Positions 1 to 64,000 of a DNA stretch of 64,000 nt are shown here, piece after piece. The DNA is taken from NCBI GenBank assembly GCA_017849585.1, contig JAFIGT010000043.1, positions 1-64,000 on the forward strand, given 5' to 3'. Source of the DNA: Verrucomicrobium sp. (GTDB lineage: Bacteria; Verrucomicrobiota; Verrucomicrobiia; Methylacidiphilales; UBA1321). Under the pieces are notes generated by a model. The model worked only from the letters and a program-made list of their open reading frames with translations. It made no database searches and had not been told where the DNA came from. Numbering within the stretch: the stretch's first letter is position 1; each line of letters opens with the position of its first letter. Made by a program: the position numbers and the translations under genes.

Positions 1-45
1 AGCTCTTGGCTCCTGTCGCCCTACGGGCTCCATCCGCCAAGAGCT
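1..45. repeat. Perfect 10-bp inverted repeat at window start
   Basis: The first ten bases (AGCTCTTGGC, 1-10) are repeated as their exact reverse complement at 36-45, with a GC-rich 25-base spacer. It lies just upstream of the point where narG homology stops. It could be a hairpin, the end of a small mobile element, or the edge of a repeat that limited assembly. No protein similarity is seen in any frame of 1-136. Confidence 0.6.
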
Positions 46-205
46 TGATCCCATCCCATCATCTGTTACCCTTACCATCAACTAACTAACCAACCCCATT
101 CCTCTCACTCGTTTTGGACCATATTGGGGGACTCAATCAGTCGAAGCGCGCCATTCGGGGGCAAAGGTTGTAGTCCTCTCGCCTGATTTTAGCCAGACCT
201 CGAAA

Positions 206-3013
206 GTGGCGGACGAATGGGTGCCAATCCATCAGGGACAGGACGCCGCTTTTTGGATGGCGGTAAATCATGTGATTCTCAAGGAATATTACACCGATAA
301 GCAGACGCCATATTTCAACGACTATCTCAAACAATACAGTGATTCCCCGTTCCTTATTACCCTAAACCGCCAAGAAAACGGCGCTTATCGCGCTGGCAAG
401 CTGCTGCGCGCCAGTCAAGTTGCGGGAACGGAAAATGAAGAAAATGCGGAATGGAAATTTTTTGTCATCGACGCCAAATCCGGTGAACTCAAAATGCCGA
501 TGGGAACCGTCGGCCACCGATGGCAAAAGAAAAAGGGTGAGTGGAATCTCAAGATGCAGGATGCGGCAGGAGCGCCGATCGATCCCCTGCTAACTTTGGC
601 CGGTTCCTCCGCTGAAACGCTCAAGGTGGAATTTAATGATTTTTCCGAGGCGACCAATGAAAAGATTTATCAGCGCGATCTGCCGGTCCGCAAAATCGAA
701 ACAGCCAGTGGCTCGATTTATGTGGTCACCGGCTTCGACCTGCTCATTGCCCAATACGGGGTCAACCGTGGGTTTGAAGGGCAGTGGCCAAAGAATTACG
801 ACGACGATCAGGTTCCTTTTACTCCGGCGTGGCAGGAAAAATATACGGGTATCAAGGCAGAAGTGGTCGTCAACTTCGCCCGAGAATGGGCCAGGACAGC
901 CGAACTGACCGGCGGCAAATGCAGCGTCATCATTGGCGCTGGCGTCAATCATTGGTACCACAATAATCTAATCTATCGGGCACCGATCCATGCAATGGTT
1001 CTCTGCGGCTGCATTGGCAAAAACGGCGGCGGTCTCAATCACTATGTCGGACAGGAAAAACTGACGCCGCAGGCGTCTTGGGCTCCGGTGGCTTTCGGCA
1101 CGGACTGGTCTGCCCCGCCACGCCAGCAAAATGCGCCATCGTTTCACTACATGCATTCCGATCAATGGCGCTATGACCGTGCCTTTAGCGAGATGTGCCC
1201 AGTGTCCGACAGTGAACATCCGATGGCACACGGTCATACGGCGGACAAACAGGCGATGGCCGTCCGCGCAGGCTGGCTTCCCTGTTTTCCTCAATTCACA
1301 AAGAGCAACATTGAGATTGTCGCGGAGGCTGAAGCCGCAGGCGCGAAGACTGACGAAGAGATCATCGCCTATGTCGTTAAGCAACTCAAAGAACGCAAAT
1401 TAAAATTTGCCATGGAAGATCCCGATAATCCGGAATGCTTCCCACGCGTCTGGTACATCTGGCGCGGCAACGCGTTGATGTCTTCAGCCAAAGGGCACGA
1501 ATATTTCCTTAAACACTACCTGGGCACCCATCACAACGAGATTTCCGAGGAAGCGGCAAGGAGCGAAGTGAAGGACGTGGTCTGGCACGACAAGGTGCAA
1601 CTCGGTAAATTCGATCTCATCGTCGATCTCAACTTCCGCATGGATACCTCGGCGCTCTACTCCGACATCGTTCTGCCAGCGGCGACTTACTACGAGAAAA
1701 ACGATCTCAATTCCACTGACATGCACACCTTCATCCACCCATTGCAAGCGGCGATACCGCCTTGCTGGGAGTCGAAGAGTGACTGGCAGATTTTCCGAGG
1801 CATTGCGCAGGCTACGTCAAAGTTGGCGGAAAAATTCTATAACAAGCCGGTAAAGGACATTGTGGTGACGCCACTCATGCACGACACGCCGGCCGAAATG
1901 GCGCAGCCAGGCGTGAAAGACTGGGCCAAAGGCGAATGCGAGGCGATTCCCGGTAAAACAATGCCGAATATGAAAATCGTCACGCGCGATTACACAAAGA
2001 TATATCAGAAATTCATCTCTCTCGGCCCCAACTTCCGCAATAACGGTCTCGCCGTCCACGGCACACACTATGATATAGATGATCTCTATGACGCCTATTG
2101 CAAGGCTAACACGATTGAAGCCTGGGATAATAAGGAATATCCCTCCCTGCGTGACGAGAAAGATGTTTGCAGCATTATCCTTCATTTCGCGGCGGAAACC
2201 AATGGCGAATTGGCTTATCGCGCCTATGAGGCGGAATCGATCAAGACAGGCATCGACCACACCCATTTGGCCGCACTCCATCGTGGTGTACGAATCACCT
2301 TCGAAGATATTATTGCGCAACCTCGCCGCACATTGACCACTCCATACTGGACTGGCATTACCAACGGCACCCGGACTTATTCGGCTTATTGCCAGAACAT
2401 CGAAGAGCTTATCCCGTGGCGCACATTGACGGGACGCCAGCATCTCTATCTCGATCACGATGCCTATGTGGCCTTCGGCGAAAACATGGCAACCTTCAAG
2501 CCTCGCAATGATCTAGCCAGGACTTGCGACCTGGAGAAATCGAGCCGCCCCACCGGATCAATGGTCCTTAATTTCCTAACACCACATGGCAAGTGGCACA
2601 TTCACTCCACCTACGGCGATACGTTGCGGATGAAGACGCTCTCCCGTGGTTGTTATCCGGTATGGCTTAACGACAAAGACGCCGGACTGATCGGCATCGA
2701 AGACAACGACTGGGTCGAGATCTACAACGACCACGGCGTTGTTTGCACCCGGGCTATTGTCAGCGCACGCATTCCACGCAGCACCTGCTTTATATACCAC
2801 GCCCCCGAAAGAACGCTTGGGGTGCCCAAATCCCCGGAGCGGGGCAATCGCCGGGCTGGAGGTCACAACAGCCTTACCCGCGTTCGGCTCAAGCCTCTTT
2901 TCATGATTGGCGGTTACGCCCAATTTACTTACGCCTTTAATTACTGGGGACCTCCGGGGGTTAACCGCGAGACCTATGTCATGGTAAAAAAACTTAACAA
3001 AGTGACGTGGTAA
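206..3013 (+). CDS. narG: Respiratory nitrate reductase alpha subunit NarG, 5'-truncated
   Basis: This is the molybdopterin-bisMGD catalytic subunit that reduces nitrate to nitrite on the cytoplasmic face of the membrane. The protein follows E. coli NarG closely from the segment VEARHSGAKVVV (encoded from base 140) to the C-terminal FMIGGYAQFTYAFNYWG region. Landmarks are GAGVNHWYHNN, NHYVGQEKL, WYEK-type LPAATYYEKND, ELIPWRTLTGRQ and LNFLTPHGKWHIHSTYGD. About 935 residues remain of the usual 1200 or so. The first roughly 265 are absent, including the FS0 [4Fe-4S] ligands and the Asp that ligates Mo. An in-frame TAA at 83-85 and loss of homology before about 137 show that the missing part is not simply off the window edge in this frame. 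The GTG at 206 is the first usable start but lies inside the conserved domain. As drawn, the product could not be active. Confidence 0.9.
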   Translation: MADEWVPIHQGQDAAFWMAVNHVILKEYYTDKQTPYFNDYLKQYSDSPFLITLNRQENGAYRAGKLLRASQVAGTENEENAEWKFFVIDAKSGELKMPMGTVGHRWQKKKGEWNLKMQDAAGAPIDPLLTLAGSSAETLKVEFNDFSEATNEKIYQRDLPVRKIETASGSIYVVTGFDLLIAQYGVNRGFEGQWPKNYDDDQVPFTPAWQEKYTGIKAEVVVNFAREWARTAELTGGKCSVIIGAGVNHWYHNNLIYRAPIHAMVLCGCIGKNGGGLNHYVGQEKLTPQASWAPVAFGTDWSAPPRQQNAPSFHYMHSDQWRYDRAFSEMCPVSDSEHPMAHGHTADKQAMAVRAGWLPCFPQFTKSNIEIVAEAEAAGAKTDEEIIAYVVKQLKERKLKFAMEDPDNPECFPRVWYIWRGNALMSSAKGHEYFLKHYLGTHHNEISEEAARSEVKDVVWHDKVQLGKFDLIVDLNFRMDTSALYSDIVLPAATYYEKNDLNSTDMHTFIHPLQAAIPPCWESKSDWQIFRGIAQATSKLAEKFYNKPVKDIVVTPLMHDTPAEMAQPGVKDWAKGECEAIPGKTMPNMKIVTRDYTKIYQKFISLGPNFRNNGLAVHGTHYDIDDLYDAYCKANTIEAWDNKEYPSLRDEKDVCSIILHFAAETNGELAYRAYEAESIKTGIDHTHLAALHRGVRITFEDIIAQPRRTLTTPYWTGITNGTRTYSAYCQNIEELIPWRTLTGRQHLYLDHDAYVAFGENMATFKPRNDLARTCDLEKSSRPTGSMVLNFLTPHGKWHIHSTYGDTLRMKTLSRGCYPVWLNDKDAGLIGIEDNDWVEIYNDHGVVCTRAIVSARIPRSTCFIYHAPERTLGVPKSPERGNRRAGGHNSLTRVRLKPLFMIGGYAQFTYAFNYWGPPGVNRETYVMVKKLNKVTW

Positions 3014-3022
3014 GAAATCTCT

Positions 3023-4507
3023 ATGGATGTCCGAGCACAAGTCTCAATGATCTTTCATCTCGATAAATGTATCGGGTGCCATACATGCAGCGTTGCCTGC
3101 AAAAACATTTGGACCGACCGCCCCGGTGCCGAATACATGTGGTGGAACAATGTCGAAACTAAGCCGGGTACAGGCTTCCCCACTCATTGGGAGGATCAGG
3201 AAAAATTCAATGGCGGCTGGAAGCTCAACGACCAGAAAGACCTTAAACTCCGCTCCCAGAACAAGGCCGACGCTTTTCTCAAGCTCTTCTATAATCCCAA
3301 CCAACCCACGATGGAGGATTACTATGAACCATGGACTTACAAGTACGCAGATCTCTTCAGCGCTCCGGCGGGCAATGACCAGCCGATCGCCATTCCGATT
3401 TCGCAAGTAACCGGGGAGCCTATCGATATCAAGTCCGGCCCCAACTGGGACGACGACCTCTCCGGTAGCCCCATTTATGCCGAAAACGATCTCAACCTCG
3501 ACAAACTGACTGAAGAGGAGCGCAACCAGCTTTTTGAAGTCGAGCGGCTCACGATGTTCTATCTTCCGCGTATCTGCAATCATTGCGCCAATCCGAGCTG
3601 CGTCGCCTCATGCCCCTCCGGCGCAATCTACAAACGCGGCGAAGATGGCATCGTTCTCATCAACCAAGAAAAATGTCGTGGATGGCGCGCTTGCGTTGCG
3701 GCCTGTCCATACAAAAAAATCTACTACAACTGGAAGACGGGCAAGTCGGAGAAATGCATCCTCTGCTATCCCCGGCTCGAAACGGGCCAGCCGCCTGCAT
3801 GTTTCCACTCGTGCGTTGGCCGCATCCGTTATCTTGGCGTGTTGCTCTATGATGCAGAACGCGCTGTGGAGGCGATGAAAGTTTCCAATCCTTCCCTCGT
3901 CGAGGCTCAGCGCACCGCCATTCTTGACCCAAACGATCCAAAGGTTGTTGAAAGCGCACTCAAGAACGGAATCAGTGACGAGTTCATCGAATCGGCACAA
4001 AGATCGCCCGTCTATAAATATGTCATGGAATGGAAAATCGCCCTGCCTCTCCATATAGAATATAGGACGATGCCGATGCTCTTCTATGTCCCTCCCCTGC
4101 TTCCGGTCATGGGCAAATCACTTAATGGAACTTATGAACAGACCGGGGAAGGCTTTTTTACAGGACTTGCGGAATCACGCCTGCCGATGAAATACCTGGC
4201 CTCGCTTTTCAGTGCGGGAAATACAACCGTGATTGAGGACGTGATGAAAAAGCTGATGGCTGTCCGCTACTATAAACGGCAGACCAGCGTCAACGATATG
4301 GATGTCTCGCAAATCCTGCGCGAATCCAAATTGACCGCTGAACAAGCGCAGGCGATTTATGAACTGACGGCCATCCCGACCGTCTATGAACGCTACGCCT
4401 TGCCGCCGCTACAGCGCGAGGAGGCCATTGAGAATACCTGTAGTCCACAAGCCTGCAAAGGATGCTCAGGCCTTGGTTTCAACGAAGCGCCAGCCCGAGG
4501 ATGTTAA
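3023..4507 (+). CDS. narH: Respiratory nitrate reductase beta subunit NarH
   Basis: NarH carries electrons through four Fe-S clusters from the NarI haems to NarG. The 494-residue protein is full length. It has the N-terminal CIGCHTCSVACKNIW cluster motif and the paired central motifs CNHCANPSCVASCP and CRGWRACVAACP. In the second, Trp replaces a Cys, which is the signature of the [3Fe-4S] cluster in NarH. CILCYPRLETGQPPACFHSC follows. It starts 9 bases after narG ends and overlaps narJ by 7 bases, so the genes are translationally coupled. All cluster ligands are intact, in contrast with the broken narG. Confidence 0.96.
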   Translation: MDVRAQVSMIFHLDKCIGCHTCSVACKNIWTDRPGAEYMWWNNVETKPGTGFPTHWEDQEKFNGGWKLNDQKDLKLRSQNKADAFLKLFYNPNQPTMEDYYEPWTYKYADLFSAPAGNDQPIAIPISQVTGEPIDIKSGPNWDDDLSGSPIYAENDLNLDKLTEEERNQLFEVERLTMFYLPRICNHCANPSCVASCPSGAIYKRGEDGIVLINQEKCRGWRACVAACPYKKIYYNWKTGKSEKCILCYPRLETGQPPACFHSCVGRIRYLGVLLYDAERAVEAMKVSNPSLVEAQRTAILDPNDPKVVESALKNGISDEFIESAQRSPVYKYVMEWKIALPLHIEYRTMPMLFYVPPLLPVMGKSLNGTYEQTGEGFFTGLAESRLPMKYLASLFSAGNTTVIEDVMKKLMAVRYYKRQTSVNDMDVSQILRESKLTAEQAQAIYELTAIPTVYERYALPPLQREEAIENTCSPQACKGCSGLGFNEAPARGC

Positions 4508-5163
4508 ACCACATGGCCCGAACTTATTATTACGCGTTGGCGCAATTGCTTGATTATCCGACTGCGGATTACAAACAACGCATCACGCAGGTCAAGGTGC
4601 TTCTACTGGTCAATCAGGAACAGGCCGCCCAAGTGCTGGAGCGGTATCGAAAATCTATTGAAGCCATCAGCATGGAGGGACTGGAAGAACTCTTCACTGG
4701 TACTTTTGACATGATGTCGGTTTGCATTCCCTATGTCAGCATCCACCTCTTCGGCGAGGAGAATTTTAAGCGCGGCGAATTCATGGCGCGATTGAATAAC
4801 CGTTATGAAGAGACTGGATTTAAACACGGTGACGAACTTCCAGACCATCTCTCGGTGATGCTTCGTTACCTGGCTCAGGCTGAGGATGGTGAGGCCGCGG
4901 AGTTGGTGAAATTTTGCATCCTTGCACCCTTGGAAAAAATGATTAGCAAGCTCCATGTTAAAAATCCCTATTCGCATCTGCTGGACGTCATCGAAACGAC
5001 TCTGAAGACCGATTTCCCGAAAATCGTCGCAGCGCCACTGCCCGTTGAGCAAAAATCTTCCTTTGGTTCATGCCAAACCGTCAGCAATGAGTGTGGCTGT
5101 TCCCTGGTACCGCCGACAAACGAATTTCTTGATATGAAACATTTAACCGCGACACGCTCATGA
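4501..5163 (+). CDS. narJ: Nitrate reductase assembly chaperone NarJ
   Basis: NarJ is the cytoplasmic chaperone that holds apo-NarGH during molybdenum-cofactor insertion and membrane attachment. The protein is about 220 residues, the normal size for the TorD/NarJ family. It has the typical start (YYYALAQLLDYPTADYKQ) and the central LNNRYEETGF and DELPDHLSVMLRYLA helices that are diagnostic of NarJ. The ATG at 4501 overlaps the narH stop; an in-frame ATG at 4513 is equally plausible. The C-terminal 35 residues contain a Cys-rich stretch (SCQTVSNECGCS) that is not part of the usual core. It overlaps narI by 4 bases. Confidence 0.9.
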   Translation: MLNHMARTYYYALAQLLDYPTADYKQRITQVKVLLLVNQEQAAQVLERYRKSIEAISMEGLEELFTGTFDMMSVCIPYVSIHLFGEENFKRGEFMARLNNRYEETGFKHGDELPDHLSVMLRYLAQAEDGEAAELVKFCILAPLEKMISKLHVKNPYSHLLDVIETTLKTDFPKIVAAPLPVEQKSSFGSCQTVSNECGCSLVPPTNEFLDMKHLTATRS

Positions 5164-6476
5164 CGGACGCCTTTTTATTGATCGGACTTCCTTACCTTGC
5201 CGTGTTCACCTGCGTTGTCGGGTGTTATTACCGCTGGAGGACGAGCCGCTACAGCTATTCCTCCCTCTCTTCACAGTTTCTTGAGAATAAGCAATTGCTT
5301 TGGGGATCGGCACCTTGGCACATCGGAATTATCGGCATCCTCCTCGGTCACGCCGTTGCCTTTTGCCTGCCGGAAGTCTGGAACAGCCTGATGTCCCAAC
5401 GAGTCGTATTGATCATCGTCGAGACGATCGGTATCGCACTGGCCATTTTGAGTATCGCCGGACTTGGCGTTCTGATTTTCCGTCGCCTCACCTCGGCGCG
5501 TATCCAGGCAGTCACCAGCACGATGGATATTGTGGTCGTGAGCCTGCTCATGATTCAAATCATTTTGGGACTTCTCACAGCACTCCAATATAGATGGGGA
5601 GCCGCATGGTCTACTGGAACCGCAACGCCTTATCTGTGGAGCCTAGTTACATTACGGCCGGATATATCATATGTGGCCGATTTTCCGATGCTCATCAAGC
5701 TCCACATCGTTTTGGCTTGGGTGCTGGTTTTGATTCTGCCCTTCACCCGGTTGGTGCACCTTCTCGCCGTCCCCCTCGAATATCTCTTCCGCGCCCCACA
5801 ACTTGTGATCTGGAATACGCGCCGTCGCCAGGAGAACGCGATCGTTGCCGAAATTAAGACGGAGAGCCGCCGTGAATTTATCAAGGCCGCAGCCGGCATT
5901 ACGATCGCGGGCGGACTCATCTCCATTGGTGCGTTTGATAAGCTGCTCAATTTTTTCAAGGGGACACCTCATGACGAAACGGCCGAAGTCGACATTCTCG
6001 CCAAAAAATTGCGTCGTCTCCAGCAAACGGCCGAAGAGCGCGCCCTGGAGCTTGAGCGCAAGAAAAACGAATATATCCAGATTGCCACTCTCTCCGAATT
6101 AAGCCCAACCAAAGGAAAATATTTTATCGATTACGCAATGAACCCGGGCTTGGTTTTCAAGGGGGACAATGGACTGCCTATTCTTATTTCCGCCAAATGC
6201 ACACATCTTGGTTGCACCGTTGGCAGCGAGGTCGATGGCCAGGGCCGCATTCTCTGCCCATGTCACGTATCCTATTTTGATGTTAAAACCGGAAAACCAA
6301 ATGACGAGGCTCCCGCCAAACTGCCACTTCGCCATTTCAGTTGGGTGCTCATGGACGAAAACGGGAAAATCATTCTCCGTCAAAATCCGGGAAAACCCGT
6401 GGAAGGAGAAATTACCCCTGAAGTTCTAGCTAGGGGCAATATCTATATTGTCAAACCGCACGAGGAATCCGCCTGA
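5160..6476 (+). CDS. narI: NarI-Rieske fusion: nitrate reductase gamma subunit joined to a Rieske [2Fe-2S] protein
   Basis: Residues 1 to about 225 form a five-helix NarI, the dihaem cytochrome b that oxidises quinol and anchors NarGH. Its four haem-ligand His have E. coli spacing: WHIGIIGILLGH (10 apart) and LHIVLAWV...LVH (18 apart). This is fused in frame to a Rieske protein. A twin-arginine signal-anchor (SRREFIKAAAG, about 235-245) with a hydrophobic segment is followed by a charged coiled-coil linker, then CTHLGC (347-352) and CPCH (366-369), which bind the [2Fe-2S] cluster by 2 Cys and 2 His. NarI's C terminus is cytoplasmic, so Tat export of the Rieske head to the periplasm fits the topology. 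There is no stop or frameshift between the parts. The ATGA overlap with narJ and the TGATG overlap with the cytochrome b gene show one operon. Confidence 0.92.
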   Translation: MTDAFLLIGLPYLAVFTCVVGCYYRWRTSRYSYSSLSSQFLENKQLLWGSAPWHIGIIGILLGHAVAFCLPEVWNSLMSQRVVLIIVETIGIALAILSIAGLGVLIFRRLTSARIQAVTSTMDIVVVSLLMIQIILGLLTALQYRWGAAWSTGTATPYLWSLVTLRPDISYVADFPMLIKLHIVLAWVLVLILPFTRLVHLLAVPLEYLFRAPQLVIWNTRRRQENAIVAEIKTESRREFIKAAAGITIAGGLISIGAFDKLLNFFKGTPHDETAEVDILAKKLRRLQQTAEERALELERKKNEYIQIATLSELSPTKGKYFIDYAMNPGLVFKGDNGLPILISAKCTHLGCTVGSEVDGQGRILCPCHVSYFDVKTGKPNDEAPAKLPLRHFSWVLMDENGKIILRQNPGKPVEGEITPEVLARGNIYIVKPHEESA

Positions 6477-7582
6477 TGAACTTTCGAAATTTATTTCAAT
6501 CCGCGCTGGATTATGTCAGCGAACGGATTCCCGTTGAGAAAATGAATTTTGAAGCGATGGTGGCCAAGAAGGAAGTTCCGCTCCACCGTTTGAGTTGGGC
6601 TTATTACATGGGTGGACTTGCCCTCTTTTTCCTTCTGGTGCAGGTGGTCACCGGCCTCATGCTCCTCTTTTATTATCAGCCAACGGTTAGCGATGCCCAT
6701 GCCTCGGTGGAGTATATCACTGAGCACGTAGCCGGCGGCGCATTGATCCGCAACATGCACGCCTGGGCGTCCTCAGCCATGATATTTTGCGTCATCGCCC
6801 ATCTTCTTACAGCCTTCGCGATGAAAGCCTTCGACAAGCCGCGCGAAATCACGTGGATCACCGGCGTCCTATTGCTCCTGATCACCTTTGGTTTTGGCTT
6901 TACCGGATATCTTCTTCCATGGCATCAGATCGCTGTCAATGCCACCAAGATCGGCATGCAATCCATTGAACAAATCGGACAGTATCTTCCCGGCCAGATG
7001 GCTCTTTGGCCAAAGATGGTCAAAGAGATTGTTCAGGGGGAGGCTTCCGTCGGACAAGCCACCCTGAGTCGCTTTTATGCGATTCACGTTATCCTTCTTC
7101 CTTTAAGTGTGGCTGGCGTTCTTGGGCTTCACTTGCTGGCGATCCAGCTTCACGGAATGAGTCGGGGTATTGATGAAGCGCCGCGCCGCCATGAAAAATT
7201 CTTCCCATTTTTTGTCATTAAGGATCTTACGGTCTGGAGCGTGGCTTTCCTGTGCCTTTTCGTTATCGCCCTCTGCCTTCCCTTCGAATCGCTTTACTCC
7301 TATCCACTCTTCGAACCCTTCAACCCGAAGGGATCTACACCCGATGGCATTAAGCCGGAATGGTATTTCTATTTCGTCTATTACCCGCTTGAAATTCTTC
7401 CGTTTTGGGTGATCCTGCTCGGCTCGAACCTGGTACTCGCCATTCTTTTCCTTGCCCCGTGGCTATTTAAGGGGACCAGTCGTAAAACCCTCCGCCTGCT
7501 CGCCATTGCCGCCGCTCTGTACATGATTGTGATGACCGTCTTCGGCGAACACATCTACCACCTGTTTAAAGGAACTCATTAA
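6476..7582 (+). CDS. Cytochrome b of bc/b6f type, encoded in the nar operon
   Basis: This 368-residue membrane protein is a full-length diheme cytochrome b with both the N-terminal haem-binding part and the C-terminal quinol-site part. Haem ligands are in NMHAWASS...IAH (His 14 apart) and AIHVILLP...GLH (15 apart); the longer second spacing resembles b6-type proteins. The quinol-oxidation motif PEWY is present in KPEWYFYFVYYPLEILP. Together with the Rieske domain fused to NarI and the c-type cytochrome encoded next, it could form a complete quinol:cytochrome c oxidoreductase within the nitrate reductase operon. It overlaps the upstream stop and ends one codon boundary before the next start. 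Confidence 0.93.
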   Translation: MNFRNLFQSALDYVSERIPVEKMNFEAMVAKKEVPLHRLSWAYYMGGLALFFLLVQVVTGLMLLFYYQPTVSDAHASVEYITEHVAGGALIRNMHAWASSAMIFCVIAHLLTAFAMKAFDKPREITWITGVLLLLITFGFGFTGYLLPWHQIAVNATKIGMQSIEQIGQYLPGQMALWPKMVKEIVQGEASVGQATLSRFYAIHVILLPLSVAGVLGLHLLAIQLHGMSRGIDEAPRRHEKFFPFFVIKDLTVWSVAFLCLFVIALCLPFESLYSYPLFEPFNPKGSTPDGIKPEWYFYFVYYPLEILPFWVILLGSNLVLAILFLAPWLFKGTSRKTLRLLAIAAALYMIVMTVFGEHIYHLFKGTH

Positions 7583-8182
7583 ATGAATTTTCGATTTTTT
7601 CTGCAATTGACAGTCACCATCGGACTAGCGGGCGCCTTTGGTTTGAGTTCCGCTTTCGGCTATCCCGAGTACCAGATGTTCATCGTCAAGCATTCAAAAA
7701 AATCGGTCAACTGTGCGATGTGCCACGCCAACCCGGACGGTCCGGATGGAAATGCCGCTGGACAAATCGGAGGACTCACTCCGGAAGAACTGAATCGCCT
7801 CTCCCAGGCGCGTGCTGCCTTTGAACCTGGAAAAGAAGTGGACAGCCCGATTTTAAACGAATTTGGCAATCACATCATCAAGAACATTGGACGGACAAAG
7901 TTTATCGAATTACGAAATTCACCACAGCATCTGGCAGAGATGCTCGATCCAAAGAGCGACCTCGATAACGACGGAATTTCCGATGCGCAGGAATTTCTCG
8001 AAGGGAGCCATCCCCTTATGAAAACCGACGGCAATCCGTGGAGCCTGTTCAAAACCAACTTCCAGCGCAACCTGCCACAAATCCTTCTCATTTGCGTGGC
8101 GACCCTGGCTGGAATCTACGGATTGATACATCTTTTGCGCGGCTTTGCGATTGTTGTTGAGGAACCTCAAGAGGACGAATAA
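7583..8182 (+). CDS. Membrane-anchored mono-haem c-type cytochrome
   Basis: The 199-residue product has an N-terminal signal peptide (hydrophobic residues 5-28) and one haem c motif, CAMCH at 44-48. A short Asp-rich DLDNDGISD segment near 130 resembles a Ca-binding thrombospondin type-3 or dockerin-like loop. A C-terminal transmembrane helix (about 165-190) and an acidic tail follow. It therefore projects a single-haem domain into the periplasm. It starts directly after the cytochrome b stop, so it is the likely cytochrome c1-like partner of the Rieske/cytochrome b pair. I do not recognise the exact family; the electron-transfer role is inferred from motif and operon. Confidence 0.85.
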   Translation: MNFRFFLQLTVTIGLAGAFGLSSAFGYPEYQMFIVKHSKKSVNCAMCHANPDGPDGNAAGQIGGLTPEELNRLSQARAAFEPGKEVDSPILNEFGNHIIKNIGRTKFIELRNSPQHLAEMLDPKSDLDNDGISDAQEFLEGSHPLMKTDGNPWSLFKTNFQRNLPQILLICVATLAGIYGLIHLLRGFAIVVEEPQEDE

Positions 8183-8192
8183 TTAAACATCC

Positions 8193-8600
8193 ATGTTTAT
8201 CTACGGAAAAACTTCGGCCAATGCGATTGCAGTGATGAGTTTTCTTGCCGCGGAATCACCCCGCCGCGCCGGGTCAGCAGAAATTGCAAAAGTTCGGGGC
8301 CTATCCAAGGCGCTTACGGCCAAGCTGTTGACCCAGCTTGCCAGCGCCGGGTTGGTGACGGGGCAACCTGGGCCAGGCGGAGGCTACACGTTATCCAAAT
8401 CGGCCAGCAAAATCAGTCTAATGGATATCGCCAAACTTTTTGAGCCCACGGAATCGCCCTCGCCCTGTCCCTTCGGGCGTAATTGGTGTGGGAAGGGGGA
8501 TCCTTGCCCGCTTCATGATAAGATCTCGAGCATGCTCGAAGACAACCGTCGATTCATGGAAAAAACACGACTTTCCATTTTCACGATGAAACCAAAGTAA
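8193..8600 (+). CDS. Rrf2-family transcription regulator with Cys-rich C terminus
   Basis: The 135-residue protein has the Rrf2 winged helix (AEIAKVRGLSKALTAKLLTQLASAGLV, then GPGGGYTLSKSASKISLMDI). A C-terminal cysteine cluster follows, CPFGRNWCGKGDPCPLHD, which in this family binds an Fe-S cluster that senses NO, O2 or Fe-S status (NsrR, IscR, RsrR). It is ten bases downstream of the cytochrome gene and ahead of narK, so it is probably the local regulator of nitrate/nitrite respiration. The ligand is inferred. Confidence 0.88.
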   Translation: MFIYGKTSANAIAVMSFLAAESPRRAGSAEIAKVRGLSKALTAKLLTQLASAGLVTGQPGPGGGYTLSKSASKISLMDIAKLFEPTESPSPCPFGRNWCGKGDPCPLHDKISSMLEDNRRFMEKTRLSIFTMKPK

Positions 8601-8621
8601 ACAGCCAGAAAATCCATCATC

Positions 8622-9935
8622 ATGTTTATCGAGCCCAGTCCCCATGCTTCAGCCCAAAGTCCAAAGCCTCTAGAAGAATCATTTCCCAACGCAGCCCTTG
8701 CCTGGCGCACGTTGGGAATCAGCACGATCAGCCTAACTCTGGCTTTTTCGGTCTGGTTCATGTGGTCGGCTATACCGGTACACCTCAATAAAATTGGTTT
8801 CAATCTGTCTCGCCTGCAACTTTTCTGGCTTACATCAACACCGATCATTCTCGGGTCCCTCTTGCGTATTCCTTATAGCCTGACCGTCTCCATTTTTGGC
8901 AGCCGTCGGAGCTACGCAGTAGTCACATTTCTCTTGTTGTTGCCGTGCATCGCCACCGGTTTTGCCGTGGTGAATCCTTCCACGCCGTTCTGGGTACTGC
9001 TGCTCTGCGCGGCATTGACGGGAATTGCGGGGGCCAACTTTGCCACCTCCATGGGAGTGGTAAGTCTTTGGTTTCCGAAACAAGCCCAAGGTACCGCTCT
9101 GGGCATCAATGGCCTGGGCAACCTTGGCGTTACCGTTGCACAATTTACCGTACCAATAGTCATTGGATTTTCCCTGCTCGGTACAACAAAAGAAATAAGT
9201 TCGAATGCCTCCTCTACGTCTCCAATTTACCTAGAGAACGCATCTATCGTCTGGATCCCATTCATCCTGCTTTGTTCTGCAGCAATCTGGTTCGGCACCG
9301 TGGATTTTCCAATGCAGCCAAGAACTCTAACTTCCCAACTCATGGCGGGAAAACGGTTACATACCTGGGTGCTTTCCACTCTTTATTTTCTAACTTTTGG
9401 TTGTTTTGTCGCCATGGGAGCTTCGTTGCCGTTGATAATTAAAGAAGTTTTTATCAATGCACCTGGTGGCGCACCCAACCCACTGTTTTTTGCGCCATGG
9501 GCCGCGGCAATCGCCACATTAATGCGCCCTTTGGGCGGTTGGTTGGCGGACAAAGTTGGAGCGGGCTTCGTCACTTCGATCGCCATCGCAACGATGGCCT
9601 TAGGTGGTTTTGCTCTCACGGCTTTTCTTGCCCCTGATTCTTTCACCGGATTCTTTGCCACGATCATGGTAATTTGTGCTGCCTCCGGACTGGGCAACGG
9701 CAGCGTTTTTAAAATAATTCCGCATGTGCTGCCGGAAGATACAGCCGCAGCCATTGGTATTGTCAGTTGCATCGGGGCATTTGGAGGATTTTTTCCGCCT
9801 TTGCTGTTGGGTTGGACCATGAATCAATTTGCCAGCCCTTCCTTTGCCTATCTTGGCATGGCTGTGTTCGCCCTGTTATGCCTTGGAATCAATGCATGGT
9901 TTTATCTGAGAGCTTCCTCCCCAACCCGTTGTTGA
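8622..9935 (+). CDS. narK: Nitrate/nitrite transporter NarK (major facilitator superfamily)
   Basis: This 437-residue protein has twelve hydrophobic segments. It carries nitrate-porter features: the glycine-rich GIAGANFATSMGVVSLWFPKQAQGTALGING signature in helix 5 (the FP..QG.A.G.NG pattern) and a second glycine-rich stretch (GLGNGSVFKIIP) in helix 11. It would import nitrate and/or export nitrite. It starts 21 bases after the Rrf2 gene and is the last gene of the nar cluster, converging with the DGC-domain gene. Confidence 0.93.
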   Translation: MFIEPSPHASAQSPKPLEESFPNAALAWRTLGISTISLTLAFSVWFMWSAIPVHLNKIGFNLSRLQLFWLTSTPIILGSLLRIPYSLTVSIFGSRRSYAVVTFLLLLPCIATGFAVVNPSTPFWVLLLCAALTGIAGANFATSMGVVSLWFPKQAQGTALGINGLGNLGVTVAQFTVPIVIGFSLLGTTKEISSNASSTSPIYLENASIVWIPFILLCSAAIWFGTVDFPMQPRTLTSQLMAGKRLHTWVLSTLYFLTFGCFVAMGASLPLIIKEVFINAPGGAPNPLFFAPWAAAIATLMRPLGGWLADKVGAGFVTSIAIATMALGGFALTAFLAPDSFTGFFATIMVICAASGLGNGSVFKIIPHVLPEDTAAAIGIVSCIGAFGGFFPPLLLGWTMNQFASPSFAYLGMAVFALLCLGINAWFYLRASSPTRC

Positions 9936-9965
9936 ATGCACGGATCAACAACATTGACTTATTCC

Positions 9966-10352
9966 CTATTCGACTCGAAATAAGATCGTTTTCGCTTCCT
10001 TTGCTGCAGCCGCAATGGTTTCTTCGGTAGGCGCCGTTTTTCCCTTTTTAATGCCTAGCGAAGAAAGCTCAAGATGTTTGAACCCAGAAAATCCGGCCTG
10101 CTCCATGGTATTCTTGGCGCATTGAAGTGGGCAGCCGTCAATCACCAGTATTCGTTCAGCTTTGCGCGCTGGATTAAGAATGGCGTTTACGCGACCGCCG
10201 ATTCCTGCCAAGCAAAACATTTTTCCCGCTCCTTCCTTCGTCAGGAGCCGTGCGGTACGATCAGCAATTTCACCCGTATCAGATCCTCCAGAACAAGAAA
10301 AGATCAAGGTTGAGCTCGATTTTATTTCAGAAGATGTTGTGGGTAGAGGCAT
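9966..10352 (-). CDS. DGC-domain small protein (putative metal-binding)
   Basis: The 128-residue product has the Asp-Gly-Cys motif in VIDGCPLQCAKNTMEQAGF, which names the DGC domain family. It also has an N-terminal FSCSGGSDTGEIADR loop and MFCLAGIGGRV, giving four Cys that could bind a metal. The family's biochemical role is not established, but members often accompany nitrate/nitrite and redox genes. I chose the ATG at 10352 (MPLPTTSSEIK) because the upstream 34 residues are unlike the family. It is transcribed divergently from hemE and may share the FNR box between them. Confidence 0.8.
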   Translation of the reverse strand: MPLPTTSSEIKSSSTLIFSCSGGSDTGEIADRTARLLTKEGAGKMFCLAGIGGRVNAILNPARKAERILVIDGCPLQCAKNTMEQAGFSGFKHLELSSLGIKKGKTAPTEETIAAAAKEAKTILFRVE

Positions 10353-10458
10353 AAAAGAAATCAATTTTATCAGCGTCAAGCATTGAGATCGGATATCGTT
10401 GAAAATAGATCCGTCGTAACGACCGGTCAACCGTGCGATCAAGGAAAATAGCAATTGC

Positions 10459-10472
10459 TTGATCTAGATCAA
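10459..10472. promoter_or_regulatory. Perfect FNR/DNR box upstream of hemE
   Basis: TTGATCTAGATCAA matches the FNR consensus TTGAT-N4-ATCAA with no mismatch. Its centre (10465.5) is about 41.5 bases upstream of the start point expected from the -10-like TATGCT at 10495-10500, the position of a class II FNR-activated promoter. It would switch on the haem operon when oxygen falls, which suits the oxygen-independent HemN. Confidence 0.8.
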
Positions 10473-10494
10473 AGTCAGGCTCTACGTAGACCCG

Positions 10495-10500
10495 CTATGC
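10495..10500 (+). promoter_or_regulatory. Candidate -10 element of the hem operon
   Basis: TATGCT lies 22 bases after the FNR box and about 75 bases ahead of the hemE start. No good -35 hexamer is present, as is usual when FNR occupies that position. Confidence 0.5.
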
Positions 10501-10575
10501 TAAACGCATGATACGCCCAGAAGCATTCGTCTCCAATTACTTGGACGGACGCCATTCCCAAAAAGGGACTATTGT

Positions 10576-11703
10576 ATGAGTTCGATGTTGATCAAAGACG
10601 CCGCTACTGATGATGAAGGAGATATAAAAAGGGCCAACTTAAAGTCCTCGTTACCACTTGCATTTTCGTCAAAAATTCATAACAACCGAGAGCGCTTTCT
10701 GGCCGCAGCGCGTTGCATGCCACTTGATCGGCCTCCGGTCTGGTTGATGCGCCAAGCCGGGCGCGCACTACCAGAGTATCAAGCACTCAAGGGAAAATAC
10801 ACTTTTGTTGATCTGGTTCGAACTCCTGAGCTGGCGGCTGAAGTCACTTTACAACCGATCCGACGTTTTGATTTCGATGCGGCAGTCCTGTTCAGCGATA
10901 TTCTGGTTATTCCTGAAGCGATGGGGCAACCGTATCATTTCTGCGAGAGCGGCGGTATCGAGATGGAGTTTGCCGTGCGCACTGCCAGTGACATCAGCAA
11001 GCTCGACCATCGGCATGTCACCGAAAAGCTTCAATACGTCGCGGATGCCTTGAAATTGATCAAACCCACCCTTAATGGGGGTACCGCGCTGCTTGGCTTT
11101 GCCGGATCGCCCTGGACACTGGCCAACTATATGATCGAGGGCTCCAGCGCCCGCGATTTCACCCGCGCGAAGTCACTCTACTATACGGAGCCTCTCCTTT
11201 TTGGCAAACTCATGGAGAAACTCACCCTCGCTGTAGCCGAATTTCTCAAACTCCAAATTTCTGCCGGGGTGGACGCTGTGCAGATTTTTGACAGTTCGGG
11301 AGGACTACTTGCCGACAACGCTTACAACGCTGCTTCCGGGTGCTGGATTCGCCAGATTATCGATTCCCTCGAAAATAGAGTCCCTGTCATTCTCTTTTCC
11401 AAAGGCACACATGGAAGATGGACTTCCCTCACGGCCACCGGCGCCAATGTGCTAAGTCTGGACTGGACACAGCCCCTGGCTGAAATCCGTTCCTTTCTTC
11501 CCCATAATGTAGGTGTTCAAGGTAACCTCGATCCAATGCTGCTGAGCACCACACCGGAAATTGTCACCGTGGAAACGACACGCATTCTCCAAAGCATGAA
11601 GGGACGGACAGGCCATATTTTCAACCTTGGACACGGCGTCACTCCCAGTGCAAAACTAGAATGCATCCAAGCATTGGTGACAACTGTTCGCAATTTTCTA
11701 TGA
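10576..11703 (+). CDS. hemE: Uroporphyrinogen III decarboxylase
   Basis: HemE removes four carboxyl groups from uroporphyrinogen III to make coproporphyrinogen III. The family signature PVWLMRQAGRALPEYQ is present near residues 53-68, along with FDFDAAVLFSDILVIPEAMG, FAGSPWTLANYMIEG and the C-terminal FNLGHGVTPSA. The 375-residue length is slightly above normal because of about 30 extra N-terminal residues; a shorter start cannot be excluded. It is the first gene of a four-gene haem operon with 4-base overlaps, behind the FNR box. Confidence 0.96.
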   Translation: MSSMLIKDAATDDEGDIKRANLKSSLPLAFSSKIHNNRERFLAAARCMPLDRPPVWLMRQAGRALPEYQALKGKYTFVDLVRTPELAAEVTLQPIRRFDFDAAVLFSDILVIPEAMGQPYHFCESGGIEMEFAVRTASDISKLDHRHVTEKLQYVADALKLIKPTLNGGTALLGFAGSPWTLANYMIEGSSARDFTRAKSLYYTEPLLFGKLMEKLTLAVAEFLKLQISAGVDAVQIFDSSGGLLADNAYNAASGCWIRQIIDSLENRVPVILFSKGTHGRWTSLTATGANVLSLDWTQPLAEIRSFLPHNVGVQGNLDPMLLSTTPEIVTVETTRILQSMKGRTGHIFNLGHGVTPSAKLECIQALVTTVRNFL

Positions 11704-13064
11704 GCACGCTGCACGTCGATCTCGATCTCATCAGTAAGTATAATATTCCGGCGCCGCGCTACACTTCTTATCCGCCCGCGACACACTTTACGGAAATATC
11801 CGCAGAACTCGCGATGAAGCGTATTCGTGAGAACGCTTCATCCACGCGCGACCTTTCCCTCTATTTTCATCTGCCCTTCTGTCAGACTCTCTGCTGGTTT
11901 TGTGGGTGCACAACGGTCATCACCACCCAGCAGGAAGCCAGCGCCCGGTACATCGACTATTTGGAACGCGAAATCGGCTTGATGGCCGGAATGCTCAACC
12001 GCGAGCGCAAAGTGACCCAACTCCATTTCGGCGGGGGCACTCCCACCTTTCTACGACCGGATGAAATTCGACGACTCGGGCGATTGATCCACTCCCGATT
12101 CACTCACGATTCCGAAATCGAGGCCGGTGTTGAAATCGATCCCCGTCGCGTTGTCCGTGATCACATTACGGCGTTGCGGGAAGCCGGATTCAATCGCGCA
12201 TCGCTCGGAGTCCAGGATTTTAATCCCGTCGTGCAACAAGCGATTCACCGAATCCAATCGAAGGAAGAGACCGAAAGAACGATTCAATGGCTGCGCGAAG
12301 ATCAATTCGTCTCGCTCAATGTTGATTTGATTTACGGTCTGCCGCATCAGACCGTCAGCTCGTTTGAACAAACACTCAATGAAGTCATCAAGCTCAACCC
12401 TGATCGCTTCGCCATTTTCAACTACGCCCACGTTCCCTGGCTCAAGCCAGCCCAGAACATATTGAAAGCGCTGCCATCACCCGAAGTAAAATTGGAGATG
12501 CTCAAGCACACCATCGAGCATCTCACCTCCAGCGGCTATGTTTACATCGGTATGGATCATTTTGCGCGTTATGATGACGAACTCGCTGTCGCTCAACGCA
12601 ACAAAACCCTGCAACGCAATTTTCAGGGTTACAGCACTCGCGGTGAAACGGATATTTACGCGTTCGGCATGTCAGCCATCTCTCAGGCCAACGACGCCTA
12701 TTGGCAAAATCAAAAAGAGCTTCCGAAATACTACGGCGCGCTCGATGCCAATCAATCTCCGATTGCAAAGGGCTATGTCTTGACAGAGGACGACAAGATC
12801 CGTCGCCAAGTTATTATGCGGCTCATGTGCGATATGAGTCTCGATTTTGCGTCGCTCTCGGAAATCATTGGCACCGATTTCCGCAGCTATTTCGCAGACG
12901 AGCTTGACACACTTTCTGATCTGGAGGCCGACGGCTTGATTGCAACCAGCAACAGCGGCGTGACGGTAACTGAACTGGGCCGATTGCTCATCCGTAATAT
13001 TGCCGTGCGATTTGACGCCTATAACGTCAAACGCAAAGAATCTCAATTTTCCAAATCGATATGA
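11700..13064 (+). CDS. hemN: Oxygen-independent coproporphyrinogen III oxidase
   Basis: HemN is a radical SAM enzyme that decarboxylates coproporphyrinogen III without oxygen. The protein starts MSTLHVDLDLISKYNIPAPR, then has the family's RYTSYPPATHF, the radical-SAM cluster motif CQTLCWFCGC (Cys-x3-Cys-x2-Cys), HFGGGTPTFL, and the C-terminal GMDHFARYDDELA and RNFQGYST motifs typical of true HemN rather than HemW. The ATG overlaps the hemE stop (ATGA), which decides the start. With the FNR box upstream, it supports haem synthesis in anoxia. Confidence 0.96.
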   Translation: MSTLHVDLDLISKYNIPAPRYTSYPPATHFTEISAELAMKRIRENASSTRDLSLYFHLPFCQTLCWFCGCTTVITTQQEASARYIDYLEREIGLMAGMLNRERKVTQLHFGGGTPTFLRPDEIRRLGRLIHSRFTHDSEIEAGVEIDPRRVVRDHITALREAGFNRASLGVQDFNPVVQQAIHRIQSKEETERTIQWLREDQFVSLNVDLIYGLPHQTVSSFEQTLNEVIKLNPDRFAIFNYAHVPWLKPAQNILKALPSPEVKLEMLKHTIEHLTSSGYVYIGMDHFARYDDELAVAQRNKTLQRNFQGYSTRGETDIYAFGMSAISQANDAYWQNQKELPKYYGALDANQSPIAKGYVLTEDDKIRRQVIMRLMCDMSLDFASLSEIIGTDFRSYFADELDTLSDLEADGLIATSNSGVTVTELGRLLIRNIAVRFDAYNVKRKESQFSKSI

Positions 13065-14473
13065 ATTCGGTTGCCATTATCGGTGGAGGCATTACCGGCC
13101 TGACAGCGGCTTTTAGATTAAGCCAGCGTGATATTCCCGTCACACTTTACGAAGCCGGGAATCGAGTCGGCGGCCCTATTCAAACGCTCCGCGAGAAGGG
13201 TTATCTTTCCGAGTTTGGTCCCAACACCATTCTTGAAACCTCGCCCAAGATCACAGCCTTGATCGACGACCTGGGGCTGGGACCGCGGCGGCTGGATTCC
13301 AACCCAGCGATGAATAAAAACTACATCGTTCGCGACGGCAAAATGCGGCAGCTTCCGTTGTCTCCGCTCCGCTTCGCCACGTCACCACTGTTTTCCATCC
13401 CGGCCAAGCTGCGCATCTGTCGCGAACCTTTCATTCGCATGAAACCGGACGTCGAGGACGAATCGCTCGCTGACTTTGTCCTGCGGCGGTTGGGACGCGA
13501 ATTTCTCGACTACGCCATCAATCCGTTCGTGACCGGCGTTTACGCCGGAAACCCCGAGGACTTATCCGTCCGCTACGGATTTCCCAAACTGAAAGCGCTC
13601 GAAGATAAACATGGCTCCATCATGCTGGGGGCGATTCTTGGAGCCCGTGAACGCAAGAAGCGCGCTGAAATCGAAAAATCCAAGGCAAAGAAATTATCCT
13701 TTGATGAGGGACTCCAAGTTCTCCCGGATACGCTCCATGCCAAGCTTGGCAGTTCGATCGAATTACGTTCCGAAGTCACTTGTCTACGCCAAACTTCCGA
13801 AGGTTGGATTGTTATTGTTCGCGTAAATGACCGCGAAGAACAGCACACTCACTCCTCGGTCATCTTGGCTGCACCCGCTCACAAGATTGCGCAAATCCAA
13901 ATAGAGGCAGATCAGCCCATCTGTTTTTCTCTATTGAAAGAAATGCGCCATCCGCCCGTTGCCCGGATCACCATGGGCTTCCGCCGCGAAGATGTGACCG
14001 ATCCACTGGAAGGCTTTGGCTTTCTTGTACCCAAAGCCGAAAACCTCAACATTCTGGGCACGACTTTTTCGTCATCCCTTTTTGCCAACCGTGCTCCCGC
14101 CGGTCACGTTTTGCTGACGACTTTTGTTGGTGGTTGCCGCCAGCCCGAACTCGCCACGCAATCGGCAGATAAATTGTTCGATCTGACTTGGCATGATTTG
14201 CAACGAATCCTGGGCGTGCGAGGAAAGCCGACTTACCAACATCATTGTTTGTTCCCGCAAGCGATTCCTCAGTATAATGTGGGATATAAGAAATTTGCTG
14301 ACTTCATGAACGCTACGGAAGCACAGCTACCCGGTTTTTACTTCGCGGGAAACTATCGTGACGGGATTTCTGCTGGCAGTTCAATCGTGTCAGGACACGA
14401 TGCCGCGGAACGAGTCGTCCAATTTCTCGCCGCGTCCAGCACTGACTCCATTCCACACGCTGTATCCCTATGA
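13061..14473 (+). CDS. hemY: Protoporphyrinogen oxidase, FAD-dependent HemY type
   Basis: This 470-residue flavoprotein oxidises (copro)protoporphyrinogen to porphyrin. The N-terminal FAD-binding motif is VAIIGGGITGLTAAFRLS with YEAGNRVGGPIQT. The C-terminal FAD site is NYRDGISAGSSIVSG. It overlaps hemN and hemH by four bases each. Pairing an oxygen-using HemY with an anaerobic HemN implies either microaerobic use or an alternative electron acceptor. Confidence 0.93.
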   Translation: MNSVAIIGGGITGLTAAFRLSQRDIPVTLYEAGNRVGGPIQTLREKGYLSEFGPNTILETSPKITALIDDLGLGPRRLDSNPAMNKNYIVRDGKMRQLPLSPLRFATSPLFSIPAKLRICREPFIRMKPDVEDESLADFVLRRLGREFLDYAINPFVTGVYAGNPEDLSVRYGFPKLKALEDKHGSIMLGAILGARERKKRAEIEKSKAKKLSFDEGLQVLPDTLHAKLGSSIELRSEVTCLRQTSEGWIVIVRVNDREEQHTHSSVILAAPAHKIAQIQIEADQPICFSLLKEMRHPPVARITMGFRREDVTDPLEGFGFLVPKAENLNILGTTFSSSLFANRAPAGHVLLTTFVGGCRQPELATQSADKLFDLTWHDLQRILGVRGKPTYQHHCLFPQAIPQYNVGYKKFADFMNATEAQLPGFYFAGNYRDGISAGSSIVSGHDAAERVVQFLAASSTDSIPHAVSL

Positions 14474-15501
14474 GTCGGAAAGGAGTCTTGCTGATTAATC
14501 TCGGCTCACCGGACTCCACCTCCGTTCCTGATGTGCGGAAATATCTGCGCGAGTTTCTAATGGATGGTCGCGTGCTCGACACGCCATGGCCTGTTCGCTG
14601 GTGCGTGGTCAACCTGGCCATCCTGCCTAAACGCCCGGTCGAATCCGCCGAGGCTTATCGGAAAATTTGGACATCCGAAGGTTCGCCGCTTGTGGCCATC
14701 AGCCGCCACGTTCAGGAAAAACTGCAAAAACGCTTCGGCAACAATCTGATTATCGAACTCGCCATGCGCTACCAAAGCCCCGGCATCCGATCCGCGCTGG
14801 TTCATTTGAAATCGCAAGGTGTTCAAGAGCTACTCGTTTTTCCCCTGTTTCCTCATTATGCGATGTCGAGCTTTGAAACCGCGGTGGTTCGCGTTCAAGA
14901 ACTCGCTGCTCTCGCCGCACCCGGAATGCGCTTAAAAATCGCCCCACCCTTCTATAACGATCCCGAATACATCACAGCGCTTATTGCCAGCGCTTCGGAA
15001 TACCTCAAATCGGATTACGATCATTTACTCTTCAGTTTTCATGGCCTGCCGGAAAGGCATTTGCGTAAATCTGATCCGACCGCTTGTCATTGCCTTAAAT
15101 CTCCTGATTGCTGCGAAACGCCCAACTCCGCACACAAAACCTGTTATCGCGCGCAATGCCTTGCCACCGTTCGCGCTTTCATTGAGCAAGCGAATATTCC
15201 CACTCATAAATTTTCCATCTCGTTCCAGTCCCGCCTCGGCCGCGATCCCTGGTTGAAACCTTACACGGATTGCGAATTCGAACGGCTCGCGCAAAGCGGC
15301 GTGAAGAAAATGCTAGTCATCTGCCCGGCATTTGTTTCCGACTGTCTGGAAACGCTTGAAGAAATTGCCTTGCGCGGCAAGGAGACATTTATCGAAGCGG
15401 GAGGCAAGGAATTCGTCCTCATTCCTTGCCTCAATGAACACCCACGCTGGCTCGATGCGCTCGAGACGATGATCCACCGCTATTCTTTTGAATCCCTATA
15501 A
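14470..15501 (+). CDS. hemH: Ferrochelatase
   Basis: HemH inserts Fe(II) into the porphyrin, the last step of haem synthesis. The protein has the family start GVLLINLGSPDS, the active-site FSFHGLPERHLRKSDPT, FSISFQSRLGRDPWLKPYT and CPAFVSDCLETLEEI motifs, and 343 residues. After the active-site segment it has a Cys-rich insertion (CHCLKSPDCC, then TCYRAQC) with six or so Cys in about 30 residues, which could hold a metal or Fe-S cluster. It ends the operon and converges with korB. Confidence 0.95.
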   Translation: MSRKGVLLINLGSPDSTSVPDVRKYLREFLMDGRVLDTPWPVRWCVVNLAILPKRPVESAEAYRKIWTSEGSPLVAISRHVQEKLQKRFGNNLIIELAMRYQSPGIRSALVHLKSQGVQELLVFPLFPHYAMSSFETAVVRVQELAALAAPGMRLKIAPPFYNDPEYITALIASASEYLKSDYDHLLFSFHGLPERHLRKSDPTACHCLKSPDCCETPNSAHKTCYRAQCLATVRAFIEQANIPTHKFSISFQSRLGRDPWLKPYTDCEFERLAQSGVKKMLVICPAFVSDCLETLEEIALRGKETFIEAGGKEFVLIPCLNEHPRWLDALETMIHRYSFESL

Positions 15502-15532
15502 TCTGGAGATAGCGGAATGGACGATGTGACGG

Positions 15533-16468
15533 TTATTTCAATCGATCGAACGTTTTCCGCAAAATATCGAGGTCGCTGGGGTCATTTTTTGCACGCAAAG
15601 AGTCGATCCACTTTTGTTCGAGTTGATTCTTCGTTGGGCGATCTACTTTAAAGAAGACGCCGAAAACCCCGGGAAATGGTTGATCCGCGAGCTTGTAGGC
15701 TGCCTGTTCATCGGTGACATCATGGCGATTTTCGTCTTCAGAGGTGCCATCGTGTGTTTTTTCTTCGATAAGCTTGAAAACGCCTCCTCTTCGGGGATTC
15801 GCGGCATCAAAAGCATTGGAATAGAATTGAACACATTCGGAAAGCACTTCAACAACAGCGAAGCCATTATGCTTCATGCCACGCTCCATCATGTCGATCA
15901 TATGGGCTGGATTGGAGGCGCAGGTGCGAGCGACAAAGGTAGCCCCATTGGCAATCAGCTTCTTCATTGGATTGACAGGGCGGTCGATGGCACCGGCCGG
16001 GTCTGTTTTGGACTTGTAGCCGACAGGTGATGTGGGGGATGTCTGCTTTTTGGTCAGGCCATAGACTTGATTATCCATAATAACGTAAAGCATATTTACA
16101 TTTTTACGGGCACAATGATCGAGGTGATTTCCACCGATGGAATAGCCGTCGCCGTCGCCACCAAAAACAAACACGTGAATATCCGAACGGGAAAGGCTCA
16201 CGCCTGTTGCAAATGGAACGGCGCGTCCATGGACAAAATGAACGCCATGAGCATTAACAAAATATGGAAAGCGGGAGGAACACCCAATGCCCGCGATAGC
16301 AACGATATTTTCATGGGGCAGATTATTTCTTTCCAGTACCTTGTAGAAGCTGGAAAGCACCGAGTAATCGCCGCAACCGGGACACCACGTGGGATGGTCG
16401 GCCGTGAGCTTCTTTTTGGTTAACTTCTCTTGTTGTGGCAAAGCGGGAGCCATGGCATCTGCGAGCAT
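15533..16468 (-). CDS. korB: 2-oxoacid:ferredoxin oxidoreductase, beta subunit (KorB-like)
   Basis: This is the thiamine-diphosphate-binding subunit of an enzyme that interconverts 2-oxoglutarate (or a related 2-oxoacid) and its acyl-CoA with ferredoxin. It has HPTWCPGCGDYSVL near the start, GIGCSSRFPYF, and the TPP/Mg motif GGDGDGYSIGGNH with MDNQVYGLTKKQTSPT. Length (about 310) fits KorB rather than pyruvate oxidoreductase beta subunits. It lies 22 bases after korA on the same strand. The substrate is inferred from subfamily resemblance. Confidence 0.92.
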   Translation of the reverse strand: MLADAMAPALPQQEKLTKKKLTADHPTWCPGCGDYSVLSSFYKVLERNNLPHENIVAIAGIGCSSRFPYFVNAHGVHFVHGRAVPFATGVSLSRSDIHVFVFGGDGDGYSIGGNHLDHCARKNVNMLYVIMDNQVYGLTKKQTSPTSPVGYKSKTDPAGAIDRPVNPMKKLIANGATFVARTCASNPAHMIDMMERGMKHNGFAVVEVLSECVQFYSNAFDAANPRRGGVFKLIEEKTHDGTSEDENRHDVTDEQAAYKLADQPFPGVFGVFFKVDRPTKNQLEQKWIDSLRAKNDPSDLDILRKTFDRLK

Positions 16469-16490
16469 AGGAATATTCGTGTGTTTTCAG

Positions 16491-18371
16491 TTAGCGTTTT
16501 GCGAAAGCACTGTTAAGGTGCACCGTAGTGCGATCAAGAATCTCGCGTACTTTGTAAGTCAGTCCGTCGGTCTTGGTGATGCTTTGAATCTTCGGATTAC
16601 AGTAGCGGGCCCGAAGGATGGCCGCGAGTTGGCCGTAGCCGTAAACACCCTCATCGTTCATCTCCACCACAAACACATGATTGAAACCTTCGAATATCGT
16701 CTCGATTCCAACTGGCAGCGGATGAACGTGGCGCAAGTGGATTGACGAAACGCTATCGCCTCCCGATCGGGCTTTGTCAACAGCTTCGCGAATTGGTCCA
16801 TAGGTGGAGCCCCATCCGACAAGAAGAATATTGCCTTCGCCTGGCCCATGAATTTCCGGGAGCGGGAGTTCATTCGCGAGTTGGCGCAGCTTGTCGCGTC
16901 GCTTTGCAGTCATGGCCAAATGCAATTTCGGGTTTCCCGTTGGGTGACCGAGCTCGTCATGCTCCAATCCAGTAACAAGCGGATATTGGCCATCCGTGAT
17001 CTTGACTCCCGGTGGCGCATGATGGGTGATTTGACCCAATGTGTACGGCTTGAATCCGGCCGGGCGCGGAGAAAAATCGGGCCTGGGATCAGCCATTAAT
17101 ATACTGAGATCGGGCTCCTCGAATGCCTCGATACGGGTGGCCAGTGAAGCGTCACTCAAAATGAAGACGGGAGTGCTATACTGCCGGGCAATTCGGGCAG
17201 CCTCAATAGCAATATAAAAACAGTCTTCGACGGTTTTTGGTGCGAGCACGACGCGAGGGCTGTCGCCATGGCCGCCGAATATAGCCTGGTTCAGGTCGCT
17301 TTGTTCGACATGAGTAGGCAATCCGGTACTCGGCCCGCCACGCTGAACATTGACGATCAGGAGAGGAATTTCCGCCATGGACGCCCATCCAATGGCCTCG
17401 GTTTTGAGGGAAATACCCGGCCCGGAACTTCCGGTGACGGCGGTATGTCCGGCGAAGGCATACCCCAGCGCCATCGCGACGGAAGCCAACTCATCTTCGC
17501 ATTGAACAAAAAGCCCGCCGTACTTTGGAAGCTCGGCGCGAAGTATCTCCATGATCGAAGTCCATGGAGTGATCGGGTATGCCGCACCGTAACGAACACC
17601 GCCTGCAATGAGACCATAAGCCAAGGCCTGGTTGCCGTCCATCGTGACTTGAGGGCGTGCATCCGGTTTTTTCTCCGTTTTTTCAAATTGATAGAGATCG
17701 ATGACATTACCAACCGGATAAGCGTATCCCGCGTGAAAAGCCATGAGGGCGTTGTTAGCCACGCTTGGATCTTTTTTGCCAAAGCGCTCTTCCATAAGTT
17801 TCTCGATCTTGGGCACGCTCAAATCAAATATCTTCGCCAACAATCCGAGTAAGAAAATATTTTTTCCCTTGTCTTTGGCTGTGCCTCCGAGCGCCTCCAC
17901 CGTTAGGCCAGTCATTGGCACGCCGATATAAAAATGACCTTTATCGGTGAAATCAGGCTGCACGTGATCGGAATCGTACAGAAGAGTCCCGCCCTTTTTC
18001 AGAAAGCCGATATGGTCTTTGTAACTATGCTGGTAAAAAGCAACGAGGAAATCAGCTTCATCGCCGGCAGAAAGTACTTCCCCGGAGCCAATGCGAACCT
18101 GAAAAATGGAAGGCCCTCCCGAAATAGTAGACGGGATGGTCATGTAAGTCATGACATCCTGCGCACTGCGTCCGGCCAGTCGCGCGAGAAAACCGCCGAC
18201 GGCTTGGATACCGTCCTGAGAATTTCCAGCGATACGGATTACGGCATCGTTAATGAATTGCTGGCGGCGAGCCGTATTCTGTCCCTCCAGATTCCCGGTG
18301 ATGGAAGAAAGGTCGTTTATATCCGCATGTCCGGCACAACTTGTGAAATCCGATATATTTTTTTCTGTCAT
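16491..18371 (-). CDS. korA: 2-oxoacid:ferredoxin oxidoreductase, fused gamma-alpha subunit (KorA-like)
   Basis: The 626-residue protein joins a gamma domain (about 35-215; GNSQDGIQAVGGFLARLAG) to an alpha pyrimidine-binding domain. The latter has YPITPWTSIMEIL, QCEDELASVAMALGYAFAG, TGSSGPGISLKTEAIG and NVQRGGPSTGLPTHVEQSDL. A C-terminal transketolase-like domain (GNILLVGWGSTYGPI) follows. This is the arrangement of KorA enzymes that feed reduced ferredoxin from the TCA cycle. It has no Fe-S delta domain, so an external ferredoxin is needed. It is upstream of korB in one operon. Confidence 0.93.
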   Translation of the reverse strand: MTEKNISDFTSCAGHADINDLSSITGNLEGQNTARRQQFINDAVIRIAGNSQDGIQAVGGFLARLAGRSAQDVMTYMTIPSTISGGPSIFQVRIGSGEVLSAGDEADFLVAFYQHSYKDHIGFLKKGGTLLYDSDHVQPDFTDKGHFYIGVPMTGLTVEALGGTAKDKGKNIFLLGLLAKIFDLSVPKIEKLMEERFGKKDPSVANNALMAFHAGYAYPVGNVIDLYQFEKTEKKPDARPQVTMDGNQALAYGLIAGGVRYGAAYPITPWTSIMEILRAELPKYGGLFVQCEDELASVAMALGYAFAGHTAVTGSSGPGISLKTEAIGWASMAEIPLLIVNVQRGGPSTGLPTHVEQSDLNQAIFGGHGDSPRVVLAPKTVEDCFYIAIEAARIARQYSTPVFILSDASLATRIEAFEEPDLSILMADPRPDFSPRPAGFKPYTLGQITHHAPPGVKITDGQYPLVTGLEHDELGHPTGNPKLHLAMTAKRRDKLRQLANELPLPEIHGPGEGNILLVGWGSTYGPIREAVDKARSGGDSVSSIHLRHVHPLPVGIETIFEGFNHVFVVEMNDEGVYGYGQLAAILRARYCNPKIQSITKTDGLTYKVREILDRTTVHLNSAFAKR

Positions 18372-18432
18372 ATTATTATGCTAGGTGCTCCCTTGGACCT
18401 CTCGTTCGAGCTTTTTATAAGCATTCTTCGGA

Positions 18433-20754
18433 TCAATCCTTCTTTTTGAGACTCCAACCCGTCCATAAGCCGTAGATAAACCATGCCAGACTCATGATGC
18501 CGACGGCAAAAATCGTATCGCCGATGGTCCGCAGCCAACGCAAGGTTTGCATCTGCGGCGTGTGCAGAAACTCCGCCGAACGGGCATACCACATGCCGTG
18601 GTTCATGCTCGCCACGGTTTGCAAAAGCCCCACGGGCAGGAGGGACAAAGTCACCATGAGAGCCAATCCAATATTGAGCGCCCAGAACGCAAATGAAAGT
18701 GGCCCTTCCTTCCATTCATTGCGGCTATCCGCGCACCGCAGGCAAAAGAGCATCAAACCGATGCCGAGCATGCCATACACCCCGAACAGAGCCGTATGGC
18801 CATGTACCGGGGTCGTATTCAAGCCTTGCATAAAATAAAGCGCAACCGGCGGATTGATAAAGAATCCAAAAACTCCCGCTCCGATCAAATTCCAAAAGGC
18901 AACCGCGATGAAAAAGTAAATGGGCCAGCGAAAGACGCGCAACCATGGCCGCACCCGGCTCAATTTCAAATTCTCCGCCGCTTCAAAACCGACAAGCGTC
19001 AATGGCACCACTTCCAGTGCACTGAACACTGCACCCAAGGCAATCACACCCGTGGGAGTTCCGGTGAAGTACAAGTGATGCATTGTTCCAATGATGCCGC
19101 CGAAGAGAAAAATGGTGCACGACAGCAACACCGCTGCACTCGCCGTCGCGACGCGCAAGAGTCCCAGACGGCAGAAGAGAAATGCCATGACCACCGTGGC
19201 AAATACTTCAAAGAATCCCTCCACCCAGAGGTGCACCACCCACCAGCGCCAGTACTCCGCCATGGCCAGATTCGTGTGCTGCCCCCACATCAGGCCCGCG
19301 CCATAAAACAAACCAATCGCGGCAGATGCGACGAGGAAAAGTCCGAGCAAATGACGGTTTGCTCCGGGTTCTTTGAAGGCGGGTGAAATGGCGCGAATCA
19401 CCAGACCGAGCCACAGGAAAAGTCCGACGAAAAGGAAGAGCTGCCAGAAACGACCAATGTCCACGTATTCGTAGCCTTGGTGGCCAAACCAGAAATTCGC
19501 ATTCAAGCCCATGCGCTGACGGGTGGCGTACCATGTTCCGAAAAGCGAACCCACCACAATGATGAGCAAGCAGACAAAGAGAAGATTGACGCCCTCCCGC
19601 TGGAATTTCATTTCCTTCCCAGCCACGGCGGGCGCGATAAACAGCCCCGTCGCGAGCCATGCCGTGGCGATCCAGAAAATACCGATCTGCACATGCCAGG
19701 TGCGCGTTACCGAATAAGGCAGCCAATCAGCCAAAGGGATGCCGTAAAATGCCGTTCCTTCCACGCCATAGTGCGCCGTGGCCACACCCACCGCAATCTG
19801 CACCACAATCAGAGCCGTCACCGTCCAGAAGTATTTAAACGTCGCCCGCATGGAAGGCGTGACTTCGAGATTTGCAAATGGATTGCTCGGCGGCGGCTCG
19901 GGCAGTTCATCTTCGAGCTTCAAGGCATGATACCAGATCATCACGCCAATACCCGCCAGCAGAAGAACAAAGCTCGCCACCGACCACAGAATCATGGAGC
20001 CGGTCAATTGGTTACCAATCAGCTTCTCCGGCGGCCAGTTGCTCGTATAGGTGACAAGTTCTCCCTGACCATTCGGTGTGACCGCATTTGCAACCGTTGC
20101 CGAACGATTAGTGCCGCACGCCCATGTAGCCCAGAAGAAGAACGCGTTCAATTGCTTCTGGCGCTCATTACTTTTGATCGTCTTCGCCGGAAGGGCATAA
20201 GCTTCCCGAAGCTGGTGAGGAGTCATTGTGCCATCACTTAACCACGCAATATCAGCAGGAAATTCACGAGCATCGCCAAAGAGCGCGGCATAATAGCGAT
20301 TCATGGCATCGACCGCCGCAGTACGATCCGCCGAAAGGGTGATCGTTTCCGTCGCTGGATCGTAAGTATTGGTTCGAATTTCTTTCTTCAAACGTTCCTG
20401 AAGCGCTGCTTGATTCGGCGCGTCGAGGTCCTTGTAATCTTTCTGAAAATCGCGTTGCGACCACAGTTGCAAAATGAAAAGGGATTCGCGATGCAGGTAG
20501 TCCGCTGTCCAGTCAGGTGCGACGTAAGCCCCATGCCCCCAAATCGTGCCGAGCTCTTGTCCTCCAATGGATTGCCAAACGTTCTGGCCATTCTGAATAT
20601 CCTCTTTCGTCAGAAGAACGGCCCCATTGGCTGTCACCACCTTGAGTGGGACCGGTGGCTTATGCTGCCAGATTTCCCAACCGTAATAGCTCAATACGGC
20701 CAGGGAACCGATGGTAATGAACGCGAAGGCCAGCCAGAGTTTGAAGTAACGCAT
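18433..20754 (-). CDS. norZ: Quinol-dependent nitric oxide reductase (qNOR)
   Basis: This single-subunit enzyme reduces 2 NO to N2O with electrons from quinol. The N-terminal part has one transmembrane helix and a periplasmic domain without a haem c motif (NGQNVWQSIGGQELGTIWGHGAYVAPDW). About twelve helices of the haem-copper oxidase fold follow, with HLWVEGFFEVFATVV, MHHLYFTGTPTGV and HGHTALFGVYGMLGIGL supplying haem and non-haem iron ligands. I start it at the ATG at 20754 (MRYFKLWLAF) because a farther upstream start would run through the palindrome in the promoter. It is divergent from an NsrR-like gene. Confidence 0.94.
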   Translation of the reverse strand: MRYFKLWLAFAFITIGSLAVLSYYGWEIWQHKPPVPLKVVTANGAVLLTKEDIQNGQNVWQSIGGQELGTIWGHGAYVAPDWTADYLHRESLFILQLWSQRDFQKDYKDLDAPNQAALQERLKKEIRTNTYDPATETITLSADRTAAVDAMNRYYAALFGDAREFPADIAWLSDGTMTPHQLREAYALPAKTIKSNERQKQLNAFFFWATWACGTNRSATVANAVTPNGQGELVTYTSNWPPEKLIGNQLTGSMILWSVASFVLLLAGIGVMIWYHALKLEDELPEPPPSNPFANLEVTPSMRATFKYFWTVTALIVVQIAVGVATAHYGVEGTAFYGIPLADWLPYSVTRTWHVQIGIFWIATAWLATGLFIAPAVAGKEMKFQREGVNLLFVCLLIIVVGSLFGTWYATRQRMGLNANFWFGHQGYEYVDIGRFWQLFLFVGLFLWLGLVIRAISPAFKEPGANRHLLGLFLVASAAIGLFYGAGLMWGQHTNLAMAEYWRWWVVHLWVEGFFEVFATVVMAFLFCRLGLLRVATASAAVLLSCTIFLFGGIIGTMHHLYFTGTPTGVIALGAVFSALEVVPLTLVGFEAAENLKLSRVRPWLRVFRWPIYFFIAVAFWNLIGAGVFGFFINPPVALYFMQGLNTTPVHGHTALFGVYGMLGIGLMLFCLRCADSRNEWKEGPLSFAFWALNIGLALMVTLSLLPVGLLQTVASMNHGMWYARSAEFLHTPQMQTLRWLRTIGDTIFAVGIMSLAWFIYGLWTGWSLKKKD

Positions 20755-20775
20755 AATTTTTTGAAGGGTAAAACC

Positions 20776-20801
20776 AATTGTGGATAAGTCTATCCACAAT
20801 T
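20776..20801. promoter_or_regulatory. 11-bp perfect palindrome between norZ and the Rrf2 gene
   Basis: AATTGTGGATA and TATCCACAATT are exact inverted repeats around an AGTC spacer, 22 bases upstream of the norZ ATG. It is a strong candidate operator for the divergent Rrf2 regulator. The half-site contains TGTGGATAA, identical to a DnaA box, but a replication role is unlikely here. Confidence 0.6.
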
Positions 20802-20817
20802 AATAAGCCAAGCATTC

Positions 20818-20846
20818 TTGCAGTCAAGCAGATATCAGGATATGTT
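20818..20846 (+). promoter_or_regulatory. Candidate promoter of the NsrR-like gene
   Basis: TTGCAG (20818-20823) and TATGTT (20841-20846) are separated by 17 bases, ahead of the ATG at 20876. A small ATATC-AG-GATAT inverted repeat overlaps the -10. Confidence 0.5.
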
Positions 20847-20875
20847 TGTCCGATATATTTATATAAGCACCCCAT

Positions 20876-21334
20876 ATGATCATCTCTCAAACTGCGGAAT
20901 ATGCGCTTCGGGCCATCGTGTGCCTGGCCGCCGGTGACGGTCACGCCCAAACAACTCAGGAAATAGCCGAAACGACAAAAATTCCAGCGGACTATCTTTC
21001 CAAGATATTGCAAAATCTTCGTCGTTCCGGACTAGTTTCCGCTCGAAGAGGTCTGCACGGAGGCTTTGTGCTTTCAAATTCTTCCGCTGAAGTGAGCGTT
21101 CTTGCAGTGATCAACGCCATCGATCCGGTCGAACGCATCGTCACATGTCCGCTTAAACTGGACTCACACGGCTCCCATCTATGTCCGCTTCATTGCAAAT
21201 TAGATCAAGCAATGGAAACCATGGAGAAAGCTTTTGCCGCTTCCAGCATCCGTGATTTATTAAAAACTCCTTCAAAAAGCCGCCCGCTGTGCGGTACGCC
21301 GGGAAAGAAGAGAGCCCCGCAGCTTCGAAAATGA
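20876..21334 (+). CDS. Rrf2-family regulator, NsrR-like
   Basis: The 152-residue protein has the Rrf2 start MIISQTAEYALRAIVCLAAG, a winged helix (IPADYLSKILQNLRRSGLVSARRGLHGGF) and the cluster motif CPLKLDSHGSHLCPLHC, whose three Cys resemble the Fe-S ligands of NsrR. Placed head-to-head with NO reductase, it is most likely the NO-responsive repressor of norZ. The basic C-terminal tail (about 20 residues after the core) is longer than usual. Confidence 0.88.
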   Translation: MIISQTAEYALRAIVCLAAGDGHAQTTQEIAETTKIPADYLSKILQNLRRSGLVSARRGLHGGFVLSNSSAEVSVLAVINAIDPVERIVTCPLKLDSHGSHLCPLHCKLDQAMETMEKAFAASSIRDLLKTPSKSRPLCGTPGKKRAPQLRK

Positions 21335-21519
21335 ATGATCTCGAATCGCTTAAGGTATCTACGGTAATCAGAATCATTTTGGTCATTACTCTACAACAAA
21401 AAGCCAATCGATGAAGCCCTGCTTTAGGGTAATTCTATACAATATGGCCTGCGTTGGGCGGATTAATCCGCGGCACCAAGATTAACCGAGCGATGAGGGA
21501 ATTTGCACACCCAGTTAAA

Positions 21520-21700
21520 GTTCTATGGCTTCGGCAGACTTGAATCAAGCCATCGCTTGTTCTGTTATCGTGGAAAAACTCGGTGCAAATTAACCCTTGA
21601 AACCGAATCGGGGTAAAGGCACCACCTTTTTCGTCCGTCTACCCATCACTGGTAAAAACACGTTTCTTCGATCCATTCACGAAAAGTTACTTGGAACGAT
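21520..21700 (+). pseudogene. Remnant of a histidine kinase ATPase domain
   Basis: Two frames give pieces of a kinase C terminus. LNQAIACSVIVEKLGAN resembles the helix after the G1 box (G-x-GL.I...IVE..GG). After a stop codon, RGKGTTFFVRLPI is a clear G2-box end. Stops and a frame change separate them and no N-terminal part is present. It explains most of the 350-base gap between the Rrf2 gene and the PAS/SpoIIE gene. Confidence 0.55.
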
Positions 21701-22811
21701 AGAGGCAGAGCAGAGATAGATCATCCGGTAGATGGATTTGACCGCAATACTTGAGCAATTCGCGTTCGATGCGTTCCAACGCCATCTCTGGATTACTGTA
21801 ATCTTGGGGATAGGCAATATGGCAAAATCCATCCATTCCGAGGGCGTTTCCAGCAGCATCATCAATTTCGGTAGCACCATCCGTATAAAGAATTAAACTG
21901 TCGCCGACTTCCATGCGTTCCTGAACGGGATGGTACACGGTCTTATCAAAGAGTCCTAGGCAGGAATCTTTCTGGCTCAAGATAAAGATATTCCGATTCT
22001 CTTTGATTAGCAGAGGCGATACGTGTCCAGCGCTGGCATAGGTGATGATGCCAGTAGCCGCGTCTATGACACAATGGACTCCCGTGGCGAAATAATCATT
22101 TTTGTTGGCCAGAGTATGGAACCGGGCGTTGAGTGCCTCCAGAAATTGGGTCGGATCACCCAAGTGATGGCGATATTCTTCCCACAGCGCCCGAAGCTGC
22201 ATAGTGTAGAGGGCCGCCGCCACACCATGTCCGGTCACATCGGCCATGAATACGACATAATGATCCGCATCGAGTTGCTCGACATGCATGAAATCGCCTC
22301 CAACCGCATCGCGTGGAACACAGCGGGTAGCGATTCGAAGGCGTGAGTCCTGAACCAGTTTGGATCGCATGGCGCTTTTTTGAATTAGTCGTGCTCGATC
22401 TAAATCCTGGATCGCCTCCGTGACATCCCGGAATATCTCCACACCGCCAATGATATCCCCCTGCGCCGTCCGCAGAGGAGCGACGGAAACCTCCACCGGA
22501 ATACGGGCTCCGGTTTTAGTTTGAGCAAATACCAAGATCGGCCTCTCGCTTGACGCACCGGTGAGAATGGAGCGAAAAAGCGGACAACGATTGCCCCTGC
22601 AAAGTATATTGCTGTCCTTATCGATGGGAACGAGAAGATTGTCCGAACAACGGCGTCCTACCACCTCATTGCGCTTCCAACCTGTCATACGCTCCGCCGC
22701 TCGATTCCAGAAAATGATCTGCCGATCGCTATCGGTGAGATAAACACCGTCTGGCATCGCATCCAAAATAGAAAAGGAAACCTGTGTTTCTTTATCGAGT
22801 ATTGCGTTCAT
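21687..22811 (-). CDS. PAS domain / SpoIIE-type serine phosphatase
   Basis: The 374-residue cytoplasmic protein has a PAS domain (about 12-135) with GVYLTDSDRQIIFWNRAAERMTGW and a Cys cluster GRRCSDN...LCRGNRCPLF. A PP2C/SpoIIE phosphatase domain follows (about 165-372) with metal-binding GGDFMHV, FMADVTGHGVAAALY and DGATEIDD. Such proteins act like RsbU in partner-switching control of sigma factors or second signals. No anti-sigma or STAS partner is visible nearby. The Cys motif in the PAS loop could bind a redox or metal cofactor; this is inference. Confidence 0.88.
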   Translation of the reverse strand: MNAILDKETQVSFSILDAMPDGVYLTDSDRQIIFWNRAAERMTGWKRNEVVGRRCSDNLLVPIDKDSNILCRGNRCPLFRSILTGASSERPILVFAQTKTGARIPVEVSVAPLRTAQGDIIGGVEIFRDVTEAIQDLDRARLIQKSAMRSKLVQDSRLRIATRCVPRDAVGGDFMHVEQLDADHYVVFMADVTGHGVAAALYTMQLRALWEEYRHHLGDPTQFLEALNARFHTLANKNDYFATGVHCVIDAATGIITYASAGHVSPLLIKENRNIFILSQKDSCLGLFDKTVYHPVQERMEVGDSLILYTDGATEIDDAAGNALGMDGFCHIAYPQDYSNPEMALERIERELLKYCGQIHLPDDLSLLCLYRSK

Positions 22812-22889
22812 GAAGGAGGTCCGTTGGAGATTTAAAGGAGGCGCACAATCGGTTCAGACAGACTCTTATATACATGGATCTTCTTTGAC

Positions 22890-24950
22890 CTATGACCGTT
22901 CTTTAAAAGCATGCCCCGGAATAACAGCTTCAGAAGGAAGACTTCTCTTTCCCAAAAAAAGTTTTTCCGAATCGCCGGACAAAATATTTACAGAATCTCT
23001 CCTTCTTTCCGGCATAGTGATTTTTTTATGTTGAACCGTAACTTTCTGGGCACGTTTCGGACTACTTGTGGAATGATCGAACGGAAGTGTCTCAACGGCG
23101 TCCGTCCTCAATTCGTATTGGCGGCCAGGTTCTCTTGAAACCCCTTGCCCTCCACCAACCATAGCCTGCAATTCCTGTACGGCGGCACGCAACTCAGACG
23201 ATTGAGCGTTCAGTTCTTCAGCCGCTGCGGCTGTTTCCTCGGCATTGGCGGCATTGCTTTGAGTAACCTTATCCATTTGAGAAACGGCCGTGTTGACCTG
23301 ATTAATGCCCGTGCTTTGTTCATGGGAGGCTGAGGCAATTTCGGCAACCAACTCATCTACCTTATACGCTTTGTCAACGACTTCGCGTAGCTTGACACCG
23401 ACCGACGTGCAGATTTCCACGCCTTGATCACTCTTAGCGATAGCATCCTGGATCTTGTTCGCTGTTTCCTTGGCAGAAACGGCACTTCGATGAGCAAGGC
23501 TACGCACCTCATCGGCAACAACGGCAAATCCCATTCCTGCGTCCCCTGCCCGCGCAGCCTCAACGGCTGCATTTAAAGCAAGAATATTGGTTTGGAAGGC
23601 AATTTCATCAATGGTCTTGATAATCTTGGAAATATCATCACTGGATTTCTTGATGGCTTCCATCGCGAGATTCATTTTTTCCATTTCTGCCGTGCCGCTA
23701 TCGGCAGCTTGACGGGCTTCGGCAGCCAAAATTTTAGCATTGACGGCACTTTCGGCGTTGTGGGCGGTCATGCTCGCCATTTCTTCAATTGATGAACTGG
23801 TTTCTTCCAGTGACGCGGCTTGCTCGCTAGCCCCTTCGGCCAATGATTGGCTCGCCGAAGAGACTTGTCCGGCTGCAGCAGAGGTTTGCTCGGCACCACC
23901 GGTGAGTCTCTCAATCAAAGAGCGGATGGGCACCGTGATGCTACGAGTGATGAGTGTGGCGAGAAATGCACTCAATCCCATCGCGATAAACAGTCCAACA
24001 ACCATTGTTAATCTCGCCGCTACGAGGGACATGGCTGAGAGATCAGCCGTTTCAACCGTACGAGAAATAGCCGTGTCGACGATCTGATTTGTCGTTTCAG
24101 TGAGTTCAGTCGTCAATGCAACTCGGTCGTTTTGTAATTTCACTTCATCTTGCAGAAGAGCAACCAAGTTATTGGCAGCTTCTTTGTAATTCATGGCGCT
24201 TTCCCTAGCTTTCTTGAGTTGATCCATGTTTGACTGACGATGAATCAACGGAGTTACTTCATTGAGGATGCCGTTCATGGCGTTAAAATGTTCCAAACTT
24301 TTCTGTACCGCATCCGGATTATGTTCAATCAAGGAATGGGTGGCCGCGATGCGAATTTGGTTTCCTTCATTGCGGCATCTGGCGATAAGAGAAATCTTCA
24401 GGGCACGTTCCTGAAGTGCTTCAAGCGGAATTTTTGCCGATATTTCTTCTCGTAGTTTTTGAACCTGAGTGTCGAAGAGCAGATTGAAATTAGTAGCAAA
24501 CGCAGCTCCATTTTCGTAAATAGCTGTGATATTATTTTTCTTGGCTTCCTGATTTTGAATGGTTTCGTCAATTTTTTTCGTGTATTCTTCGAGTCTCTGA
24601 GCCAATGGATCAACCGCCGCACGCAATTTAGGCAGGTGAGGAGAACGCATCGCCAGTTCTTTTGCTTCAGCTACCTTAGTTTTGATGGCCTGGAGCGCCT
24701 TTAATGTGATCCCCCGTTGTTTTTCATCCCCGGTTAAGCTGTAGGTTCGTATTGCCATCCGCATATCAGCCATTTGCTTTTGCATCTCCCCGAGAATGCT
24801 CAACTCTGCAGCGTATTCTTTGGAGAGGATTTGAGCTGAACGAGAAGAAGCCGTCATTACCGTAATGGCCATGCCTCCTAAAATCAGTGAGATCAAAACA
24901 AGCACCGTGAAACCCAGTGCAATTTTTTTTCCAAGCGTCAATTTTTTCAT
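22890..24950 (-). CDS. Methyl-accepting chemotaxis protein
   Basis: The 686-residue receptor has an N-terminal transmembrane helix (about 10-32) and a helical periplasmic sensor domain of about 270 residues (four-helix-bundle type). A second transmembrane helix (about 305-330), a short HAMP-like [15 protein letters not shown] and a long coiled-coil signalling domain follow. The highly conserved hairpin tip reads [20 protein letters not shown] then [16 protein letters not shown]. Its basic C-terminal tail lacks an obvious CheR-docking pentapeptide. The ligand is unknown; its place beside the NO reductase hints at taxis to respiratory substrates or NO. Confidence 0.94.
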
Positions 24951-25222
24951 AATGGTCCTTTCCGATTGTCAGTTTGGTTAATGCATATATTGTGGACGTT
25001 CTTATCCATTTTTATGAAACCATTCTCTTTCATCGGACAAACCTCACCTATAATTTAAATATTTAGACTCAATGGAACCCTAATAATGGAACAATGTATT
25101 ACAAAGAATTATTTTTCTGGGCTATTCCACCAATGCCTCAGTTGAAGCGCCCCAGATACCCTGAAGGCTCTTCCTATCTTGCTTAAAGATACGGATGATT
25201 AGCAAATCTTCTTCTGAAACCT

Positions 25223-25242
25223 CCACGGTCTTACGACCGTGG
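25223..25242. repeat. 8-bp perfect hairpin
   Basis: CCACGGTC and GACCGTGG flank a TTAC loop. No T-run follows on either side, so it is not a typical intrinsic terminator. It sits about 50 bases before the ABC ATPase remnant. Confidence 0.5.
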
Positions 25243-25289
25243 GCTCTTCAGATCCAGAACGGACGAATCCGTTTTGACTGGCGCATTAC

Positions 25290-25440
25290 ATAGGAGCATC
25301 GGGTTCAGGCAAGACAACGCTGATGGATATTCTGACCTGTCTGGATACTGCAACGGAGGGAAAAGTATTGCTCGACGATATGGATGTGGCATCGCTTGGC
25401 GACGAGCCTCGTAGCGCCCAGATTTTTTGGGAATCAAGAC
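25290..25440 (+). pseudogene. Fragment of a MacB/LolD-type ABC ATPase
   Basis: Reading + strand from 25290 gives IGASGSGKTTLMDILTCLD with a following TATEGKVLLDDMDVASL, the Walker A region and next beta strand of an ABC export ATPase. There is no upstream start or N terminus, and the frame runs into a stop after about 50 residues with no Q-loop, signature or Walker B. It is a gene remnant, possibly cut by insertion of the element. Confidence 0.65.
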
Positions 25441-25583
25441 GTTAAGAAAAATGAACGCCGTTTTGAGATGGCGTTTTGTTGCGGCCTTGTAAATTGGTGA
25501 GAAATCATCACGGATGAAATCGCCTCGGGAATAACTCACGTTCCCACGCGAGGAATGTCCGATATGAAAGAGATGGCCATAAA

Positions 25584-26444
25584 TCAGGTCGTTTTTTCGA
25601 TAACGCCCTTGCTCGGTCTATCTTGTACAGAGTTCAGCCTTAACTTAGGGTTGATCCGTTTCCAGTGATCGGGATTTACGGGCAACGCAGAAGTACGTCC
25701 CGTTTCCAAATTGACGAAATAACCGTGCTGCCGAATGGTTCCTTGCCGGATTAAAGACCAGAGCAAATGTCCCGCATAATTGGCCATGGTTGAATTAATA
25801 AACAGGTCTTGGTGAAACAGCGAGTCCGCCACGGAACAGGAGGGCTGATTATCCTCTTTCACCTTTGTGTCCACCATTTCGGGAAAAAGGTCAGCGGCGT
25901 GTGATAATCGAACGAGGTTCAATCGTTTTTGATCCTGCTTAAAAATCCCCTTCAACTCTCCCACGATCACCTGTCCGCTTTGAGCGCTATTTCCACAGTC
26001 GAGCCAATAACGCACACCCCGACGATCCGCCCATTGCATCAATTCCCGGCGAGCGGAGCGACTGTCCACGCATCCGATAATCAAATCCACGCGATTATAT
26101 CCAATCCGACTCTGACGCACGGGGCAGATTTCTGCCTGCCAGCGTGAGCCGTAAAACTGATTCAACCGCGTCACCAATACCTCCGCCTTGGGACGCCCCA
26201 CATCGTAAGGACTGAACGGTTGCCGCCCGATATTGGCCTCCGAAACCATATCGGGATCAACCACGTCAACCGACAGCCCTCCGGGATGTCCCAAACGCAG
26301 CAAGCTGGCATGGATGCGAGCCAAGTGATGAAGCACCTGCGCCCCTGTACCGCCACAACCGGCCAACACGACACTAATGGATTGAGCTCGCCAATGGGAT
26401 GGGCAGAGATGCGACTCAATTGTTTGAGCAGAGTTCACCTTCAT
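25584..26444 (-). CDS. PRTRC system ThiF-family (E1-like) protein
   Basis: The 286-residue protein is a ThiF/MoeB/E1-type adenylating enzyme: SVVLAGCGGTGAQVLHHL is the nucleotide-binding loop, VDVVDPDMVSEANIGRQPF the conserved strand with Asp and Arg, and LIIGCVDSRSARR the next. NQPSCSVADSL near residue 200 offers the likely thiol Cys. In PRTRC cassettes this protein is taken to activate the C terminus of a ubiquitin-like protein. It is the last cassette gene on this strand and has its own CCCCGTAGACT promoter-like motif 8 bases before the ATG, separated from PRTRC B by two genes on the other strand. Confidence 0.88.
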   Translation of the reverse strand: MKVNSAQTIESHLCPSHWRAQSISVVLAGCGGTGAQVLHHLARIHASLLRLGHPGGLSVDVVDPDMVSEANIGRQPFSPYDVGRPKAEVLVTRLNQFYGSRWQAEICPVRQSRIGYNRVDLIIGCVDSRSARRELMQWADRRGVRYWLDCGNSAQSGQVIVGELKGIFKQDQKRLNLVRLSHAADLFPEMVDTKVKEDNQPSCSVADSLFHQDLFINSTMANYAGHLLWSLIRQGTIRQHGYFVNLETGRTSALPVNPDHWKRINPKLRLNSVQDRPSKGVIEKTT

Positions 26445-26452
26445 ACCAAGGC

Positions 26453-26463
26453 AGTCTACGGGG
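26453..26463 (-). promoter_or_regulatory. Family A start-proximal motif (ThiF gene)
   Basis: CCCCGTAGACT on the minus strand ends 8 bases before the ATG at 26444. It is a one-base variant of the element-wide CCCCGTAGYCT motif; TAGACT would serve as the -10. Confidence 0.65.
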
Positions 26464-26586
26464 AATCACTTCCCCAGATTGAGGTGCCGCGTGGACAAAA
26501 GGGTTTCTATTCACCACAATGCGACAGCAATATCTTTACACTAATCCTTGCTGACGTTTTGCCCGAAAATGGTATAGTAATCTTAC

Positions 26587-26859
26587 ATGAAGAAGCCGCA
26601 TCAAGAATTTTGGGAACTTCATCCGGGATTGGTTTGGTCCAATCCGGACGCGCCCGATTCCGTTTTGATTCGCGCGGCTCTCTTGCGCCCTCGCTTCCAA
26701 ACTTTGCTCGATGTGGCGATGGAATTTAGCTTGGAACGATTGCAACAGGAATGGGAGCTGTTAAAAACCGACCCCGAGGTCAACACCCGGTCGGCCCAAC
26801 CAATCGTCGAACGTTGCTTGCGCAATATCGAACAGGGGTGGCATCATGCTGCCGCCTGA
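26587..26859 (+). CDS. Small partner of an AbiEii-like nucleotidyltransferase (possible antitoxin)
   Basis: The 90-residue protein has no motif I can name. It is helical and acidic in the middle (MEFSLERLQQEWELLKTDPEV). It overlaps the next gene by 14 bases, the layout of a two-gene toxin-antitoxin or toxin-chaperone unit. A promoter-like TATAGT lies 9 bases before the ATG. It sits on the strand opposite to the PRTRC genes around it. The antitoxin role is inferred only from position. Confidence 0.7.
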   Translation: MKKPHQEFWELHPGLVWSNPDAPDSVLIRAALLRPRFQTLLDVAMEFSLERLQQEWELLKTDPEVNTRSAQPIVERCLRNIEQGWHHAAA

Positions 26860-27568
26860 AACAGATAAAGCATGGAAAGCACTCAAAGAAGATACCTTGC
26901 TCAGTGGCGGTATCTTGGTAGGCGGAACTGCGTTAACCCTCCAGATTCAGCACCGGATTAGCGAGGATATCGATATTCTATTCCCGACGACAAAGTTGCC
27001 ACGTCAAAAGCTTCAATTGCTTTTGAATAAATTGAACACTGAAGGTTGGAAGGTCGAACCCAATGACAATCCGGCGGCTCTTGACGAATTTGGCAGCGCC
27101 GGAATGGAGTTGGCCGATTTTCAGCAAGATTTCCTGCTCAACGGCAAAACCAAGCTTTCCTTTTTCGTCTCCGACGAACACACCCAGCGATTGATCGAGT
27201 CTAAAGCAAATGTAAGTGGAGTTCGAATCGCTGGGCTTACTGAACTATTTGCTCTGAAAGCGGTGCTCACCTCGCAACGTTCCAAGAGCCGTGATTGGCT
27301 CGACCTTTACCTGTTGATGCGGCATCATGGTTTCACAATCCACGATTATGCGGCAGCCTACGCCAAAGCGGAAATGACGAGCGCATTGGAAACAGGGCTC
27401 ACTCGACTTTGCTCTGGAACACCGTCCTCTGCCGATGAAGGGTATTTCTCGCTATTAAAATCGCCTCCAAGTTTGGAAGAAATGGCGACTTACTTTCGTC
27501 AACAGCGAGACCTTTATGAGCAGCATCTTGCCGCTGTGGCGATTAAAAGCCGCTCGGAAGTAAAATAA
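26846..27568 (+). CDS. AbiEii/AbiGii-like nucleotidyltransferase
   Basis: The 240-residue protein has the AbiEii-type nucleotidyltransferase motif: GGTALTLQIQHRISEDIDIL near residues 26-45, with the Asp-x-Asp metal ligands. A later Lys/Asp-containing TELFALKAVLTSQRSKSRDWLDLYLLM segment is typical of the same family. AbiEii proteins transfer nucleotides to RNA and act as toxins or phage-abortive effectors. With the overlapping upstream gene it forms a probable toxin-antitoxin-like pair that splits the PRTRC cassette. Confidence 0.83.
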   Translation: MLPPETDKAWKALKEDTLLSGGILVGGTALTLQIQHRISEDIDILFPTTKLPRQKLQLLLNKLNTEGWKVEPNDNPAALDEFGSAGMELADFQQDFLLNGKTKLSFFVSDEHTQRLIESKANVSGVRIAGLTELFALKAVLTSQRSKSRDWLDLYLLMRHHGFTIHDYAAAYAKAEMTSALETGLTRLCSGTPSSADEGYFSLLKSPPSLEEMATYFRQQRDLYEQHLAAVAIKSRSEVK

Positions 27569-27638
27569 CAGGCGATTGTCGTTCCTTTTTTCCGCATCAC
27601 TTCGCCCTGCCAAACGGTAGGCACAAAAAACAGAACCC

Positions 27639-28349
27639 TCATTTTGCCATCAAAGCTTGTTCGAAAGTTCGGTTTGCCGGAACGAGTTGTTGCGCGGGAA
27701 AAACATCGGCGGTCGCCATTTTCTTGACCAAGTCCAGATAGGTTCCCTTGCGAACCAAGCTCCCCTCACCCGCATGGGTAAAGGCGGAATGGAAAAAGAA
27801 CCGCTCCCAAAACTCGCAAAGGTTTTTTTCTTTGCGGGAGGCCTCCTGCAAGGTGCCGGTACACATCTTTCCGTCATCATCCAGATTGTAAAAAGGGGCA
27901 TGGTATAATTTCGTGGACGCCACGGGGCGCGTATTTTCCTTCAACGCGAATATCCGCAGATCGTTTTGTCCCCGCTTGACGAGCACGAGGGCTGGACAGG
28001 CGAGCGGCACCCTGTCGAAGCGATTCATGGCCTCCTCCTGCGTTTGCCAGAAGAATGCCCGTTTACCGGCAGGCACCCACCATGCGAGCCGATCCTGATA
28101 AACGCCCACACAGCGTTCCGTCGGGTAAATGGGAGGAAGCGGTTCGGTAAACGATTCCAAGTGTTCCCGCAAAGCACGGAAATTCATCAATCGACCGGGC
28201 TTCAATCGCACCTGACCCGATGCCGTGTCGATGTCATGGGCGGTGGCTACGGCCTGTCGGGAGGAATCGCCCGATTGATAAAAGACCACGGCTTGGCGCG
28301 GACTCAGGTTAACTGCGTCCGGTGCCTCATATTTACCGAACAGATTCAT
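27639..28349 (-). CDS. PRTRC system protein B (prokaryotic E2-like)
   Basis: The 236-residue protein matches the PRTRC B family, grouped by sequence analysis with E2/UBC-fold proteins. The core is LYHAPFYNLDDDGKMCTGTL followed by a Trp-containing helix and FFFHSAFTHAGEG. The conserved His and the Cys of MCTG are the candidate thioester/catalytic residues. The N-terminal part contains a beta-rich PRTRC-specific domain. It overlaps PRTRC F by 4 bases. The biochemical role as a conjugating enzyme is a prediction, not shown experimentally to my knowledge. Confidence 0.85.
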   Translation of the reverse strand: MNLFGKYEAPDAVNLSPRQAVVFYQSGDSSRQAVATAHDIDTASGQVRLKPGRLMNFRALREHLESFTEPLPPIYPTERCVGVYQDRLAWWVPAGKRAFFWQTQEEAMNRFDRVPLACPALVLVKRGQNDLRIFALKENTRPVASTKLYHAPFYNLDDDGKMCTGTLQEASRKEKNLCEFWERFFFHSAFTHAGEGSLVRKGTYLDLVKKMATADVFPAQQLVPANRTFEQALMAK

Positions 28350-29377
28350 ATCCCCTCCACTTTCATGAGCAACGCTTCGCTCTGTCGGGCAAGCTGTAAA
28401 ATCCGTTTCGTCCGATCAAAAACGTAATACAACCACTCCTTATTTTTGGCGTCGAAATGGCAATACCACGACTCGTCGCACATCGCCCCTGAGTTATAGG
28501 CGTCCTCCATACTTTCACCGCAGATTTGGGCGATGTTGTCGTCCTGTTTCCATGAAAAGATCAGCGCGGGCAATGTGTCCTCCTCAGCATAGTCTATGGG
28601 GCATTCAACGGGAGGCGCGAATGGCTCCATCTCGTCTACTTGCTTCAGAATTAAGCCACAGTGTTCAATCAAAGAACGAAAACGAGAGGACGGATTCTTC
28701 TCCAATAAGGAACGCAAAAGCTCCTCAGGATCTTCCACCGACTCAAAAGCCCATCCGGGTACATCCTTGCCGAAAAACCCTTCCAACGTCGGCACATCCT
28801 CCTCATTGAAGGCGTTATCGTAGGCACGAAGTTCTTTTATAGCTTTCTCCCGCGTGTCCTGTCCGTCCCAATAACGATAATAGAAGTCGTTCCGCGCCGA
28901 CGCAGGGCCAAAACAACCAAGAGAACATCCAAATCCAGTCACGAGCGCCGATTTCACCAATCGTCCCAAACCCGGAACGCTTTCTTCCAACTTCATCAAA
29001 AAATCCCCGATAGGCCGCTGCTGCCATTCCAGAGAAAGAGACAACCGCCACAGTTCACGCTCGAAACGCAGTCCTACTTCAACTGGCAATCCATCTCCCT
29101 GTTCGGCCTCTGGTAATAACTCACATAACACACTCCGCACGGTTTCCTCAGACGATCCTTTCCAGTCACCTTCCGATAAAAGTCCAGCCTGCCCGAATCC
29201 CGACAAAAGCTCTTTTTCGCGAGCACGCTCGAACGGGGGACGCAGTTGCAGGGGTATGGCGTCCCCGGCTTCAATCGGCAGGGAAAGCCACGGCACGGCT
29301 ACAGGAGGGAGCTTAACAGGGCGGAGATGAGCGGGTCTCTTTCGGGTTCGCTGTCCGATGATTGTTGACTGATCCAT
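28346..29377 (-). CDS. PRTRC system protein F
   Basis: The 343-residue protein sits between C and B, as PRTRC F does in other cassettes. It has the family's regions: VPWLSLPIEAGDAIPLQLR near the start, a central GFGCSLGCFGPASARNDFYYRYWDG, and a C-terminal SWYCHFDAKNKEWLYYVFDRTKRILQLAR. Function is unknown for the family. It overlaps B by 4 bases and overlaps a small upstream ORF by 79 bases, so either F or that ORF may have a different start. Confidence 0.78.
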   Translation of the reverse strand: MDQSTIIGQRTRKRPAHLRPVKLPPVAVPWLSLPIEAGDAIPLQLRPPFERAREKELLSGFGQAGLLSEGDWKGSSEETVRSVLCELLPEAEQGDGLPVEVGLRFERELWRLSLSLEWQQRPIGDFLMKLEESVPGLGRLVKSALVTGFGCSLGCFGPASARNDFYYRYWDGQDTREKAIKELRAYDNAFNEEDVPTLEGFFGKDVPGWAFESVEDPEELLRSLLEKNPSSRFRSLIEHCGLILKQVDEMEPFAPPVECPIDYAEEDTLPALIFSWKQDDNIAQICGESMEDAYNSGAMCDESWYCHFDAKNKEWLYYVFDRTKRILQLARQSEALLMKVEGI

Positions 29378-29502
29378 AGAAGCTGCGCCGTCCCTTGAAA
29401 TTCCTTTGCATTCAATCGGGCTATTTCCTCTTCCAAGGGACTGGCGTTTTTGCGTTGATCTGCGTCGAAGCGTTCTAAAAGCTTCGTTGCATCATGTTCC
29501 AT
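29299..29502 (-). CDS. Small ORF between PRTRC C and F
   Basis: This 67-residue ORF begins 3 bases after the stop of PRTRC C and ends inside PRTRC F. The sequence is acidic and charged (LLERFDADQRKNASPLEEEIARL), with no recognised domain. Its tight spacing to C favours translation; the 79-base overlap with F is unusual. It may be a true small cassette component or chance. Confidence 0.45.
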   Translation of the reverse strand: MEHDATKLLERFDADQRKNASPLEEEIARLNAKEFQGTAQLLWISQQSSDSEPERDPLISALLSSLL

Positions 29503-29505
29503 TGT

Positions 29506-29721
29506 TTAGCCTTTCAGCCCCACCTTGGTAATGAAGCGGTAGGATATTTTGCCGTTCTTGATGTCCGGCCCTTCCACCAACGCATTGCCCAATTCGGGGT
29601 AAAACGTGGCGTAGTGCTCCCGTATTTGTTCCGGGGTCATGGAAGAAGAAATTTCCTGCAAGATCGTTCCGTTATAATGAAAAACCCGCTCTGCGGCCTT
29701 CACCGATAATTGACCTGCCAT
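29506..29721 (-). CDS. PRTRC system protein C (prokaryotic ubiquitin-like)
   Basis: This 71-residue protein matches the PRTRC C family, described as a prokaryotic ubiquitin-like beta-grasp protein. It begins LSVKAAERVFHYNG, with a central MTPEQIREHYATFYPELGNA and VEGPDIKNGKISYRFITKVG. It ends in Gly-Leu-Lys-Gly, so the last residue is a Gly, as needed for activation by an E1-like enzyme. With ThiF and B in the same cassette it forms the modifier, activator and conjugator set. Target and deconjugase are unknown here. Confidence 0.87.
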   Translation of the reverse strand: MAGQLSVKAAERVFHYNGTILQEISSSMTPEQIREHYATFYPELGNALVEGPDIKNGKISYRFITKVGLKG

Positions 29722-29742
29722 AGTGTAATCCTCTCGTAAAAG

Positions 29743-30255
29743 TTACGCTGCCATTCGAGTGTCTGCCTCTTCTTCCACATCCTCCGGCGGTGTGGATGAC
29801 ACCACAGCGACAGGAGGTTCCGGCAGCGAGGAAGTCCGGGAAAAGAGATCGGGTAGCGGAGCCTCTTCGGGTTTCTCGTTTGCCTTGGGAGTTTCCTTTT
29901 CAGTCGGCTTGCTTACCGCCGCCGGTTTCGCGGGAGTGGAAGTTTTTTGAGCTTCACGCTTCTTTTTCAGAGCTTCGTCCGCTTCCTTCTTCAGTTCGCC
30001 CAATGAGCTACGGAATTGTTTTTTAACCAGTTCCGCCTCCATCAGTGTTTCAACGAATGCTTTGTCCAATTCCTCTGGCGTTCCGGTCAATACCAATGGC
30101 TTGTCGAGGATGTCATGGCCTTCACCCGTATTGTTTTCCCCTTTCTCGTCCGTCTTGCGTAACAGCGCGAGGACGGACATTTCTCCAATCGCACTGGTGG
30201 TGATAGTGAGTGTCAGGCTTGCACCCAACGTCAGTAGTTTGAGTTCGGTAAACAT
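29743..30255 (-). CDS. PRTRC system protein E
   Basis: The 170-residue protein is the first gene of the cassette. It has the PRTRC E N-terminal pattern MFTELKLLTLGASLTLTIT then PLVLTGTPEELDKAFVETL. A Lys/Glu-rich helical stretch and a Pro/Thr/Glu-rich low-complexity tail (about 105-170) follow, probably disordered. The family's role is unknown. A CCCCGTAGTCT motif precedes the ATG by 6 bases. Confidence 0.83.
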   Translation of the reverse strand: MFTELKLLTLGASLTLTITTSAIGEMSVLALLRKTDEKGENNTGEGHDILDKPLVLTGTPEELDKAFVETLMEAELVKKQFRSSLGELKKEADEALKKKREAQKTSTPAKPAAVSKPTEKETPKANEKPEEAPLPDLFSRTSSLPEPPVAVVSSTPPEDVEEEADTRMAA

Positions 30256-30261
30256 ATAGTG

Positions 30262-30272
30262 AGACTACGGGG
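30262..30272 (-). promoter_or_regulatory. Family A start-proximal motif (PRTRC E)
   Basis: CCCCGTAGTCT on the minus strand, followed by six bases and then the ATG at 30255. This is the presumed promoter of the E-C-F-B transcription unit. Confidence 0.75.
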
Positions 30273-30276
30273 TTTC

Positions 30277-31056
30277 TCAGGCTACTTTTCGCTCGGGTAA
30301 TTTCGTCGAATCGAAAGAAAATTCCTGCTGCACCAATGCTTTGCCAATCGCCTGAACTTCTTCACGAGTTGGAGCTTGACCCTGTGGTGGGAGTGCTGGA
30401 ATCGCTTTTTCCTGTCCAGCGACCAGCGGCAACCACGGCATCATCCAATGCAGGTTGTTCCAACCGTGCCAAAATTCCATCGACAGGACATTGCCGTGCA
30501 GGACACGACAGGGAATCCCCCAAAGAGTCGTATTGATATAGGCCATGTCGCAAGCGGTGGGATTGATGTCGATAGCCGTCACCCGCAGACGATGAACCTG
30601 ATTCGTGCGAGAGAATTTGCGACCCACGGCCAAGATCATTCCTCCCGCTCCGCAGGCCGGTTCAAGGACAGTCACCGGATTACTGGAATCATCCACATCT
30701 CCCACAGTCATCTCAGCCATCAACTGACAAATAGAGGGAGGCGTGTAAAATTCGCCACGCGCATCGCGGCATGATTTACTCGCCCGCTCCAAATAGATCG
30801 GCCCCAATAAATCGGTAAACGGAGCCGCCTCCATTTCGATGACAAGCTGTCCCAACGCCTCGGAAAATCCGTTCAACTCTTCAGGCTTCCAGCGTTTCGC
30901 TTCCTCCAGATATTCGGTCTCGCGCGTCTGTGCGGCTAATGTACATGCCGCCAAACGGCAAAATCCGGCAAAGACCTCATCTGGTCTTCGTGCATGATTG
31001 GAAAGGGATTCGAGACGCTTTTGAAAAGGAATGCGTTGCGGCTTGTTGGTTGACAT
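30277..31056 (-). CDS. N-6 adenine DNA methylase homologue
   Basis: The 260-residue protein has a Rossmann methyltransferase core: TVLEPACGAGGMILAV is SAM motif I, VTAIDINPTACDMAYINTTL motif II/III, preceded by ARGEFYTPPSICQLMAEM as in type I HsdM-like enzymes. At the expected motif IV, where an NPPY/F catalytic motif should follow the GNVL strand, the sequence reads GNVLSMEFWHGWNNLHW and no NPP motif is seen. It may be a diverged methylase or a SAM-binding regulator. Such genes commonly accompany PRTRC cassettes. It is preceded by its own CCCCGTAGCCT motif. Confidence 0.8.
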   Translation of the reverse strand: MSTNKPQRIPFQKRLESLSNHARRPDEVFAGFCRLAACTLAAQTRETEYLEEAKRWKPEELNGFSEALGQLVIEMEAAPFTDLLGPIYLERASKSCRDARGEFYTPPSICQLMAEMTVGDVDDSSNPVTVLEPACGAGGMILAVGRKFSRTNQVHRLRVTAIDINPTACDMAYINTTLWGIPCRVLHGNVLSMEFWHGWNNLHWMMPWLPLVAGQEKAIPALPPQGQAPTREEVQAIGKALVQQEFSFDSTKLPERKVA

Positions 31057-31062
31057 GCCGGG

Positions 31063-31073
31063 AGGCTACGGGG
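31063..31073 (-). promoter_or_regulatory. Family A start-proximal motif (methylase)
   Basis: CCCCGTAGCCT on the minus strand, six bases before the ATG at 31056. It is the mirror image of the motif at 31106-31116 for the divergent gene. Confidence 0.75.
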
Positions 31074-31105
31074 ATGCGGCTGAGAAGCCGGAAAGATGAA
31101 ATATG

Positions 31106-31116
31106 CCCCGTAGTCT
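31106..31116 (+). promoter_or_regulatory. Family A start-proximal motif (gene at 31123)
   Basis: CCCCGTAGTCT followed by six bases and the ATG at 31123. Confidence 0.75.
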
Positions 31117-31122
31117 GACAGC

Positions 31123-31755
31123 ATGCCCAAACATGCAACTCAATTACCTGGTCAACCATCTGCCACATTACTGGATTTCAATAACATCGTTCGCGCCAGC
31201 TATCTGCACCGATCCCGCGATCCAAAGCGTTCTCAAATCATTTACCGACTCGCTAAATGGGTGTCTTGGTTCGCATCCAAGGTCTTGCCTCAAGTCTATG
31301 GTTGCAAACCAATCTCCTATGTCGTTGTTCGAGATTCCATCAACCAATGGTGTGTCGTGTCCAAAACCACGAAAAATGTGACGCGAGTCATCCTCGCCGG
31401 GTATCTTTTCAAAAAGCAGGCCGAAAATGCGCGAGACGCGCTGTTTTTCGTGAATGCAATGGCGGTGAAAAATGGCTACAGCGTAAAATGGATGGCCGAC
31501 TTCGAATATGCACTTTCCGTCAAAAACTTCCTCAGCCGGTTTACCGTGGCTATCTGGAATGCCCAAACATTGCTGCCGAGTGGATCGCCTGAACTATGGT
31601 TTGCCCAAGCAGCCATCACATGTGACAGCACGGTTGCAGAGGCTTGCTCATGGGGTGTCATCCTTACCGAAGCACACAAACGCCGGCCCCGCGACTGGAT
31701 GCCGGAAATCACTTCCGGATCGAAAAACAAAAACTCAATGACCGCGCTGTTTTGA
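31123..31755 (+). CDS. Hypothetical protein, 210 residues
   Basis: I do not recognise a family. The sequence is mixed alpha/beta and basic (calculated by eye), without membrane segments. It has a Trp/Ala-rich helical part (YRLAKWVSWFASKVLP) and a beta stretch ISYVVVRDSINQWCVVSKTT. It starts exactly six bases after a family A motif, which supports the start and the gene's reality. It is divergent from the DNA methylase homologue. Confidence 0.75.
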   Translation: MPKHATQLPGQPSATLLDFNNIVRASYLHRSRDPKRSQIIYRLAKWVSWFASKVLPQVYGCKPISYVVVRDSINQWCVVSKTTKNVTRVILAGYLFKKQAENARDALFFVNAMAVKNGYSVKWMADFEYALSVKNFLSRFTVAIWNAQTLLPSGSPELWFAQAAITCDSTVAEACSWGVILTEAHKRRPRDWMPEITSGSKNKNSMTALF

Positions 31756-31770
31756 CCATGCTATAGAAGC

Positions 31771-31788
31771 ATGCCTTGAAATAGGCAT
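31771..31788. terminator. Short hairpin between convergent genes
   Basis: ATGCCT-tgaaat-AGGCAT follows the stop at 31755 and precedes the end of the minus-strand gene at 31809. An overlapping CATGC/GCATG pair (31757-31773) allows an alternative fold. The 13-mer GTTTTGACCATGC here recurs at 33801-33813, again beside a small hairpin at a gene end. Confidence 0.4.
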
Positions 31789-31808
31789 CACCTCTCCTCC
31801 AAAATCTG

Positions 31809-32120
31809 TTATTTGGTTTTGAGAGAACGGCGAGTTGATTTGGCGTGCGGACGCGGCGCAATCGCTGTTGATAGCTTCTGATCATCTTCGTGTCCTGCTT
31901 GCAGCATCGTATCGAAAGCGCCCATAACATCGGCCACACCACTCAACGGGATCAGGATCGTGTTGGTACGCCGGTGATCACCTGTTTCGGTGACCCGGAG
32001 ATATTCTCCGCGTGGATTCTCATATCGCCCGATCAGAAATATTTTTCGCTCCACTCGAACTACCGTTTCGGAGATGCATTTATCCATAGCTTCCTTGAAT
32101 GAGGTATTTGTCATCTTCAT
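31809..32120 (-). CDS. PUR-alpha-like single-stranded nucleic-acid-binding protein
   Basis: The 103-residue protein contains RKIFLIGRYENPRGEYLRVTE, then RRTNTILIPLSGVADVMGAFDTML. This is the beta-beta-beta-alpha pattern of bacterial PUR-domain proteins (K.F...L.EN.RG.FL.I.E; I.IP..G..DF). One PUR repeat is enough to dimerise. The C-terminal tail is basic (HAKSTRRSLKTK). On this element it could bind single-stranded DNA or RNA during transfer or act as a regulator. The assignment rests on pattern memory and should be checked by profile search. Confidence 0.55.
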   Translation of the reverse strand: MKMTNTSFKEAMDKCISETVVRVERKIFLIGRYENPRGEYLRVTETGDHRRTNTILIPLSGVADVMGAFDTMLQAGHEDDQKLSTAIAPRPHAKSTRRSLKTK

Positions 32121-32184
32121 TCAGCTTAAACCGTGCGGCAAGCTTGATCTTTATATGGGTAGCCCCCTCCCCGAACGCTCTCTC

Positions 32185-32703
32185 TTATTCCTTTCCCTGT
32201 GGATGGCCCATTTTCTTTAAAAAGGCGATCATACTTTTAGAAACGGGAGGCATGACAGCAAAGTCCCCATATCGCTTTTGAAATTCCGGCCAGGCTGAAC
32301 TCAATATCCCTGATCTTCTTTTGTAGGGGTGTATCCAAACCCACTCCAAGCAGTACGACGGCTCACGATCAGACCACTCTTCGAGTCGAAAGCAACAGGC
32401 ACCAATGCAATGAGAAACGCCTACTCCATAGGCAATTCCAAACGCATGCGCGAATTCATTCTTACAGAGATGCTCGGCATCATACGGTGGCGAATCGTAA
32501 CCGGCCTCCCTTTTTATGTAATATCCAAGCATTTCGACAAGATACCGAAGCCGATGGTACCTGTCAGACGGGATGACCCAATGAGAGTGATTGCCGGGAA
32601 GTTTTGAAACAAAATATTCTTTTTTGGGATCGCGAAACCGCGGCGCATCTATTTGAAAACGGGGAGTCTTGCTAAATTCCCTAATTTGTTTTTCAAAAGC
32701 CAC
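32185..32703 (-). CDS. Hypothetical protein with GNAT-like C terminus
   Basis: The 172-residue protein ends with LEWVWIHPYKRRSGILSSAWPEF and a final helix SMIAFLKKMGH, like the acetyl-CoA-binding strand and last helix of GNAT acetyltransferases. The N-terminal half is not recognisable. The start at 32703 is GTG. Function is not assigned. Confidence 0.55.
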   Translation of the reverse strand: MAFEKQIREFSKTPRFQIDAPRFRDPKKEYFVSKLPGNHSHWVIPSDRYHRLRYLVEMLGYYIKREAGYDSPPYDAEHLCKNEFAHAFGIAYGVGVSHCIGACCFRLEEWSDREPSYCLEWVWIHPYKRRSGILSSAWPEFQKRYGDFAVMPPVSKSMIAFLKKMGHPQGKE

Positions 32704-32751
32704 GCAGGATGTCTTACCACGCGGCCTGGTTTCCTGTCGATGGCGCTTCGC

Positions 32752-33246
32752 TCACTCCTCCCGGATGCGACGCACCTGTTTCATCGCCGCGTTGGCCTGA
32801 TAATCGGTCATGGCATCTTTCGGCTTGTGATGCTCGGGAAATGGACGTTGCTTACTTCCCTCGCCGCCAACGCCATCTACCACGCAACGCTGCTGAAAAC
32901 CAAATGGCCAACGGATTGCCGGATTCTGAAAACCGTAAAGCCAATACTGATTTGAAGTATCAACCAAGCGGCTTTCGGCAGGATAAAGCTGCACAAATTC
33001 GAACTCGACTCCAACGATCTCATTTTTGATCCACTGGAAATGCCGCCAATCCGTCACCGGCTCCTTGTCCAACCGTTTGATCGAAAGCTGCGTCAATGCC
33101 AGAATTCCATCCGGTTTCAGATAACGCACAGCGACTTCGTAAAGATTGTTTTGGTAGACTGCATCGGGCACCGCCATCCTCGCCCGTTTAAACGTAGCGA
33201 TCTGGTCTTGAGTGTACTCGGCCCGATAAAAAGGAGTCCACGTCAT
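32752..33246 (-). CDS. Uncharacterised mobile-element protein (DUF7694-like)
   Basis: The central part reads LTQLSIKRLDKEPVTDWRHFQWIKNEIVG then EFVQLYPAESRLVDTSNQYWLYGF. This is a strongly conserved pattern I associate with a family of uncharacterised phage and plasmid proteins. I chose the ATG at 33246, which overlaps the stop of the upstream gene and has GAGGAGG just ahead; the longer ORF lacks such a site. The C-terminal tail is Lys/Gln-rich. Function unknown. Confidence 0.65.
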   Translation of the reverse strand: MTWTPFYRAEYTQDQIATFKRARMAVPDAVYQNNLYEVAVRYLKPDGILALTQLSIKRLDKEPVTDWRHFQWIKNEIVGVEFEFVQLYPAESRLVDTSNQYWLYGFQNPAIRWPFGFQQRCVVDGVGGEGSKQRPFPEHHKPKDAMTDYQANAAMKQVRRIREE

Positions 33247-33755
33247 AGTTCCTCCTCGCCTTCCAATTCGACAGCTTTGTTCAGTGGACGGCATGGGTAC
33301 AACCCCAAAGGCATGTCCCCATCCCCAATTCCCCACGCTGTCGAAAGGATACGCGGCTCAAGCGCCTCGCCATCGATGCCAGCAATCAGGTGAGCCACAC
33401 ACCGGGACTGACCATCCTGACCTGTCTGGAGATAGTTAATATCGACCTCCCCATATTCGCCTCCGCCGGAAAGTCTCACCTGAATTTCGATGCGTTGTTC
33501 CGGTGTTCGTCCCTCGTATCTCGCCTCAACATCAAGCCCAACCTCTCCGCGTCGAAGCTGAGCAATTACTGTCTCTGCCGCCGCTCGCCTGATTTTCCAC
33601 GGCAAAGCTGCCGACAACTCAGCAACGGTGGTTCCATCCACCGGGTCGCTGGGGCCAAAGCGCACAATAAAAATAGACAGTGTTTCAGCTTCATCCTGAA
33701 GTTCGTAACGTGCCATGCCATCGCCTGTTTGAATTTCGTCAATCGTCGTAGTCAT
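33243..33755 (-). CDS. Hypothetical protein, 170 residues
   Basis: Acidic protein with no recognised domain. It contains EVDINYLQTGQDGQSRCVAHLIAGIDGEALEPR and a C-terminal acidic tail. It is coupled by a 4-base overlap to the next gene. A family A motif lies 19 bases upstream; between them is GGAG, so this gene has a short leader with a normal ribosome-binding site. Confidence 0.65.
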   Translation of the reverse strand: MTTTIDEIQTGDGMARYELQDEAETLSIFIVRFGPSDPVDGTTVAELSAALPWKIRRAAAETVIAQLRRGEVGLDVEARYEGRTPEQRIEIQVRLSGGGEYGEVDINYLQTGQDGQSRCVAHLIAGIDGEALEPRILSTAWGIGDGDMPLGLYPCRPLNKAVELEGEEEL

Positions 33756-33774
33756 AATCTTTAGAATTTCTCCA

Positions 33775-33785
33775 AGACTACGGGG
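33775..33785 (-). promoter_or_regulatory. Family A motif (two-gene unit 33755 and 33246)
   Basis: CCCCGTAGTCT on the minus strand, 19 bases before the ATG at 33755, with GGAGAA between. Confidence 0.7.
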
Positions 33786-33822
33786 CGATTCCGTCTCACC
33801 GTTTTGACCATGCCAGAGATGG

Positions 33823-34104
33823 CTAGTAATCTTCCGGCATCAAGACCGTCGTAATAGAACGATCTGCCTCAGTGATGATCCAGAACTTTACACCTGACTG
33901 GCTGTGATAGACCGAAAATAGCCGGAATCCCTGTTCAAGAGACTTTTCATTCTCTTCCAAGTCATGTTTGTCCACATCGCCCCAATCCCCCGAATGATGT
34001 CGTCGCATGGCAACGAGCACCTCCTCCATTGACAGAATCGACTGAGCATTGGCAGTGATAACTGTTTGACCTAAGGAGAATTTCGGCTGCTTTGAAGTAG
34101 TCAT
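33823..34104 (-). CDS. Hypothetical protein, 93 residues
   Basis: The start is set at the ATG at 34104 (MTTSKQPKFSLGQTV) because a family A motif ends 7 bases before it; an upstream ATG in the same frame would read through the motif. The product has a KOW/SH3-like start (KFSLGQTVITANAQSIL) and an Asp/Glu-rich middle. No family recognised. Confidence 0.65.
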   Translation of the reverse strand: MTTSKQPKFSLGQTVITANAQSILSMEEVLVAMRRHHSGDWGDVDKHDLEENEKSLEQGFRLFSVYHSQSGVKFWIITEADRSITTVLMPEDY

Positions 34105-34111
34105 GAACTGA

Positions 34112-34122
34112 AGACTACGGGG
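34112..34122 (-). promoter_or_regulatory. Family A start-proximal motif (gene at 34104)
   Basis: CCCCGTAGTCT on the minus strand, seven bases before the ATG at 34104. Confidence 0.75.
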
Positions 34123-34219
34123 AAAATTCACTCTGGTTCGAATCGGTCTTTCTGTCGAAGTTTCGTCTCACGATGAAACGTCACCCTATTGGCAATCCTT
34201 GTTCTTCAAATAGTTCCAT

Positions 34220-34474
34220 TCAATACATACTCCAACAGGGGCAAAGATCATTGCCGTCACGCGATTTATGCAGTCCCTTAATTCCTTTGAGCGCCTCAAA
34301 CTCCTTCGGCGTTACGCGATAAAATTCCCCTTCCCGATTCCAGCTATAATAGGCCTGTCGCTTTCCCAGTATTCGCGTCATTTTTTCCCGCGCCCGATGT
34401 GACGTTGTTTTGATAACCCAGATTTGAGCCGAGGGCATTTCTCCCTCAAACATCATGGATAATTGTTCCAGCAT
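34220..34474 (-). CDS. Hypothetical protein, 84 residues
   Basis: Small basic protein with no recognised family. It contains YYSWNREGEFYRVTPKEFEALKGIKG and ends with CPCWSMY, a Cys-x-Cys. It lies 27 bases after the next minus-strand gene upstream, so the two are probably cotranscribed. AGGGG stands nine bases before the start. Confidence 0.55.
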   Translation of the reverse strand: MLEQLSMMFEGEMPSAQIWVIKTTSHRAREKMTRILGKRQAYYSWNREGEFYRVTPKEFEALKGIKGLHKSRDGNDLCPCWSMY

Positions 34475-34501
34475 CGTCGCCCCTAGGTACAGGATGTTTT
34501 T

Positions 34502-35122
34502 TCAGGCATAATGGCTCGACCAGACCGGCTGTCCCGCCCACTTGCATGATCCCCCATATTTGAACGAGATGCGTCCATTCTCATCCAAAGGCTTGGTAAC
34601 GGGGTCTCCACGAAACTCATTGCGACGGGGCTGAGTCCAACCGCACATGTTGCCGGTCTCCTTATAATCCTGTCGGATCGGTCGCACGACAATCACCCGG
34701 TCTTTCACTTCGACCACCTGATAATAATCAATGTTGGTTTGATCGTAGCCCCACGAATTATAGATGACATCCCCCACCGCCCAGTGGTCAGCGGCCCTCA
34801 GATTCGCACGCTTGGCTGACTTTTCCCGTTTTCTTTCCTCCCGTTGCCGGAGAATTTTTTCCGATCGCTGCCAGTAGTAATCAAAATTCTTCTGGAGGGT
34901 TTCCTGCGTGATGAAGGAGTAGTGATGGCTGGGCTTCGCTGCTTTCCCATTCCAAATCGCCATCGTAAACCGGGATACGCTCCCGTGACTGAAATGGCGC
35001 GTCACGCCCACAATGGGCAGAGTTTCATGCCGTTTAATTGTCCCCTCTTCCCCAGCGATAATACGAATGGCTTGTTCCTGAGTTCCCCACGTATCAGCAC
35101 GAATCATTTTGTATAGGCTCAA
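34502..35122 (-). CDS. Hypothetical protein, about 200 residues
   Basis: No family recognised. The middle is a charged helix (EKILRQREERKREKSAKRANLR). The C-terminal half is beta-like with IYNSWGYDQTNIDYYQVVEVKDRVIVVRPI. The TTG at 35122 has AGGA at a good distance; the ATG at 35107 is the alternative. A family A motif lies 42 bases upstream. Confidence 0.65.
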   Translation of the reverse strand: MSLYKMIRADTWGTQEQAIRIIAGEEGTIKRHETLPIVGVTRHFSHGSVSRFTMAIWNGKAAKPSHHYSFITQETLQKNFDYYWQRSEKILRQREERKREKSAKRANLRAADHWAVGDVIYNSWGYDQTNIDYYQVVEVKDRVIVVRPIRQDYKETGNMCGWTQPRRNEFRGDPVTKPLDENGRISFKYGGSCKWAGQPVWSSHYA

Positions 35123-35164
35123 CTTTTACGTCCTGGCTCCGGACGGTTTATGAGTTCACCTATC

Positions 35165-35175
35165 AGGCTACGGGG
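35165..35175 (-). promoter_or_regulatory. Family A motif (gene at 35122)
   Basis: CCCCGTAGCCT on the minus strand with a leader of about 42 bases before the TTG start. Confidence 0.65.
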
Positions 35176-35222
35176 AGAAGTTCTGAAGAAAGTCACTGAC
35201 AGAAACTCACAGCTTTCGCCAA

Positions 35223-35229
35223 GTAGTCT
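35223..35229 (+). promoter_or_regulatory. Degenerate family A motif (gene at 35236)
   Basis: GTAGTCT, preceded by CCAA instead of CCCC, ends six bases before the ATG at 35236. The TAGTCT hexamer and the spacing match the family. Confidence 0.55.
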
Positions 35230-35235
35230 GCATTC

Positions 35236-35571
35236 ATGCCTACAAATCCAATGTCTCCCGAAATCGGTGACAATGTTTTCACCTTCCTTATCACCCTTCA
35301 CGGTGATCCCTATGATCCCAGCGGCGAGTTCGACACCAATGGGCCACGAAAGATAAAAAAGATCGTCTGGTTGGCTTCAACATATCTCTGGTCGAAGGAA
35401 CAACGCAAAATCCGCAAGGCATTCCGAAACATCATCCTTCGAAGGCATGGAGGTGGCTTTCATTTCGACGAGGATCTCGAACCGCTTCTCCAAAAACATT
35501 TCGCCTATAGGGGATGGATGTTGGAGGAAGCCATCACCAAGCTCGGCTACGGCCAGCGAAAGAACCGGTGA
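35236..35571 (+). CDS. Hypothetical protein, 111 residues
   Basis: Basic small protein (KIKKIVWLASTYLWSKEQRKIRKAFRNIILRRHGG). It ends with a Gln/Arg/Lys tail. No domain recognised. The start is supported by the motif six bases upstream. Confidence 0.6.
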   Translation: MPTNPMSPEIGDNVFTFLITLHGDPYDPSGEFDTNGPRKIKKIVWLASTYLWSKEQRKIRKAFRNIILRRHGGGFHFDEDLEPLLQKHFAYRGWMLEEAITKLGYGQRKNR

Positions 35572-35604
35572 CGAAACCGGCTCCCATCTTACACGGAAGT
35601 AATG

Positions 35605-35615
35605 CCCCGTAGTCT
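35605..35615 (+). promoter_or_regulatory. Family A motif (35664-36679 unit)
   Basis: CCCCGTAGTCT, 48 bases before the ATG at 35664. A GAGGAG ribosome-binding site stands just ahead of that ATG, so this unit has a normal leader. Confidence 0.7.
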
Positions 35616-35663
35616 TACCCCTGCGCCACTCAGACAACTTAACCCTAACAGAGGAGCCTTTGC

Positions 35664-35939
35664 ATGGCACGCATGATTAACACTATCACGAGTAACTTTA
35701 ACCAGGACGGTTGCCGATACGAATATCCCCTAGACTTTGAATCGGTGGAAGAGATCAAGCGTCAGGAACCCATGTTAGTGGTGGGAACTGTCGCATTATT
35801 GTCCTGCTGCGTGTCATACCTTGACGGAAAGCCTCTCCACTTCTGCGTTCGTCGCGCTGCGGGTGAGATTTTCTGCAAACTGATGACCAAGGAAGAGTTT
35901 CTGGACACCTTCTCTAGAGGGGATGGGAGTGCGGCATGA
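35664..35939 (+). CDS. Hypothetical protein upstream of the DpdA-like gene
   Basis: The 91-residue product has no recognised domain. It contains VVGTVALLSCCVSYLDGKPLHFCVRRAAGEI, with three Cys. It overlaps the DpdA-like gene by 4 bases, so it is likely cotranscribed and may assist it. Confidence 0.65.
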   Translation: MARMINTITSNFNQDGCRYEYPLDFESVEEIKRQEPMLVVGTVALLSCCVSYLDGKPLHFCVRRAAGEIFCKLMTKEEFLDTFSRGDGSAA

Positions 35940-36679
35940 GCGAGTTGTTTTTCTTCGTCGGACTCCATCAACTTGCCGACGCGAGACACTTCAACCGATC
36001 CTTTATTTCAGTAAATCGGTTACGCCGCCGCAAATCAGATTTTCTGGTAAACGAGTGGATAATGGATAGCGGCGCATTTACCGAAATCAGTACTCACGGT
36101 CATTATCGCGCATCAGAGATGGAATATGCGGCGCAGATTGATCGTTGGAGTCGCGTCGGGAATTTTCAGGCTGCCGCCATTCAGGACTATATGTGTGAAC
36201 CGTGGATTATCCAGAAAACTGGCTTGACGGTACGCGATCACCAGCGATTGACGATTGAACGATATGACAGGTTGCGCGCAATAACTGGAGCACGTTTGTT
36301 GCCGGTAATCCAAGGATATTTGCCGCACGAGTATGTTGAACACATCGAGCAATATGGTGGCCGGTTGAAGCATGGTGAATGGGTCGGGGTAGGAAGTGTG
36401 TGTCGCCGTAACCGGCACCCCTCACAGATCGAAGACATTCTAGTGGCTATCAAAAAGAAGCGGCCTGATCTTCGATTGCACGGGTTTGGCCTGAAAATCA
36501 CCGCTCTTTATAGCGGCACGGTGCGCTGTCTTTTGCATTCCTCTGATTCGATGGCTTGGTGCCGGTCGGCCAGTTATGCCGGACGAAACGGCAACGATTG
36601 GAGGGAGGCCAAGGCATTCGAAAAAAAGATAGATTCCCTCTCGATATCGGAGGCTCTTTGTCAGGGGCAGCTCTTTTAA
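35936..36679 (+). CDS. TGT-fold transglycosylase, DpdA-like (7-deazapurine modification)
   Basis: The 247-residue protein has the ordered motifs of tRNA-guanine transglycosylases in a compact form: IMDSGAFTE (Asp44, catalytic base position), LLPVIQGYLPHEYVEHIEQYG, WVGVGSVCRRNRHPSQIEDIL, LRLHGFGLK and SSDSMAWC (Asp204, the probable nucleophile). No Zn-binding C terminus of true Tgt is present. Proteins of this kind on phages and islands (DpdA families) exchange guanine in DNA for a 7-deazaguanine to evade restriction. No preQ0 synthesis genes are in the window, so the base would come from the host pathway. Substrate (DNA or tRNA) is inferred. Confidence 0.72.
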   Translation: MSELFFFVGLHQLADARHFNRSFISVNRLRRRKSDFLVNEWIMDSGAFTEISTHGHYRASEMEYAAQIDRWSRVGNFQAAAIQDYMCEPWIIQKTGLTVRDHQRLTIERYDRLRAITGARLLPVIQGYLPHEYVEHIEQYGGRLKHGEWVGVGSVCRRNRHPSQIEDILVAIKKKRPDLRLHGFGLKITALYSGTVRCLLHSSDSMAWCRSASYAGRNGNDWREAKAFEKKIDSLSISEALCQGQLF

Positions 36680-36881
36680 TAAAGCGAGGTATTCAGTTCC
36701 TTCCCCTTGCGGACATATTGTTTTTGGGCTGCACCTTGGATCTTGCGATTACTCAAAAGAGGAACTGATTGCCGAGATGGGTTGCTTACCTGGGTACTCT
36801 TACGGGCATTGAGAACACTACGATAGAGAATAGTGTTGGCTATATCAGTGGGTGACCGCCTTTTCACGGTTCGAGTCTTGC

Positions 36882-36892
36882 CCCCGTAGCCT
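36882..36892 (+). promoter_or_regulatory. Family A start-proximal motif (WGR-ligase)
   Basis: CCCCGTAGCCT followed by seven bases and the ATG at 36900. Confidence 0.75.
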
Positions 36893-36899
36893 TACGGGC

Positions 36900-38006
36900 A
36901 TGAATACATTATCATTGCGGCCACACGCCGCTCCACAAACGGTCCACCTACACTATCGGGAGGGGAATTCAGACAAGGTTTACCAAGTCCAACTTGAACC
37001 GAAGGACGATGGTTTTGTCGTCCTCGTGGCTTACGGGCGGCGCGGGTCAGCCCTGCAAACCGGAACCAAGACCAGTTCCCCAGTCGCATACGAGGAAGCC
37101 CTCGCCATCTTTAATCGCCTTGTGCGGGAAAAGAAGACGAAGGGCTATACCGAAAGCGAATCGGGGACGCCCTATCAGGGAACGGATAAGGCCAATGAAG
37201 ATACCGGCATCCGGCCTCAATTACTTAACCCGATTGACGAAGAACAACTCTCCTCCTGCCTGAACGATCCGGCGTACTGCCTTCAAGAAAAGTTCGATGG
37301 CAAGCGAGTGCTTCTTTGGAAAACCGGCTCCATCGTGGCCGGGATTAATCGCAAAGGGTTGCGCGTGGGATTGCCCCAGTCGATTGTGGCCGACATTCTC
37401 CGCCTGTCTCAGGACTTGCTGCTCGATGGGGAACTCGTGGGAGAGCGGTTCTACGGATTCGATCTGATTCATCTGGATGGGGACGACTTACGCAGCCAGC
37501 CCTATCAACATCGACTCGAATGCGTACAGGTCATTCTCAGGTCGTTAAAATCGGAACGGATGCCTGTCATCCAAACGGCATTCACCTCTGCGGACAAACA
37601 AATGCTGGTGGACGAAGTCAAACTGCGCCGGGGCGAAGGAGTGGTTTGCAAACGATGGGCAGCCCCCTATCAGCCGGGTCGCCCTAATAGCGGCGGGGAT
37701 CAGTTCAAGTTCAAATTCACGGCCACCTGCTCCGCGATTGTCGGGGCCATCAACCGGCAACGAAGCGTTTCCCTTCAGTTATGGGATGGAGATAAATTGG
37801 TCGGTGCCGGGAATGTGACCGTACCCGCCAATCAACCGATTCCCAAGGTGGCCAGCATCGTGGAAATTCGTTATCTGTACGCTTTCCGGGAGAGCGGCGC
37901 ATTGTATCAGCCCGTTTATTTACACCAACGTGACGACATCGACGAACTGGCCTGCACTACCGCCCAGTTACGCTACAAGCCCAGCGATACGGATGACGAT
38001 CAATAA
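36900..38006 (+). CDS. WGR-domain ATP-dependent DNA ligase
   Basis: Residues about 10-85 form a WGR-like DNA-binding domain (LHYREGNSDKVYQVQLEP, VAYGRRGSALQTGTK). The rest is a minimal ATP-dependent ligase. EKFDGKR contains the adenylated Lys131 (motif I), followed by FYGFDLIHLDG (III), GEGVVCKR (IV), QFKFKFT (V) and an OB-fold end. It would seal nicks in DNA, for example after transfer or repair. The start is the ATG at 36900, seven bases after a family A motif; a longer ORF reads through the motif. The fusion of WGR with ligase on a mobile element is uncommon. Confidence 0.85.
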   Translation: MNTLSLRPHAAPQTVHLHYREGNSDKVYQVQLEPKDDGFVVLVAYGRRGSALQTGTKTSSPVAYEEALAIFNRLVREKKTKGYTESESGTPYQGTDKANEDTGIRPQLLNPIDEEQLSSCLNDPAYCLQEKFDGKRVLLWKTGSIVAGINRKGLRVGLPQSIVADILRLSQDLLLDGELVGERFYGFDLIHLDGDDLRSQPYQHRLECVQVILRSLKSERMPVIQTAFTSADKQMLVDEVKLRRGEGVVCKRWAAPYQPGRPNSGGDQFKFKFTATCSAIVGAINRQRSVSLQLWDGDKLVGAGNVTVPANQPIPKVASIVEIRYLYAFRESGALYQPVYLHQRDDIDELACTTAQLRYKPSDTDDDQ

Positions 38007-38094
38007 GCCGTTTTAGCCAGAAAGATCACTTCCAATGCCGGTTGGGCGGCTCCGGTAAAGCTTAAAAGCCGCCATTATAAAAAGGACAATACCC

Positions 38095-38433
38095 ATGAAA
38101 GATACAAGGACAGATCAGTTACGTGTCCGGCTGCGCCGGGAAGAACGGCAACAACTCGAACAACACGTTCAAAACCGTGGCAAGAATGAAACGATCTCTG
38201 ATGTCATTCGGGAAGCCCTTAACTGGTGCATTAACCCCGATCAAAGCCTGCATCCCGTTTATGTCTCCAAGGAAACGGCAGCAATAGTAGCCGCTCTCGC
38301 GGACGAACTCAAACGCGACCCCGGTGAGGTTGTCAAAGACTGCGTGAATGGCATTCTCGCGCTTGTCGAAAAGAGAAAGCCACTCATCGTTCAAGAAATC
38401 CGGCTTCGTCGGAAGTATCAGGCCCAAAAGTAA
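38095..38433 (+). CDS. Putative ribbon-helix-helix DNA-binding protein
   Basis: The 112-residue protein begins with QLRVRLRREERQQLEQHVQN, then ETISDVIREALNWCI, the strand-helix-helix pattern of MetJ/Arc/CopG regulators. A second helical domain follows (ETAAIVAALADELKRDPGEVVKDCVNGIL), and a basic tail. AAAAAGGAC stands ahead of the ATG. It may regulate the element's promoters. Confidence 0.68.
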   Translation: MKDTRTDQLRVRLRREERQQLEQHVQNRGKNETISDVIREALNWCINPDQSLHPVYVSKETAAIVAALADELKRDPGEVVKDCVNGILALVEKRKPLIVQEIRLRRKYQAQK

Positions 38434-38450
38434 CCGAACCTCGATAACTC

Positions 38451-38918
38451 TCAAGACACCGCTCCCCGTGAGGATCGGTGTCTTGTTTGTTCACTTCCTT
38501 CCTGTTCATCTCCGTACAATTCCTGTGCCGCCTCCAAACGCGCCTCATGCGCCTCCGAATGCAACCGGCGCACAAAATCTTCAGTACCGATCTCCCTTCG
38601 CGTAAAATAACCCGTAGCCATCAAAATGACCTCCAAGGTCACGCCACCTGATGGCGCTATGTATCGCAAAGCCTCCTGCTTTGAGTAATCATAAAGAGTT
38701 TCCAGAAAGCACTCATAGATCAGTCCGGCCTGGCATTGCTTTTCAACCTGCTGCGCCACGGCACCCGCCTCAACCATCCCACCCTCGCGCAAAAGATAGA
38801 CGTTTGCAGCAGAAGTTTGCACCACGGTTCCCTCTAATCTTCGTATCCACAGGTAATCCGCCAACCGGTCAAAATAGAGCGGCCAATCTATGCTCCTCAT
38901 TAAGGCATTCATACTCAT
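38451..38918 (-). CDS. Hypothetical protein, 155 residues
   Basis: No family recognised. Helical, acidic C terminus (HEARLEAAQELYGDEQEGSEQ). Two ATGs (38918 and 38912) are possible. A GTTAATAG motif (family B) ends 3 or 9 bases upstream respectively, so 38912 is the better start by analogy. It converges with the ribbon-helix-helix gene. Confidence 0.6.
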   Translation of the reverse strand: MSMNALMRSIDWPLYFDRLADYLWIRRLEGTVVQTSAANVYLLREGGMVEAGAVAQQVEKQCQAGLIYECFLETLYDYSKQEALRYIAPSGGVTLEVILMATGYFTRREIGTEDFVRRLHSEAHEARLEAAQELYGDEQEGSEQTRHRSSRGAVS

Positions 38919-38921
38919 CCC

Positions 38922-38929
38922 CTATTAAC
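38922..38929 (-). promoter_or_regulatory. Family B motif (gene at 38918/38912)
   Basis: GTTAATAG on the minus strand, nine bases before the ATG at 38912. It stands back-to-back with the family A motif of the divergent gene at 38963, the only place where both families face each other. Confidence 0.5.
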
Positions 38930-38945
38930 CTAATGCGGAGGACTG

Positions 38946-38956
38946 CCCCGTAGCCT
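38946..38956 (+). promoter_or_regulatory. Family A start-proximal motif (gene at 38963)
   Basis: CCCCGTAGCCT followed by six bases and the ATG at 38963. Confidence 0.75.
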
Positions 38957-38962
38957 CCCTGT

Positions 38963-39418
38963 ATGAACCCAACACCTGCTTCTAAAATCCTCATTCTTCG
39001 TGCTAATTGTCCAAACGAGTTCTCCGGCGTTTCCTATATCACGGTAGAATTTGACGCCAATTTTCCTGCCCGCCTGCGCGAACTTCAAACTCAAGTGCAT
39101 CGGCTCTTCAAACTTTTCCCCTCAGCCTATTATGGCTCCCTTGAAATAGATGCCTCTGCTTTGGGGATGCACTTGCAGGCCTACCAGTGCACTACCGGAC
39201 TGGAAGAAATTCTATCCGCCGCCGGAAGGGACTGGGGCGTTGCAGATGTCATACCGGCAGATAGCGAAGAGTGGCTGACTTCCTGTCACTACCTGAGCGT
39301 AGGCAAAGGGGGCGACTTGTGGGTCAAGCTATTGGCTAAACATTCCAGCGATGTCGCCGAAGCCGAAATTGACTCCGACGTAATTGCGGCTGTTCTCAAT
39401 CAATCAGCCCGTGCCTGA
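38963..39418 (+). CDS. Hypothetical protein, 151 residues
   Basis: No domain recognised. The N-terminal half is beta-like (ISYRF-type strands such as VSYITVEFDANFPARLRELQ), followed by a helical acidic part. The start is supported by the motif six bases upstream. The stop is followed directly by an A-run and a hairpin that is a terminator for the opposite strand. Confidence 0.65.
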   Translation: MNPTPASKILILRANCPNEFSGVSYITVEFDANFPARLRELQTQVHRLFKLFPSAYYGSLEIDASALGMHLQAYQCTTGLEEILSAAGRDWGVADVIPADSEEWLTSCHYLSVGKGGDLWVKLLAKHSSDVAEAEIDSDVIAAVLNQSARA

Positions 39419-39449
39419 AAAAAAGGGATCGGGCGACTCACCCGATCCC
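39419..39449 (-). terminator. Intrinsic terminator for leftward transcription
   Basis: GGGATCGGG-cgactca-CCCGATCCC is a perfect 9-bp stem. On the minus strand it is followed by a run of seven T, the form of a Rho-independent terminator. No minus-strand protein gene ends here, so it points to a transcript from the structured region to its right. Confidence 0.65.
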
Positions 39450-39800
39450 TCACACCTGGCTGCAATAGCGCGCGCGTTAGTTGCCCACAGCCGTTCCGAT
39501 CCTACGTTGCGGGTGACTCACCAGCAAGGCTGAAACTCTCCGGAGTTATACTGATACCGCTCCGGGCTGAACCGGTTCCCGCGTTCACCAGGATACCGAA
39601 TGGGAGATCGTGGAACGACATTCCGCGGCCGGCCAGAAGCCTGGAGAATCCCGATCGTTCCAGGCTGAAGCAATCACGAAAGGACGCTGGACGGGGAGTC
39701 CGCCGATCCCATTCGCCGCCGAATCTTCGCTCTTTTTGAAGAGCGGCGGCGAATGGGATCGGCGGTTCAAGTAGCGGAAGGTATAGGATGTGGCGCTACC
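39425..39800 (-). ncRNA. Candidate structured non-coding RNA
   Basis: This GC-rich stretch has no convincing ORF but many inverted repeats, and it ends at the leftward terminator. The main feature is a 21-bp perfect stem (39700-39720 with 39745-39765) capped by a second helix. The strand is chosen because the terminator T-run lies on the minus strand. The 5' end is not defined. I do not recognise a known RNA family; RNase P, tmRNA and 6S landmarks were not seen. An origin of transfer or replication is an alternative. Confidence 0.4.
39700..39765. repeat. 21-bp perfect inverted repeat with capped hairpin
   Basis: The arms 39700-39720 and 39745-39765 are exact reverse complements (beginning CCGCCGATCCC). 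A further 7-bp helix (39728-39734 with 39739-39745) closes the loop, leaving a 7-base bulge. Perfect arms of this length are under selection or recent. Confidence 0.8.
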
Positions 39801-40460
39801 CCAGACTCTTGCGCCCGCTCTCCAAGATGTACACGTTATCCCTGAATGGACACGCACCGCAGGCAGCAATTATTCATTAAAAAGATCTCGCTTAGTCAAC
39901 GCAGTGAATACTTTTTTCCGCAGCTGCAATTCCTTCAAAATGAATTCATTACACTCCGAAAAACCGATATGCGAAACGCACCATGTGTTCACGTGCATTT
40001 TCAAGGGTTGACGCTAATAGCAGTTAATTTTGACCTACAGCTACATCCGAATTTTGAATTTTTTCGCTCCATTTTTTCATCCTCTCCTGCAATGGGAAAG
40101 GAGCCGTATAAATCCGCTTATATTCAAGACAAGGACGGAGGGGAGGAGCTGAAATAACTACAGCATCAAAGGCGGCATGTCATCTTTCCGAGAAGATGGT
40201 CTGTTTGAAAATTGACCTCGGCATCGCCTGAAAAGATAGTCGTGAACGCAATATCATCGCTATAACTTTCAGAGCTTGTTCTCGACGCTCAAAGCATCTT
40301 CAGTTTATTTCTTCCATTCTCCTTCCCATCGGCAACTTCCTTTGAGACATCTACCAGATCATGGTTATTTCCTGGTAATCGTAGGCAGGAGTCATCTCAT
40401 GAGGAAGCTGGAATGAAGCTTGGATAAAGCTGGAATGGCATCCACACTTCGTTCCGACTT
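39801..40460. other. Intergenic region, no supported gene
   Basis: An ORF of 103 codons (39846-40157, +) is present but has no start-proximal motif, good ribosome-binding site or recognisable domain. The rest, to the stop of the minus-strand gene at 40461, is AT-richer and shows no clear repeat. Confidence 0.4.
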
Positions 40461-41195
40461 TCATCGGTTTGAGGTAAACGCGATCACACCGGATTGAGTG
40501 ACCGTCGTCCAGGCGCTATCAGCGTCCGGCATGATGAGTTGCCATTGGTTACCATCAGTTTTAAGGGTAATGGTTTTGCCAATGGAATTGAGTTTTCTAA
40601 AGGCCTCCGCGTTAGTCTCCGCCCTCTGGTTGACCTTCGCAATTTCAATGCGAATTTTATCTTCGCAATACCTGTTCATCAGGATGGCGATACCGCCGGT
40701 GCAAAGCATAACCGCAATCAGAACGAAGGCAGCAATGTTACTCAAGCGCCATTGTCTCTGGAATTTTGCCATGGATTGAACCGACCCTTTGGCCGTCGTA
40801 ACGAGATTGGAAAAATCTCCAACGGTTCTTGTCGTCACTTCACCAGCTTGTGCGATACTACGGCGGACCGTCTCCGCATTTCCGGCAATGGTGGAAGCAA
40901 TCTGCCTCAATTCGATGACGCTGGTTTGGATGGACTTTTCGCTCAGCGCCATTTCGGCGTGAATATTGCCAAACATTCTTCGCAACTCTTTTCGTTCTGC
41001 AATCAGTTCGGTGGGAATTTGACGGGTGATGAGAGTAAGAACACCCATGGCCTGGCAAACCCGCAACACTTCATCATCGGGCGGCAATTGCCTCAGATAA
41101 GCGGCCAAGCTCCAAAAAGCAGACAAATGCGATTCCGGTACGTAAACCGAAATTTCGGAGAATAGATCCCGGTCGGAGCTGGAGCTTGGCATCAT
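40461..41195 (-). CDS. Membrane protein next to the ParA-like ATPase
   Basis: The 244-residue protein has a long helical cytoplasmic part (coiled-coil-like ALSEKSIQTSVIELRQIAS) and one transmembrane helix near 155-177 (NIAAFVLIAVMLCTGGIAIL). A short beta-like C-terminal domain ends it. No family recognised; mobilisation operons often have such a protein after a ParA/MobD-like ATPase. It overlaps the upstream ATPase gene by 4 bases. Confidence 0.65.
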   Translation of the reverse strand: MMPSSSSDRDLFSEISVYVPESHLSAFWSLAAYLRQLPPDDEVLRVCQAMGVLTLITRQIPTELIAERKELRRMFGNIHAEMALSEKSIQTSVIELRQIASTIAGNAETVRRSIAQAGEVTTRTVGDFSNLVTTAKGSVQSMAKFQRQWRLSNIAAFVLIAVMLCTGGIAILMNRYCEDKIRIEIAKVNQRAETNAEAFRKLNSIGKTITLKTDGNQWQLIMPDADSAWTTVTQSGVIAFTSNR

Positions 41196-41914
41196 GGGAG
41201 GAAGCTGTCCTTGATTTTTTCAAACTCAGAAAACAGTTGTCGCCGATAGGCTTGGGCCCGGATAACGTGGCTGGATTTAGCCAGTTCAGGAAGGGAGGAC
41301 TGACGTTGCGCCACCGCGCTGAGCGTGATGCCGTAGTTGCGTATGGCATGTTGCAATTCTGGCAAGCGCGACTGCATGCGGATTTCTTGCGGTTGAAAGA
41401 TCCTGCGGAAAGCTTGAGCTTCTGCTGTATTTTCCCAATACGCAAATGGAACTGCGCCATATTCGTGCTTATTCAGAACAATGACATACGATACACGATC
41501 CTGAAGTTGTGCAGCCCATGACAGAACGCTCTCTACACTGGCCGGATCGCTGGTGACCAACCCTACCGCTGTAAATGTGAGGATGTCCGCCACATTCTCG
41601 TACATATTTTCAAACCACTGGCTGGCCACTTTCCCGCTGCTCGATCCCAAGTCAGCGAGAATAATCCGCGCATCCTGATCTGCGTAATCAATGAACGCGT
41701 CAAGTCCAGCCGGTGTATTAATGTCTATTTTTTGCGCCGATTCCGGGAAGAAATGACTGAAACTGCCTTTACTTTTGTTTTCAGTGTCCATGTCTAGGTG
41801 CTGGCACGGAATCTGATGTTCGATGAACCATTCGGCCAGGGTGGTTAGAAAAGTGGTCTTACCGGTGCCACCTTTGCCGCCGATGGTGAATATGACTTTT
41901 TTAGATGTGGACAT
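41192..41914 (-). CDS. ParA/MinD-like ATPase (MobD/TraL-like)
   Basis: The 240-residue protein has the deviant Walker A GGKGGTGKTT at residues 12-21, DMDTENKSKGS as the A-prime region, and IILADLGSSSG as Walker B. It is closer to mobilisation/conjugation ATPases (IncP TraL, MobD) than to partition ParA because no N-terminal DNA-binding domain or ParB partner is present. It is the middle gene of a three-gene minus-strand unit with the HTH protein upstream. Confidence 0.82.
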   Translation of the reverse strand: MSTSKKVIFTIGGKGGTGKTTFLTTLAEWFIEHQIPCQHLDMDTENKSKGSFSHFFPESAQKIDINTPAGLDAFIDYADQDARIILADLGSSSGKVASQWFENMYENVADILTFTAVGLVTSDPASVESVLSWAAQLQDRVSYVIVLNKHEYGAVPFAYWENTAEAQAFRRIFQPQEIRMQSRLPELQHAIRNYGITLSAVAQRQSSLPELAKSSHVIRAQAYRRQLFSEFEKIKDSFLP

Positions 41915-41926
41915 AATAAGGTTCTT

Positions 41927-42289
41927 TTAGGGTTTGAAGGTGAGAGGTTTATTCTCGTCGTAAGTAAAAATCTTCGGTGTCTCAAAAGGAGCCTTGGATC
42001 GTTTGAGCTTTTCAATGGCATCGCTTTGGGAAATAGGCCGAACTGGCAAAGGAGTCCGGGAACGCGAAAGGGCAGGCTCAATCATGGTGTAGACAGCCCG
42101 GGGCGGTTTTGAACGCACCTTCACAAAATTATGGATACCGGACGGAGCGGCACTAATACCGTGCTGCTTCAGCAAGATTCGGGAAATCTCTACGAAGCTT
42201 ATGTTTTGTTTTCGCAGGGCAACGATGACTCCGGCTACTGGAACAAGTTTGCTCTGAAACGGTTTTCCGCGTTGTGATGTGAGGGACAT
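41927..42289 (-). CDS. Small helix-turn-helix protein of the mobilisation region
   Basis: The 120-residue basic protein contains VIVALRKQNISFVEISRILLKQHGISAAPSGIHNFVKVRSK, with a helix-turn-helix-like spacing of the sort found in small mobilisation and TraK-type proteins. The C-terminal half is Pro/Lys-rich. A GTTAATAA motif lies 31 bases upstream with a GGAG between, so it leads the unit with the ParA-like gene. Confidence 0.6.
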   Translation of the reverse strand: MSLTSQRGKPFQSKLVPVAGVIVALRKQNISFVEISRILLKQHGISAAPSGIHNFVKVRSKPPRAVYTMIEPALSRSRTPLPVRPISQSDAIEKLKRSKAPFETPKIFTYDENKPLTFKP

Positions 42290-42320
42290 GGTTTGAGTGA
42301 AGCTTTTCGCCTCACTCTCC

Positions 42321-42328
42321 TTATTAAC
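42321..42328 (-). promoter_or_regulatory. Family B motif (mobilisation unit)
   Basis: GTTAATAA on the minus strand, preceded by TGT, 31 bases before the ATG at 42289. AAGGAGAG follows it directly. Confidence 0.55.
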
Positions 42329-42367
42329 ACATCGCTTTTTACGAAACCTAGATGACAGACAGGGTGC

Positions 42368-42868
42368 TTATTGACTCAGTAGAAATTCCACGGCCTTGAG
42401 AATCCCGGCTAGAATTCCTGGGCCAACCAAGGCGGTAAAGAACAGGCCGGGAACCCATCGAGGAATTCTGAACCAGGAAGAAATAGAGTATCGGACCATT
42501 TCCCGAATAATCCATAATCCGAACAGTTGGACCAGGAACAGGATGATAGCGATCAGGCAATCCAGCCGGACATACTCGGTATAGCGACAGTAAAATGGCC
42601 AAATGACAACATTCAGGCACAGCTTCCCAAGCTCATAGGTTGCCAGGGCCAGAAAATAATACCACGCCGCAATCCACGAATACGGAGCCGCCATTTCCTG
42701 ATAATGCGACAACGCCGCGAATCCCCATGCGATCCCCTTGCAGGCGGCGGCTAAAATCAGAACAAAGATACAGCCCTCGCCCAAACCTTCATTGTAATCC
42801 GATGGGGAAGACTTCGCCGGTGGATCAATCAGATTGTCCAGAGGCTTAAAATTGAAAAAATTACCCAT
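42368..42868 (-). CDS. Membrane protein of the transfer region
   Basis: About 166 residues with three or four hydrophobic segments (FVLILAAACKGIAWGFAAL, WYYFLALATYEL, LIAIILFLVQLFGLWII, VPGLFFTALVGPGILAGIL). The start MGNFFNFKPLDNL at 42868 is chosen because a family A motif ends ten bases upstream; the longer ORF reads through it. Comparable small membrane proteins (TraP-like) occur in I-type transfer regions. Confidence 0.6.
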   Translation of the reverse strand: MGNFFNFKPLDNLIDPPAKSSPSDYNEGLGEGCIFVLILAAACKGIAWGFAALSHYQEMAAPYSWIAAWYYFLALATYELGKLCLNVVIWPFYCRYTEYVRLDCLIAIILFLVQLFGLWIIREMVRYSISSWFRIPRWVPGLFFTALVGPGILAGILKAVEFLLSQ

Positions 42869-42878
42869 AGTATGGCCT

Positions 42879-42889
42879 AGACTACGGGG
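42879..42889 (-). promoter_or_regulatory. Family A motif (gene at 42868)
   Basis: CCCCGTAGTCT on the minus strand, ten bases before the ATG at 42868. It is one of two family A sites inside the transfer region. Confidence 0.65.
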
Positions 42890-42955
42890 GATCATTTATT
42901 AGCTTGGAGGAGCGGGGACCGACGACAATAAGGTGACGCTGGCTACCTTTACCCA

Positions 42956-44008
42956 TCAACCATAGATGAAGGAATCAACTTGAAAGAGTGTCTCATAATC
43001 TTGCCCGGTCCGTTTGGCAAAGCGGTCTGACAACTCATGGATTCGGTTCTCCATAATCAGGCTTCCCCACCGGGAAAGGTCGTTGCCGCCACGTCCATAC
43101 CCATCTTTCCTCTTCCGGAATACGGCGGCTTGATAGGCGAGCGTCACCGGAGCCAATCCCAGCCTCTGGTTTGCAGTGGGGTTGGGAATTAATTTCTGGG
43201 CTAAAATAAGTTTCAAGCACCGCGCCAGTTGTCGGGTGGCGTCACGCCGGTCGGCTTCCGGGTATTCGTTTAGCAACCGGGACACAGTGCTGGCCACATC
43301 TTCCGCATGCACGGTCGCAAAGACCAGCATGTTCAGGTTTGCCGCCTTGAGCGCGGCCCGAAGCGTCTCGATATGGTTGATCTCTCCGAAAGCCATGACA
43401 TTAACATCCTGCATGAGAGCCAACGCCACTCCCGTGTGATAGTCTTCAATATCGGTTCCCACAACCTGCTGGGTTACCAACGAGCGGTTGCTGGCCAACG
43501 CGTACTCGATCGGATCTTCGAACGTCCGAATATGAAGCGCATTGCTCTGGTTCAGATAATCCAAAGTCGATGCCTGGCTGGTACTTTTCCCCGCACAGGG
43601 GCCGCCCGAATAAAGAACAAGACCCGGAGACGTATCGCAGAGATAATCCATTAAAGCTGGCTCATATCCAAGATCCTTGAGCCGCGGTACGATAGCCGGG
43701 ATAAACCGGAAGGTAATCACCCGTTTACCATTGCTTCGATAGCCAATTGCTCGAATGCGGTAAACTCCATAGGTAAACCCGGATTTCATATTCACCTTGG
43801 ACAGCCCTTCAAAAAGCGACTGATAAAGCAGGTCAAATCCTTCCGTCGCTTCCTTTGCCAAATTCCGGTTCCCCATTTCCCGAAAAGTTCGCACCAGCCG
43901 ATATACCGGTTCCCATCCTTCCACCAAGTGCAAGTCTGTCGCCCCAATCTTGCCGCCCTCCTCCAATAGTCGTGGAAAAAGAGTATCGGATAGATCCGTT
44001 TTGTTCAT
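42956..44008 (-). CDS. DotB/TraJ-like secretion ATPase
   Basis: The 350-residue protein is a hexameric PilT/VirB11-superfamily ATPase of the kind that powers type IVB (Dot/Icm, I-type) systems. Walker A is SGGPCAGKST, followed by TFEDPIEYAL (Asp box), AFGEINHIETLRAALKAANL (Walker B) and VFATVHAEDV (His box). Both the Walker A loop and the GEINHIET box differ slightly from the usual GPTGSGKST and GEIRD. The gene is divergent from the VirB6-like gene, with mirrored family B motifs between them. Confidence 0.87.
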   Translation of the reverse strand: MNKTDLSDTLFPRLLEEGGKIGATDLHLVEGWEPVYRLVRTFREMGNRNLAKEATEGFDLLYQSLFEGLSKVNMKSGFTYGVYRIRAIGYRSNGKRVITFRFIPAIVPRLKDLGYEPALMDYLCDTSPGLVLYSGGPCAGKSTSQASTLDYLNQSNALHIRTFEDPIEYALASNRSLVTQQVVGTDIEDYHTGVALALMQDVNVMAFGEINHIETLRAALKAANLNMLVFATVHAEDVASTVSRLLNEYPEADRRDATRQLARCLKLILAQKLIPNPTANQRLGLAPVTLAYQAAVFRKRKDGYGRGGNDLSRWGSLIMENRIHELSDRFAKRTGQDYETLFQVDSFIYG

Positions 44009-44023
44009 AAAAGAAGCTGATTC

Positions 44024-44031
44024 CTATTAAC
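44024..44031 (-). promoter_or_regulatory. Family B motif (DotB-like ATPase)
   Basis: GTTAATAG on the minus strand, preceded by GTGT, 15 bases before the ATG at 44008. It mirrors the copy at 44061-44068. Confidence 0.6.
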
Positions 44032-44060
44032 ACACCGTCCCGGGGTCTTTGGGTGTGCGT

Positions 44061-44068
44061 GTTAATAG
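44061..44068 (+). promoter_or_regulatory. Family B start-proximal motif (gene at 44076)
   Basis: GTTAATAG, preceded by GCGT, followed by seven bases (AAGGGTC) and the ATG at 44076. Confidence 0.65.
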
Positions 44069-44075
44069 AAGGGTC

Positions 44076-45413
44076 ATGACCTGTTTCATGCCTCTTCTCT
44101 TTGCCTCCAGCGGTTCGGGCATCGCCTCCGCCAGTGACCAAATCGTTTCGGGGATTACTCAAGGAAGCGAGGTGCTGCGCCAAACTTCTCTGCAAGTCGT
44201 CAATTCCCTGCTGCCTTTTTGCGTGAACCTCCGAGTAATCATCGGTGGATTTTCGGTAATGTTCGGACGCTCTTCCCTTGCCGAGGAATTAGCAACCATA
44301 ACCCTGCGCGCCCTTCTGGTGTCGGCTCTCGTGTTCTCATCGCTGTATTCTGAGATCATCGGTTCAGCCGCAACCAAGATGGCCAATGCCGGAAGGCAAT
44401 TAAGCCCTCAAATTATGAATGCCATGGGTGCCCCGGGATCTTCCGCGGAACCGATCGATTACTGGTGCGATTGGATCAATGGAAAAGATAACGGCGGCAA
44501 ACCAAGGTTCGGATACGACTACATTTCCACTAAGATCATCAATGCGAAATCCATGGTTCAGGAAGCCCAGCAAGCCCTTTCCAGGGTTGGAAGCAGTAAA
44601 GACCAGACAACTGCCGCTACCGATCGCGTTCAAACCGATAGCTCTGTCTCTGGTACGATGGTCAAGGTGCTCGGATTTCTCTTTGGAGGAGCCATGATCG
44701 CGGTGGCTATCGCCTTCGCCTGGCTCACTGCTGGCCTGACCGGGGCGATGGCTGCCATCGGGTGCATCGTCTTGGCTGCTTTCTCTTTTTTGGGCGGCTA
44801 CATAGGCACTCAGATGCTCTACTATCTGATCTATGCCCTAGGCATCGCCGTGATGCCGCTGTGCGTATTCGACCGGTTCAAGGATTTGTGGCTCCATTGG
44901 ATTTTCTATCTGATCGGCACACTGCTGGCCGTTTTCTTGTTCTACGTTTTCAATGCATTTGGCTTTGGACTGATTTCGCTCATCACAACCCATATCTTTG
45001 AGAGTGGATTGCTTTCCACGATTCTTGGTCAGGCTGCTTCCAGTGTCCTGACCTCGATGTTCCCGGTTATTTCGGAGGCATTCCAAAAATTGGGCCTGGG
45101 AAATGGCCAGGACATTCTCTTGGCGATGTTTCCCGTCGCCATTTGGCTGGGTGGGATTGCCATCGTATCGGCATTGGTGGCGGGAGGATTAACATTGGGT
45201 GGCGTTGGGATTGCTGTCGGGCTTTCATGGCAACGGGCCTTCACCCATGAGGGAGTATTGGAAACGATCACCCGTCTCTTCCAAGGACTTCAGGGAGGAG
45301 TTTCCACCATGATGGGAGCATTGGCCAACAGGACGGTTCAGGCGGGGGCCGAAATGGGACGCGGGGCGTTCTCTCTGTTCCGCGGCGCAGGAAAGTTGTT
45401 TTTGAAAAAATAA
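44076..45413 (+). CDS. VirB6/TrbL-like polytopic inner-membrane protein
   Basis: About 446 residues: a signal-like N terminus (MTCFMPLLFASSGSGIASAS), a hydrophobic pair around 40-95, a soluble loop, then six or so long helices between about 200 and 400 (MIAVAIAFAWLTAGLTGAMAAIGCIVLAAFSF and following). It ends with a basic tail. This is the plan of VirB6/TrbL inner-membrane channel proteins. The start is the ATG at 44076, seven bases after the motif; an earlier in-frame start runs through it. Confidence 0.75.
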   Translation: MTCFMPLLFASSGSGIASASDQIVSGITQGSEVLRQTSLQVVNSLLPFCVNLRVIIGGFSVMFGRSSLAEELATITLRALLVSALVFSSLYSEIIGSAATKMANAGRQLSPQIMNAMGAPGSSAEPIDYWCDWINGKDNGGKPRFGYDYISTKIINAKSMVQEAQQALSRVGSSKDQTTAATDRVQTDSSVSGTMVKVLGFLFGGAMIAVAIAFAWLTAGLTGAMAAIGCIVLAAFSFLGGYIGTQMLYYLIYALGIAVMPLCVFDRFKDLWLHWIFYLIGTLLAVFLFYVFNAFGFGLISLITTHIFESGLLSTILGQAASSVLTSMFPVISEAFQKLGLGNGQDILLAMFPVAIWLGGIAIVSALVAGGLTLGGVGIAVGLSWQRAFTHEGVLETITRLFQGLQGGVSTMMGALANRTVQAGAEMGRGAFSLFRGAGKLFLKK

Positions 45414-45425
45414 ATGCCTACCATT

Positions 45426-45436
45426 CCCCGTAATCT
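45426..45436 (+). promoter_or_regulatory. Family A start-proximal motif (lipoprotein gene)
   Basis: CCCCGTAATCT, a one-base variant, followed by six bases and the ATG at 45443. It is the second family A site inside the transfer region. Confidence 0.7.
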
Positions 45437-45442
45437 AATCGT

Positions 45443-45766
45443 ATGAACACAAATAAACTAAGTGCATTACTGATAGTGGTTCTGGGCATCGTTTTGACTA
45501 GTTGCGGTTCCAATTCCGCTCCAACCGGAACTTGGGAGTACAAGGAGACCACTTCCCGCACGACGATGATGATTGAATCAGATGGGGTGGTAACGATGGA
45601 CGTTAAATTCACCGACACACCGAGCTTAAACACCCACAATACGACCAAGTATAGGGAGTTTAAAAACAACCGGCTCGTATTTGAAAATGGCCGGGTCTGG
45701 ACTTACGTTCCACAAAGTCGGGAATTCATCGCTCCGGATGGAGTCCACTTTATCAAGGTAGAATAG
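45443..45766 (+). CDS. Small lipoprotein
   Basis: The 107-residue precursor has a signal peptide ending in the lipobox LTSC (Cys at about 21). A beta-rich soluble domain follows, with GTWEYKETTSRTTMMIESDGVVTMDVKF. No family recognised. It could be an entry-exclusion or outer-membrane protein of the element; this is guesswork from location. Confidence 0.7.
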   Translation: MNTNKLSALLIVVLGIVLTSCGSNSAPTGTWEYKETTSRTTMMIESDGVVTMDVKFTDTPSLNTHNTTKYREFKNNRLVFENGRVWTYVPQSREFIAPDGVHFIKVE

Positions 45767-45780
45767 CATCAAAGTATTTA

Positions 45781-46962
45781 TTAATTCCGAGTGATTCCCC
45801 GTCCCTGATCCCAATCTCTTTTCGACCGATATGGGGGGCGCTCTAGAAAATCGCCGGCAATAGAGGCTTTGGCCATGTCACGCGCGGTTAGTGCGTCTTT
45901 TGTCGCCGCCACTCTCCCGGTTTTAATAGCGATGGCATGGCATATCTGGCCCAGTGCATCCAGCATCATCGCCGGCGCAAATTCGTATTTCAGGGCTGAT
46001 TCCCCAATAATGGGCAAAAGGTCACCCCAAGTCGGAGCCAATACCTTGAAAAAAATGGGACGGTCATCTTTGGTCAGGACAAGGCCGCCCTGCTCATCTT
46101 TCACGCAACGATATTCAAACATCGGTTCACCATCCGTTAGGTTCCGAAGACGTTTTTTGACCGCATTCCACGTTCCTCCAGTCGAGTTGGCTTGAAGGCG
46201 GATATTCTTTACCTCCTCGATTCCCGATTGGGCTTGAGCATAAAAATTCCACTTTTTGGGAATGCCTGCGGGAACTAGCTGGCGCAAGAGGCGCATGGAA
46301 ACATCCCGCGCATTGGCATATTCTTCGAGCAGAATTTTCCTTACCGCCACGCTCTTCCCAAATTGCTGCGCTTTTTCCCTGAGTCGAAATTCCAGATGTT
46401 GAACCGCATTCTCGCGGGCTACCTTGAGCTTGCCTGAATCTTTCTTCAACTCCTTGAAACGTTCGCTTCCCACCCTATTGCTAACAATGAGATCCACCGC
46501 TGTAGCAAAGTGCTTCCCTTGTGGCGTCAGGCGAATTCTTTTTCCGTTCGCTAATTCCGCAATTCGTTTCCTTTCGTTTCCAAAGGCCGCAATCAATGCC
46601 GGTGAATCTAAATTCAAAAGTTGGATCATCATTTCCGCATGCACCGCCCGCTCACCAAGGATCTGCGACGCTTCAATCCACGCCGCCGATGCCGCCGGGC
46701 TGAACCGCTTCCCATCCGCAACATCGGTAGCCGCTTTGGCTGAAAGATTGGAAAGCTCGTCTTTGACCTCAGGAGAAAAGCTGATTGCATTCTCGGCACC
46801 GTGTATGAGTCCCTCGATCAACTCCTGACGCTTGTCCCATTCCAAAACATTCAGAGGGACGCCAAAAGCAACGAAGTCCGTTGGGGTTTTCAACAGATAA
46901 TCGAGCTTTCCAGAACTGGCCTGAGAAAATAAGGACTGGGGCGGGGTATAGTGGAGGCTCAT
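45781..46962 (-). CDS. Hypothetical protein of the transfer region, 393 residues
   Basis: Soluble, largely helical and basic (RENAVQHLEFRLREKAQQFGK), no signal or membrane segment, no recognised domain. The start at 46962 is supported by a family B motif 8 bases upstream and AGGAAGG. Expression from the same promoter family as the secretion genes suggests a transfer function, perhaps cytoplasmic DNA processing. Confidence 0.65.
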   Translation of the reverse strand: MSLHYTPPQSLFSQASSGKLDYLLKTPTDFVAFGVPLNVLEWDKRQELIEGLIHGAENAISFSPEVKDELSNLSAKAATDVADGKRFSPAASAAWIEASQILGERAVHAEMMIQLLNLDSPALIAAFGNERKRIAELANGKRIRLTPQGKHFATAVDLIVSNRVGSERFKELKKDSGKLKVARENAVQHLEFRLREKAQQFGKSVAVRKILLEEYANARDVSMRLLRQLVPAGIPKKWNFYAQAQSGIEEVKNIRLQANSTGGTWNAVKKRLRNLTDGEPMFEYRCVKDEQGGLVLTKDDRPIFFKVLAPTWGDLLPIIGESALKYEFAPAMMLDALGQICHAIAIKTGRVAATKDALTARDMAKASIAGDFLERPPYRSKRDWDQGRGITRN

Positions 46963-46970
46963 CCTTCCTA

Positions 46971-46978
46971 CTATTAAC
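46971..46978 (-). promoter_or_regulatory. Family B start-proximal motif (gene at 46962)
   Basis: GTTAATAG on the minus strand, eight bases before the ATG at 46962. Confidence 0.65.
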
Positions 46979-47073
46979 TCATGGCGTTTTTATCTTGCCG
47001 TTTCGCGTGCGGAACATTTCCTTCTCCAGCATTGAGCAAACACAACCGCCTCCGTGCTGGCATGGCGCATTAG

Positions 47074-47081
47074 CTTAATTG
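47074..47081 (+). promoter_or_regulatory. Family B start-proximal motif (gene at 47089)
   Basis: CTTAATTG followed by GAAAGGC (seven bases) and the ATG at 47089; nearly identical to the arrangement at 52248-52263. Confidence 0.65.
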
Positions 47082-47088
47082 GAAAGGC

Positions 47089-47301
47089 ATGAAGGAGTTT
47101 CAAGTCTTGCGAGAACCTGTCCCGGGAGCGTCGACGCAGCCCTTCCTCAAGCAAGGCGTCTGCGCCGTATTAACCTGCTTCAAAGAATTGGCCGCAGCCC
47201 TGTTGGAGGTTTGCGTAGAGACTGGGGCCGCTTTACAAGAAGAGTTTCAGTCGATCAGAGAAGAATTGCGTCGGGAATTCACCGATCTCTTCCACCGATA
47301 A
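47089..47301 (+). CDS. Small protein, 70 residues
   Basis: Acidic helical protein (AALLEVCVETGAALQEEFQSIREELRREF) of unknown function. The start is fixed by the family B motif. It ends three bases before the next gene, so the pair is coupled. Confidence 0.6.
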   Translation: MKEFQVLREPVPGASTQPFLKQGVCAVLTCFKELAAALLEVCVETGAALQEEFQSIREELRREFTDLFHR

Positions 47302-47304
47302 TTC

Positions 47305-47817
47305 ATGAATACAAAAAAGAAACCACTTCAACCCAAGGAGCTTGGATGGCTTACATTGAGATTGGCGCTCCTTGTTGGCTTTTCCAGCATCCTAACCGCT
47401 TTGTCCTTCCAAGGAACCTGGGTGTGGTTTTATAGGCGTTATCTTGCCCAGAATGAACCGCAGTGGCTGCTTCGCACATGGCCTTGGCTCCCCTATCTTG
47501 CTTCCTCTACTCTGGCTGGATTCGCACTGACATTCATCACGATGACGCTCATTAAGATCGTTTTTGAAACATCTCCGAAAGGCCGGATCGTCGATGATCC
47601 AGAGTATGAATTGGAGCATAATGGAGTGGACAGTCCCTCCATGAATCATTTGGAGTATGTGCTTTGGTCTTGTGATGGCAATGACGGGGGCGTTCAGGAC
47701 GATTTACGCCTTTTTCACATCCCTGCCGCTTTACCCGCCATAAAGCTCGTTCCCGTCAATAATCTTCCTTCGGAGGAACAAATCGACAGCGCGGAAATTT
47801 ACAAGCAAGCAACTTAA
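47305..47817 (+). CDS. Membrane protein with two helices, 170 residues
   Basis: Two transmembrane helices (LALLVGFSSILTALSF near 20-40 and YLASSTLAGFALTFITMTLI near 63-90) are followed by an acidic cytoplasmic or periplasmic tail with no recognised domain. It starts four bases after the 70-residue gene. Confidence 0.65.
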   Translation: MNTKKKPLQPKELGWLTLRLALLVGFSSILTALSFQGTWVWFYRRYLAQNEPQWLLRTWPWLPYLASSTLAGFALTFITMTLIKIVFETSPKGRIVDDPEYELEHNGVDSPSMNHLEYVLWSCDGNDGGVQDDLRLFHIPAALPAIKLVPVNNLPSEEQIDSAEIYKQAT

Positions 47818-47994
47818 TCAACTAAAAAGCCCCTCTTATTATGTCCATAGAACCGTTTCATTTTCCTCAGCGGTTTTTCAAGAATAATGTTGAACGGGGA
47901 ATGTCACCCTGCAAGATCACAAAAGTTGCTTTGAGCAACCTGGCTTTTCAGCCAGTTAAAAACTAACTTGCGCGATACCTCGGGGGAGAAAAAA

Positions 47995-48981
47995 GTGAGC
48001 GACATCGAATCTAAATTGGGTGAAATAAAAAATCAAATCGCTGAAACCCGGGCACCGTGGAAGATCACTCCTCGTGAATTGGTAGTATGGGCGGGATTTT
48101 CACGACGGGGAAAGCAGGTGAATAACATTATTACCCGTGCCTTGCAAAGTAACGGCTTGATTACGAAACCCGACTATCAACTCGCTTACATCGATTCGCC
48201 TGTTCTAATGGAACTATCCGGGAATGTTCCTGAAAACCCAAGCGACACACGGGAAGCAGTGCACCGCGTCGGCATGCTGGCCGCTGCCAATAAAGCGCCC
48301 ATAACTGTCAACAAGAACGATGGAATCAATGTCGCCAAAACCTTAATGATCTTGCATGACTTTTCGCAGCTTCCCGTAATGTCAACACCCCGAAATGTAG
48401 ATGGGTTGATTACATGGAAATCCATGGCCACAGCAACCATTCGTAATAGCGCCTGCTCAACTGTTCAAGAGTGCATGGTCACAAATCCTCAAATCGTCGA
48501 TCATGACCACCCACTGCTTGATGTCGTCAACCTTGTCCTTAAATGGGAAGTCGTGCTTGTGCGCGGGGAAGATAAGACGATTACAGGGCTGGTTACAATG
48601 GCCGACATTACAGGACAGTTTTTGGAGCTATCCGAAGCCTTCTTGCTTCTTGAACAAATTGAAAACCATCTTCGCCCCTTAATTGCACACAACTTTACAG
48701 CGGAGGAATTAAAACAAGCATTGGATCCATCGGATACGGAAAGAGAAATTTCGAGCGTCGATGACTTAACCTTCGGGGAATACATTCGGCTCATCGAAAA
48801 ACCTGAGAATTGGGAAAAACTCCATATGCCTCTCGACAGAGGTACTGTTATCAAAAGGCTGAACGAGGTTAGAGAGCTGCGAAATGATGTTATGCACTTT
48901 CACCCGGATGGCATAGGTGATGAAGGCATTCAAATCATCCGGCAAACCGCATCGTTTTTCGGGGAATTAATTGATCAGTAA
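47995..48981 (+). CDS. Twin-CBS protein with C-terminal HEPN-like domain
   Basis: The GTG at 47995 has GGGGGAG ten bases ahead and is preferred to an upstream TTG. The 329-residue protein has an N-terminal winged-helix-like part (KITPRELVVWAGFSRRGKQVNNII). Two CBS repeats (about 95-215) follow, usual sensors of adenine nucleotides. The C-terminal helical region has DDLTFGEYIRLIE and VRELRNDVMHFHPD. RNDVMH fits the R-x4-H motif of HEPN ribonucleases. No start-proximal motif is present, so it may be cargo outside the transfer regulon. A stress- or phage-triggered RNase is possible. Confidence 0.75.
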   Translation: MSDIESKLGEIKNQIAETRAPWKITPRELVVWAGFSRRGKQVNNIITRALQSNGLITKPDYQLAYIDSPVLMELSGNVPENPSDTREAVHRVGMLAAANKAPITVNKNDGINVAKTLMILHDFSQLPVMSTPRNVDGLITWKSMATATIRNSACSTVQECMVTNPQIVDHDHPLLDVVNLVLKWEVVLVRGEDKTITGLVTMADITGQFLELSEAFLLLEQIENHLRPLIAHNFTAEELKQALDPSDTEREISSVDDLTFGEYIRLIEKPENWEKLHMPLDRGTVIKRLNEVRELRNDVMHFHPDGIGDEGIQIIRQTASFFGELIDQ

Positions 48982-49000
48982 GAACGCGTTTAGCCTGTAA

Positions 49001-50593
49001 TCAAAAACTCTGCCCAGCTTTGATATTCGAATCCACCACAAGTAATTCATTTTCTATAAAGACTTGAATCGGGACATTTTGCTGAGCACCAGATATGGCC
49101 GCCCCAACCCTCTGGGCCGCGCTGGCGGCTACGGACGCTTTCTCACCCGCCACGCGATCAGATCGCAGTTGAAGGCTTTTCAACCGCTCCTGTAGCAATC
49201 GCTCCTGCTCTCTTTCAATTTCGGAAACGAAGTTCTGACGCGTGGCCAATTCTTTTTGCAATTCCAGCAATAACTGGGTGATTTGAGGGAGGACTTCAGT
49301 GTCCTGCTGGCTGGACCGGATCTGCTGGGCCTCCTCGATCATTTTCTGAAGTTGCTCCATCAGGTCGCGGTTGTACGAGAGTAAATCCTGATTGCGGCGA
49401 TACTGAGTCATGTTGGCTTTGAGCTGCACGTCGCTGACAGAAATATCCTTGTTGTAAGCATCTGCCTGGGCCTTCGTAGGGCCAATAACCGCCACGATCT
49501 GCGGAGTCCCCGATCCTGTCCCGCATAATAAATAGCCTGAGCCAGCCATCAAGCCGCTCAATGTTTCGACCGGAAATTTTAACGCGGGTATCGAACCGGA
49601 TTGGATCGTAGGCTGATTGCTGTCCGGCGCTATTCCTTGAGCTTGGGCATCCACCATCGTTTGAGTGATAACCAATGCGGAACCGGGGATTGTCTGTGAC
49701 AGAGCCGAAACCGCATAAGGCAGCATGCTGGTAGCGAATGTCGAGTACGCGTTGCTTCCTGAACTCCCGCTGCTGGACTGATAATTCGACACGGCATTGT
49801 AGGCTCCAGAGGAGAGGACATCGTTCAAATTTGCAATGCCACTGAGTGGAATAGTGTAATTTCCCGATCCCAACACTGGATTATACGAGCTGGATGTTGA
49901 TGCCAGAAAACTCACCAATGTTGCCGGATTGGTCTGCCCCTGAACCCATGCATACGCATCATCCGCGCCTCCTTGGTAGGCTCGCACAAATACGCCGTCG
50001 CCCGCTGTCATTTGACCAAGCGTGCCAGCCAGTGCCTTGACTGCGGATAGAACAGACGAGTTGGTAGAGGCTCCGCCCAAGAATGTTTGCGCGGCTCCCT
50101 GCAGCAATTGCGAACCCATCTGCTGAGCAAACGAAGTGAGCAAATTTCCTGTCGATTGTGACAGCGGCACCAATTGATACGGCAACGCTCGGTCCATGGC
50201 AATGGGCGTACCAGAAGATCCAATCAAATTGTCGATATACCCATAGTTAGCGCCCTGTAAGTTTTGACCGTTGTAACTAAGATCCGTCGCTGATTCCGAT
50301 TGGGTCCGACCATTGGGCGCTTTCTTAAGAAGCTGGCCATATTTTTCGAGGGAAATTTGCTTGGCCATCAAAGAAGCAATTTTATGGTCCCCATCGACAT
50401 ATTTGCGAAGTGTTTCAATGTCGGGCTGAATTTTGTCGTTGGTGAGTTTCCTCAAATCGTCCAGATCCTGTTTGACCTTATCGGCCCATTCCTTGCCACT
50501 CGCGGCAAAGCCATCCACCGTGACCGGTTTTCCCGCCCAACAATTCAGGGTAACAACCCATAACGCGCCTACACAAATTACTATTTTGTTCAT
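49001..50593 (-). CDS. Exported transfer protein with coiled-coil tail
   Basis: The start is the ATG at 50593 (MNKIVICVGALWVVTLNCWAG, a signal peptide), seven bases after GTTAATAA. About 530 residues follow: a helical N-terminal part (VKQDLDDLRKLTNDKIQPDIETL), a Ser/Gly/Gln-rich low-complexity centre, and a coiled-coil end (LLLELQKELATRQNFVSEIEREQERLLQERL). It has the layout of periplasmic or pilus-associated T4SS proteins but no family match I can name. Confidence 0.65.
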   Translation of the reverse strand: MNKIVICVGALWVVTLNCWAGKPVTVDGFAASGKEWADKVKQDLDDLRKLTNDKIQPDIETLRKYVDGDHKIASLMAKQISLEKYGQLLKKAPNGRTQSESATDLSYNGQNLQGANYGYIDNLIGSSGTPIAMDRALPYQLVPLSQSTGNLLTSFAQQMGSQLLQGAAQTFLGGASTNSSVLSAVKALAGTLGQMTAGDGVFVRAYQGGADDAYAWVQGQTNPATLVSFLASTSSSYNPVLGSGNYTIPLSGIANLNDVLSSGAYNAVSNYQSSSGSSGSNAYSTFATSMLPYAVSALSQTIPGSALVITQTMVDAQAQGIAPDSNQPTIQSGSIPALKFPVETLSGLMAGSGYLLCGTGSGTPQIVAVIGPTKAQADAYNKDISVSDVQLKANMTQYRRNQDLLSYNRDLMEQLQKMIEEAQQIRSSQQDTEVLPQITQLLLELQKELATRQNFVSEIEREQERLLQERLKSLQLRSDRVAGEKASVAASAAQRVGAAISGAQQNVPIQVFIENELLVVDSNIKAGQSF

Positions 50594-50600
50594 CAGGTAC

Positions 50601-50608
50601 TTATTAAC
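50601..50608 (-). promoter_or_regulatory. Family B start-proximal motif (gene at 50593)
   Basis: GTTAATAA on the minus strand, seven bases before the ATG at 50593. Confidence 0.6.
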
Positions 50609-50613
50609 CCACG

Positions 50614-52185
50614 CTATTTTTTCTGAACTTCCGGCACCTTTTGGAGTAGCGCGTCCAAACGCATCTTCATGAACAAACCCTTGGTTTGCGCGACTTGGGA
50701 ATAATGCTTTCCATGCCACTCATATTCGGGATTCTGGGCGGGAGACGGCAACATGCTGGCTTGCATTAAAATAGGAACATACGTCCGCTCGGAGGGTCTC
50801 CAATAGCACTGGCCCACACGCAATTGATTGATCGCGTCAGGCGTTACCTTGCGGCATTCAATCAATTTTTCTGTTACGACCCCGGTTTCCTCCCCTTCAT
50901 TTTCCACGTCGGCACCGATGATTGTTGCCGTCCGCGAAAGTTTGCTTTTTGAACCGGAGAGGTTGGAAAACCAGACTGCCGTCTCATAGGACTGCGGATT
51001 GAACAAAAATACGTTCGGAGTGCTCACCTGAACCTGTTTGGCAAATGTCGCTGACACCTGCTCCAGATCGGCCAATCCTTGCAGTCCGATATGGAGCCGA
51101 AACCCTGAACTGCGGGCCTTGCAGATCCAGTCCGCCATTCCCTTATCAATGAAACTTCCAGCCTCATCCACAATCACATCAACCACGCGCCGCTCGGATG
51201 GTGACACCGACTGGTAATGATTGGACAGGGCGGAAAGCTGATTGATCAGGATATTGCCCAATGTCGCCATGGCCACGGGTTGACTCTGCACAGGAAACCC
51301 AAAATAGACGGTGGCATTCGAATGATACAGTTGATCAAGTTCGATGTCGGGGTTGTAGGAATTTACCGACCAATGCTGGAGTAACTTCAAATGATTGAGG
51401 AACCCGCTCATAATGGCGGTAAACTCCTTTAGATTCTTGTTACGTTCGGCCAGAACGCGGGAGTAAGGCTCCTTCCCTTCAGGTCGAAGCTCGGTTCCAA
51501 GCTGATTTAGAAGAATGGGATTTTCGAGAAGCAATACAATGTCCTCGAAATTGTATCCAAGCCCACTGGCATGCAGCGCACGGCACAAGCTTGAAAAAAT
51601 GGTTCTCTGGTAATCCGTATAGTACGAACCATCCGTGCGCTCAGATGCAGGCCGATGCCGGCTATAAGTCGCAAAAATGGCTGAGGAAATGGTATCGACG
51701 GATAGTTTGGTCGAATGCAGGGGATTCCAGCTCTGGGACAGTTGATCAAGATCCTGCAAAGGAAAGTTGGCGTAGAACGGGCAACCGGCCTTGAGGCTGT
51801 TGTAATAGTACAGCTTGTTCCAGGTGGTCTGATCGGCTTTCCCATCGATGAAAATCACCAATCGCCCCTTGCGCGCTCCGGAGTAAGCCAGCGACAGGAG
51901 CAATTCCGTTTTTCCACAACCTGTGGTCCCGACAAATATCGAAGGACGGGACCGTACCGAATCATGGCAGAAAATCGGTGCAATAGCTCCTAACAAGCTT
52001 TGTCCGAGATAGGTATAGGCAAATCGCCGCGAATCTACAGGCGGCGTGTGGGTAATCAACGAGACTTCCTCGCTTCTCCGACCCACGACACAGTACAACG
52101 CCACTACCAAAACAACTCCCGCTGAGACGAAACAGAAAAAGAACACCGCTAGTTGGAGAAATGTCAGATTAAAGCCCCAGAGCAT
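50614..52185 (-). CDS. VirD4/TraD-like type IV coupling protein
   Basis: About 523 residues. An N-terminal transmembrane helix (FLQLAVFFFCFVSAGVVLVVALYCVV) precedes a P-loop ATPase: Walker A GTTGCGKTELLLSL and Walker B-like VVDVIVDEAGSFID, then GFRLHIGLQGLADLEQV. It would link the DNA-relaxase complex to the channel. I start it at 52185 (MLWGFNLTFLQ), eight bases after a family B motif; the longer ORF reads through the motif. It resembles the TraD/DotL side of the family. Confidence 0.85.
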   Translation of the reverse strand: MLWGFNLTFLQLAVFFFCFVSAGVVLVVALYCVVGRRSEEVSLITHTPPVDSRRFAYTYLGQSLLGAIAPIFCHDSVRSRPSIFVGTTGCGKTELLLSLAYSGARKGRLVIFIDGKADQTTWNKLYYYNSLKAGCPFYANFPLQDLDQLSQSWNPLHSTKLSVDTISSAIFATYSRHRPASERTDGSYYTDYQRTIFSSLCRALHASGLGYNFEDIVLLLENPILLNQLGTELRPEGKEPYSRVLAERNKNLKEFTAIMSGFLNHLKLLQHWSVNSYNPDIELDQLYHSNATVYFGFPVQSQPVAMATLGNILINQLSALSNHYQSVSPSERRVVDVIVDEAGSFIDKGMADWICKARSSGFRLHIGLQGLADLEQVSATFAKQVQVSTPNVFLFNPQSYETAVWFSNLSGSKSKLSRTATIIGADVENEGEETGVVTEKLIECRKVTPDAINQLRVGQCYWRPSERTYVPILMQASMLPSPAQNPEYEWHGKHYSQVAQTKGLFMKMRLDALLQKVPEVQKK

Positions 52186-52193
52186 ACTACCTA

Positions 52194-52201
52194 CTATTAA
52201 G
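52194..52201 (-). promoter_or_regulatory. Family B start-proximal motif (coupling protein)
   Basis: CTTAATAG on the minus strand, eight bases before the ATG at 52185. Confidence 0.65.
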
Positions 52202-52247
52202 CTATTACCGGCGCACTGAGCCGAGGACACCTGTGCCCTCTCAATAG

Positions 52248-52255
52248 CTCAATTG
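52248..52255 (+). promoter_or_regulatory. Family B start-proximal motif (gene at 52263)
   Basis: CTCAATTG followed by AAAGGGC (seven bases) and the ATG at 52263. Confidence 0.6.
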
Positions 52256-52262
52256 AAAGGGC

Positions 52263-53858
52263 ATGAGCCATGCCCTCGACAATTTGCGACACCACTTTGG
52301 TGATGATGGAGCCAGCGTATTTAGGAACCCGGCCCACCGAGTCAACCGAGCCGCACGGGTCGTTACAGCCATCCTCATCGAAAACAAGCTGGCGTGGGAG
52401 TATCTCTCCCCTGGCGAAGTGGAAACGATGCTCGACGGCGCTCCCCATGCTTTGGACACAGCGGAGAAAAAGCTATTACGCGGCGTGAAATCATTTTCCG
52501 AACTGAAGCAAGTGATTCCTATGCTGGAAACTTCACTTGGCCCCAAGTTACTCGCATTTGCCGACTATCACACCGTTATTACCGCCGAAGGCGAAAAACC
52601 TCGGACGATCGATTGGCAAGTAGAATTGCCTGACGAGGAATTGTCCATTATCGCCACAATGTACCAGATGGGGCGCTGGCCTTCCCTTTCCCGGAAAGAC
52701 TATGATTTTGACTCGCTGCGGGAAAACATCATTCAAAACGCAGCCATCTGGTGCAGCGCACAGGCTGCCAGGAAGGACTGGAATAAGGCCCTGCTTCCAC
52801 TCGGCCTTCAGGCGCTTCTTGCCATTCCGAAAGCGACCAATGGACGCCGGCTTCGGGCCTCGTTCGCGGAAAGCTACCGGTTGAGCATCCCTTACCAACA
52901 ATCTGAAGAGTCCCTCCAGGCTTATGTCCGGAAACTGCCCCAGATTCAGTTCATCACCCGTCGGCATAGTTCCATGCTCAAAAAATTTCCCGATCAGTCC
53001 CTCGCCCTTTCCACCGCCCTTGATGGATATGCAAAGGGATGGGAGCGATTCACCCCCCTTCGTCTTAAGAAAGATAAACTGATGAATGCTTCCATCGTAA
53101 AAGCCATCGACGAATCCATTTGGGGTGAACTGAAAAGACACGAGAGAAAGCAACTTGGCATTTATGTCTCCGAGGATTGTTGGGTGCTGGCAGAAAGCCT
53201 TCGCACGGCGGCCGCCAAGAAAATGCAGGAAGGTTTATCCTGGGAAGAAAGCGTAAATATCGCCATCCGGGAACTCCCTGATTCCAAAAAGAAACAGGGC
53301 AATTTTGAGGCCGCTTGCCGTTTGGCCATTAAAAATGCCGAAGTTCTGTCTCCAACCGCCTACGACATTACCCCCCATTCTGAGTTAAACGCCATCAAAG
53401 GAGGAAATGTTGAAACTACACGAGCCACCGAGATAAATCTTGAGAGCACAACAGAAACTCCCGATTTCATCCTCGATCCTTTCACCGTTGCCTTGGCCGC
53501 CTCCCGCCTCCATCGTGAAATCGAAAATATGCTGGAGGTAATTAGCGATGGACCGGTGATGGGACTGAACGCTCTCCGCACCCAGCTTGCCAAACCCCAA
53601 CACCCCATTTCCAGTGAAGCGGTCAAAGCCTTGGAATCCTTTTTAGAACAGAATGCTCATCCCAAAATGCTCCAAGTCTTCCGGGCTGTTCAACGATCAT
53701 TCAAAGCGGCTCCGGTTTCCCTTGATATTCCCCCCGTAGCCGAATTGCTGGCGCGTCCGACGGCGCGCCGGGCTGCCGCTGCACAGATAGCTTCCCATCT
53801 GCTTGAACATGCAGAGCGTATCGCGCCGTATCTGGAACAAAGCCATTCCCTGATTTAG
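52263..53858 (+). CDS. Hypothetical protein of the transfer region, 531 residues
   Basis: Large soluble helical protein without signal, membrane segment or P-loop, so it is not a VirB4 ATPase. The middle has several Tyr/Arg-rich segments (FAESYRLSIPYQQ, YVRKLPQIQFITRRHSSMLKKF). The C-terminal 120 residues are Ala-rich helices. No relaxase His-triad seen. Its divergence from the coupling protein under mirrored motifs suggests a partner in DNA processing. Confidence 0.65.
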   Translation: MSHALDNLRHHFGDDGASVFRNPAHRVNRAARVVTAILIENKLAWEYLSPGEVETMLDGAPHALDTAEKKLLRGVKSFSELKQVIPMLETSLGPKLLAFADYHTVITAEGEKPRTIDWQVELPDEELSIIATMYQMGRWPSLSRKDYDFDSLRENIIQNAAIWCSAQAARKDWNKALLPLGLQALLAIPKATNGRRLRASFAESYRLSIPYQQSEESLQAYVRKLPQIQFITRRHSSMLKKFPDQSLALSTALDGYAKGWERFTPLRLKKDKLMNASIVKAIDESIWGELKRHERKQLGIYVSEDCWVLAESLRTAAAKKMQEGLSWEESVNIAIRELPDSKKKQGNFEAACRLAIKNAEVLSPTAYDITPHSELNAIKGGNVETTRATEINLESTTETPDFILDPFTVALAASRLHREIENMLEVISDGPVMGLNALRTQLAKPQHPISSEAVKALESFLEQNAHPKMLQVFRAVQRSFKAAPVSLDIPPVAELLARPTARRAAAAQIASHLLEHAERIAPYLEQSHSLI

Positions 53859-53875
53859 CGGAAAATAAAAAGGGA

Positions 53876-53895
53876 GGTGGCGATTTCTCGCCACC
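53876..53895 (+). terminator. Hairpin after the 531-residue gene
   Basis: GGTGGCGA-tttc-TCGCCACC is a perfect 8-bp stem with a 4-base loop, 17 bases after the stop. An A-rich run precedes and a pyrimidine-rich stretch follows, giving a plausible bidirectional terminator. Confidence 0.6.
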
Positions 53896-53952
53896 CCGGT
53901 ATCGCTTCTCCTTTCTGTCAGTTTGTGACTACTGATCTATCCATCGTTGATA

Positions 53953-53960
53953 GTATTAAC
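53953..53960 (-). promoter_or_regulatory. Orphan family B-like motif
   Basis: GTTAATAC on the minus strand, preceded by GTGT as at 44024-44031. No minus-strand gene begins after it; it is mirrored by the motif at 53994-54001, so it may be part of a two-site operator or an antisense promoter. Confidence 0.4.
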
Positions 53961-53993
53961 ACACGGTTTTTGACCGTCTCTCCAGAGCGATGG

Positions 53994-54001
53994 GTTAATT
54001 G
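53994..54001 (+). promoter_or_regulatory. Family B start-proximal motif (DotI-like gene)
   Basis: GTTAATTG followed by five bases and the GTG at 54007. Confidence 0.55.
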
Positions 54002-54006
54002 TACTT

Positions 54007-54741
54007 GTGACTCCACCACAAGCTAAACCACGCGATTGGGATACCACCCATTATCCCTCACAGCCCCGATCTGTCATTGGAATGGGCCTCGATATGGCCC
54101 GCGTTGCCCAGGCGCTCTCCATAATTACCGCTGCTCAAGGCGTGGTAATTCTCGCGCTTGGACTTGCCGTAAGCAACTTGGCCTTGCGTCCTCCCGTCGT
54201 ACTGGATCAAAACGATGGCTACGTCATGTGGAGAACGACCGAATTCTTCAAACTACGACCGGATAACATCCGGTCCTTTTGCCGGATTTACCTCGGAACA
54301 CTGTTTACGGTTAGCCCCGGCTCCTACGACATCGCTCCGGCATTGCCCCTCATGACCACAAAACTGGCCAAGCTCTACCGGGAGCAACGTCCGGATGACG
54401 CTATCGTAAACTCGAATCAACGCCGGATTTTTATTTTATCAGATGCGCGGCGGTGGAGCGATCCCGAGTTCCCCAGCATCGTCTGCATCGCCGCCCGCGG
54501 AGAAAGGGCTTTGTACGAAGTGACACCCAATGCCCAACAATCCTTCAAAATCGAAAGCAGCTATGTGGTCTACCTTCTGTACGTCAAAAATATCCCTCCG
54601 ACTCCAGAAAATCCCTGGGGGCTGCTCGTACATGGGTTCAAAACACTTGAAGGACAGGACGCTGATCGTGTTTGGAACGAAGCGATACCGCTTCAAGTGG
54701 AAGAAGAATCCCCGGCGAAAAAGAAGGAAAAATCCAAATGA
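54007..54741 (+). CDS. DotI/IcmL/TraM-like inner-membrane protein
   Basis: The 244-residue protein has one N-terminal transmembrane helix (about 36-62, ALSIITAAQGVVILALGLAV). A VirB8-like periplasmic domain follows (WRTTEFFKLRPDNIRSFCRIYLGTLFTVSPGSYD). This is the plan of DotI/IcmL and I-type TraM. The following genes are the matching DotH- and DotG-like partners in the same order as in Dot/Icm and IncI systems. The tail is Lys-rich. It overlaps the next gene by 4 bases. Confidence 0.75.
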   Translation: MTPPQAKPRDWDTTHYPSQPRSVIGMGLDMARVAQALSIITAAQGVVILALGLAVSNLALRPPVVLDQNDGYVMWRTTEFFKLRPDNIRSFCRIYLGTLFTVSPGSYDIAPALPLMTTKLAKLYREQRPDDAIVNSNQRRIFILSDARRWSDPEFPSIVCIAARGERALYEVTPNAQQSFKIESSYVVYLLYVKNIPPTPENPWGLLVHGFKTLEGQDADRVWNEAIPLQVEEESPAKKKEKSK

Positions 54742-55643
54742 AGCGGACCCTTGCCGTTTTGTTTTTGATTTCCGCGTCCTGCCCGGCCCAAGTTTTTGAT
54801 GTTTCTCCACCACCTCCCGTGGCTCCTGGACTGGGCCAGGGTCGGGATACAAAAATTACCGTTCCGCCTCCACCCCTTATCATTAATGGGAAAAAGGACA
54901 AGGATCTCACCGATGACGAACGACGTGAGTTTTTGCAGGAGAAAATCAAAACACTCGATCAGGAGGACATCCAAATCGAAACCATCAATGTGGCTCCGGG
55001 TTATCCCGTCACATTACGGTTTACCGAACCAATCCAGGATTTTTCCGTTGGTGATAAAGGATTGGTTTCCGTGCAAAGCAAAGGACGCGTAGCCGAGATC
55101 GCCGCGCTCGCTCCTCAGGGGGATACTCCAGTCAAATTCCTGTTTAGCGGAAACAAAATCCGCCCCTATCACATCTTCGTCGTCGATAGTTTTCTCAAAG
55201 GCGACAGCATTATTTCGATTCAACCTTTCGTGTATGCGACTGCTAGTCAACCGTACAAGGCACCCAGCCAGCGCGATCTGACGGCATTCATCAAGATTAT
55301 CGCCAACTATGACGCGTTGCTCGTTAACAAGCGCCTCGATTCAAGAAAAATCAGGCGGACTCCAATTTTTAAGAAAAATCCGGCAACGGGATTTACGCTC
55401 TACTACCTTTATCAAATCAACGGCGCGCTCGCCTATACCTTCGCCTATAATAACTTCTCCGAAACGCGCGTCCGCTTCGATGAATCCCGTCTCCGCCTTC
55501 AAGTCGGTCACGGCAAGTTCATCCCGGATTACGTGGCATTCACCGATCCCCTTCTCGATCCTCACGCCACAACCACCGGCTACCTCATTGTTTTTAATCC
55601 CGCCTTTACCCTCAACCTCCCCGTTGAAGTGATCTGGAATTGA
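54738..55643 (+). CDS. DotH/IcmK/TraN-like (VirB9-like) core-complex protein
   Basis: The start is the ATG at 54738, overlapping the upstream stop. A signal peptide (MKRTLAVLFLISASCPAQ) and a Pro-rich stretch precede a VirB9-like beta domain with INVAPGYPVTLRFTEPIQDFSVGDKGLVSV, as in DotH. The C-terminal half continues with beta strands (TLYYLYQINGALAYTFAYN). It would form the outer-membrane ring with the DotG-like protein and lipoproteins. Confidence 0.75.
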   Translation: MKRTLAVLFLISASCPAQVFDVSPPPPVAPGLGQGRDTKITVPPPPLIINGKKDKDLTDDERREFLQEKIKTLDQEDIQIETINVAPGYPVTLRFTEPIQDFSVGDKGLVSVQSKGRVAEIAALAPQGDTPVKFLFSGNKIRPYHIFVVDSFLKGDSIISIQPFVYATASQPYKAPSQRDLTAFIKIIANYDALLVNKRLDSRKIRRTPIFKKNPATGFTLYYLYQINGALAYTFAYNNFSETRVRFDESRLRLQVGHGKFIPDYVAFTDPLLDPHATTTGYLIVFNPAFTLNLPVEVIWN

Positions 55644-55654
55644 TCCATCCATTT

Positions 55655-56836
55655 ATGGCCGTTACCCCAAAAAAGATCATCGCCGGAATCGGTCTTCTCC
55701 TGATCGCTAGTGGACTCGTAGGTTCTGTCGTTTGGCTCATCAAATCCAATGGAGCACAACGCGCCCAAAAACTCTATCTCCAGCAATTGGCGAAAAAAGG
55801 TCCCGTTCAGGCTCTTCAAAAAACGAATTCTAAGGACAATGTTTCAGAGCAGGACACCGAAAAGCAGGGCGAAACTTCGTCTCCAGAGACAAACGAAACC
55901 AATAACCCCAAGGCTGGCATCGTGAATGTTCCGCCCGCAAAGAGCGTGCAAGCAGTCAAAGAAGCCAATGAAAATGTCCCCTCGGCTTTCAAGGCCCCAT
56001 CAAACTCCTCGAAAAATACCGCTCCTATTTCTTCGGAAATAAACGAAACTCTTCCTGTCCCCAATGAAACGCTCAATCCTTCCCGCCCCGGCCAGGAGGA
56101 ATCAAAAGGGACCACCTACCTCACTCCATCGAAGGTGTATCCTTCCGAGAGATTCCTTTTTCGCAATCTCTCCAAGACAGCCCTGGATGGCAAAAACTGG
56201 GATGGAGGGGACAGTAAAGGACCCAATATCAATGTGGAGACTTTTACACCCCAAGGCAGCGAAATCAACTTGGTTCTCCTGAATAATCTCGCATCCAATA
56301 ATCTTGAACTCGAAGTCATCGCGGGTGTTTGGTTTCCCTTGTACTGGAACGGGCATCTCTTGCTGCGCCCCGGAGACAGGATTTTGGGCAAAGCGACTGC
56401 TGGAAAAAATCGGGATCGGATTTTGGTCAACTTTTACAAGGTGGTCCTTAAGGATGGCAAAACACTTCCTCTTCAATCGGTAGCCCTGCACACGGATGGC
56501 ACGATGGGTATCAAGGGTTACACGGTTGGAAACGTGTTTCTTCAAAACATTGGTCCACTCCTGACCGATTTTGCCAGCGCGGCAATGGCGGCCTATACCC
56601 AACGCTCGCAAAGCACCCTGACGATTGGAGACGTCTCTGTTCAATCCGATCAGGCGAATGCTTCCGTCCAAAACGCGGCCCTCCAAGGAGGCCAAAAAGC
56701 ATTTCAACGGCTCACCCAGCTTCTGCTCGAAGAGGCTGAGGACAACCGCCCATACATTTTCGTTCCGGCGGGAACCCGTTGCAAAGCTTACCTCCAGCAA
56801 TATATGGACGTTTCGGTAGCCGATTACGGCAAGTGA
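55655..56836 (+). CDS. DotG/IcmE/TraO-like (VirB10-like) core-complex protein
   Basis: A short cytoplasmic start and a transmembrane helix (KKIIAGIGLLLIASGLVGSVVWLI) are followed by a Ser/Asn/Glu-rich linker of about 140 residues. A VirB10/TrbI C-terminal domain follows, with PLYWNGHLLLRPGDRILGKATAGKNRDRILV, and a final VPAGTRCKAYLQQYMDV. It spans both membranes and would sense energy for substrate passage. The ATG at 55655 is preferred; a TTG at 55640 overlapping the previous stop is possible. Confidence 0.82.
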   Translation: MAVTPKKIIAGIGLLLIASGLVGSVVWLIKSNGAQRAQKLYLQQLAKKGPVQALQKTNSKDNVSEQDTEKQGETSSPETNETNNPKAGIVNVPPAKSVQAVKEANENVPSAFKAPSNSSKNTAPISSEINETLPVPNETLNPSRPGQEESKGTTYLTPSKVYPSERFLFRNLSKTALDGKNWDGGDSKGPNINVETFTPQGSEINLVLLNNLASNNLELEVIAGVWFPLYWNGHLLLRPGDRILGKATAGKNRDRILVNFYKVVLKDGKTLPLQSVALHTDGTMGIKGYTVGNVFLQNIGPLLTDFASAAMAAYTQRSQSTLTIGDVSVQSDQANASVQNAALQGGQKAFQRLTQLLLEEAEDNRPYIFVPAGTRCKAYLQQYMDVSVADYGK

Positions 56837-56848
56837 GATTTCGCGCAT

Positions 56849-56856
56849 GTTAATAG
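56849..56856 (+). promoter_or_regulatory. Family B motif (lipoprotein at 56873)
   Basis: GTTAATAG, 16 bases before the ATG at 56873, with GAGGA in between. Confidence 0.6.
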
Positions 56857-56872
56857 TGAGGATAAACCCGCC

Positions 56873-57604
56873 ATGAACAGGCTCACTCAATTTGGTTTAT
56901 TCTTTCTAGCCGGGACATTTCTGGCCGGATGTGCTGGCGGACGGCCTCCGGCCATGGTGGTCGATCCGGCAACTGTCACGCAATCGTATGATTACACCAA
57001 GCCGGTTGAAGCCGCCGGAAAATCCCGGCCGGTCTACGTCCTACCGAACGTTTCTTACGGTTGGATGCCCGCCAAGGTCGACGAGCAAAATCAATGGATC
57101 GGAGGCCATTACGTGGCAACGGTTGTTGAACCGGGACATTGGGCAACGCTGGAGGAAGCTGAAATCTCAGGCCGCCCTTATGTCTTTGCCGGTGGGGGAA
57201 AACCCATCGTTCCGGTCTTGGAACGTAGTCCCGGGCCTACCGGGAATGGAGCCGCGGAAATTGACATCTCGCAGATGGCCGGACAAATCGCTGAAATCCA
57301 AAAACAGCTTCCCGCACTCAAACAAAATGACGAAATCGAGCAACTACTGATCGCCGGCGCACAGCGTCCGGACAACAATCAGCCCAAGATTGATACCGCC
57401 GCTCCTGCGTTTGCCGGAAAGCACGGGCTTTTAACTTTGAAACGAAAGCCACCTGGGACAGTGGAAATAGTCCCGCTCTTTGATGGAACTGAAAAGGCCA
57501 CGGTCCGCTACCTCCCGGATCGGAAGGTGTCGGTCAACTGGCGCGGTCAGGAGAGCGTGTTCGAATTTTCCACCGAAAGACAGGAGTACGAGCTTGTCCG
57601 TTAA
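56873..57604 (+). CDS. Outer-membrane lipoprotein of the secretion system
   Basis: The 243-residue precursor has a lipobox LAGC (Cys at about 21). A soluble part with SYGWMPAKVDEQNQWIGGHYVATVVEPGHWATLEEAEISGRPYV follows, which resembles the DotC/TraI-type lipoproteins that stabilise DotH. The C-terminal beta segment is linked by a helical stretch (QMAGQIAEIQKQLPAL). It is placed directly after the DotI/H/G set, as expected. Confidence 0.68.
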   Translation: MNRLTQFGLFFLAGTFLAGCAGGRPPAMVVDPATVTQSYDYTKPVEAAGKSRPVYVLPNVSYGWMPAKVDEQNQWIGGHYVATVVEPGHWATLEEAEISGRPYVFAGGGKPIVPVLERSPGPTGNGAAEIDISQMAGQIAEIQKQLPALKQNDEIEQLLIAGAQRPDNNQPKIDTAAPAFAGKHGLLTLKRKPPGTVEIVPLFDGTEKATVRYLPDRKVSVNWRGQESVFEFSTERQEYELVR

Positions 57605-58238
57605 TTGGAAACAACTCTTCTCCGACTGGACTTGCCTGACCGCAAGCGATGCGGCGATTTTGACTAAAACGTCACGGCCGACCGTTCGCAGGCAATTACT
57701 CAATCTGGAAAAAAAGGGTAAGCTGCAGAAAAGTAAGAACGCCGGGCAGTGCCACGAATTACTACGAGGTGTTTGGTATTGGTCCAAGGGCAAGCACCCT
57801 CATTGCGGTTTGACCCACCAACACCATCGGGCCGTAGTTCGTAGTATATCCTGGATCTTACAGCAGTTTCCTAGCTGGTACGTATTTTCGGAGCGGTGCT
57901 TACGATACAAATTTGGTTGGTACAATAAACTGGCACCGTATTGGTCGGAAATGGCCCCGTACTACACCTATGTTCCGGATGCGCTCTTCAAGATCGAAGA
58001 CAAATACATCCGCTTGGAAGTACAGCTTTCGAGAGTCACTGATAACTATTTCGCGACAATGCTGGAGGTAGCAAGAGACAAGCATCCCGTCCTTTTGGTT
58101 TGCTTGCCTGAGCAGTTGGATTACTTCGAAAACAAATGCCATTCCATTCCGCGGATCCGCGTCGTGGCACTTGGGCACAAAATAAAGCTCCATAAGGAAG
58201 TGGCACGATTCGGAATCGAAAAGAATCCAAATGGCTAG
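57594..58238 (+). CDS. Replication-relaxation-like protein
   Basis: The 214-residue protein begins at a TTG that overlaps the lipoprotein gene. It has a winged-helix N terminus (LTASDAAILTKTSRPTVRRQLLNLEKKGKL). The C-terminal domain carries YVPDALFKIEDKYIRLEVQLSR and LEVARDKHPVLLVCLPE, like the nuclease-fold C termini of replication-relaxation proteins found on mobile elements. It may load or recruit the DNA-processing machinery. No catalytic Tyr is evident. A GTTAATTG sequence at 57600 lies inside its start region and may be chance. Confidence 0.55.
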   Translation: MSVNWKQLFSDWTCLTASDAAILTKTSRPTVRRQLLNLEKKGKLQKSKNAGQCHELLRGVWYWSKGKHPHCGLTHQHHRAVVRSISWILQQFPSWYVFSERCLRYKFGWYNKLAPYWSEMAPYYTYVPDALFKIEDKYIRLEVQLSRVTDNYFATMLEVARDKHPVLLVCLPEQLDYFENKCHSIPRIRVVALGHKIKLHKEVARFGIEKNPNG

Positions 58239-58290
58239 AGCTGCGCCTAAACAAATTTATTTCCGGGAATGGTATCCTATAGCCAAGCAC

Positions 58291-59511
58291 TCAATGTTTT
58301 TGCGGCATAATAGACCACCATTTAGTTGCTTCAGCGTCCGTTACCACAGCGTCGTAGCTCGATCGAATGATAGCAGGACTATTACCCATTTCGTAGGCAA
58401 CCACTGATGGATTCTTATTCGAGGCCAAGCGATAAGTACCAAAACTATGCCGCAAGGCGTTCTGCCGCCACTCTTCTCCAAGATCCGCCGCTTTAGCAAG
58501 TTTTCGTAGTCGCTCGTAGAGCTTTACACCCGTTATTACTGACCCCTTTTTTGCTTTGAAGTCGTTCAACCATGCACCAGCCACGGGAGTTAGCGGCGCC
58601 ATGCGACGGTTGCGAGTTTTTGCAATTTTCCCTCCGACCTCCACTTGTGAGCTTTCCCAACGAATCGCTTCCCATTTCAGCCGAAGAATTTCAGCACTCC
58701 TCAACCCACAGAAACCGCCTAAGACAATAAATGGTAATAAAATGCTATCGCATTTCTCAAGTATTTTTACCATTTCCTCGGGCGTAAATATTTCTATTGT
58801 TGTTTGACCAGTCTTTGCCTTCGCGGTTAACTCAGCTTCAGTTGCTCGATCTTTTGGCAGATAGCCAGCCGTTTTTGCGAAAGAAAATAATGAGCACAAA
58901 ATTGTCCGAAAGTTGTTCCGAGTTCGGGCGGATACCTTCAATCCACGTAGCCATGCGTCCAAATCTCGTGTTTGAATTGTTTGCAAATCCACTTTGAAGT
59001 CTGCGCTAAATCGATCCATCCTATTTTTGCAATCCTGCAAATAGATGTCGCTTCGATGGTCGGCTTTCTTCGCCTCTAAGAATTCCTTAACAACGTCCGC
59101 TACGCGCTTGGCTGGCAAAACCGCATGATGATGCTCACGGTAGTATTGCGCTGCCGCCAACAAAGGAACTCCAACTTTCTTTGCCTCCGTATATTCGTCG
59201 ATTACATTCACCAATTCTACCCCAAAAGGGGCAAGTTTCTTCTTGGCATACACAAAAGCGTCCCGGTCTTTGCCAGCAATCTGCAATGCAATTCCTTGAC
59301 CGGACGCAAGCTTTTCGGCTGCATTCTTGGCCTCAGTTTTTGCTTCCGAAAAATCTGAAAAATATTTTCTAACCCTTCTTCCTCCCTCGTGATAGGATAC
59401 TGTAAATAGATCGTATCCCCCACTTGGGGTACGGTAGACTTTGACAACAATGGAGCCCGACTTGATCTTAAGTGGCCATGACTCCTTCTTTTCTCTTGGT
59501 ATTCCAGACAT
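58291..59511 (-). CDS. Tyrosine recombinase (integrase)
   Basis: The start is the ATG at 59511, with GGAGGG ten bases ahead; longer ORFs lack a site. The 406-residue protein has a SAM-like N-terminal core-binding domain (VADVVKEFLEAKKADHRSDIYL). The catalytic domain has GFCGLRSAEILRL (catalytic Arg), a Lys in KIAKTRNRR, ALRHSFGTY (second Arg) and SSYDAVVTDAEA (nucleophilic Tyr). The residue three before that second Arg, usually His, is Asn (QNALRHS). It faces the tRNA fragment, so it is the integrase of this element. Confidence 0.9.
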   Translation of the reverse strand: MSGIPREKKESWPLKIKSGSIVVKVYRTPSGGYDLFTVSYHEGGRRVRKYFSDFSEAKTEAKNAAEKLASGQGIALQIAGKDRDAFVYAKKKLAPFGVELVNVIDEYTEAKKVGVPLLAAAQYYREHHHAVLPAKRVADVVKEFLEAKKADHRSDIYLQDCKNRMDRFSADFKVDLQTIQTRDLDAWLRGLKVSARTRNNFRTILCSLFSFAKTAGYLPKDRATEAELTAKAKTGQTTIEIFTPEEMVKILEKCDSILLPFIVLGGFCGLRSAEILRLKWEAIRWESSQVEVGGKIAKTRNRRMAPLTPVAGAWLNDFKAKKGSVITGVKLYERLRKLAKAADLGEEWRQNALRHSFGTYRLASNKNPSVVAYEMGNSPAIIRSSYDAVVTDAEATKWWSIMPQKH

Positions 59512-59635
59512 TTCCAGACACCCTCCGTTCGTAAAGAGTGTAGCTCCCTTCATGAGCATCAATCAACAAAAACACGCCATTTTAGCTCTTAAATCGGCTT
59601 TTTTAGTAGAAATTTTCTATTTCCAAAATTAAATG

Positions 59636-59668
59636 AAATCCGGGTTCGAGCCCCGTTGGCTCCGCACT
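59636..59668 (+). other. attR: 3' fragment of a tRNA gene
   Basis: The sequence CGGGTTCGAGCCCCG followed by TTGGCTCCGCA is a T arm and the 3' strand of an acceptor stem with discriminator G. The upstream bases are AT-rich and hold no anticodon arm. The intact tRNA would begin GGAGCCA. A T-run follows. It is 125 bases from the integrase start, the usual place for the right attachment site. No second copy or intact tRNA was seen in the window. Confidence 0.75.
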
Positions 59669-59669
59669 T

Positions 59670-60113
59670 TTTCTCAGAGGAAACCCACTTCCTTGGCAGA
59701 AAAGTTTCGGATTTCCAGGCAAATTCCTGACACTTCCTTGCCCCAATTCAGCCCATTCTGGGCTCTCTAACGCTTTTATCCTTCCACCTCGTTGCTCAGG
59801 ATCGCCCGTGAAACTGAGTTTTAGCCTTGGCGATACACTCTATTACCACATGCAAACTATCGCCGTATCCGATGAATACTACCGAAACCTAATTAAAGCA
59901 GCCCACATCACGTACAAGCGACGCAACGATGGCCAAGCAGTACTTTCGTCGACCTAAGGAAGCAGAAAGTCACCCGCTACTCACTGCGATTTTCCAAATA
60001 CCCCTATGGATGGATGATTACAAATCGCGCGGCACATCACAGTTGAAGGTGAGTGGTAAATACGCCAGCCTCCGCATAGACTACAGAGGCAGCCTTTGAA
60101 CGTGGGACTCCAA
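59670..60113. other. Intergenic region beyond attR
   Basis: No good gene. A 35-codon ORF (59850-59957, +; MQTIAVSDEYYRNLIKAAH...) looks like the start of a small antitoxin-like protein but ends early. A CCTCTGTAGTCTATGCGGAGG imperfect inverted repeat near 60068-60095 may be a terminator for the flanking minus-strand gene. Confidence 0.4.
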
Positions 60114-61661
60114 CTATCCTCGCTGAATCGCCGCGCGGCGGTTCTTCTCGTCCCAATAGGGCTGATGGATGTCGTTGATCTGGTCGGGCCAGTGGCAGGC
60201 GGCGCCTTTGAGCTGTAGGGGCACTTGTAGCGTGATCGGGTTGAAGCGTCCGGCCAATCGGACGGTCATGGGAATGTAGGTGAAGGCTTCCGTCATCGGA
60301 CCGGCAATGATTTTGAACGCGCCCTTGCAGGTGAAGCCGCGCATACAGTTGATTGAGAGTGTGCGGCTGGGACAAGCCTGCCAGCCTTCGGGCAATTCGA
60401 GACTGACATGGACAACTTGCTCGCGAAAGAGCAGTTCGTTCAGATGGATGCAAAGGGCTTTCTCCTCCCCGGGCAATAGCGAAGGGCCATTCTCATAGTC
60501 GACAGAGAGCGTGGCATAAGGCAGATCGAAGACGAGTTCGTAGGGCGATTTTTTCCACACGCGCTTGGCGACGGCGTCGCTACCATGGAGGGCGGCGAGG
60601 AAGTCGGCGTTCAAGCACGTGGGCTCGTCGCTGATGAGAGGCAAGGTCGGATTCGAACGCTGCGCGATGATGGCTTGGCGCACGACGCGGTCAGTCAGTT
60701 CGCCGACCGTCTTGGGCACTTCCATGGTGAATCCATCAATGGCCACAGTCTTGATACTCTCGCCGATGGGATCGATCCATTTTTGCGGAAGACCGGAGCG
60801 TCCATAGATGATGCCGAGAAGCGCGCCGATGGTCGCGGCGGTGCAGTCGGTATCGTCACCGCAGTTGTTGGCCAGGCAGATGCTCCTGCCGAAGTCGCCT
60901 TCGCCGTAGAGCAGGCCGAGGATCGCAAACGCGATGTTGCCCGGGGCCTGGAACCAGCCTAAGTCGGCATTAGCTTGCACGATGGCTTCGCGGGCTTGCT
61001 TGAACTCAGTACGGCTGTCGTAGAGGCCACAGGCCATCTTGACGTTCTGCGCAACGCGGCAATCGTGGGGAATTTTGGAAAGAGCAATCTCGATGAGCTT
61101 CCGCACATCTGATTCCACAAAGGCGGTCGATTGCAGTGCTACCGTGAAGACTTCTGCGTAGATGCCCTCGCCGCAATGGTCGCAGCACGAGTCCATGTAC
61201 GCGAACTCGGCCGCCTCGTCCGGAGAGCCGGGAAACAGACAGGCCCAGATCTCCGAGCGAATCCACGCGCCATTGCTATATTTCCACACGTCGTTGTTGC
61301 ACGAGCCTGACAGCGGCGGATAGAGGCCATTGACGATATTGGCCTTGCAAACCGAGTACTCATTCCATGGTCCGACGATGCAGGTCATCCAGTACTCACC
61401 GAGCAGTCGCGGCGTCAGATTATAGATGCCACGCTCCTCGACCGCCTGCAACCACACCAGTTGCAAATCCAGATCATCGTTGGGTGCCGGATTGCCCTGC
61501 ATATCCTGTGCATAGAAGGTCACCTCGTTCATCTCCTTCTTGCCCTCAAATGGAAAGCCCAAAGTTCCCCCGATGTTCTTGCCGGTCCAGCATCCCAGCA
61601 CTTTGTCCCGGTACTGCGTCAGATTGAGCCGTTGTTGCGAGGGCAGGTTCGTGTCGAACAT
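60114..61661 (-). CDS. ADP-ribosylglycohydrolase-family protein
   Basis: The 515-residue protein has the di-metal binding motifs of the DraG/ARH family: DKVLGCWTGKNIGGTLG at the start, NDDLDLQLVWLQ and, near residue 260, NNCGDDTDCTAATIGALLGIIYG. The C-terminal 170 residues form a beta-rich extra domain. It may cleave N- or O-linked ADP-ribose or a related small molecule. It is 12 bases downstream of the glycosidase-like gene on the same strand, outside the mobile element. Confidence 0.83.
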   Translation of the reverse strand: MFDTNLPSQQRLNLTQYRDKVLGCWTGKNIGGTLGFPFEGKKEMNEVTFYAQDMQGNPAPNDDLDLQLVWLQAVEERGIYNLTPRLLGEYWMTCIVGPWNEYSVCKANIVNGLYPPLSGSCNNDVWKYSNGAWIRSEIWACLFPGSPDEAAEFAYMDSCCDHCGEGIYAEVFTVALQSTAFVESDVRKLIEIALSKIPHDCRVAQNVKMACGLYDSRTEFKQAREAIVQANADLGWFQAPGNIAFAILGLLYGEGDFGRSICLANNCGDDTDCTAATIGALLGIIYGRSGLPQKWIDPIGESIKTVAIDGFTMEVPKTVGELTDRVVRQAIIAQRSNPTLPLISDEPTCLNADFLAALHGSDAVAKRVWKKSPYELVFDLPYATLSVDYENGPSLLPGEEKALCIHLNELLFREQVVHVSLELPEGWQACPSRTLSINCMRGFTCKGAFKIIAGPMTEAFTYIPMTVRLAGRFNPITLQVPLQLKGAACHWPDQINDIHQPYWDEKNRRAAIQRG

Positions 61662-61673
61662 GTCTTTAATTCC

Positions 61674-64000
61674 TTATTGGTAGATAATTTCGAAGAATGG
61701 CGTCGCGTATTTCAATTTTCCGGTATCGAGCGCCACCATGAGCTTTTGCCCCACCAAACTACATTCCACTTCTTCGGCAGGAGTTCCATCAAGATTGAGA
61801 GCGTGAATGACAGGCGTTCCTTTTTGATTTGTCTTGATGCTGATAGAAACCTGCGCCGTCTGCATCAGCACTGGATAGCCTCCTATATCCACCATTAGCG
61901 ACATGCTGGAGTTTTCAAATACCTGCCCCTGATTTAAGGCGTTGGTCGCGACGATAACCAGTAGCCGCTTGGACTGCTCAATACTTTTCCCTTTCTCCAG
62001 TGACGCCACGGTTATTGCCGCTGGCACTGAGCAGGATGAAATGGCCACGCTCTGCAATTCGACAGGCTGATTCTGCTTCATAATCGCTCCCTCCAACCGG
62101 GATGAGACTACCTTCAGACTCTGCTCCTTTCCGTTGAGTAATATCTCGCCCGTTTCGCTCTGATACACTCTTTTGGAGTAATCCGTCTTGTTTGACTCTG
62201 GTAGAATCTGGCTCTCTTTAAGTTTTTGCAGCAGCGATGGAAACAAACTTCCATCCTGCGAGGAAGCCGTGACGTACCAGTCGCGCACGCCAAGATTGGA
62301 AAACTCCGTTGGCGTCAGCTCTATATCCGCCTTGATTTTTGTCACACCACCAAATGAAGTCACCTCAGGATAGACGATGCCAACACGCGTCAGCATGCTC
62401 AACTTGGCATAGTCATCTCCAATCGCGGAGAGCGTGTTTTTCGGAAATAAATTTCTGTCACTTAAGGTAAGCTGAACCGAATGTGTCGCCTCCTTCACGT
62501 CGCGACGCAGCCATGTCAGTGCCATTACAGTCTCCGAGGCGCGCGAAATTGGATCCTGAGGAAACTCAAAAGTATTCACAGGAGGTATTTCGTTGTTGTA
62601 CCAAGCAGACGGGTAAAGACTTTCGCCTTCGTGACTGTAGATAGCGTCCCAGCCCTGTAGAGCCGCATAGGAACCTAGGTAAAGTCCACGCTCGTGACGG
62701 TAGCGGTTGGGCGCACTGTGAGCATATTCCGTCAGCATGAATGGTCGATCGAGAAAACGAACTGCCGCCGCCGCCCGGAAATAACTTGAGTTGATCGAGC
62801 TGTCCTGGCTGATCAGCATATCCATGTCTTTGCCGCCTCCCCAGATCTTCCCTGTCGTGGATTTTTGAACCAATCCTTTAGTGGGCGCGTAATTAGGGTG
62901 AGCAAAGTAACTATGCTGGGCAATCACCGGCATTTTGGCCCGAACCGGCATCTCCATTGTGCGCATGATCATGTCCCATTGCGTAACGATACCCGGATAC
63001 CCTATTTTACGCAGCTGGGTCACATACCAATCCGTGGTCGCCGACATGGTTTGGATGAGGAACTGACAGGCATCGTTGGCACTCGCGTCCCCCCGCCTCA
63101 ATACATCCTCACTAATAACAGGAACATTTCTGAATGAGATGGAATTCTGCTTCCATGCAGCACGCAAGGCTTCTTCTGTGCCATACTTTTTCTGCAGATA
63201 CTGGCCAAAGTGCGGCGTCAGTTGCTGCATCTGCGCCGCATTGAAGAGTAGTAAATCCTGCTCATTATACGGCTCGAGACAGGCCAGGGCCGGTTCATCC
63301 TTGAGAGGTACTCCGGTATATGGATTTTTGTGGGTCAACAGTGTTTCCACTGCCTTGAGCCACTGCTTGCGATAGGTTTCGTTAAAAAAGAGTTGAATTT
63401 TGAAACTCTTGTCCTGACTCACATTGACCCGCGAGTAACCCGACTTCGCACTCATGAGGTCGAGGTTAATATAGATTCCGTTTTGCTTTAGACAAAAGAG
63501 GAGATAATCAAACTTGTCGATGACGGCCTCGTCAAAATGCGGCGTCTCTTCGACATCTTCCGAAGGCCATCGCGACTGGCTGTTTGCGCCTCCAGCGAAC
63601 ATTGTGTCTATACCTTGGAAGCGAACGATATTGTAGCCACGCTTGGCGATGGTTTCCGCCCATTGTTTGATCTCTTCCTTGGTGGCAAGGTGGAGAGCCC
63701 AACTGCAGGACCAGCTATTGAATCCAAGCAATCTCACCGACTTCTCCAAATCCTTTTCGAACGCGAGACGTCCAGTTGAATTGATCGTCAAACGCCCCTT
63801 TGCGCCGGCAATTGATCGTTCTCCAGCTATGCTCGAGAAGTCTAGAGCGGTACCACTTTTAATGGCTAGCTTGTCCTTATCTAGATTTACAGATTTCCAA
63901 TTAGGACCGTTTCGGATGGTCACTACATTATTGTCATCAGGAGCTCGCCTGGCTTCGCCACAGACAAACCTCCAACCGTCGGTTCCGCTCATGACTTTGG
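61674..64000 (-). CDS. Large glycoside-hydrolase-like protein, 5' end outside the window
   Basis: At least 772 residues. The region after about 85 has the beta-alpha repeats of a TIM-barrel glycosidase: LLGFNSWSCSWALHLA, IAKRGYNIVRFQGIDTMFAGG, EAVIDKFDYLLFCLKQNGIYINLDLMSAK, ACLEPYNEQDLLLF (with a Glu at the acid/base position) and FMLTEYAHSAPNRY (candidate nucleophile Glu). This fits clan GH-A-like (GH5/GH42-type) enzymes. The C-terminal 250 residues are beta-rich. The sequence at the right edge seems already inside a domain, so the true start is probably upstream. Substrate unknown. Confidence 0.68.
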   Translation of the reverse strand, partial: KVMSGTDGWRFVCGEARRAPDDNNVVTIRNGPNWKSVNLDKDKLAIKSGTALDFSSIAGERSIAGAKGRLTINSTGRLAFEKDLEKSVRLLGFNSWSCSWALHLATKEEIKQWAETIAKRGYNIVRFQGIDTMFAGGANSQSRWPSEDVEETPHFDEAVIDKFDYLLFCLKQNGIYINLDLMSAKSGYSRVNVSQDKSFKIQLFFNETYRKQWLKAVETLLTHKNPYTGVPLKDEPALACLEPYNEQDLLLFNAAQMQQLTPHFGQYLQKKYGTEEALRAAWKQNSISFRNVPVISEDVLRRGDASANDACQFLIQTMSATTDWYVTQLRKIGYPGIVTQWDMIMRTMEMPVRAKMPVIAQHSYFAHPNYAPTKGLVQKSTTGKIWGGGKDMDMLISQDSSINSSYFRAAAAVRFLDRPFMLTEYAHSAPNRYRHERGLYLGSYAALQGWDAIYSHEGESLYPSAWYNNEIPPVNTFEFPQDPISRASETVMALTWLRRDVKEATHSVQLTLSDRNLFPKNTLSAIGDDYAKLSMLTRVGIVYPEVTSFGGVTKIKADIELTPTEFSNLGVRDWYVTASSQDGSLFPSLLQKLKESQILPESNKTDYSKRVYQSETGEILLNGKEQSLKVVSSRLEGAIMKQNQPVELQSVAISSCSVPAAITVASLEKGKSIEQSKRLLVIVATNALNQGQVFENSSMSLMVDIGGYPVLMQTAQVSISIKTNQKGTPVIHALNLDGTPAEEVECSLVGQKLMVALDTGKLKYATPFFEIIYQ

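Follow-up and report, generated by a model that had tools for sequence, protein, structure and literature searches.

What reads a short DNA word that recurs immediately before the start codons of a set of otherwise unrelated bacterial genes? The question is raised by a stretch of 64,000 nucleotides (the window) from Verrucomicrobium sp. (assembly GCA_017849585.1, contig JAFIGT010000043.1, here C24), in which the initial annotation described 13 copies of the element CCCCGTAGYCT between positions 26453 and 45436, nine of them 6-8 nt from an ATG. The annotation took the last six bases for a -10 hexamer (TANNNT) at the distance found in leaderless mRNAs, suggested that a dedicated regulator or sigma factor may read the almost invariant CCCCG, and knew of no earlier description of such an element. 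The observation itself was confirmed: every one of the reported copies is present, with a single correction of position. The interpretation was supported only in part, since the -10 and leaderless reading is well supported whereas a dedicated reader is supported but not proven.

A repeated intergenic motif confined to one island

Ten copies are exact CCCCGTAGYCT, against a mean of 0.03 and a maximum of 1 in 100 dinucleotide shuffles of the window. On the minus strand, the copy at 26453-26463 (CCCCGTAGACT, one mismatch) ends 8 nt before the ATG of the PRTRC ThiF gene (25584-26444), the copy at 30262-30272 ends 6 nt before the ATG of PRTRC protein E and fits inside a 21-nt intergenic gap, and the copy at 31063-31073 ends 6 nt before the ATG of a DNA methyltransferase-like gene. 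The latter forms a divergent pair with a plus-strand copy at 31106-31116, 6 nt before the ATG of an unknown gene (31123-31755). Two other minus-strand copies precede unknown genes, at 33775-33785 (19 nt before the ATG of 33243-33755) and at 34112-34122 (7 nt before the ATG of 33823-34104). A second divergent pair is made of a minus-strand copy at 35165-35175, upstream of an unknown gene (34502-35122) whose start is unclear (42 nt to a TTG or 57 nt to an ATG), and of a degenerate plus-strand copy with two mismatches (CCAAGTAGTCT), 6 nt before the ATG of 35236-35571. This degenerate copy lies at 35219-35229, 4 bases to the left of the position 35223 initially given. Further plus-strand copies are found at 35605-35615, with a 48-nt gap containing GAGGAG 7 nt before the ATG, ahead of 35664-35939 and a DpdA-like gene (35936-36679), at 36882-36892, 7 nt before the ATG of a WGR/ATP-dependent ligase (36900-38006), and at 38946-38956, 6 nt before the ATG of an unknown gene (38963-39418). 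Finally, a minus-strand copy at 42879-42889 lies 10 nt before the ATG of a predicted membrane protein (42368-42868), and a plus-strand copy at 45426-45436 (CCCCGTAATCT, one mismatch) lies in a 29-nt gap, 6 nt before the ATG of a small lipoprotein-like gene (45443-45766).

A similar frequency of the motif inside genes or across the host genome had been named beforehand as a finding that would overturn the observation, and both were looked at. All 13 sites are fully intergenic and point into a gene, although only 14.5% of the 11-mers in the stretch are intergenic (binomial p = 1.3e-11). In the whole 4.79-Mb genome, the pattern CCCCGTARHCT has 16 matches, 12 of which lie in 26453-45436. Of the four others, three do not precede an ATG, while the fourth, an exact copy on the minus strand of another contig (C3:62025-62035), is a genuine 14th site that stands 35 nt before the ATG of a recT gene with GAAGGG in the leader. 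In 1.25 Mb of host sequence, only two one-mismatch copies precede an ATG at 5-9 nt. The observation was thus not refuted on either count.

Conservation is confined to the 11 positions, information falling from nearly 2 bits inside the block to background immediately outside it, with no column above 0.7 bit in the 60 nt before or the 30 nt after. The block is uninterrupted and shows neither a dyad nor a second half-site. A first alternative, that these are recombination or cassette boundary sites (attC-like) that happen to lie at the 5' ends of genes, would fit single-gene units with copies in both orientations. However, the motif always points into the gene, mostly at a fixed distance, it has no inverted core, and no integron integrase was seen among the proteins scanned, so that this reading is considered most improbable.

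The motif was not found in the other elements examined. A scan of 289 genomes of the phylum for the motif followed by an ATG gave only scattered hits outside this genome, at most 3 per genome (in genome G134, on separate contigs). A scan of 84,980 species genomes for a divergent motif pair gave one hit, a perfect and terminator-like hairpin in a Megamonas MAG that was taken as chance, and the viral collection gave none. In the same way, the PRTRC loci of two relatives (genomes G499 and G369), an ATPase relative (contig C3 of genome G299) and loci bearing homologues of the sigma protein described below (G299 C9, G356 C9, G297 and G290) showed no word comparable with the positive control in the window, which reached 10^-14.6. 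An A-rich word in G369 reached 10^-9 and looks like an A-rich leader. The motif is therefore not a general PRTRC feature, although two PRTRC loci are not an exhaustive test.

Geometry of a probable core promoter

Among 848 host chromosomal ATG starts, TANNNT shows one sharp peak with its end exactly 6 nt before the ATG (31 genes against roughly 10 at neighbouring positions), which indicates that this host lineage probably has leaderless promoters. Of these 31 promoters, 17 carry a TTG -35 at a 16-18 nt spacer from the -10, against 57 of 817 other host starts (p = 1.6e-11), so the peak is a genuine sigma-A-type promoter class with -35 and -10. TAGYCT in the element sits at the same place, and nine of the 14 sites end 6-8 nt before the start codon. 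On the contrary, none of the 14 element sites has the TTG (0/14 against 17/31, p = 0.00025), and positions 3 and 5 of the element's -10 are fixed (G in 12/13, C in 13/13) where host leaderless -10s vary. The simplest reading is a core promoter of different specificity, apparently of a type that the host does not use, with an extended -10, no -35 and leaderless output where the start codon follows at 6-8 nt; mRNA 5' ends were not mapped here.

Two other explanations were weighed against these data. Ordinary host leaderless promoters that are alike because the genes were duplicated or captured together would agree with the host peak, but no similarity extends beyond the 11 bp, the downstream genes are unrelated, the host -35 is missing and the exact motif occurs at no host start found, which makes this origin very unlikely. 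An mRNA element that recruits ribosomes by pairing or binding is equally hard to sustain. The 6-8 nt gap is also usual for Shine-Dalgarno sites, yet four sites lie 19 to about 50 nt upstream (33775, 35165, 35605 and C3:62025), two of them, 35605 and C3:62025, having an ordinary leader with a clear Shine-Dalgarno sequence of its own, which argues against a translational role. In addition, the TA...T framework coincides with the host -10 peak.

A conjugative island with a divergent sigma-70 protein

The window carries a conjugative island. A PRTRC cassette (ParB-related, ThiF-related) is present, with ThiF, B and E models above cut-off and F just below it (50.8 bits against 58.4), together with a TraG/TrwB-like coupling protein, a TrbI-like protein and a tyrosine integrase (58291-59562, minus strand) at the right end of the insertion. 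At 59642-59666 (plus strand) lies a 3' fragment of tRNA-Asp (attR-like), the intact gene being on contig C3 with its end at about 49533. In a congener (genome G300), the C3 left flank up to this tRNA is 92-96% identical and is followed within about 4.3 kb by DNA matching C24:71302 onward at about 91%. C3 rightward of 49.5 kb and C24 leftward of 59.7 kb therefore hold, as judged by synteny, the two ends of one insertion. The contigs do not meet and the middle of the insertion is not assembled, so its full size and intactness were not obtained, and neither excision nor transfer was assayed. Window 20876-24950 and C3 98-108 kb have no orthologous match in two congeners, which would fit a large insertion, but both congener genomes are incomplete and the data did not separate one large island from one broken by rearrangement. 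Searches of genome or viral contigs for the ParA-like, methyltransferase, ThiF and sigma proteins gave no relatives, and neither did searches of plasmids and phages for the sigma.

On the C3 side, between a secretion ATPase and an AAA protein, lies a 327-aa protein (C3:53358-54341, minus strand) with Pfam Sigma70_r2 at 26.0 bits (cut-off 24) and no region-4 hit; a Sigma70_r4_2 search of the genome did not list this gene either. Divergent matches were found in 16 other genomes of the class sample. A profile built from an alignment of ten members matches solved sigma factor structures (WhiG, SigA, FliA and RpoS, best E = 5e-24), most of the best matches ending near region 4.1. Nine of the ten members hit Sigma70_r2, three hit region 3 and none a region-4 model. 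The structure predicted from the single sequence was uninformative, whereas the alignment-based model is fairly confident for residues 1-195 but poor for the C-terminus, and its top Foldseek hits, though weak, are mainly sigma factors. In G299 C9 and G356 C9, the homologue lies beside homologues of this insertion's transfer genes, in G356 from both contigs, which links the sigma to this type of conjugation module. Nevertheless, some members (G297 and the near-identical G290) sit among housekeeping genes, so the family is not strictly a mobile-element trait.

It is proposed that CCCCGTAGYCT is the core promoter of a regulon private to this mobile island, which combines a PRTRC cassette with conjugative type IV secretion genes and is inserted at tRNA-Asp, and that TAGYCT is the -10 element while CCCCG directly upstream acts as an extended -10 that replaces the missing -35. 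In this view, transcription would start about 6-7 nt downstream, nine of the 14 known sites giving leaderless or nearly leaderless mRNAs and the rest giving leaders, and the most likely reader would be host RNA polymerase carrying the divergent sigma-70 protein, which keeps region 2 and lacks a recognisable -35-binding region 4.2. The motif, its placement, its confinement to the island, the host leaderless geometry, the missing -35 and the presence of the sigma gene on the same insertion come directly from the sequence analysis, while the start sites and the reading of this motif by this sigma are deduced. The main argument, that a sigma without a recognisable -35-binding domain and a promoter set without a -35 on the same insertion fit each other, is circumstantial. 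No binding data were at hand, the sigma gene lies on another contig, and no motif stands before the sigma operon itself. Moreover, the motif is seen in one element only, including when elements with sigma homologues about 23-29% identical are considered, which left no second case in which co-variation of sigma and motif could be followed. The explanation as a whole is given a probability of about 0.55, the promoter reading alone being put at about 0.85 and the sigma as its reader at about 0.5-0.6.

The main alternative is that host sigma-A reads TAGYCT as a weak -10 and that an island-encoded DNA-binding protein binds the CCCCG block to activate or repress all these promoters at once. The -10 position and spacing equal those of host leaderless promoters, and the island encodes small DNA-binding-like proteins, among which one (38095-38433, plus strand) reads as two ribbon-helix-helix units with a weak NikA-like Pfam hit. 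It may be inferred that a single-chain double ribbon-helix-helix protein could read an asymmetric site. The fixed positions of the -10 and the single uninterrupted block speak against this alternative, which remains possible although unlikely.

Relation to described promoter systems

The closest working parallel is the late system of phage T4, in which TATAAATA at -13 to -6 is read by the sigma factor gp55 with gp33 and the gp45 clamp, and in which a diverged gp55 in phage Aeh1 goes with a diverged motif (PMC1524935). Both systems associate a sigma-70-family protein of a mobile element with a short, highly conserved -10-only motif shared by many of the element's genes, and the C3 protein, like gp55, is element-encoded without a detected -35-binding region 4. 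However, the present motif is G+C-rich in its upstream half, the element is a conjugative island, and the protein has an extra N-terminal helical part and region 3-4.1 remnants. Membership in the gp55 system is not claimed, as no gp55-specific comparison was made, and no clamp-type co-activator was identified nor anything like gp33 seen among the proteins scanned.

The leaderless geometry is that described for Deinococcus-Thermus and other bacteria, where TANNNT lies 6-7 bp before the ORF (PMC12340547; PMC3160421). Those are general host promoters with variable middle bases, while here an 11-bp block with fixed CCCCG and TAGYCT is confined to one island and lacks the host's TTG -35, and membership in this group is not claimed either. 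Group 3 sigma factors such as FliA and WhiG also use an extended -10, and the family profile matches WhiG best (6pfv). FliA promoters have GCCGATAA, in which the GCCG upstream of the -10 is read by sigma region 3. FliA and WhiG promoters also have a -35 read by region 4.2, and neither a shared -35 nor a recognisable region 4.2 is present here.

A more far-reaching possibility, held tentatively and at slightly less than even odds, is that the island runs a whole regulon of its establishment and accessory genes (PRTRC, RecT, ligase, methyltransferase and small unknown proteins) from -35-less, mostly leaderless promoters with a G+C-rich extended -10, read by its own sigma factor that has lost -35 recognition. 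This would be a phage-late-gene style of transcription takeover in a conjugative element, the sigma belonging to a family that recurs beside related transfer genes. If the pairing holds, it would represent a conjugative element with a private sigma factor and a private promoter code, an arrangement known mainly from phages and of which no such case was retrieved in the literature, although only narrow searches were made. It predicts which island genes switch on together and gives a minimal natural sigma in which -10-only recognition can be studied. The motif also fixes several start codons (34104, 36900 and 42868), as the initial annotation had proposed.

Inverted repeat and genes of the island

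A perfect 22-nt inverted repeat with a 22-nt loop was found at 39700-39765, in a kilobase of the island that is otherwise almost gene-free, and it is a candidate oriT or terminator. At 35936-36679, the island encodes a DpdA-like protein (7-deazapurine insertion in DNA) that belongs to a two-gene unit lying behind a copy of the motif, and a methyltransferase-like gene is carried by the same island. In addition, a small protein encoded at 31809-32120 gave a weak PurA-like (ssDNA/RNA-binding) match just under the Pfam cut-off, and a relative was observed in contig C3 of another genome, G290.

Contig C3 part of the insertion

In the part of the insertion located on contig C3 of the host assembly, a 777-aa protein is followed by an 801-aa protein with a VWA domain at 62660-67395, function unknown. 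On the minus strand of the same contig, at about 83844, CCCCGTAGTGG was found six nt before an ATG and may represent a further, weaker site.

Probable leaderless promoters of the host chromosome

Promoters with a TTG -35 and TANNNT exactly 6 nt before ATG were also observed on the host chromosome, in contigs C20, C41, C23, C10, C34, C25, C30 and C32, that is, at probable leaderless genes in this lineage.

Follow-up and report, generated by a model that had tools for sequence, protein, structure and literature searches.

A start-adjacent motif at transfer genes of a probable verrucomicrobial integrative conjugative element and a candidate sigma factor to read it

Phage T4 encodes a sigma factor, gp55, that reads late promoters made of a short 8-bp −10-like box with no −35. 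SetCD of the SXT/R391 integrative conjugative elements (ICEs) is an FlhDC-like activator and not a sigma factor. Encoded by the element, it activates numerous transfer promoters on that ICE (PMC4344509). In Tn1549-family streptococcal ICEs, as described in the parts of the source considered here, the conjugation module always comes with a sigma gene, which was proposed as transfer regulator and is presented there without a promoter class (PMC4701971). Leaderless genes of Deinococcus-Thermus carry a −10 motif, TANNNT, a few bases upstream of the open reading frame (ORF) (PMC12340547). No defined promoter regulon for an ICE-encoded sigma factor was found in the literature searched, ICE sigma genes themselves having already been noted.

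We analysed a 64,000-nucleotide stretch of a Verrucomicrobium sp. assembly (GCA_017849585.1, contig JAFIGT010000043.1; hereafter the window) together with a second contig of the same genome, C3. In a large mobile element, a short motif (motif B) fronts about 26 genes, among them those for the two halves of the DNA-transfer machine and for a sigma factor. Like gp55 and the T4 late promoters, the proposed system would pair a mobile element's sigma factor with a short −10-like box without a −35, but motif B differs in sequence and no coactivator is known for its system. The candidate reader of motif B is a sigma factor, unlike SetCD. As in the SXT/R391 regulon, the element's own factor is proposed to activate its transfer promoters (PMC4344509). 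A sigma gene within the conjugation module recalls the Tn1549-family ICEs, as portrayed in those parts of the source, a likeness in gene presence (PMC4701971). With the Deinococcus-Thermus TANNNT genes, motif B would have in common a start-adjacent promoter core, constrained spacing and independence from a ribosome-binding site; that pattern, however, is genome-wide in its host and read by the housekeeping sigma, whereas motif B differs in sequence and is restricted to a single mobile element (PMC12340547).

Probable extent of the element across two contigs

The window encodes most parts of a type IV secretion system (T4SS), next to an integrase and an attachment site:

42956-44008, minus strand: VirB11-like ATPase (T2SSE, PF00437)
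44076-45413, plus strand: VirB6-like membrane protein, with distant likeness to a T4SS-locus gene of genome G051 (21% identity, E 6e-6)
50614-52185, minus strand: VirD4-like coupling protein (TrwB_AAD_bind, TraG-D_C)
54007-57604, plus strand: VirB8-like, VirB9-like, VirB10 (TrbI, PF03743) and VirB7-like genes, whose homologues form one block near VirB4 in genome G035
58291-59562, minus strand: tyrosine integrase (PF00589)
59641-59665, plus strand: attR, a 25-bp tRNA-Asp 3' fragment adjoining the integrase

VirB4 was not found in the window; a VirB4-like protein and small membrane proteins are encoded on C3, and the pair that marks a conjugative T4SS is divided, with the coupling protein in the window and the VirB4-like protein on C3. 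In G035, homologues of the window and C3 T4SS sets share one 16-kb block. The sole other genomic copy of the attR sequence is an intact tRNA-Asp at C3:49458-49534, in direct orientation, where G+C steps down from 57.7% to 51.4%; the window up to 59640 has 50.8%. Because the tRNA-Asp attachment site is common to both contigs, G+C steps down there and homologues of the complementary T4SS parts occur together in G035, a single integrative conjugative element, no smaller than 141 kb (3% of the genome), most likely spans the window and C3, across a likely contig join. The left end of an IS3-like element closes C3 and its right end opens the window, with no matching target duplication (the IS3 assignment is our reading of the ends). 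No relaxase family was matched among the element proteins scanned. Another contig, C17, was rejected as a missing middle piece: it has the same IS at its end, but chromosomal G+C and no motif core.

The inferred element also holds respiratory nitrate reductase-like and haem-synthesis-like blocks (206-15501), identified by sequence reading alone and apparently cargo, and a DpdA-like protein (35936-36679; PF23859, deazapurine in DNA) near a WGR/DNA-ligase-like gene (36852-38006). Past attR, G+C stays at about 52% for about 9 kb (59670-64000 and L094:1-5000) before rising to the chromosomal 57%, which may point to a further island adjoining the element.

Start-adjacent motifs and their confinement to the element

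The first-pass annotation of the window had listed eleven positions of a motif said to mark the transfer genes, and the motif or a close variant was present at all eleven. From 26 aligned sites in the window and C3, the consensus of motif B is C-N-R-T-R-K-GTTAATAR-N-A, followed mostly by the start codon. The window sites, with one further motif B-like site and the sites of a second motif (motif A, CCCCGTAGYCT), are:

38922-38929, minus strand: motif B GTTAATAG, before 38451-38918 (minus), head to head with motif A at 38946
42321-42328, minus strand: motif B GTTAATAA, 31 nt before gene 41927-42289, in an operon with ParA-like 41192-41914
44024-44031, minus strand: motif B GTTAATAG, before the VirB11-like ATPase gene, ATG at 15 nt; divergent to 44061
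44061-44068, plus strand: motif B GTTAATAG, before the VirB6-like gene, ATG at 7 nt
46971-46978, minus strand: motif B GTTAATAG, before 45781-46962, ATG at 8 nt
47074-47081, plus strand: motif B variant CTTAATTG, before a 70-aa ORF, ATG at 7 nt
50601-50608, minus strand: motif B GTTAATAA, before the VirB5-like gene 49001-50593, ATG at 7 nt
52194-52201, minus strand: motif B CTTAATAG, before the VirD4-like coupling protein gene, ATG at 8 nt
52248-52255, plus strand: motif B variant CTCAATTG, before 52263-53858, ATG at 7 nt
53953-53960, minus strand: motif B-like GTTAATAC, without a gene; divergent to 53994
53994-54001, plus strand: motif B GTTAATTG, before the VirB8-9-10-like operon, GTG at 5 nt
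56849-56856, plus strand: motif B GTTAATAG, before the VirB7-like lipoprotein gene, ATG at 16 nt
38946-38956, plus strand: motif A CCCCGTAGCCT, an example of the second putative promoter class
26453, 30262, 31063, 31106, 33775, 34112, 35165, 35605, 36882, 42879 and 45426: other motif A sites

The exact octamer GTTAATAG accounts for five of the listed positions (38922 minus, 44024 minus, 44061 plus, 46971 minus, 56849 plus), and the degenerate form STTAATWG has 11 copies in the window against 5.4 expected, a number reached in none of 100 shuffles. The annotated spacing of mostly 7-8 bases to the start codon held for six of the eleven positions (44061, 46971, 47074, 50601, 52194, 52248) but not for the others, where the distance is 5 nt (53994), 3 or 9 nt (38922), 15 nt (44024), 16 nt (56849) and 31 nt (42321). 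In a slightly revised set of 26 sites, the start codon follows at 3-10 nt in 20, and at six of the 26 a substantial ORF is more distant or absent. The bases before the start codon are often purine-rich, as had been claimed, and alignment column +9 is A at 20 of the 26 sites. At C3:121337-121411, motif B is followed after 7 nt by a short ORF and then a GspF-like gene.

Motif B has a single orientation relative to its gene and stands at the head of the transcription unit; overlapping genes, such as those at 54672 and 55640, lack it. Seven divergent pairs were found, four in the window (44031/44061, 46978/47074, 52201/52248, 53960/53994) and three on C3 (95570/95686, 106497/106545, 121411/121453). 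Motif discovery upstream of element genes, a check proposed in the first pass, recovered both motifs, CCCCGTAGTCT and TGnGTTAATAnnAA, as its top results without a seed when run on 103 element gene starts chosen by us among the ORF starts.

Motif B does head most of the transfer genes: the VirB11-, VirB6-, VirB5-, VirD4-, VirB8- and VirB7-like genes in the window, and on C3 the VirB4/pilin-like operon and type II secretion/type IV pilus genes. Motif A lies mostly 6-8 nt before the start and is start-adjacent to the same degree; of 11 exact copies genome-wide, ten fall within the window and one on C3 (62025). It heads PRTRC and accessory genes, the role assigned to it earlier, but also 42368-42895 and 45443-45766 inside the transfer region, and the two motifs meet head to head at 38922/38946 and C3:62035/62079. 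Two start-adjacent motif classes, both nearly restricted to the element, are supported; of the proposed two regulons with different promoter types, the classes stand while the functional split is not clean. A second protein with a weak sigma region 2 is encoded within the element (C3:53358-54341, L129:13358-14341), 3' of a T2SSE-type ATPase gene, and is a possible reader of motif A, as a lead only.

The core octamer also occurs elsewhere in the genome (32 exact copies of GTTAATAG in 4.79 Mb), which would fit motif B as a chance occurrence or as a ribosome-binding or promoter context that is common in the host. Against this, motif B is concentrated in 3% of the genome and is start-proximal only there. 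Outside the window and the C3 part, 1 of 21 octamer copies is followed at 5-10 nt by an ATG that begins an ORF no shorter than 40 codons, while all six copies on C3 have an ATG 6-9 nt downstream (at C3:121404 it opens only a short ORF); these six are a fair replication test, because C3 was not seen in the first pass. The extended pattern TRNGTTAATAR has 23 genome copies, 16 of them in the element (5 in the window, 11 on C3 at 62-131 kb), a count that is partly circular since the pattern was derived from the sites themselves; both genome-wide counts are pattern matches and not weight-matrix scores. A weight matrix at 12 bits gave 19.9 sites per 100 kb in the element versus 1.8 in host sequence (225 kb, part of it chosen for containing the octamer). 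Start-proximal hexamers in the window's element part were CCCCGT (p 2e-11) and TTAATA (p 3e-7) and on C3 GTTAAT (p 3e-7), under an assumption of independent hexamers, and none of comparable rank was found in three host segments or the window's left part. Genome counts, start-proximity and weight matrix all contradict a host ribosome-binding context, the refutation that the annotation itself had named; motif B is real and reaches beyond the window, and a common host context or chance is extremely improbable.

A candidate promoter class and its likely sigma factor

We assign the product of C3:95736-96590 to the sigma-70 family as a divergent member. It matches Pfam Sigma70_r2 (PF04542) above the cut-off (E 2e-6; 2.2e-6), with region 2 present, and aligns with RpoS over residues 19-248 (E 2e-10). 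For regions 3-4, that alignment reaches residue 248, with no Pfam region-4 match and low pLDDT there. The structure model is confident for region 2 only; the significant Foldseek matches of this low-confidence model were, with one exception, sigma chains, the best being sigma factors. No sigma gene was found within the window, in the element part of its contig C24 (phmmer, six-frame ORFs; PF04542 over the genome). A motif-B site (C3:95686) lies 42 nt before the start of the sigma ORF, with AGGAGG between, and a weaker opposite-strand site (C3:95570) serves the operon leading to VirB4. An additional ATG, out of frame with sigma, occurs 8 nt past the sigma gene's motif B.

We consider it reasonably probable that motif B forms the −10-like core of an element-private promoter class, near-leaderless and read by the element's sigma. 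Motif B is likely a promoter, and the spacing (3-10 nt at 20 of 26 sites) is compatible with leaderless genes; RNA synthesis would begin only a few bases from the start codon, and the resulting mRNAs would be near-leaderless. Upstream of motif B, only one site has a TATAAT-like −10 (5/6 match) against 2.9 expected, rarer than chance; since there is no such upstream −10 and no room before the start codon, motif B itself is the best −10 candidate. Position two of the extended −10 register is T in the GTTAATAR core, where a sigma-70 −10 needs A, and the core is therefore not a normal sigma-70 −10. No −35 box was found at motif-B sites.

Confinement to the element and divergent pairs would fit any dedicated regulator equally well, and genes of the element include one for a response-regulator receiver protein. 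Motif B could accordingly be an operator or promoter element bound by the element's own DNA-binding activator or repressor, in the manner of SetCD in SXT/R391, while an ordinary promoter is read by the host's RNA polymerase. We regard this as unlikely, although worth keeping in view, because 5-10 nt to the start codon leaves no room for a downstream −10, upstream TATAAT-like hexamers are fewer than chance, and the core is asymmetric with one orientation to its gene. The short, rather uniform spacing to the start codon and the purine-rich bases between would suit a site working in mRNA, for translation initiation or an RNA-binding protein of the element. This appears quite improbable: overlapping internal genes lack motif B while divergent pairs have it, and the sigma gene, which has its separate AGGAGG, and four further sites show distances of 15-42 nt.

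For the private promoter class, the sigma-70-family factor on C3 is the likely reader of motif B. With motif B at its gene head, back to back with the VirB4-leading operon, the sigma would amplify its own expression and then turn on the transfer regulon, so that the private promoter type probably switches on the element's own transfer. Short AAGG/GGAG-type runs occur at half of the motif-B sites, and some of these mRNAs may accordingly have short leaders. Shine-Dalgarno matches of at least 4 nt were counted at 8 of 21 motif-B starts, none of 11 motif-A starts and 32 of 86 other genes (including the window's left part), with 21-23% in controls; the motif-B counts are compatible with leaderless and short-leader mRNAs alike. 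A point against the model is that the sigma gene is on another contig, across an inferred join at an IS copy without a matching target duplication. If true, a private promoter class would keep the transfer genes silent until the element's sigma is made, in any host. Sequence alone here yields a testable regulon of about 26 sites and a sigma that is a candidate to read the promoter of its own gene.

Sigma homologues and boxes at related loci

Sigma homologues occur at VirB4/T4SS loci in five related genomes (G023, G030, G035, G041 and G051). The related T4SS locus of G030 (contig C159, L125+L131) has its own sigma homologue and a start-adjacent box, CCTATN-N8-ATG: there are 13 CCTATN-like sites ahead of start codons, with nine at 8-9 nt, and the start-proximal hexamer CCTATT has p 4.5e-9. 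A different box at the same place in a different locus supports a locus-specific reader, for which the sigma is a candidate, and makes sigma-promoter co-evolution testable. There may be a family of conjugation-dedicated sigmas beside VirB4, each co-evolving with its own box (GTTAATAR; CCTATN in G030) and giving near-leaderless transfer mRNAs unread by host sigmas, a generalisation that we put forward tentatively and with some doubt.

Relatives of VirD4 and the sigma were not found in viral contigs, and a plasmid collection held nothing closer than distant VirD4 matches (about 25% identity) and distant sigma matches. Contig C3 of G023 was rejected as a related element, its ATPase having neither a surrounding element nor the motif. 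No start-proximal motif in G041, G051, G021, G013, G085 or G023 was significant after allowing for 4096 hexamers; in G035, the hexamer GGCCTA was borderline, in 3 genes.
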